Positions 1 to 21,830 of a stretch of DNA of 21,830 nucleotides are shown here, piece after piece. The first letter of the stretch is position 1, and each line of letters begins with the position of its first letter. A program made the position numbers and the translations under genes. The notes under the pieces were generated by a model. The model was not told the origin of the DNA, did no database searches, and saw only the letters and a list, made by a program, of their open reading frames with translations. Source of the DNA: an uncultured Erysipelotrichaceae bacterium (lineage in GTDB: Bacteria > Bacillota_I > Bacilli_A > Erysipelotrichales > Erysipelotrichaceae); the NCBI GenBank assembly GCA_944326175.1, contig CALVCY010000090.1, positions 1-21,830 on the forward strand, read 5' to 3'.

Positions 1-128
1 TTTTCGGCGGTATGTTCGGCTTTTTGGGCATGTTTCTTGGAGTGCCGTTGTTTGCAACGATATTCGCTGTCGTTCGGGAAGTCGTGCATCAGCGTCTTGA
101 AGCCAAGGGATTGCATCCCAAGGCGTAG
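1..128 (+). CDS. AI-2E family (PerM/YtvI-like) transporter, C-terminal end only
   Basis: Only the last 41 codons are present, reading from base 3 to a TAG at 126-128. The translation ends in a glycine-rich hydrophobic stretch (FGGMFGFLGMFLGVPLFA) followed by an amphipathic, charged tail (REVVHQRLEAKG). This is typical of the last membrane segment and cytoplasmic tail of the AI-2E/PerM family (PF01594), whose members are multi-span membrane proteins of uncertain or varied substrate. Some export autoinducer-2 and others act as ion antiporters. The start and most of the protein lie upstream of the window, so the substrate cannot be judged. A strong terminator follows 18 bases after the stop, so this is the last gene of its transcript. 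Confidence 0.7.
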   Translation, partial: FGGMFGFLGMFLGVPLFATIFAVVREVVHQRLEAKGLHPKA

Positions 129-145
129 TTGTGGTTGTTCAAGTG

Positions 146-172
146 GCGTCCTGCAAACAGGACGCTTTTTTT
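146..172 (+). terminator. Rho-independent terminator after the AI-2E transporter
   Basis: A perfect 8-bp stem (GCGTCCTG at 146-153, CAGGACGC at 158-165) with a CAAA loop is followed by seven T residues (166-172). It is oriented for the upstream plus-strand gene. There is no T tract on the other strand, so it is not expected to stop galK transcription. Confidence 0.9.
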
Positions 173-271
173 CATGATGTAATATCTAAATATTTACTGC
201 AGGAGGATATCACATACGATAATGCGCTTGACGGACTAAAGAAAATCATTGAAGGCGGGTCATTTGATTAG
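164..271 (+). pseudogene. Possible orphan C-terminal gene remnant, unrecognised
   Basis: An open frame without a start codon runs from the terminator region to a TAG at 269-271. It translates to a plausibly protein-like tail containing VISKYLLQEDITYDNALDGL and KKIIEGGSFD. There is no ATG, GTG or TTG at a sensible distance from a ribosome binding site in this frame, and the first codons lie in the terminator stem. If real, it is the 3' stump of a deleted gene; it overlaps the galK stop by four bases on the opposite strand. The family is not recognised and chance is a real alternative. Apart from the terminator, nothing else is evident between 129 and 267. Confidence 0.2.
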
Positions 272-1557
272 TCAACGATCAGGTGTGTTCCGACATTGCG
301 GATCTGTAATGTCTTGCAACTGCCTTGACCAAACACATCTTCGATCTTGGTGCGATATTCGTTGACAAAATCATTGTCGACAAATGCTTGGATGGTCCCG
401 GCAAACCCGCCGCCATGGACTCTGGCCACACCATGGCCATTGAGCCAGTGATCGCTTAACGCTAATGCTAATGCCAGATTTTGATCGTGGTTGGAACCAT
501 CGATCCAGACATTACGTAGATATTGAAAACTGGAGTGAGCACTTTGGGTCACAATGGCACGGAATGCATCCATATCCTGGTTTTTCAATGATCGTACCAT
601 TGCACTAACGCGTTTGTTTTCATCATAAAAATGAATGGCGCGTAATATCGCTGCATCGGATACATCTTTCCGCAATGCAGCGATATTTTTGAAAAACAGT
701 GTGGGATCGACGTTTCGCAATACATCCTGGTCAAACCATCGGGCAACGGCGTTCATGTCGCGTGGGATCGATGCATACGCATCGGTCAGATCGGCATGGC
801 TGCCTTTGGTATCGACGATGCATAAGCTAGTATTCAATTTGGCAAAATCCACATGAAACGATAAGACTTCAGGATCCTGCGGATCTTTGAAATCGATATA
901 GACCAATCCACCGATCGCACAGGCGCATTGATCCATCAAGCCACTGGGTTTGCCAAAGTAGACGTTTTCGGCATATTGGCTGATCTTGGCTAACGTTAGT
1001 GCATCGATGGTCGAACCATTGTACAACGCATCAAGGATCGTGGCGATCAATACCTCAAAACAAGCGGAAGAACTCAATCCCGAACCGCTCAATACTTCGG
1101 AAGTGATCACACCATGGAAACCCCCGATGGTATGACCATGGTTGATAAATCCAGCCAGTATGCCCTTGATCAAGGCTTCACTGGTGCCGTATTTGTTTGG
1201 ATCGATCTTGATATCGTCAATATCGACAAAGGGGATGGTATAACCATCGGAATCGATGGTTATACCATTTTGATCTTTACTGACGATGGCTAAGGCATCC
1301 AGATTGATACTGGTGGCTAAAACCAATCCATGCTGATGGTCGGTATGATTGCCACATACTTCACTTCTTCCGGGAGTCGAGACCACGATCACATCATCAC
1401 TGGTGCCATATAAGGCCATATAGTGGTCCAGCATCTGGTGCAATCGATCATATACATGATCCAGTTGATCCGTTTCGACAATACCGGAAAGTAGGACATG
1501 GTTTAGACCATGATCATTTAGGGTTTGTTTCAATTGATTCACTTGCATATCGTTCAC
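268..1557 (-). CDS. galK: Galactokinase-like GHMP kinase
   Basis: This 429-residue GHMP-superfamily kinase probably phosphorylates galactose or a related sugar at C-1 (Leloir entry step) in the cytoplasm. All three family motifs are visible: the sugar-binding signature GRSEVCGNHTDHQHG (about 63-77), the ATP-binding loop LSGSGLSSSA (156-165) and the C-terminal glycine motif HGGGFAG. GLMDQ (206-210) carries the likely catalytic Asp209. Odd point: the signature usually reads GEHTDY, with the Glu contacting the sugar. Here it is Asn70, so specificity may differ from classical GalK. The start is GTG at 1557, with an ATG three codons downstream as alternative; both have only a weak GAAAG upstream. 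The gene stands alone, divergent from radC across a 93-bp region with a 14-bp palindrome. No uridylyltransferase or epimerase is adjacent. Four copies of the ATGGTNNNACCAT palindrome lie in the reading frame. Confidence 0.78.
   Translation of the reverse strand: MNDMQVNQLKQTLNDHGLNHVLLSGIVETDQLDHVYDRLHQMLDHYMALYGTSDDVIVVSTPGRSEVCGNHTDHQHGLVLATSINLDALAIVSKDQNGITIDSDGYTIPFVDIDDIKIDPNKYGTSEALIKGILAGFINHGHTIGGFHGVITSEVLSGSGLSSSACFEVLIATILDALYNGSTIDALTLAKISQYAENVYFGKPSGLMDQCACAIGGLVYIDFKDPQDPEVLSFHVDFAKLNTSLCIVDTKGSHADLTDAYASIPRDMNAVARWFDQDVLRNVDPTLFFKNIAALRKDVSDAAILRAIHFYDENKRVSAMVRSLKNQDMDAFRAIVTQSAHSSFQYLRNVWIDGSNHDQNLALALALSDHWLNGHGVARVHGGGFAGTIQAFVDNDFVNEYRTKIEDVFGQGSCKTLQIRNVGTHLIVD
1235..1268. 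repeat. 34-bp inverted repeat inside galK
   Basis: Two ATGGTNNNACCAT palindromes (1235-1247 and 1256-1268) are exact reverse complements of each other. They form 15-bp arms (1235-1249 and 1254-1268) around a GAAT loop. In the galK frame the two halves encode NGITI and DGYTI, separated by the loop codons. The structure could form a stable hairpin in mRNA or a cruciform in DNA. Confidence 0.8.
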
Positions 1558-1613
1558 GCTTTCTTTGGTTCACTTCCATTGTATTTCAGAAATGGTCAAA
1601 ACCCTAATATTTT

Positions 1614-1627
1614 ATGGTCATAACCAT
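1614..1627. promoter_or_regulatory. 14-bp palindrome between galK and radC, candidate operator
   Basis: ATGGTCATAACCAT has perfect 5-bp arms around a 4-nt centre. It lies in the divergent intergenic region, with a related half-site (ATGGTCAAAACC) at 1592-1603. No convincing -35/-10 pair could be assigned for either gene, so its role as an operator is inferred from position and from similarity to the repeat family found elsewhere in the window. Confidence 0.4.
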
Positions 1628-1650
1628 GGATATCTGTCTCTTAAGATAAT

Positions 1651-2325
1651 ATGAAGATCAATGCAATCGACAAATCCCTGCGCCCAAGAGAAAAAGCAAT
1701 GGGCTATGGTATGGCCACCTTGACCGATGCGGAATTATTGGCCATATTGATCCGCAACGGCACCAAAGAAAAAGGATGTATCGATATCGCGATCGAATTA
1801 TTGGACAGTCATGGTTCATTGCAGGATCTATTCAACAGCGATATCGATACACTGATCCAGACCAAAGGCATTTCCAGTGTCAAAGCCATCGAATTGAAAG
1901 CGGTGATGGAATTGGCAAAACGATTGTCTAAAACCATGCTCAATCGATCCATATTGATCGATGATCCAACCAAGATCATCGCGTATATGCGAACCCATTA
2001 TGGTCATGAAAACCATGAAGTGCTGGTGTGTTTTTATTTGGATGGAGCGGATCAATTGATCGAAGTCAAACCAATGGCCTATGGCAGCAGCAATCGCTTG
2101 TCCGTCGATATCCGCTCCATCCTCCATCATGGTTTGACCATCGAATGTTGTGGTTTGATCATTGCACATAATCATCCCAGTGGACGGTATGAACCCTCCA
2201 ATGCGGATATCGACTTTACTTTCCAATTGTCCAAGGCCTGTGAATTGGTGGGGATCGATCTGTTGGACCATATCATCGTCACGTTAAGCGGTGCATATAT
2301 CTTTTCCGATCACCATGACCCATAA
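1651..2325 (+). CDS. radC: RadC family JAMM/MPN-domain protein
   Basis: This is a 224-residue RadC homologue, the usual family length. An N-terminal helix-hairpin-helix region (about 55-85) precedes a JAB/MPN metalloprotease-like domain with the JAMM signature: Glu123 in NHEVLVCFYLD, His173 and His175 in AHNHPSG, and Asp186 in NADIDFT, which together bind zinc in related proteins. Despite the historic name, a role in repair is not established; RadC proteins are linked to recombination and competence in some bacteria, and the biochemical activity is unknown. The start at 1651 gives the expected MKI...RPREK N-terminus, although the ribosome binding site is poor. It is the first gene of the plus-strand block and is followed 53 bases later by the lipoprotein gene. 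One repeat palindrome is read as GLTI at 2129-2141. Confidence 0.88.
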   Translation: MKINAIDKSLRPREKAMGYGMATLTDAELLAILIRNGTKEKGCIDIAIELLDSHGSLQDLFNSDIDTLIQTKGISSVKAIELKAVMELAKRLSKTMLNRSILIDDPTKIIAYMRTHYGHENHEVLVCFYLDGADQLIEVKPMAYGSSNRLSVDIRSILHHGLTIECCGLIIAHNHPSGRYEPSNADIDFTFQLSKACELVGIDLLDHIIVTLSGAYIFSDHHDP

Positions 2326-2378
2326 AGATCACGCAGGGTTGATGATGAAACCATCCCGCCATGGGGTATACTTATACC

Positions 2379-3398
2379 ATGAAAATAAAGTTGTCCCGTT
2401 TGATGGTAATGGTTTTGACCATATTTACGCTAATGATCCCAAGTGGCTGTACCGTTCAGAAATCCCAGATCGCTTATACGGTCTATCCGATCGGTTATCT
2501 GATCCAAACCATTGCCGGCGATACCGTCAATGCGCAATCCATTCAAGAAGATGGTTCGACCATCCAATATGCCCGATTAAAAGATAACTGGCAAACCATC
2601 CTGGAAGATTCCGGTGTCTTTTTCCATGTCGGCAATATCGAACCCTACTATACCCTGATCCGCTCCACATTAAGGGATATGTCGATCGTCAACTACGATC
2701 TATCCGGATTGAATGCCATATACAAAAACATCCGCTATACCCCCATATTCGATGATGGCCAGTTATTGGGATATAGTGAAGGACCGTTCTATGATGATCC
2801 TTCCTTTGATCATATCGATATGACGGAAAATGATTTGAATCTGTGGTTGAACCCCATCAGCATGCTATCCATGGCGGATGATATCACCACCCAGTTATGC
2901 TCCCTTTATCCCGAATACGAAACCACATTCAAATCCAATTTTGAAAACCTGAAAACCGAACTGGTCCGTCTGGATGCCCAATATCAGGCATTATCGTCCA
3001 CGTTACGGTATCAAAACCAGCAGATCCGCATGGTCACGCTGACCAATGCATTCGGCAACTGGCAGAAAGCCTATGGCTTTGAGATCTATCCGGTGGTATT
3101 GAGCAAATTTGGCGTGATGCCAACGGACACGCAATTGGATGTGATCAAAAATCGGATCATCGAAGATCAAGTCCACTACATCGTTTATGAACCCAATATG
3201 AGTGATGAAATGATCGAATTATTCAACACATTAAGTGAAGAGTTGGATCTGACCCGGGTGGATCTGACCAATTGTTCAGCTCAAACCAGTGGACAGAATG
3301 AAAGTGCCATCGATTATCTGACCATGATGTATGACAATCTATCCGTATTGCAAAGCATGGCCGAACCACGGGGAGGTAATGGTGATGCCAACCAATAA
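2379..3398 (+). CDS. ZnuA/AdcA-like substrate-binding lipoprotein, metal ligands lost
   Basis: From the ATG at 2379 the product is 339 residues, with a basic and hydrophobic signal sequence and lipobox ending in Cys24 (IPSGC), so it should be anchored outside the membrane. The overall pattern follows cluster A-I metal-binding receptors of ABC transporters (PF01297): a helix with FFHVGNIEPYYTLI (81-94), then DLNLWLNP (152-159) where the family has DPHxWLDP, then TLTNAFGNWQKAYGF (220-234) where it has a His before AFxYF. The three histidines that bind Zn or Mn are therefore absent. It may bind something else or have a structural role. No ABC ATPase or permease lies nearby. An in-frame ATG at 2361 would put six residues before the signal peptide and is less likely. 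The 3' end overlaps polA by 14 bases, implying translational coupling. Confidence 0.75.
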   Translation: MKIKLSRLMVMVLTIFTLMIPSGCTVQKSQIAYTVYPIGYLIQTIAGDTVNAQSIQEDGSTIQYARLKDNWQTILEDSGVFFHVGNIEPYYTLIRSTLRDMSIVNYDLSGLNAIYKNIRYTPIFDDGQLLGYSEGPFYDDPSFDHIDMTENDLNLWLNPISMLSMADDITTQLCSLYPEYETTFKSNFENLKTELVRLDAQYQALSSTLRYQNQQIRMVTLTNAFGNWQKAYGFEIYPVVLSKFGVMPTDTQLDVIKNRIIEDQVHYIVYEPNMSDEMIELFNTLSEELDLTRVDLTNCSAQTSGQNESAIDYLTMMYDNLSVLQSMAEPRGGNGDANQ

Positions 3399-6018
3399 TC
3401 CAACATTGATCATACTCGATGGCAATTCCATCCTCTATCGTGCCTTTTATGCCACTTATATTCCCGACATGCCTGTTTTGCAGACATCCTTTGGTGTTCC
3501 CACCAATGCCATCATGAATCTGGCCAATATGTTGATCGGGATCATCACCACTTACAACCCCGATTACATGGCTGTGGCTTATGATGCTGGAAAGCATACG
3601 TTCCGTCATGATCTGTTTCCCGATTACAAAGGGGGCAGAAAACCGACACCGCCGGAGTTGGTCGAACAGTTTCCTATATCCAGAGAACTGTTGGATGCGT
3701 TTGGTATCCGCCATTATGAAGCCGATAACATCGAAGCCGACGATATCGTGGCTTCTTTGGCCGATGATGCATTCAGTCAAGGGATGCATGTGGATGTATT
3801 CACTTCCGATAAGGACTTGTTGCAGTTGGTTTCACCAACGGTCACCGTACATCTGATCAAAAAAGGGTTGAAAGACATCCAGGACAATACCCCCGATACC
3901 ATGCTTGAGTATCATGGCTTTCGGGCCGATCAGGTGTGTGACTATAAAGCCATCAATGGTGATGCCAGTGATAATCTGCCCGGGATCAAGGGGATCGGAC
4001 CGAAAAGCGCGCAAAAATTGTTGGCCCAATATGGCGATTTGGAAGGCATCTATGCGCATTTGGATGAATTGGGCAAATCCCAACGTGAAAAATTCATCGA
4101 AAACAAAGACAGTGTCCTGTTGCAAAAACAAATCACGACCGTCAAACGGGATGTCGAATTTCCGTTTGCTTTAAGTGATTGCATCATCGCCATCAATGAT
4201 CAAAAGTTGATCGATTTTTTTACAAAATATGAAATGCGCAAGCTGGCAGAGAAAGTGCAAAGCCAGTTTGCTGATTCATCCTCTAACGCATCCATGGTCA
4301 AAACCACGGTTGAGTGGACAAAAGTCGAACGGATCAGTGCATCCTTGTTAAAAGATAATATTGCATTGTCGTTGGATGCAGATTGTGGATTATACGCTCA
4401 AAATGAGATCTATGGCTTTGCATTATCCGATGGTTCAACCACCGAATACATCGATTACAGTGATGCCATCCAGGATGGATCATTCATCCAATGGTTGAAA
4501 GCAGATAATCATAAACTGTTTTATGATGCCAAACATGTCATCCTGACACTGGCCACCCATGGTTTGACCATCGACGGGATCGGTGAAGACGTGATGATTT
4601 TAGCTTCCTTAGCGGATTCGACCTGTACCAGTTTTGTCAAAACCAGTGAACGCTTTGATCTGATCAATGGTAAAACCAGAGAATCCATCTATGGTAAATT
4701 CGATAAACCCAAACTCCATGACCGCCTTGCCGCCATGGAATACACTGTCAATGAAACCCAGGATATCCTTACTTTATATCACACCTGTTATCCGATGGTC
4801 GAAACCATCGAATGTCTGCCGTTATACCGTGAAGTGGAAATGCCACTGTTACTGGTGCTATGTTCCATGGAACAACAGGGGATCGTCTGCAAAGCCGATA
4901 TCTTGGCAAAGATCGCCGATGATTTGAACATGCAGATCAATGATCTGACTGAAAAAATCTATGAAACGGTGGATCATCCGTTCAATCTCAATTCACCCAA
5001 GCAATTGGCGACGGTATTGTTTGATGAGCTTGGTTTGCCCACTGGCAAAAAACGTTCGACCAGCGCCGAAGTATTGGAAGGATTGGTCGGCGTGCATCCG
5101 ATCATTGATTATCTGTTGCGTTATCGAAAAATCGGAAAACTATATTCCACCTATGCCACAGGTTTGGATAAATACATCGGAGCTGATGGTCGCATCCATA
5201 CCACATTCAACCAAGCCGCGACCCAAACCGGTCGATTGAGTTCTTCAGATCCCAATTTGCAGAATATTTCCGTGCGCGATGAAGAAGGTCGGTTGATCCG
5301 TAAAGCCTTTTTACCCAGTGAAGGGTGTGTGCTACTAAGTTGCGATTATTCGCAAATCGAATTAAGGGTTCTGGCAGATCGGGCCAATGAGACCCGTTTG
5401 ATCGATGCATTCAAGGAAGGGATGGATATCCATACCAAAACCGCCATGGATGTCTTTGGTCTGACCAAGGATCAAGTGGACAGTGAACATCGTCGTAAAG
5501 CCAAAGCCGTCAACTTCGGTATCGTTTATGGCATCAGTGACTTTGGTCTGGCCAATCAACTCAACATTACTCCCATGGAAGCCCGTTCGTTTATTCAAAC
5601 CTATCTGACCACGTATCCGGGGATCAAGGACTATATGGATCAGATCGTCAAATTCTGTCAAGAAAACGGTTATGTGACCACGATCACCAACCGTCGTCGG
5701 GAGATCCCGGAAATCCATGATAAAAGTTATACGATGCGCGAATTCGGAAAACGCGCTGCCATGAATGCACCCATTCAAGGCTCCGCTGCCGATTTGATCA
5801 AGATCGCCATGCTGGAAGTGGAAAGGGCCATGCGCAAGGCCAATGTCAAAAGTAAAATGATCCTTCAGGTCCATGATGAATTGATTTTTGATGTTCCTAA
5901 GGATGAAGTGGAATTGATGTGTAAACTCGTGGAAGAAACCATGGAAAATGCATTGATCATGAAAGTGCCGTTAAAAGCGGAAGTGAAAGTCGGAAATGAC
6001 TGGTATGAGGCGAAATAA
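3385..6018 (+). CDS. polA: DNA polymerase I
   Basis: This 877-residue family A polymerase fills gaps and removes primers in replication and repair. The N-terminal 5'-3' flap exonuclease domain (about 1-290) contains the acidic clusters NIEADDIVASLADDA and FTSDKDLLQL and the helix-hairpin-helix KGIGPKSAQKLL. The polymerase domain shows motif A CDYSQIELRVLADR (about 652), motif B RRKAKAVNFGIVYGIS (about 704-718) and motif C QVHDELIF (about 828). The middle proofreading domain looks inactive: the usual DTET is replaced by SLDADC (about 330) and the other acidic positions are poorly kept, as in many Bacillota Pol I. The start was set at 3385 because GGGGAGG (3370-3376) is correctly spaced; an ATG two codons upstream is too close. 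It overlaps the lipoprotein gene upstream and mutM downstream. Confidence 0.97.
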   Translation: MPTNNPTLIILDGNSILYRAFYATYIPDMPVLQTSFGVPTNAIMNLANMLIGIITTYNPDYMAVAYDAGKHTFRHDLFPDYKGGRKPTPPELVEQFPISRELLDAFGIRHYEADNIEADDIVASLADDAFSQGMHVDVFTSDKDLLQLVSPTVTVHLIKKGLKDIQDNTPDTMLEYHGFRADQVCDYKAINGDASDNLPGIKGIGPKSAQKLLAQYGDLEGIYAHLDELGKSQREKFIENKDSVLLQKQITTVKRDVEFPFALSDCIIAINDQKLIDFFTKYEMRKLAEKVQSQFADSSSNASMVKTTVEWTKVERISASLLKDNIALSLDADCGLYAQNEIYGFALSDGSTTEYIDYSDAIQDGSFIQWLKADNHKLFYDAKHVILTLATHGLTIDGIGEDVMILASLADSTCTSFVKTSERFDLINGKTRESIYGKFDKPKLHDRLAAMEYTVNETQDILTLYHTCYPMVETIECLPLYREVEMPLLLVLCSMEQQGIVCKADILAKIADDLNMQINDLTEKIYETVDHPFNLNSPKQLATVLFDELGLPTGKKRSTSAEVLEGLVGVHPIIDYLLRYRKIGKLYSTYATGLDKYIGADGRIHTTFNQAATQTGRLSSSDPNLQNISVRDEEGRLIRKAFLPSEGCVLLSCDYSQIELRVLADRANETRLIDAFKEGMDIHTKTAMDVFGLTKDQVDSEHRRKAKAVNFGIVYGISDFGLANQLNITPMEARSFIQTYLTTYPGIKDYMDQIVKFCQENGYVTTITNRRREIPEIHDKSYTMREFGKRAAMNAPIQGSAADLIKIAMLEVERAMRKANVKSKMILQVHDELIFDVPKDEVELMCKLVEETMENALIMKVPLKAEVKVGNDWYEAK

Positions 6019-6839
6019 TGCCGGAATTTGCTGAAATCGAAGCGTTAAGAAGACCATTGGCCAAACGGTTGAATGGTCATACCATCGTCAATGTGACAGT
6101 ATTGGAACCAAGAAGTATCGAAGGAGAGATCGAAACATTCAAGCAAAATGTCATTGGTTCGACCATCAACGGAGTGGACCGTTATGGCAAGTATGGTTTG
6201 ATCCGTAGTGATCATGGTACATTGATGTTCCATTTACGCATGAGTGGTCAGTTCTATATCCAGAAGGTGAATATGGTTCGACCATCGTTTACCCGTGTGT
6301 TGCTCGATTTAGAAAATGGGGAACAGATCCGCTACGTCGATCAACGCAAATTCGGCTATCTAGCCGCCTATTCTAAAAACGAACCGTTATCTTTTCTAAA
6401 TGGATTGGGACCGGATGTTTTGGATCCTTCCATTAATACCCGCTTCTTCATTGAAACGTTCAAACCGATCCGTCGAAAGATCAAACCCACTTTGATGGAT
6501 CAGCATCTGATCTGTGGGCTAGGCAATATCTGGGCGGATGAGATCCTGTTTCAAGCCAAGATCCATCCGGCAAGCATCTGTGCAAAACTAACGGATCAGG
6601 ATTTTGACTATCTTTACCATGCATTCCACCACGTCGTGGCGTATGCCATCGAAGCGGGTGGGATCAACCATTACAATCCACTACCGGGCAGTGAATACAA
6701 CGGACAATTTGATCTTTTCACGCATACTTATGGAAAAGAAGGGAAACCGTGTAGTGCGTGTGGTTCGACCATACAGCGGATGATGATCAACGGGCGCAGT
6801 GCGTTTTATTGCCCGCATTGTCAAAGAATGATTCATTAA
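6018..6839 (+). CDS. mutM: Formamidopyrimidine-DNA glycosylase (Fpg/MutM)
   Basis: The 273-residue base-excision repair enzyme removes 8-oxoguanine and formamidopyrimidines and cleaves the abasic site. Pro2 and Glu3 (MPEFAEIEALRR), the catalytic N-terminal residues, are present, although the next residues differ from the common MPELPEVE. The helix-two-turn-helix segment MDQHLICGLGNIWADEILFQAKIHP is well conserved. The C-terminal zinc finger uses Cys245, Cys248, Cys265 and Cys268, with Arg260 in GRSAFYC placed to contact DNA. The ATG overlaps the polA TAA by one base, the classic coupling arrangement. Two exact repeat palindromes (6073-6085 and 6273-6285) lie within it; the second is in a different frame from all the others, read as MVRPS. 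Confidence 0.95.
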   Translation: MPEFAEIEALRRPLAKRLNGHTIVNVTVLEPRSIEGEIETFKQNVIGSTINGVDRYGKYGLIRSDHGTLMFHLRMSGQFYIQKVNMVRPSFTRVLLDLENGEQIRYVDQRKFGYLAAYSKNEPLSFLNGLGPDVLDPSINTRFFIETFKPIRRKIKPTLMDQHLICGLGNIWADEILFQAKIHPASICAKLTDQDFDYLYHAFHHVVAYAIEAGGINHYNPLPGSEYNGQFDLFTHTYGKEGKPCSACGSTIQRMMINGRSAFYCPHCQRMIH

Positions 6840-6858
6840 AAAGGGAGGAAGACCATCG

Positions 6859-7443
6859 ATGCGCATCGCCATTACCGGTACGTTAGGTGCAGGGAAAAGT
6901 ACAGTTGCAATGATATTGAGAAATCATGGGTTTGACGTGGTTGATGCCGATGGTCTAGCCAAAAGCTACTATGGTCCAACCAGTCCTGTCCATGATCGAT
7001 TGCATCATTTGCTGAAAGATCACAATGTTTATGATGAAAAGGGACAACTGGATATTTCCCGTTTTTCCACACTTTTCTTCAATCAACCCGTATTAAAAAA
7101 TCAAGTCACCGATATTCTTTATGACCAAATGCGCAAAGATCTTGCCCATATGGGCAAGATCCATGATCCGTTCATTGCCGAAGTCCCACTGTTATTCGAA
7201 GCGAAAATGGAAGATCTGTTCGATCATATCCTGGTGGTGACCACCACTAAAAATAGGGTATTGCAACGCATCGGTAAGAGTCGCAACATGGATCCAAAAC
7301 ATTATCAACAACGCATGGCTTATCAATATGATGATGCGTATAAGATCAGCCATGGTGATACCATCATTGAAAACAATGGCACCATGGAAGAATTGGAAAG
7401 GAAGGTGATGGCATGGATCAAACTGTTAACCGACCCCGATTAG
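6859..7443 (+). CDS. coaE: Dephospho-CoA kinase
   Basis: The 194-residue P-loop kinase catalyses the last step of coenzyme A synthesis, phosphorylating the 3'-OH of dephospho-CoA. The Walker A motif GTLGAGKS (7-14), the DADGLAK segment that starts the CoA-binding part (typically DAD.iar) and EVPLLFE (typically vPLLfE) are visible. The start is supported by AAGGGAGG about ten bases upstream. It lies 19 bases after mutM, and its 3' end overlaps dnaB by 31 bases. The polA-mutM-coaE-dnaB-dnaI order is conserved in many Bacillota. A repeat palindrome is read as GDTI at 7352-7364. Confidence 0.95.
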   Translation: MRIAITGTLGAGKSTVAMILRNHGFDVVDADGLAKSYYGPTSPVHDRLHHLLKDHNVYDEKGQLDISRFSTLFFNQPVLKNQVTDILYDQMRKDLAHMGKIHDPFIAEVPLLFEAKMEDLFDHILVVTTTKNRVLQRIGKSRNMDPKHYQQRMAYQYDDAYKISHGDTIIENNGTMEELERKVMAWIKLLTDPD

Positions 7444-8618
7444 ACGGGGATGATACATTCCGTATCGAATGTGGTTTTACCATCGATATCAATGATATCC
7501 ATGCATTGGTGCAATGCTATCAGCCATTGATCCATGCTCAAGGTGTCAGTGTATATTTAACATTAGTATCCCTTGGTTCGACCATGTTCAATCCGATCGA
7601 TCATCTGCATTTATGTACCCTTTGCGATCTGGATATCGGCAATCTTTCCCATACCCTTCAATTACTGGAACAGCATCAACTCTTAAAAACCCGTTATAAA
7701 CCGATCGATCTGCATTACGATTATCTGTATTCCCTGGTCCAACCACTCTCTGTTTCAGCATTTCTATCCAATCCATTATTTGGCCGTTCATTGGCCAACA
7801 CCGTCGCGATGGATCATTTTTCCTTGATCAATAAACGCTTTCCATCCCATCTATATGATGCCGCCGGTTATACAGATGTCACGACACCGTATGATCCAAC
7901 CCCCATCATCCACCAATGGAGCGAATCCAGCGAATCCAGATATCGCGATGTGCATGGATCCATTGCTGAAACGCAAACGCAGATCGATGGATTTGATATC
8001 CAACGGTTTCTTGCCGGCCTGGACGATTTCCAATTCCCACGGCCATTGCGCACCGATGCCAATCTTCGTGCCATTGCCCAACTGGCCAATGCATTCAACA
8101 TGAATGAAATGGATATGCAATTGGCCATGTACCGTGCGATCCAAAAAGATGGCACGGAATTTTCGTTGAATCAATTGATGCACTATTGTGCTTCCCATGC
8201 CCCCAAAGCCAAAACAGGCATCAAACGGGAGGATATGCCCCCGGCACAGTTTTTGCAATCACTCAAGCAGGGAGTCGCATTATCCGATTATGAAACCCGT
8301 GCGATCCTTGATTTGGTCAACAAATATCATTTTTCCAATGCGTTGAACAACGTCATCATTGCACGATTGATCGAAACCAACAAACGCATCAGCAAATCCG
8401 GTCTGGATGCGTATGCATCCTATCTGGTGTATAACAAAGTGAGCACGCCCGAATCTGCAGTGGAAGTGCTGAAACATTATGGTACGATCAACAAAAGCAG
8501 TGGTGGCTATCGCTATGTGGAAAGCAAACCGAATTATGAAAATGCCAAACAAGAAGGCGCAAATATCACGGTATTGAGTGAAGATGAAGTCGAAACGGCA
8601 CTCAAGGAGGTCGGTTAA
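7413..8618 (+). CDS. dnaB: Replication initiation and membrane attachment protein DnaB
   Basis: This 401-residue protein resembles the Bacillota primosome protein DnaB, which is not the replicative helicase. In Bacillus it works with DnaD and DnaI to load the helicase at the origin and on restart, and associates with the membrane. An N-terminal winged-helix-like region (about 10-130, FRIECGFTIDINDIHALVQCYQPLI) is followed by a helical DnaB/DnaD-type domain in the second half (about 270-370), ending SGLDAYASYLVYNKVSTPESAVEVLKHY. Family similarity is moderate, so the assignment leans on context: it directly precedes and overlaps dnaI (TAATG, one base). The ATG at 7413 follows GAAGG with 7-base spacing and lies inside the end of coaE, so translation is probably coupled. 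Confidence 0.87.
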   Translation: MDQTVNRPRLDGDDTFRIECGFTIDINDIHALVQCYQPLIHAQGVSVYLTLVSLGSTMFNPIDHLHLCTLCDLDIGNLSHTLQLLEQHQLLKTRYKPIDLHYDYLYSLVQPLSVSAFLSNPLFGRSLANTVAMDHFSLINKRFPSHLYDAAGYTDVTTPYDPTPIIHQWSESSESRYRDVHGSIAETQTQIDGFDIQRFLAGLDDFQFPRPLRTDANLRAIAQLANAFNMNEMDMQLAMYRAIQKDGTEFSLNQLMHYCASHAPKAKTGIKREDMPPAQFLQSLKQGVALSDYETRAILDLVNKYHFSNALNNVIIARLIETNKRISKSGLDAYASYLVYNKVSTPESAVEVLKHYGTINKSSGGYRYVESKPNYENAKQEGANITVLSEDEVETALKEVG

Positions 8619-9565
8619 TGGAGAAAATGGATATCAAGATCAAAGACCATGATTACAAAAACCAACGGGATGCACTGGTTGAAACCATCCGCACTGATCC
8701 ACGATATATCCACTGGTGTGCCCAACATGATCTCGATCAAGACAGTGCGGATCGGATTTTGAACGCCAATGCATTCAAGTTTGAAACCTGGTTGAACCAA
8801 TGCACACCCTGTGCATCCTGCAGTGGTTTGAACCATTGCATACAAGCGATCCGCGGTTTTATGCCATCTTTATCGTATAACGGTGCTTTTTTGGAAAATG
8901 GCTTTATTGCCTGCACGTATAAAACCCAGGACGATCAAACGTATGCATTCTTGAAAAACTATCGGCTCAACGATTATGCCAACCTGCGCCATCTTGTTGG
9001 GGAAGATTGGGCATATTTGCTTAAACACGGTGAACGCGGCCGCAGGGTCGTTTCCATTTTGATCGATTGGACGCGTTCTTCACGCGAGAAAGGATTTTAT
9101 ATCTATGGCCCGACCGGGACCGGCAAGACGTATGCTGCGATGGTGGTGGCCAACCTGTATGCAAAAAAAGGCAAATCCGTATGTGCGATCAATTTCCCGA
9201 CATGGGTATCTGCTAGCAAATTCAATCTGGATGTCAATGATGCCAAAACGGCAGACGATATCCGTTTGATGTGCCAATGTGATTTTCTGTTATTGGATGA
9301 TGTGGGAGCGACCACAAACTCTGCCTGGATCAGGGATGAGTTATTGTTTCCGATATTGAACCACCGCATGGAAAATCATAAATTGACTTTTATCACGTCC
9401 AATATGGATATGGAAGGACTGGAAACTTTTTTTGCCAATACGTCCAGTGGTAAAGCCAGTGAAACGTTGAAATCCCAGCGATTGATCGAACGCATCAAAG
9501 TATTGTGTGAACCATTGGTCATTGATGGGATCGATTTTCGTCTGCATCCTTCGACACCACAGTAA
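8618..9565 (+). CDS. dnaI: Helicase loader DnaI (primosomal AAA+ ATPase)
   Basis: The 315-residue loader delivers the replicative helicase to DNA in Bacillota. The N-terminal domain carries a cysteine cluster (Cys62, Cys65, Cys68, Cys74, with Cys99 further on) matching the zinc-binding helicase-interaction domain of DnaI. The AAA+ domain has Walker A GPTGTGKT (164-171), Walker B FLLLDDVGA (about 223-231), sensor 1 TFITSN and an arginine-rich C-terminal helix QRLIERIK. The start ATG overlaps the dnaB stop and is preceded by AAGGAGG (8604-8610). It is the last gene of the replication block; its TAA lies inside the terminator hairpin. Confidence 0.93.
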   Translation: MEKMDIKIKDHDYKNQRDALVETIRTDPRYIHWCAQHDLDQDSADRILNANAFKFETWLNQCTPCASCSGLNHCIQAIRGFMPSLSYNGAFLENGFIACTYKTQDDQTYAFLKNYRLNDYANLRHLVGEDWAYLLKHGERGRRVVSILIDWTRSSREKGFYIYGPTGTGKTYAAMVVANLYAKKGKSVCAINFPTWVSASKFNLDVNDAKTADDIRLMCQCDFLLLDDVGATTNSAWIRDELLFPILNHRMENHKLTFITSNMDMEGLETFFANTSSGKASETLKSQRLIERIKVLCEPLVIDGIDFRLHPSTPQ

Positions 9566-9581
9566 AACTGTGGTGTTTTTT
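9554..9581 (+). terminator. Terminator overlapping the dnaI stop codon
   Basis: A perfect 10-bp stem ACACCACAGT / ACTGTGGTGT with an AAA loop is followed by six T residues (9576-9581). The dnaI TAA (9563-9565) sits at the top of the stem and loop, so the last codons and the terminator share bases. Confidence 0.9.
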
Positions 9582-9583
9582 AC

Positions 9584-9675
9584 ATGGTTTGACCATGACT
9601 TTCCATGGTTTTTGACAATGAACGCCCTTACATTATTCAATCATGGTTTGACCATGGTCAAACCATGCTAAAATA
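9584..9675 (+). promoter_or_regulatory. Palindrome cluster and probable promoter of pfkA
   Basis: Three exact ATGGTNNNACCAT copies lie here: 9584-9596, 9643-9655 and 9654-9666. The last two share an AT and together form a perfect 26-bp palindrome (9642-9667). A decayed copy lies at 9604-9618. A -35-like TTGACC (9648-9653) lies inside the palindrome, with TAAAAT at 9669-9674 (15-bp spacing, short). TTGACA (9612-9617) with TATTCA (9634-9639, 16-bp spacing) is an alternative. Either way a protein bound to the 26-bp site would overlap or abut the promoter. The operator role is inferred. Confidence 0.55.
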
Positions 9676-9698
9676 CTTTCAAACAGGAGGAATTTTCC

Positions 9699-10661
9699 AT
9701 GGTAAGGAAAATCGGAGTTTTAACCAGTGGCGGTGATTCGCCGGGGATGAATGCCGCGATCCGTGCGGTCACACGGATCGCCATCGCTGCCGGGATCGAC
9801 GTGTGTGGTATCCGTGATGGATACCGTGGCTTGATCGAAGGGAAATTTGATAACTTCACCAAGGCCAGTGTTTCAGACATCCTCAACCGTGGTGGGACCA
9901 TCCTCGGTTCTGCCCGTTTACCGGAATTCAAACAGGAAAACGTCCAGGATGCTGCCGTGGCCCAATTGCGCAGCCATGGCATCGATGCATTGGTCGTGAT
10001 CGGAGGGGATGGAAGCTATCGCGGTGCATTGTCCTTGACCAAAAAGGGCATCAACTGCATCGGCTTGCCCGGCACCATCGATAACGATATCCCGGGCACC
10101 GACTTTACCATTGGCTTTGATACTGCATTGAATACCTGTGTGGAAGCCGTCGATAAATTAAGGGATACTTCCAGTAGCCATCACCGTTGTTCCGTGGTCG
10201 AAGTCATGGGCAACCATTGTGGTGATCTGGCCATTTACACCGCTATCGCCACCGGTGCGGAAGTGTGCATCACCCCGGAAACCGGCTATGATGAACTGGA
10301 ATTGCTGGAAAGACTGCGTTACCTGGATCTTTCCATGCATAAAAATCATTCCATCGTGGTCGTCAGTGAAAAATTGACGGATGTCGATGCATTGGCCAGC
10401 AAGATCAGCAACAATACCGGCTTTTCCGCCCGTGCGACGATACTTGGTCATATCCAGCGCGGCGGTTCACCATCACCCAAAGACCGTATGTTGGCCTCAT
10501 TGATGGGTGAAAAAGCCATCGACTTGTTGATGAACGGGATCGGCGGACATTGTGTCGGCATCATCGATAACACGATCACGTCGATGCCCATCGATGACGC
10601 ATTGAAAGCAACGGCAAAAAGCCGTAAATATCTGTATCGTTTGTTTGAACGATTGATCTAA
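9699..10661 (+). CDS. pfkA: ATP-dependent 6-phosphofructokinase
   Basis: The 320-residue enzyme makes the committed step of glycolysis, fructose-6-phosphate to fructose-1,6-bisphosphate. It has the length of bacterial PfkA. Visible motifs are GGDSPGMN (11-18, ATP binding), IGGDGSYRGA (101-110, the Gly pattern of ATP rather than PPi users), PGTIDNDIPGTD (124-135, catalytic Asp128), EVMGNHCGDLA (effector and substrate contacts) and GGSPSPKDRMLA. Asn replaces the common Arg in EVMGRxCGD, which is worth noting because that Arg normally contacts fructose-6-phosphate. The start is supported by AGGAGG at 9685-9690. It is followed 100 bases later by pyk, a common Bacillota pairing. No repeat palindrome lies inside the coding region although three lie just upstream. 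Confidence 0.97.
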   Translation: MVRKIGVLTSGGDSPGMNAAIRAVTRIAIAAGIDVCGIRDGYRGLIEGKFDNFTKASVSDILNRGGTILGSARLPEFKQENVQDAAVAQLRSHGIDALVVIGGDGSYRGALSLTKKGINCIGLPGTIDNDIPGTDFTIGFDTALNTCVEAVDKLRDTSSSHHRCSVVEVMGNHCGDLAIYTAIATGAEVCITPETGYDELELLERLRYLDLSMHKNHSIVVVSEKLTDVDALASKISNNTGFSARATILGHIQRGGSPSPKDRMLASLMGEKAIDLLMNGIGGHCVGIIDNTITSMPIDDALKATAKSRKYLYRLFERLI

Positions 10662-10711
10662 ACCATATCCATTGCTCACATTGCAATCACCAATGCATAT
10701 GGTTTGACCAT
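10662..10711. promoter_or_regulatory. Nested inverted repeats and palindrome between pfkA and pyk
   Basis: ACCATAT (10662-10668) pairs with ATATGGT (10697-10703), enclosing a smaller ATTGC/GCAAT pair (10671-10675 and 10683-10687). The outer arm runs into an exact ATGGTTTGACCAT palindrome at 10699-10711. No T tract follows, so this is not a standard terminator, and no good -10 box was found downstream. It may be an operator or an mRNA structure controlling pyk. Confidence 0.4.
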
Positions 10712-10761
10712 CGTTATGCGTATTTGATCAACAGAATTGAAAGTAGAGTAGGGAGTGTAAT

Positions 10762-12183
10762 ATGTTAGAAAGAAAGACCAAGATCGTTTGTACGATCGGT
10801 CCGGCCAGTGAAAGCGAAGCCATGCTGGAAAAACTCATGCTGGCCGGCATGAACGTCGTCCGTTTTAATTTCAGCCACGATACCCATGAGGGCCACAAAG
10901 CCCGCATGGAACGCGTGCGTAACGTCGCTGCGAAACTGGATCTGCCCATCGCCTTGATGCTGGACACCAAGGGTCCAGAGATCCGTTGCGGGGAATTCGA
11001 AAACGGCGGTGTCGATTTTGTCAAGGGAGACATCGTCACCATCTGCAAAGAAAACGTTTTGGGCAACCATGAGCGTTTCCACATCGATTGTGTTGAATTG
11101 TTCGATGATTTGAAAAGTGGCAATACGTTATTGATCGATGACGGAAAAATGAAACTGACCGTGTTGGAAAATGATGGCAGTACCATCCAATGCCGTGTCG
11201 AAACTCACGGTAAGATCAAGACCCGTAAAGGCTGCAATGCCCCGGGCGTCAAACTGTCCATGCCATTTATTTCGGCGAAAGACAAAGCCGATCTGGAATT
11301 TGGCTGTGCGATGGATGTCGATTATATCGCCGCCAGTTTTGTGCGCCGCGCCGATGATATCATCGCTATGCGCAACATTTTGATCGAAAATGGCAAACCC
11401 AATATTCAGATCTTTGCAAAAATCGAAAACGAAGAAGGATTTGACAATCTGGAAGATATCCTTAAAGTTGCCGATGGCGTGATGGTCGCCCGTGGGGATC
11501 TGGGGGTGGAAGTACAGACTCAATTCGTCCCGATCTATCAAAAGCGCATGATCAAAGTGTGCAATGCATTCGGCAAACCGGTCATCACAGCCACCCATAT
11601 GCTCGATTCCATGACCGCTAATCCACGTCCGACCCGCGCTGAAGCCAGTGATGTGTGCAATGCCGTATTGGATGGCTCCGATGCCGTGATGCTTTCCGCA
11701 GAATCGGCAGCCGGTGAATATCCCATCGAGGCGGTAACGACTATGGCCACCATTGCCCAAGCCACTGAAGGCATCATCGATTATCAAGCCCGATTGGATG
11801 CCGCACGCAATTCCTTCAAGGATACATATAGTGATGCCATTGGTTTATCGGCGGCGGATGTCGCATTGAAACTCAAGCACATCAAAGCCATCGTCTGCTT
11901 TACCCAAAGTGGCACATCGGCAAGACGGTTAAGTAAATATCGTCCGTGTGTGCCCATCATCGCCATCACGTTCGATGAACATACTTTACGCTCACTGGCC
12001 ATCAACTGCGGTGTGACTGCCTGTTTGTCCACGGTACGCAACGATATGGTCAATGATGTGGAACTGGCTAGCGAATATGCCAAGAAAAATGGATTGCAAG
12101 CCGGTGATTTGGTGTTATTGGTTGCCGGATATCCACAAGGCGAAGGCAGTACGAATATGATGCGCATCGTTGAAATCAAATAA
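10762..12183 (+). CDS. pyk: Pyruvate kinase
   Basis: The 473-residue enzyme converts phosphoenolpyruvate and ADP to pyruvate and ATP. It has the E. coli PykF length and lacks the extra C-terminal PEP-utiliser-like domain of Bacillus Pyk. Motifs are TKIVCTIGPAS at the N-terminus, VRFNFSHDTHEGH, MLDTKGPEIR, the active-site Lys220 in IFAKIEN, MVARGDLGVE and TATHMLDSM...PTRAEASDVCNAVLDGSDAVMLSAESAAGEYP. The last motif differs from the common form at a few places (His for Gln, SAESAAG for SGETAAG). The allosteric C-terminal domain is present. The start follows GGGAG at 10751-10755. It probably shares regulation with pfkA, as both are headed by the same palindrome. Its last codons contain the -35 of the next transcript. 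Confidence 0.97.
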   Translation: MLERKTKIVCTIGPASESEAMLEKLMLAGMNVVRFNFSHDTHEGHKARMERVRNVAAKLDLPIALMLDTKGPEIRCGEFENGGVDFVKGDIVTICKENVLGNHERFHIDCVELFDDLKSGNTLLIDDGKMKLTVLENDGSTIQCRVETHGKIKTRKGCNAPGVKLSMPFISAKDKADLEFGCAMDVDYIAASFVRRADDIIAMRNILIENGKPNIQIFAKIENEEGFDNLEDILKVADGVMVARGDLGVEVQTQFVPIYQKRMIKVCNAFGKPVITATHMLDSMTANPRPTRAEASDVCNAVLDGSDAVMLSAESAAGEYPIEAVTTMATIAQATEGIIDYQARLDAARNSFKDTYSDAIGLSAADVALKLKHIKAIVCFTQSGTSARRLSKYRPCVPIIAITFDEHTLRSLAINCGVTACLSTVRNDMVNDVELASEYAKKNGLQAGDLVLLVAGYPQGEGSTNMMRIVEIK

Positions 12184-12199
12184 AGCGGATGCGTATAAT
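12170..12199 (+). promoter_or_regulatory. Promoter inside the 3' end of pyk
   Basis: TTGAAA (12170-12175) and a perfect TATAAT (12194-12199) are separated by 18 bp. The predicted start of transcription, seven bases after the -10 box, is base 12206, exactly the A of the next ATG. This is the best housekeeping-sigma match I found in the window. Confidence 0.65.
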
Positions 12200-12205
12200 T
12201 GAACC

Positions 12206-12403
12206 ATGGATCGCATGATGAAATGGTTGCTGGCACTGGTGTGGCTATTGATCTTGGTTTTACCATGCTGGTACTTCAGTATGAAATATCTGAAAAAACT
12301 TTCGGCTGATCACAATGTGAAGCTGCAGAATACCGTGTTGGTTCTGTTGTTTGCTGCCTTGTGCGTTTCAGCAGCCTGGATTGTGGGGTTATTTGTTTTA
12401 TGA
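12206..12403 (+). CDS. Small two-helix membrane protein, unknown function
   Basis: The 65-residue product has two hydrophobic segments (about 6-24, LLALVWLLILVLPCWYF, and about 43-65, NTVLVLLFAALCVSAAWIVG) joined by a basic, polar loop (KYLKKLSADHNVK), consistent with a hairpin in the membrane. I do not recognise the family. There is no ribosome binding site, and the predicted +1 of the upstream promoter coincides with the ATG, so it may be translated from a leaderless message. The ATG codons at 12215 and 12218 are alternatives. Its stop overlaps the next start as ATGA, so the two small genes are translationally coupled. Confidence 0.6.
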   Translation: MDRMMKWLLALVWLLILVLPCWYFSMKYLKKLSADHNVKLQNTVLVLLFAALCVSAAWIVGLFVL

Positions 12404-12597
12404 CGATCGAAGAATATCGTGCATTGCGCTGTGGCAATATGGTCAAAGATGACCGTGGGATCTGTTATGTGGTGACATTGAGTCGGGAAAACCACGGGCA
12501 CAGCGGCTTTGTATTGCAGACACTGGATAATAACAATTATCATGCCGAACATCTGGATGAAGGCAATTACGGTTCGTATTGCAAAGTACGTTTCTAA
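12400..12597 (+). CDS. Small soluble protein, unknown function
   Basis: The 65-residue product (MTIEEYRALRCGNMVKDDRGICYVVTLSRENHG...) is mixed in charge, with no membrane segment or signal. Alternating hydrophobic residues suggest a small beta-rich fold (GNMVKDDRGICYVVTL, GFVLQTLD). The family is not recognised. Its ATG overlaps the TGA of the preceding membrane protein (ATGA), and a terminator starts eight bases after its stop, so the pair forms a short two-gene transcript. An in-frame upstream start at 12361 would overlap the membrane gene widely and is less likely. Confidence 0.6.
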   Translation: MTIEEYRALRCGNMVKDDRGICYVVTLSRENHGHSGFVLQTLDNNNYHAEHLDEGNYGSYCKVRF

Positions 12598-12604
12598 TCG
12601 GGAT

Positions 12605-12631
12605 ACGGTCTGTTGAAATACAGACCGTTTT
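12605..12631 (+). terminator. Terminator of the two-gene small-protein transcript
   Basis: The perfect 9-bp stem ACGGTCTGT / ACAGACCGT has a TGAAAT loop and is followed by a short run of four T residues. Confidence 0.75.
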
Positions 12632-12662
12632 CCGTTTTGATAGGGAAAACCAGTGCTACATG

Positions 12663-12675
12663 ATGGTTTGACCAT
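12663..12675. promoter_or_regulatory. Repeat palindrome upstream of the AEC permease
   Basis: An exact ATGGTTTGACCAT copy lies 35 bases before the permease start. Its TTGACC (12668-12673) could act as a -35 with TGATAA (12692-12697, 18-bp spacing) as a weak -10, so the palindrome would overlap the promoter. Confidence 0.4.
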
Positions 12676-12710
12676 CTTTTATCCTGGGTCGTGATAAGGG
12701 GAATAGAAAT

Positions 12711-13631
12711 ATGGATGGAAATTTCATTACATTATTGTTCAACCAGATCATTGTCATGTTCGTATTGATGCTGGTTGGATTCATCTTTTATAAAATCAAA
12801 TTCATTTCGGATCAAGGCAGCAAGGATATCGGAAAGATATTGCTGTATTTGGTCATACCCATTGTGATCATCCGCAATTTCATGATCGAATTCAATGCCC
12901 AAAATGTCGATGCATTGATCCACTCGACATTGATCGCATTGGTTGCCATGGTGTTATCCGTTGCGGTTTCGTATTTGTTTTTCGCTCGTCGCGATGGTGT
13001 AGCCAATTTTTCCGCAGCTTTCTCCAATGCCGGATTCATCGGTATCCCGTTGATTTCTGCCACATTGGGTGAAAGTGCCGTATTGTATATTTCCATGATG
13101 ATCGTATTGATCAATGTATTGCAATGGACGTATGGTGTATTCATCATGACCGGTGATCGCTCAGTCATGAGTCCTAAGAAGATCATCACCAATCCCATTG
13201 TCATTGCTGTTTTGATCGGTTTGGTGGTTTTTATCACTCAAATTCCGGTGCCATCCATCGTGGAAGATGTGTTTGAATTATGTGCCGGGATCAATACCCC
13301 GTTGGCTATGATGGTATCGGGTGTCTATTTGGCGCAAAGTGATTTGAAAGCCATGTTTGCCAAGTTGAGTATTTATAAAGTTTCACTGGTTCGCTTGATC
13401 ATCATTCCACTGGTCACATTAGCGGTATTCATGGTCTTACCATTTGGTTCCACCACCATCAAATTGGCGATCTTCATTGCCGCTGCCTGTCCGGTCGGTT
13501 CCAACGTTGCCATCTTTGCCCAACAGTATAATCAGGATTATCACAGTGCCGTGGAACAGGTGTGCATGACGACTATTTTGTGTCTGATCTCATTGGTGGT
13601 CATGACCATGCTTGCCAGCAGTGTCCTATAA
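12711..13631 (+). CDS. AEC (auxin efflux carrier) family permease
   Basis: The 306-residue integral membrane protein has about ten hydrophobic segments in two groups of five, the layout of the AEC family (PF03547), which in bacteria transports malate, lactate or similar carboxylates. Family-like features are NAGFIGIPLISATLGESAVLYISMM in the first half, the central cytoplasmic loop with MSPKKIITNPIVIAVLIGLVV, and PLAMMVSGVYLA and CPVGSNVAIFAQQYNQD in the second half. AAGGGGA (12696-12702) supports the start. It is a single-gene transcript between two hairpins. Its TAA shares a base with an ATGGTTCGACCAT palindrome. The substrate cannot be told from sequence, but carboxylate export downstream of pyruvate kinase would fit the neighbourhood. 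Confidence 0.87.
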   Translation: MDGNFITLLFNQIIVMFVLMLVGFIFYKIKFISDQGSKDIGKILLYLVIPIVIIRNFMIEFNAQNVDALIHSTLIALVAMVLSVAVSYLFFARRDGVANFSAAFSNAGFIGIPLISATLGESAVLYISMMIVLINVLQWTYGVFIMTGDRSVMSPKKIITNPIVIAVLIGLVVFITQIPVPSIVEDVFELCAGINTPLAMMVSGVYLAQSDLKAMFAKLSIYKVSLVRLIIIPLVTLAVFMVLPFGSTTIKLAIFIAAACPVGSNVAIFAQQYNQDYHSAVEQVCMTTILCLISLVVMTMLASSVL

Positions 13632-13703
13632 TGGTTCGACCATCATAAAAAACGGTGTGCGAAAACTTTCGCACACCGTTTTGATGTATTTTGGTTCAAC
13701 CAT
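13631..13703. terminator. Bidirectional terminator flanked by two palindromes
   Basis: A perfect 14-bp stem (13651-13664 and 13667-13680, AACGGTGTGCGAAA arms) has A residues before it and T residues after it, so it can stop both the permease (+) and the regulator (-). The repeat palindrome ATGGTTCGACCAT (13631-13643) shares a base with the permease stop codon. A one-mismatch copy, TTGGTTCAACCAT (13691-13703), overlaps the regulator stop codon on the other side. Confidence 0.85.
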
Positions 13704-15627
13704 TATCCGCCCAGGTTTCAATGGAATGCATCGCTTTGATGAATCCGTCAAAATCATTGTAATGATCCAATACCTTGGATACGATCTTGCGGTTTTGAGA
13801 AAGGATCGCGATTTTCTTGAAGAAATTGACACTGAACTCATGATTGCCATATATACAGGTCAAAAAGATCAATCGGACGTGGTTTTCACCCCACTTGATC
13901 GGCTCATCCGTTCGTCCCACGGCAATAAAATTGAGATGGTTGGGATTTTCCAGAGGATGCGGGACCGCGATTTGCGTATCATACGACGTACTCATGAATA
14001 CTTCCCGCTTCATCAATTCATCCACGAAATCATGTGGTAATGCCACATGATCACTTAGTTTTGCCACAAAATCCTCCAATAACGATTTGGGATCATGGCC
14101 TTCAAGATGATCGAACAATACCGGGATGAACACATCATCGAAATGGTCGTTGGTTTGAAATAAACGGATGCACTGACGGATCGCATCGATATCCGCCATG
14201 CTCAGATAGGGGGAGATCTTTGCCACATGGTTAAATGGTAAGATCATCGAGGTCGTATTTAAGATCAATCGACAGTTTTGCACCTGTTCTTGCGTCACGG
14301 ATTCTACCGGAAAGAATGAGATGGTATTGATCGCACCTTCAAAGTTTTCATTGAGCTTGTACGTCATCAATGAATACAAGTTGTTGATTTCCTCTTCGAT
14401 GCCGATCACGGCCACATTGATCGGCGCGGCATTGAGTTTTCGTTTTTCCAATGCCAACGCGATATGCAAGGCAAAATAACCCGTCTCTGCTTCCGATACG
14501 GCCGCCTGTCCTTTGTCAATGGTGAGATGGTACAAACCACTGCTGGCCAGATCATATGCCATCGGGTATTGGTTTCGTATATCCATCAACTCACTTTTTT
14601 CAATCTGGTTGTTGTTTTCATAACGCGTCAAAAACGGCACGATATGATTGAGCAGACTGGTGCGCAATTCATCATCATCAAATAGATCGATATGACTGTA
14701 TTTGTAGATATTGCGCAATAACTTATTGTAAAACACCAACGCATCATTGTTCACTTTCACCATGATGCGTTCATGGCGCATCTTGCGCTGTTTTCCGGCC
14801 AGATGCATCGTCAGATACATCAATTCATTGACCGGCAAGTCGATGCCAAAAGTGGCCTTGATCTTGCGGTTGATGGCATTGATGACAAAATATTCTGTAC
14901 TGCTTCTTAAATAAGGTTCGATGGTCTCGGCATCCTTGATGACATTATCCGTTTCACATCGATAGATGCATAACATGATATGCAATGTCAAAGAACGCAT
15001 GCCATCATTGGTGATGGCGATATCATAATCCTTCAGCGTCTTTGATACGATCGATTCGATCACTTTGACATCCACATTGAGATGTTCCTGGTTCAATAAT
15101 TGATGGATATCCACCTGAGTGCGACATTCTTTCATCAAACATCGGCGCACGTCATTTTCATCGCCTTTGACTTTATACCCATACAAATGCGAATGGATTA
15201 GATCGATATCGTATTGCGCCAATATCCCGGATACGGTTTTCAAGCAACTTCTCAAAAGCGAAGGGGAGATCGCCAGTTCATCGGAAAGATCGTATACATT
15301 GAGATAATCGCTTTCCAGCAACAATCGGCTTAAAATATAGATGTTGCGCTGTTTGGGATCATTGAGGTAGTCATTGTCTTTGCTGGAATTCAGATAGCGT
15401 GCAAAAAGAGAAGCATCCTGGATGATCAATATCGAACCTTGACCTTGTTTGATGTCGATGGTCGCACCATAATCCGCCACATCCTGTTTCAAAAAATTCA
15501 GATACTTCAATGTGGTTTTTTCGGAGATGCCCAATGTTTGCGCCATGGTCTTGCTGTTGACCGGCGTTTTGGTGTCCAGAAGGATATTCAACATGTGACG
15601 CTGGATATTTTCTTTCATCGCCGACAT
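13696..15627 (-). CDS. PRD-containing transcriptional regulator with EIIB- and EIIA-like domains (LicR/ManR type)
   Basis: The 643-residue PTS-controlled activator or antiterminator-type regulator contains an N-terminal winged helix-turn-helix (about 5-60, TMAQTLGISEKTTLKYLNFL), a second HTH-like region (about 90-150), PRD1 (about 200-300, His216 and His275), PRD2 (about 310-400, His328 and His388), a GatB-like EIIB region (about 402-490) and a C-terminal mannitol/fructose-type EIIA domain with His557 in AVPHPLE. The EIIB-like segment reads NVAVIGIEEEINN where an active domain has a phosphorylated Cys, so that site seems lost. PRD and EIIA histidines would be phosphorylated by HPr or the sugar-specific PTS, tying activity to transport. 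It is divergent from the PTS IIBC gene, the probable target, and shares a control region with a 22-bp inverted repeat. DNA-binding activation is more likely than RNA antitermination because no RNA-binding CAT domain is seen. Confidence 0.88.
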   Translation of the reverse strand: MSAMKENIQRHMLNILLDTKTPVNSKTMAQTLGISEKTTLKYLNFLKQDVADYGATIDIKQGQGSILIIQDASLFARYLNSSKDNDYLNDPKQRNIYILSRLLLESDYLNVYDLSDELAISPSLLRSCLKTVSGILAQYDIDLIHSHLYGYKVKGDENDVRRCLMKECRTQVDIHQLLNQEHLNVDVKVIESIVSKTLKDYDIAITNDGMRSLTLHIMLCIYRCETDNVIKDAETIEPYLRSSTEYFVINAINRKIKATFGIDLPVNELMYLTMHLAGKQRKMRHERIMVKVNNDALVFYNKLLRNIYKYSHIDLFDDDELRTSLLNHIVPFLTRYENNNQIEKSELMDIRNQYPMAYDLASSGLYHLTIDKGQAAVSEAETGYFALHIALALEKRKLNAAPINVAVIGIEEEINNLYSLMTYKLNENFEGAINTISFFPVESVTQEQVQNCRLILNTTSMILPFNHVAKISPYLSMADIDAIRQCIRLFQTNDHFDDVFIPVLFDHLEGHDPKSLLEDFVAKLSDHVALPHDFVDELMKREVFMSTSYDTQIAVPHPLENPNHLNFIAVGRTDEPIKWGENHVRLIFLTCIYGNHEFSVNFFKKIAILSQNRKIVSKVLDHYNDFDGFIKAMHSIETWADNG

Positions 15628-15668
15628 TATATCGAATTTCCGTATCCCATAAAAGTCCCATAATCAGC

Positions 15669-15690
15669 ACTTCCATATCAATATGGAAGT
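15669..15690. promoter_or_regulatory. 22-bp inverted repeat, candidate operator of the sugar regulator
   Basis: ACTTCCATA and TATGGAAGT are perfect 9-bp arms around TCAA. The repeat lies between the divergent regulator and PTS IIBC genes and around the predicted start of the regulator transcript. It is not followed by a T tract. Binding by the adjacent PRD regulator is inferred from position. Confidence 0.55.
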
Positions 15691-15693
15691 TGT

Positions 15694-15722
15694 TTGTTAC
15701 TTAATCATGTGAAAGTTGTCAA
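15694..15722 (-). promoter_or_regulatory. Probable promoter of the PRD regulator
   Basis: On the minus strand TTGACA (15722-15717) and TAACAA (15699-15694) are 17 bp apart. The predicted transcription start near 15687 falls inside the inverted repeat at 15669-15690, which would suit autoregulation. The -10 match is weak. Confidence 0.45.
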
Positions 15723-15747
15723 AATAAAACCAGCTAAGGAGGAACGC

Positions 15748-17403
15748 ATGATTCAAGACATAAACGTCCTTCTGGTCTGTGCCGCCGGTGCGTCGACATC
15801 GCTGCTGGCGCATCGAGTCGCCCAATTGTGCGAAAAGGATGGTTGGACCATCGATGCCCGCAGTTATACCGAAATTCCAAATGTGATCGGTAAATACGAT
15901 GTCGTGCTGGTTGCACCACAGATTCGATATGAATTCCAGCATATCGAAACCATCGTCTCCCAATATGAAGGGATCATGCTCAAGCAGATCGAAGGCCACG
16001 ATTTTGCTGCACTTGATCCACAGATCATTGTGGATACGGTATTGGAACTCTATGGAGTTTCACAATCCAAGAAAGGGGAAAGACAAATGTCTCAGAAAGT
16101 ATCCGTCATGGATAAGATTTCCGCAGTCATGGAAAAGTACATCGTTCCGGTGGGAATGAAGATTTCCAACCAACGTCATTTGGCTGCGGTGCGTGATGGC
16201 TTGACCGTCATGATCCCAATCACCATCATCGGTGGTTTTGCCTGTTTGATCGCCGTGCCGCCGATCCCGGCCACGATCACTGAACCGAGCAACTTCTTCT
16301 ATGCCTTCTTATTGGCATGGCAAAGTTTCGCTGCTCAATACAACAGCATCCTGATGTTGCCGTATCAGCTGACCATCGGTATCATTTCCATCTATGTCGT
16401 CTGTGGTGTTGCTTATCAATTGGCCTCAACCTACAAGATGAATGGAATCAACAACATGATCACTGCGTTGCTGGTTTATCTGTGTGTATCCGGATCTGTT
16501 GATTTAGCCAATGGTTCGATCATCATGGGTAATCTGGGTGCAGGTTACATGTTTACGGCCATGGTGATCGGTTTGCTTGTCGTGGAAGTCAACCACTTCT
16601 TCATCAAACACAACATCGTGATCAAATTACCGGCTTCGGTGCCACCCAATGTTGCCGCTCCGTTTAACGTATTGATCCCGGGTGTGGTCAACGTCGTGCT
16701 ATTCATTTTATTGGATGTATTGTGCACCAGCTTGACCGGTGCTGGTCTATCTAAACTGGTTTATACCATCTTCCAGCCATTGATGAGTGCGACCGGTTCT
16801 TTACCGAGCGTATTGTTGATCAACCTTTTGATGACCACCTTCTGGTTCTTCGGTATCCATGGTGCCAACATGCTTTCTGTGGTCACCAGTCCGATCACCA
16901 CAGCTGCCTTGGCGGCCAATGCTGAAGCCTATGTGGCCGGTGAAGCTTTACCGTTTATCTATGCCGGTGCCATGAACTCGGTATTCGGTAACTGGATCAC
17001 ATACAACGTCATCCTGTTGGTCATCTTCTTATGGTGCAAGAGCAACCAGGCCCGCTCCGTTGCCAAAGTTGCCATCGTTCCATCCTTGTTCAACATCAAT
17101 GAACCCTCCATTTTCGGTTTACCGACCGTGTTGAACGTTTATACTTACATCCCATTGATCCTGTGCTCCATGATCAACTGCTCCGCTTATTACATCTGCG
17201 CCAGCATGAATATCGTGGGTCGCTTCTACATCACATTGCCATTTACCGTTCCAGGTCCGTTACAGGCTTTCCTGGCAACCGGTGACGTCATGACGATCGT
17301 GTTGTGGATCATTCTGTTCCTTGTGGATATCCCCATCGTCTATCCGTTTATCAAAACGTATGATAAGACCTTGGTCGCTCAGGAACAGGGGACAAACGCT
17401 TAA
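15748..17403 (+). CDS. PTS lactose/cellobiose-family permease, IIB-IIC fusion
   Basis: From the ATG at 15748 (AAGGAGG at 15736-15742) the product is 551 residues. Residues 1-105 form a IIB domain with phosphorylatable Cys11 in LLVCAAGASTSLLAHRV. Residues 114-551 form a IIC permease of the Lac family (PF02378) with about ten hydrophobic segments and the family stretches NQRHLAAVRDGL, FFGIHGANM and FNINEPSIFGLP. It imports a beta-linked disaccharide and phosphorylates it on entry. The IIB-first order is the reverse of LacE, which is IIC-IIB. An internal ATG at 16087 with a purine-rich AAGGGGAAAG in front would give a free 438-residue IIC with a normal N-terminus. No IIA is fused or adjacent; the one at 19438 probably serves it. 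The divergent PRD regulator is the likely controller. Confidence 0.92.
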   Translation: MIQDINVLLVCAAGASTSLLAHRVAQLCEKDGWTIDARSYTEIPNVIGKYDVVLVAPQIRYEFQHIETIVSQYEGIMLKQIEGHDFAALDPQIIVDTVLELYGVSQSKKGERQMSQKVSVMDKISAVMEKYIVPVGMKISNQRHLAAVRDGLTVMIPITIIGGFACLIAVPPIPATITEPSNFFYAFLLAWQSFAAQYNSILMLPYQLTIGIISIYVVCGVAYQLASTYKMNGINNMITALLVYLCVSGSVDLANGSIIMGNLGAGYMFTAMVIGLLVVEVNHFFIKHNIVIKLPASVPPNVAAPFNVLIPGVVNVVLFILLDVLCTSLTGAGLSKLVYTIFQPLMSATGSLPSVLLINLLMTTFWFFGIHGANMLSVVTSPITTAALAANAEAYVAGEALPFIYAGAMNSVFGNWITYNVILLVIFLWCKSNQARSVAKVAIVPSLFNINEPSIFGLPTVLNVYTYIPLILCSMINCSAYYICASMNIVGRFYITLPFTVPGPLQAFLATGDVMTIVLWIILFLVDIPIVYPFIKTYDKTLVAQEQGTNA

Positions 17404-17429
17404 GACTCAACCCGCTTAACGGAAAATCA

Positions 17430-17457
17430 GGCAACCCGGTTGATCCGGGTTGCCTTT
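17430..17457 (+). terminator. Hairpin after PTS IIBC, partial terminator or attenuator
   Basis: A perfect 10-bp GC-rich stem (GGCAACCCGG at 17430-17439, CCGGGTTGCC at 17445-17454) is followed by only TTTGTT. The weak T tract suggests partial read-through into chbG, or an mRNA-stabilising 3' structure, which would set a higher level for the permease than for the downstream enzymes. Confidence 0.65.
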
Positions 17458-17480
17458 GTTCAAAAGAAAGGTAGCGTGTT

Positions 17481-18185
17481 ATGAAAGTCGTATTCAATGC
17501 CGATGATTTGGGATATACACATGGTGTCAACCAGGGGATCATCGATGGTTTCGAACATGGCGTGATCCGTTCGACCACCATGTTGATGAGTTCTCCTTAT
17601 ATCGAAGAAGCGAAACAAATGGTTTTGGAACACCCGGGATTGGGTGTTGGGGTGCATTTGAATCTGACACTGGGCATGTCATTGACCCATGGTCAAACCA
17701 TCAGTGATGAAAATGGCATGTTCTATCCGGGAAGAAAGACCATCTGGACGCATGATGATATCGATTACAACGAAATCTATGTCGAATGGAAAGCTCAGAT
17801 CGAAAAATACATCGAGGTCTTTGGACATAAACCCACGCATCTGGACAGTCATCATTCCGTACATGATGCCAATCCCAAAGCTTATGAAATATCCAGTGGT
17901 CTGGCGAAAGAATATGGTTTGACCATGCGCCGATATGGCGATTACAAATTTGTCATGGGCTTTTTTGGGGATGATGAACACTGTTCTGCGGAATGGTTGA
18001 TCCATTTGCTGGAAGAAAACAAGGATGATGATATTGAGATCATGGTCCATCCGGCATGGTGTGATCGGGAATTGTTCGATTGCAGTAGCTATTCGTTAGG
18101 CAGAGTCAAGGAATTGTCTACGTTATGTAGTGCCAAAGTATTGGATTATATCCATCAAAATGGTATTGAACTGGTGCATTATTGA
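17481..18185 (+). CDS. chbG: ChbG/YdjC-family carbohydrate deacetylase
   Basis: This 234-residue protein of the YdjC/ChbG family (PF04794) consists of cytoplasmic metal-dependent deacetylases. In E. coli ChbG removes one acetyl group from chitobiose-6-phosphate so that the operon activator and hydrolase can use it. Family motifs are FNADDLGYTHGVNQGI (metal Asp pair, 5-20), GVGVHLNLTLG, THLDSHHSVH (about 119-128, metal His pair) and MVHPAW near the C-terminus. It is placed between a PTS permease and a hydrolase gene, as in chb and cel operons, suggesting that the transported sugar is, or includes, an N-acetylated disaccharide. AAAGG lies ahead of the ATG. Two repeat palindromes (17689-17701, 17914-17926) are read as GQTI and GLTM. 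Confidence 0.87.
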   Translation: MKVVFNADDLGYTHGVNQGIIDGFEHGVIRSTTMLMSSPYIEEAKQMVLEHPGLGVGVHLNLTLGMSLTHGQTISDENGMFYPGRKTIWTHDDIDYNEIYVEWKAQIEKYIEVFGHKPTHLDSHHSVHDANPKAYEISSGLAKEYGLTMRRYGDYKFVMGFFGDDEHCSAEWLIHLLEENKDDDIEIMVHPAWCDRELFDCSSYSLGRVKELSTLCSAKVLDYIHQNGIELVHY

Positions 18186-18192
18186 TCAAAGG

Positions 18193-18205
18193 ATGGTTCA
18201 ACCAT
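18193..18205. promoter_or_regulatory. Repeat palindrome overlapping the MBL-fold start codon
   Basis: An exact ATGGTTCAACCAT copy occupies the space between the AAAGG ribosome binding site (18188-18192) and the start codon (18204-18206), sharing its AT. As a small RNA hairpin or a protein site it could influence initiation. A further one-mismatch copy lies at 18295-18307. Confidence 0.45.
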
Positions 18206-19034
18206 GAAAACCAAAGTTGATTTTTCAAAAGAAAAGATCACTGATCACTTGGATCGTATCCGTGGTTTAGGTGATGCCTGCATGTATTTCATCCATGGTC
18301 AAACCAAAGGTATACTGGTCGATACCGCTTATGGTGTCGGCGATCTAAAAGGCTATATCGAATCCTTTTGGGACAAACCGTATGATGTAGTGATCACACA
18401 TGGTCATGCCGATCATGCCAATGGGATCGACCAATGGGATGAAGTCTACATGAATCACCATGATAAGAACCTATTATCTGCCAAAACCGATATCGCATTA
18501 CGCCGTGCCATGCTCAAACGAAGCGTACCCGATATCGATGACTATCCGGATTCGTTGTTTCAGATGGGATTCCATGGTCGCTTCCATGAGTTAGAAGATG
18601 GAATGGTCTTTGATCTTGGGCAGTGCCATGTGCAAGCCATATACGCACCCGGTCATACCCAGGGCATGATGACATTGCTGATCGAAGAAGATCGCATCAT
18701 GTTGTTTGGTGATGCGTGCGGTGTATTCACATTTCTATTCAAACCGGAAAGCTCAAGCGTTGCTGTCTATGCGGATGCGTTGAAGCATCTGAAAAGCTAT
18801 GAAGACCGTTATGATCGCGTGTTGCGTCAACACGGCACCTGTGAATCCGATAAATCCATCTTGGATGAAAATTTGGAGGTGGCCCAGGAAATCTTGAATG
18901 GCAGTGATGATCATATCCCGTTTGAATACATGGGTGAACAGCATTGGCTGGCCAAAGCCATCGATGAAAAAACCATGACGCGAAAGGATGGTAAAAACGG
19001 CAATATCGTTTATGCCAGCCATAAAATCCGATAA
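18204..19034 (+). CDS. Metallo-beta-lactamase-fold hydrolase
   Basis: The 276-residue cytoplasmic protein contains the complete dinuclear metal site of the MBL superfamily: THGHADH (His66, His68, Asp70, His71), APGHTQG (His151), FGDACG (Asp170) and RQHG (His210). There is no signal peptide. The superfamily includes thiolesterases, lactonases, phosphodiesterases and others, so the substrate is open. Its position 18 bases after chbG, in what looks like the same transcript, suggests it acts on a product of sugar uptake, such as a lactone or phosphorylated intermediate; that is inference only. The C-terminal 60 residues (from about 215) are helical and may cover the active site. No clear terminator follows; a T-rich run starts at 19034. 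Confidence 0.85.
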   Translation: MKTKVDFSKEKITDHLDRIRGLGDACMYFIHGQTKGILVDTAYGVGDLKGYIESFWDKPYDVVITHGHADHANGIDQWDEVYMNHHDKNLLSAKTDIALRRAMLKRSVPDIDDYPDSLFQMGFHGRFHELEDGMVFDLGQCHVQAIYAPGHTQGMMTLLIEEDRIMLFGDACGVFTFLFKPESSSVAVYADALKHLKSYEDRYDRVLRQHGTCESDKSILDENLEVAQEILNGSDDHIPFEYMGEQHWLAKAIDEKTMTRKDGKNGNIVYASHKIR

Positions 19035-19053
19035 TTTTTTTCAAGTTTGGATT

Positions 19054-19088
19054 CGTTATAACGCAAAGATAACGTTTTCATTTATAAT
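19054..19088 (+). promoter_or_regulatory. Promoter with CcpA cre site for the IIB-IIA-GH1 unit
   Basis: A perfect TATAAT lies at 19083-19088. Directly upstream, 19067-19081 read on the minus strand is ATGAAAACGTTATCT, which fits the Bacillus cre consensus WTGNAANCGNWNNCW at every defined position. A 10-bp palindrome CGTTATAACG (19054-19063) precedes it, and its ATAACG half recurs inside cre, giving a 21-bp inverted repeat. The -35 region (AACGCA) is poor, so an activator is probably needed, with CcpA blocking access when a preferred sugar is present. Confidence 0.65.
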
Positions 19089-19129
19089 GGACTCATCTCA
19101 AGTCCAAAGAAAGAAGAGGTAAATTTAAC

Positions 19130-19435
19130 ATGAGAAAAATCCGTTTGTTCTGTGCCGCCGGCATGTCCACTTCACTGCTGGTGACCAAAATGCAGAATTA
19201 TGCCAAGGAAATCGGCTATGACTGCGATGTGGTCGCTTATCCGATCAGTGAAGCGGCCACATATGGACCGGAAGCTGACATTATTTTGCTGGGCCCACAG
19301 GTTCGTTTCCAGCTCAATGATGTCAAAAAGCAGGTCGGTGAAGACAAGATCGTTGAACCGATCGATATGCGTGCTTATGGCATGATGGATGGCAAAAAAG
19401 TCATCGAAGATGTCAAAGCCAAGTTAGGAGACTAA
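19130..19435 (+). CDS. PTS lactose/cellobiose-family IIB component
   Basis: The 101-residue free-standing IIB carries the phosphocysteine Cys8 in LFCAAGMSTSLLVTKM and the family pattern ADIILLGPQVRFQL. It accepts phosphate from IIA and passes it to the sugar on IIC. It is the first gene of the unit behind the cre-containing promoter, two bases upstream of the IIA gene. There is no dedicated IIC next to it, so it may serve the IIBC permease upstream (whose own IIB domain would then be redundant) or a IIC beyond the window. It is clearly closer in sequence to the IIB at 21574 than to the fused IIB domain. Confidence 0.94.
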   Translation: MRKIRLFCAAGMSTSLLVTKMQNYAKEIGYDCDVVAYPISEAATYGPEADIILLGPQVRFQLNDVKKQVGEDKIVEPIDMRAYGMMDGKKVIEDVKAKLGD

Positions 19436-19437
19436 TC

Positions 19438-19771
19438 ATGGAAGGAATGGAATTGATTGCGTTCCAGATCATCTCTGCCGTCGGTACGGCCCGCAGCATG
19501 TACATCGAAGCGATCAGCTGTGCCAGAGCCGGTGAATTTGACAAGGCCCGCAGCCTGATCAAAGAAGGCGAAGAGTGCTTCGTTGAAGGCCACAAGGCGC
19601 ATGCCGGCTTGGTCCAGCAGGAAGCAGCCGGTGACGCCGTTAATCCGACATTGTTGCTCACCCATGCCGAAGATCAGCTGATGAGCGCTGAAGCGTTCAA
19701 GATCATTGCCACTCAGTTTATCGATCTGTATGAAAAACTGATCAGCAAAGGATCGCTCGAGGCAGAAAAAA

Positions 19772-19782
<11 letters not shown>
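19438..19782 (+). CDS. PTS lactose/cellobiose-family IIA component
   Basis: The 114-residue, mostly helical protein (PF02255) receives phosphate from HPr. The active His lies in LLLTHAEDQLM (about residue 75), and the N-terminal ELIAFQIISAVGTARSMYIEAI and the alanine-rich helices match ChbA/LacF. The family acts as a trimer. It is the only IIA in the window and so the probable phosphate donor for all three IIB units nearby. GGAG ahead of the ATG supports the start, and the last 11 bases overlap the next small gene. Confidence 0.94.
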
Positions 19783-21488
<1,706 letters not shown>

Positions 21489-21514
21489 CACGATCTGTTG
21501 ATGGATTACATTCG

Positions 21515-21543
21515 GGAAGGCGGAAGGGATTCTGCCTTCCTTT
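21515..21543 (+). terminator. Hairpin after GH1, weak terminator
   Basis: An 11-bp stem (21515-21525 with 21530-21540, one G-U pair) with a GGGA loop is followed by only TTT. Partial read-through into the next IIB gene is likely; no separate promoter was found between 21489 and 21573. Confidence 0.6.
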
Positions 21544-21573
21544 CATTATGGTTGAAAAGGAGAAAAGGTGAAT

Positions 21574-21830
21574 ATGCGCAAGATCCGTTTATTTTGTGGT
21601 GGTGGTTTTTCCACATCGCTTTTGGTCAATAAGATGAAAGACTATGCTGCATCCATTGGGTATGATTGTCTGGTGGACGCGCATTCCTATTCCCTGGTGG
21701 AAGAGTTTGGCAAAGATGCCGATATCGTTTTATTGGGACCACAGATCAAATATGAAATGAACAACATCAAAGCGAAATTGGGCGAGGGTGTCAAAGTGGA
21801 AGCGATCGATATGAAAGCGTATGGATTGAT
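21574..21830 (+). CDS. PTS lactose/cellobiose-family IIB component, cut by window end
   Basis: Eighty-five codons of a second free-standing IIB are visible, running off the window. The phosphocysteine Cys8 is in LFCGGGFSTSLLVNKM and ADIVLLGPQIKYEM follows, as in the IIB at 19130. The CGGG loop differs from the CAAG of the other two IIBs. The start is ATG at 21574 or GTG at 21568; AAGGAG (21557-21562) suits the GTG better in spacing, but MRKIRLFC matches the related IIB. Further PTS genes probably follow beyond 21830. Confidence 0.9.
   Translation, partial: MRKIRLFCGGGFSTSLLVNKMKDYAASIGYDCLVDAHSYSLVEEFGKDADIVLLGPQIKYEMNNIKAKLGEGVKVEAIDMKAYGL

Follow-up and report, generated by a model that had tools for sequence, protein, structure and literature searches.

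The palindrome that recurs throughout the DNA studied here is probably the operator of a FadR-type (GntR, FCD) regulator, multiplied to ~3,000 chromosomal copies. We analyzed a stretch of 21,830 nucleotides (the window) and took genome-wide figures from G001, the nearest genome compared, which matches the window over its full length (98.56% identity). The contigs of G001 are unordered. An earlier note on this DNA had listed several candidate functions. A nucleoid-protein site and a global regulator site fit best among them because the core is that of a FadR-type operator and a likely cognate protein is encoded in the genome.

Genome-wide excess of a gapped palindrome

The window contains 22 exact copies of ATGGTNNNACCAT between positions 1007 and 18205 (Table 1), close to the 21 that the earlier note had counted by eye. 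By comparison, 100 dinucleotide shuffles averaged 0.09 copies and never gave more than 2. With the genes as taken, 15 copies lie inside genes, six are intergenic and one runs across a gene edge, so that seven are not wholly genic, the number the note had placed outside genes. The four copies that it listed with a 4-nt centre were also confirmed as exact, and ATGGTTTGACCAT, its preferred form, is the most frequent (7 of 22). The motif definition needs widening. The real unit is TGGT-N3/N4-ACCA, which occurs 54 times in the window, 40 times with a 3-nt centre and 14 times with a 4-nt centre.

Table 1. Sites in the window (core N3, TGGT-N3-ACCA; core N4, TGGT-N4-ACCA)
Positions	Strand	Site	Location	Remark
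488..499	.	core N4		
728..738	.	core N3		
1007..1019	.	exact ATGGTNNNACCAT		
1127..1139	.	exact ATGGTNNNACCAT		
1235..1247	.	exact ATGGTNNNACCAT		next site 21 bp away
1256..1268	.	exact ATGGTNNNACCAT		
1498..1511	.	exact ATGGT-N4-ACCAT		
1614..1627	.	exact ATGGT-N4-ACCAT	intergenic	spacer base changed in comparison with G001, core same
2129..2141	.	exact ATGGTTTGACCAT	radC-family gene	
2409..2422	.	exact ATGGT-N4-ACCAT		
2551..2563	.	exact ATGGTNNNACCAT		
3827..3837	.	core N3	polA	
4295..4306	.	core N4	polA	
4431..4441	.	core N3	polA	
4559..4571	.	exact ATGGTTTGACCAT	polA	
4668..4678	.	core N3	polA	
4795..4808	.	exact ATGGT-N4-ACCAT	polA	
5457..5467	.	core N3	polA	spacer base changed in comparison with G001, core same
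6073..6085	.	exact ATGGTNNNACCAT		
6155..6165	.	core N3		
6273..6285	.	exact ATGGTNNNACCAT		
6761..6771	.	core N3		
6972..6982	.	core N3		
7232..7243	.	core N4		overlaps 7235..7246; may be chance
7235..7246	.	core N4		overlaps 7232..7243; may be chance
7352..7364	.	exact ATGGTNNNACCAT		
7472..7482	.	core N3		
7574..7584	.	core N3		
7735..7745	.	core N3		
8676..8687	.	core N4		
8789..8799	.	core N3		
8824..8835	.	core N4		
9584..9596	.	exact ATGGTTTGACCAT	dnaI-like gene/pfkA intergenic gap	
9643..9655	.	exact ATGGTTTGACCAT	dnaI-like gene/pfkA intergenic gap	
9654..9666	.	exact ATGGTCAAACCAT		two-base overlap with 9643..9655
9890..9900	.	core N3		
10699..10711	.	exact ATGGTTTGACCAT	pfkA/pyruvate kinase gene gap	
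12255..12265	.	core N3	intergenic	
12663..12675	.	exact ATGGTTTGACCAT	intergenic	
13431..13443	.	exact ATGGTNNNACCAT		
13445..13455	.	core N3		
13597..13608	.	core N4		
13631..13643	.	exact ATGGTNNNACCAT		first base is last base of stop codon
13692..13702	.	core N3	gene edge	
14528..14539	.	core N4		
15458..15470	.	exact ATGGTNNNACCAT		
15839..15851	.	exact ATGGTNNNACCAT		
15908..15918	.	core N3		
16757..16768	.	core N4		
17522..17533	.	core N4		
17689..17701	.	exact ATGGTNNNACCAT		
17914..17926	.	exact ATGGTTTGACCAT		
18193..18205	.	exact ATGGTNNNACCAT	gene edge	spacer base changed in comparison with G001, core same
18296..18306	.	core N3		

G001 holds 836 exact copies of ATGGTNNNACCAT and a single copy of the reversed control. 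Among the 596 distinct genomes scanned, none apart from G001 exceeded 23 exact copies. Cores number 3,023 in 1.545 Mb, or about one per 510 bp, and divide into 2,090 N3 and 933 N4 sites (~112 expected of each). Spacers of any other length give a much smaller excess; for the exact form, the highest count among them is 33, at 6 nt (control, 3). The variant ATGAT is tolerated (271 copies), and the flanks are without conservation except for a weak C/G two bases beyond the outer A/T.

An artefact of codon usage or composition, or a dispersed repeat element, might be offered as an explanation, and the coding sites of G001 do favour one reading frame. However, 588 exact copies lie in coding sequence, whereas 20 codon-preserving shuffles gave a mean of 125 and a maximum of 142. 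Cores in coding sequence exceed the shuffle 5.4-fold (N3) and 3.6-fold (N4), and noncoding DNA carries sites at a similar density. A repeat element is also contradicted by the nearly unconserved flanks and the reversed control. The control and the codon-preserving shuffle refute this explanation, to which we assign practically no weight. The earlier note had foreseen that the enrichment might be limited to the window or the count might sit near the codon-preserving expectation; neither is the case, and the highly iterated palindrome that it described, which codon bias does not fully account for, is confirmed in coding and noncoding DNA.

The sites have left their mark on protein sequence and have overridden it. 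Peptides encoded by the motif are in excess, and the excess ends at a clade boundary. The lineages with this imprint extend about as far as orthologues of the FCD regulator of G001, which comprise six metagenome proteins at 49-88% identity. Co-occurrence of the FCD protein and the repeat is confounded by common descent. Sister genera showed no repeat of their own of similar strength in 19 readable stretches of 12-20 kb; a twentieth stretch, all N, was left out. Viral contigs matching two pair patterns (7 and 15 stretches, all parts of contigs) reached a top site density of 1.74 per kb, from two sites on a 1.15-kb piece, and most were below 0.6. In agreement with the earlier note, we found no description of this lineage's repeat, and none of a GntR protein with such a repeat, among the matches listed from open-licence PMC papers.

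Conservation and spacing of the sites

None of 430 core bases differs between the window and G001, where 6.7 differences were expected (Poisson P 0.0013). Over the same comparison, lone TGGT/ACCA sequences carry 12 changes (14.6 expected) and spacers carry three (2.6 expected). The unit needs both halves because lone half-sites in G001 are close to Markov expectation (7,904 copies of ATGGT versus 7,483).

Site pairs at 11.5-20 bp are scarce in G001 (14 versus 71 expected), and pairs at 20-23 bp are abundant (85 versus 25 expected), with a preferred spacing of 21 bp. The avoidance below 20 bp and the 21-bp preference strongly suggest protein-bound sites. Many sites over the chromosome, spaced like bound protein, are what a nucleoid-protein site would present, and the thousands of sites probably serve an architectural or global DNA-binding protein. 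A hairpin, in RNA or as a cruciform, is not favoured by the 21-bp pairs or by the weak covariation inside the sites. Between the two halves, the outer bases show little mutual dependence: complementary pairs at N3 sites number 952 versus 876 at position 0 and 609 versus 533 at position -1, and N4 sites have no significant excess of outer-position covariation. At the two ends of the N3 centre, complementary bases occur in fewer sites than expected (489 versus 708).

A FadR-type regulator as the candidate binding protein

The core of the repeat equals the FadR/PdhR-type operator core, TGGTNNNACCA. The PdhR box is given as AATTGGTnnnACCAATT in PMC7660256, and the FadR operator is quoted as AACTGGTCNGACCAGTT in PMC3626644. 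These quoted operators have a 3-nt centre; the 933 N4 sites have 4 nt.

G001 encodes a wHTH-FCD protein of the cognate kind. This single FadR-type (GntR-FCD) regulator, C27, has its start codon at 11405, lies downstream of infB and rbfA, and scores 46.1 bits for the GntR domain and 26.8 bits for the FCD domain (cut-off 24.3). Its AlphaFold model has a mean pLDDT of 81, and the FadR-DNA complex 1hw1 is third among the model's PDB matches (TM 0.78 on target). The C27 leader has two perfect operators and reads GTGGTCTGACCAACTGGTCAGACCAC, so C27 probably represses itself. The double site alone is only suggestive because a pair of sites likewise lies in the 60 bp upstream of 16 of the 1,327 genes as called. 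Codon adaptation of the gene is ordinary (40th percentile, codon bias being weak in G001) and gives no hint that the protein is abundant.

In relatives without the repeat, too, regulator genes of this family are preceded by operators. A perfect TGGTN3ACCA lies no more than 160 bp upstream of 13 of the 17 homologous genes (E <= 1e-20) outside G001, in genomes that have only 7-47 such sites each, and 11 of those 13 operators sit 24-30 bp before the start codon. The remaining four homologues have no site upstream, and the leaders of distant homologues in G251 and G256 (27-28% identity) are without one. The repeat shares with FadR/PdhR-type operators the TGGT-N3-ACCA core, and both are found in the leader of the gene that encodes the regulator. 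It differs from them in number and place, since such operators come in few to tens of copies and most of the ~3,000 copies here lie in coding sequence. It also differs in its additional 4-nt centres and in the rarity of a C-N-G centre, present in 8 of the 11 operators that lie close to the start codon in relatives but in only 66 of 2,090 N3 repeats.

Sequence and spacing strongly suggest that the repeats are bound by a protein, and the FCD protein probably binds them in the cell. The likely binding protein is C27, the only FCD regulator seen in G001. An FCD dimer would touch one TGGT half-site on either side of the 3- or 4-nt centre, and its predicted target is ATGGTYNRACCAT together with the N4 form. 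The bound dimer would occupy ~20 bp, and a second dimer could sit alongside it, two helical turns (21 bp) away. We infer a chromosome-wide role, which may be architectural, nucleoid-protein-like or one of global regulation.

The sites could instead belong to another, unrecognised DNA-binding protein of the nucleoid or of segregation that shares TGGT half-sites by chance, which we consider unlikely but deserving of some weight. The signs of a bound dimer are silent on the identity of the protein, and G001 contains four further GntR-type genes as well as HU, ParB and a second ParB-type, Noc-like protein. However, ParB keeps its own sites (two perfect parS) and Noc probably does too (19 Noc-like sites with at most two mismatches), both scored against a consensus. 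In four other genera the operator precedes homologous GntR-type genes, which points to the GntR-FCD family. AbrB-type proteins have TGG half-sites; PF04014 gives one weak match in G001, which looks like an antitoxin because it lies beside a protein that by eye reads as PIN-type, and an AbrB-type protein was rejected. A MraZ-like frame was also seen by eye in G001.

Beyond the assignment of the operator to C27, we put forward a broader history tentatively and with somewhat less than even confidence. In one Bacillota clade, a FadR-type factor may have turned into a protein that binds all over the chromosome, with its operator invading thousands of places, including coding sequence, and rewriting about a thousand or more short peptides. 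The repeat would then be HIP-like with an identified protein that is not a methylase.

Comparison with iterated palindromes and uptake sequences

Like HIP1 (GCGATCGC) and the alternative cyanobacterial HIPs, the repeat is a short, genome-wide and lineage-specific palindrome found in and between genes, on the order of one per kilobase. The differences are that it has a gap of 3 or 4 nt at its centre, that it coincides with the operator of a transcription factor, that it has strongly imprinted the encoded peptides and that its lineage stands near Erysipelotrichaceae. Cyanobacterial HIPs are accompanied by methylases (PMC4390886). A methylase-linked palindrome kept by methylation-dependent repair would be the counterpart here, and the tolerated ATGAT would equal C-to-T on the other strand. 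However, a non-exhaustive screen of called proteins with regular expressions found no methylase outside motif-free islands: two of nine picks are DNA methylases (C5 type and HsdM), both in motif-free stretches, and the other seven match no DNA methylase family. These picks disfavour the methylase target raised in the earlier note, and we judge it very improbable.

The matS and Noc sites, to which architectural proteins bind, resemble the repeat in being palindromic protein sites with a symmetric centre. They number tens per genome, whereas the repeat numbers thousands.

With regard to function, the chief alternative is DNA uptake, in which ComEA or a competence-pilus protein would prefer DNA with the palindrome and transformation would spread the sites, as in Pasteurellaceae and Neisseriaceae. 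Such a per-site drive would explain sites overriding protein sequence, and the defence-type islands of G001 are without sites. G001 encodes ComGA, ComEA, DprA and a ComEC-like protein, so that an absence of competence machinery was rejected, and a ComGC-like pilin was read by eye. The repeat resembles USS/DUS in its thousands of copies, including those in coding regions; known uptake sequences occur hundreds to thousands of times per genome (PMC2346458), a range that includes the core density found here. However, known uptake sequences are not palindromes (PMC1939737), whereas the repeat is palindromic, requires both halves and has helical spacing. Uptake does not explain the FadR-type operator match, the 21-bp preference or the operators that precede FadR-type genes in relatives. 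The ComEC-like protein is without a recognised Pfam channel domain (NCBIfam 90.4, cut-off 190.05), and PF03772 (ComEC) had no match in six of six genomes. The palindrome, the need for both halves and the 21-bp spacing fit the uptake signal suggested in the earlier note less well, and we hold it to be improbable.

Why some genomes contain thousands of copies of one palindrome has been an open question for HIP1. This lineage offers a concrete candidate protein and a limit that separates lineages bearing the imprint from those that lack it. If C27 is that protein, an ordinary regulator's operator can develop into a signal that spans the genome and is strong enough to alter protein sequences. If uptake is the cause instead, a Gram-positive lineage would have a palindromic uptake sequence, a kind of which a weak literature search found no description among the matches listed. 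A 2009 paper reportedly deals with uptake sequences and proteomes. Several of the site-richest genes look like genome-maintenance genes, which would also suit an uptake signal; MutL and MutS are confirmed, and the rest were assigned by eye.

The palindrome in the window and in its nearest genome

We found 22 exact copies of the 13-mer ATGGTNNNACCAT in the window, against 0.09 expected from dinucleotide shuffles. The genes there are ordinary chromosomal ones (galactokinase-like, RadC-family, zinc-transporter-type binding protein, polA, mutM/fpg, coaE, dnaB- and dnaI-like, pfkA, pyruvate kinase, efflux carrier, PTS and 6-phospho-beta-glucosidase genes). G001, the nearest genome (about 1.6 Mb, 97% complete), aligns over the entire window at 98.56% identity, and genome-wide figures refer to it. 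Homologues of some of its genes are named Holdemania, Anaerorhabdus, Amedibacillus or 'Erysipelotrichaceae bacterium', so the lineage lies near Erysipelotrichaceae. The iteration that an earlier note had reported for the window is not confined to it: G001 holds 836 exact copies and one of the reversed pattern. That note had also proposed counting related genomes. Among 596 distinct genomes (244 of the same family and 392 at phylum level, all of the same class or nearer, with 40 in both sets), which included no second member of the genus of G001, the next highest count was 23. In 19 readable stretches from sister genera, no other palindrome reached comparable strength. CTGC-N1-GCAG occurs 12 times in 20 kb of genome G035 (1.6 expected) and GCAGCTGC eight times in a stretch of G019 (1.3 expected); these are possibly other palindromes or codon effects.

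To define the unit we used 59 contigs of G001 (1,545,275 bases), which contain 798 of the 836 exact copies. TGGT-N3-ACCA was the top gapped pair (2,090 copies, about 112 expected) and TGGT-N4-ACCA the second (933); remaining spacers, up to 11 nt, were much weaker. A predominates at the outer position (60%), the 3-nt centre favours Y-N-R, and C or G is weakly preferred two bases outside the site. Single changes seldom fall on T or the first G but are frequent at the outer base and, as G to A (271), at the second G. ATGGT half-sites outside full sites are near their Markov expectation (7,904 vs 7,483). Among other words, GATC occurs 17,466 times in 1.545 Mb, and GGATCC and TTCGAA fall below Markov expectation.

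The repeat is not codon bias, which the earlier note had held insufficient to explain it. Simple gene calls made in this analysis gave 1,327 genes, containing 1,715 N3 and 839 N4 sites; 20 shuffles preserving every protein and the codon set of each gene averaged 319 and 232. Noncoding and coding densities are similar (N3, 1.54 vs 1.29 per kb; N4, 0.43 vs 0.63). Modest excesses occur upstream of gene starts (about 3.1/kb within 100 bp) and downstream of gene ends (3.57/kb within 50 bp), against about 2/kb elsewhere.

A FadR-type regulator and its proposed operator

The PdhR box (PMC7660256) has TGGTNNNACCA as its core, and the FadR operator AACTGGTCNGACCAGTT (PMC3626644) has the same core. The five GntR-type genes of G001 comprise two encoding a UTRA domain, two short ones (144 and 130 aa) and a single GntR-FCD gene, downstream of infB and rbfA. 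An AlphaFold model of the FCD protein matches FadR, with a FadR-DNA complex among the matches. Guided by homologues, we placed the start of the gene later than the initial call. The leader before it reads GTGGTCTGACCAACTGGTCAGACCAC, which comprises two perfect sites, with TACAAT directly upstream; a promoter scan found no full promoter. Close orthologues are 49-88% identical. An alignment of close and distant homologues shows a nearly invariant LPSER and, in the recognition helix, K and H in place of the R of known GntR proteins.

We searched a profile of the FCD protein against 239 genomes (E <= 1e-20) and obtained 17 genes in 16 genomes other than G001. A perfect TGGTN3ACCA lies within 160 bp upstream of 13 of these, from four genera (eight, two, one and two), and four have none in that distance. 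In 11 of the 13, a site lies 24-30 bp before the chosen start codon. The genomes concerned hold only 7-47 sites each, so the probability of a chance site in a given 160-bp leader is about 1 in 350 or lower. The eight g32 loci, from one genus of relatives, are homologous to one another and cannot be counted as eight independent cases. In several of the 13 the recognition helix has R, and thus K and H do not define the operator. These predicted operators, in genomes without the repeat, are an independent test of reading the repeat as the putative operator of the FadR-type (GntR-FCD) family, dispersed across the chromosome in one clade. Two observations do not fit this reading smoothly: a C-N-G centre, which 8 of the 11 near operators in relatives have, is found in few of the G001 repeats (66 of 2,090), and codon adaptation of the FCD gene is ordinary.

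Conservation, spacing and cost to proteins

All 54 sites are common to the window and G001 despite 309 substitutions. None of 430 core bases has changed, where base and codon position predict 6.7 changes (P 0.0013); lone TGGT or ACCA words (12 changes, 14.6 expected) and site spacers (3, 2.6 expected) are at expectation. Centre-to-centre distances of 11.5-20 bp are depleted (14 pairs vs 71 expected), as are those of 30-33 bp (11 vs 25), and 20-23 bp is enriched (85 vs 25). Dimers with a footprint of about 20 bp on one helix face would give this pattern, and the sites are maintained and look bound. From the operator match, the family footprint, the distribution of its close orthologues and of the peptide imprint described below, and its being the sole FadR-type protein seen in the genome, we infer that the FCD protein binds the repeats.

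Peptides encoded by the site are in excess in G001 in all six frame and spacer settings. W[FSYCLW][YHND][HQ] occurs 171 times, vs 15 in shuffled proteins (reversed pattern, 5); G-x-T 2,961 vs 1,753; [MLV]V-x-T 811 vs 356. The remaining three patterns are in 1.7- to 2.3-fold excess. The repeat has changed the proteins of G001. Open frames from relatives' stretches give no excess for three of the six patterns (ratios of 0.8-1.05) and a lower G-x-T ratio than G001 (1.29 vs 1.67). W[FSYCLW]-x-P equals the G001 ratio of 1.7, as does W...[HQ] its own, from 8 cases in a set in which one gene recurs many times.

Among the matches listed, two proteins give a boundary, the imprint being absent beyond about 54% identity (NAD(P)H-hydrate dehydratase) and 71% (MutL). 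The dehydratase (best 120 of 5,646 matches) carries 13 of these peptides in G001, 15 at 83%, 12.5 at 69-70% and 9 at 54% identity, then 1.0 in three proteins at 43% and a mean of 1.7 in 112 at 31-37%; reversed patterns number 3-5 in imprinted proteins, 4 at 43% and 2 at 31-37%. In MutL (best 120 of 7,996) the counts are 14 at 98%, 12 at 84% and 14.5 at 71%; they fall to 2.1 in the eight proteins at 52-53%, 3 in a single protein at 44% and 1.4 in the other 107. Positions turn over: 8 of the 13 in G001 are common to homologues at about 69% identity and 2 of the 13 at 54%.

A cost to proteins would be more easily accounted for by the main rival explanation, in which sites spread by drive through DNA uptake. 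G001 encodes ComGA, ComEA, DprA and a ComEC-like protein; the last has no recognised Pfam channel domain, and PF03772 was not found in five relatives either. Against uptake drive count the palindromic form, the need for both half-sites, the helical spacing and the identity with the FadR-type operator. Among the earlier note's candidates, operator match and spacing favour a global regulator site or a nucleoid-protein site over an uptake signal. We favour a FadR-type operator multiplied across the chromosome of one clade, whose putatively bound protein would have an architectural or global role.

Where sites are missing or concentrated

Ten proteins encoded in long site-free stretches were scanned, and most are of defence-island kinds (C5 methylase with helicases, HsdM, restriction-type proteins); another two are V-type ATPase subunits. 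A site-free 7-kb stretch on contig C39 carries genes that read, by eye, as ribosomal-protein genes. When genes are grouped into fifths by codon adaptation, lowest first, site density per kb is 1.72, 2.67, 2.30, 1.93 and 1.14. Likely recent arrivals and the most constrained genes therefore carry the fewest sites.

Coordinates of features in the window and on contigs of G001
Location	Feature	Remarks
Window 9584-9666	Three exact copies	Between dnaI-like gene and pfkA; two spaced 11 bp, in a distance range otherwise avoided
C25:4176-25294	Site-free 21-kb island	Helicases, C5 methylase, dynamin-like protein; apparently a defence island
C27:11405	Start of FCD gene as placed from homologues	
C31:41097-41378	Tandem coding repeat in RsgI-like gene	Seven sites exactly 45 bp apart, one per unit
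C31:44023-44046	24-bp perfect palindrome of two FadR-type sites, TGGTCAGACCAGCTGGTCTGACCA	About 0.5 kb past the window's end; near a terminator-like hairpin and genes reading (partly by eye) as sigma-I-type factor and RsgI-like proteins
C52:59716-61632	ComEC-like protein	C-terminal match to TIGR00361, 90 bits, under cut-off

Many of the genes richest in sites resemble genes for DNA repair or replication, MutL and MutS by search and the rest by eye.
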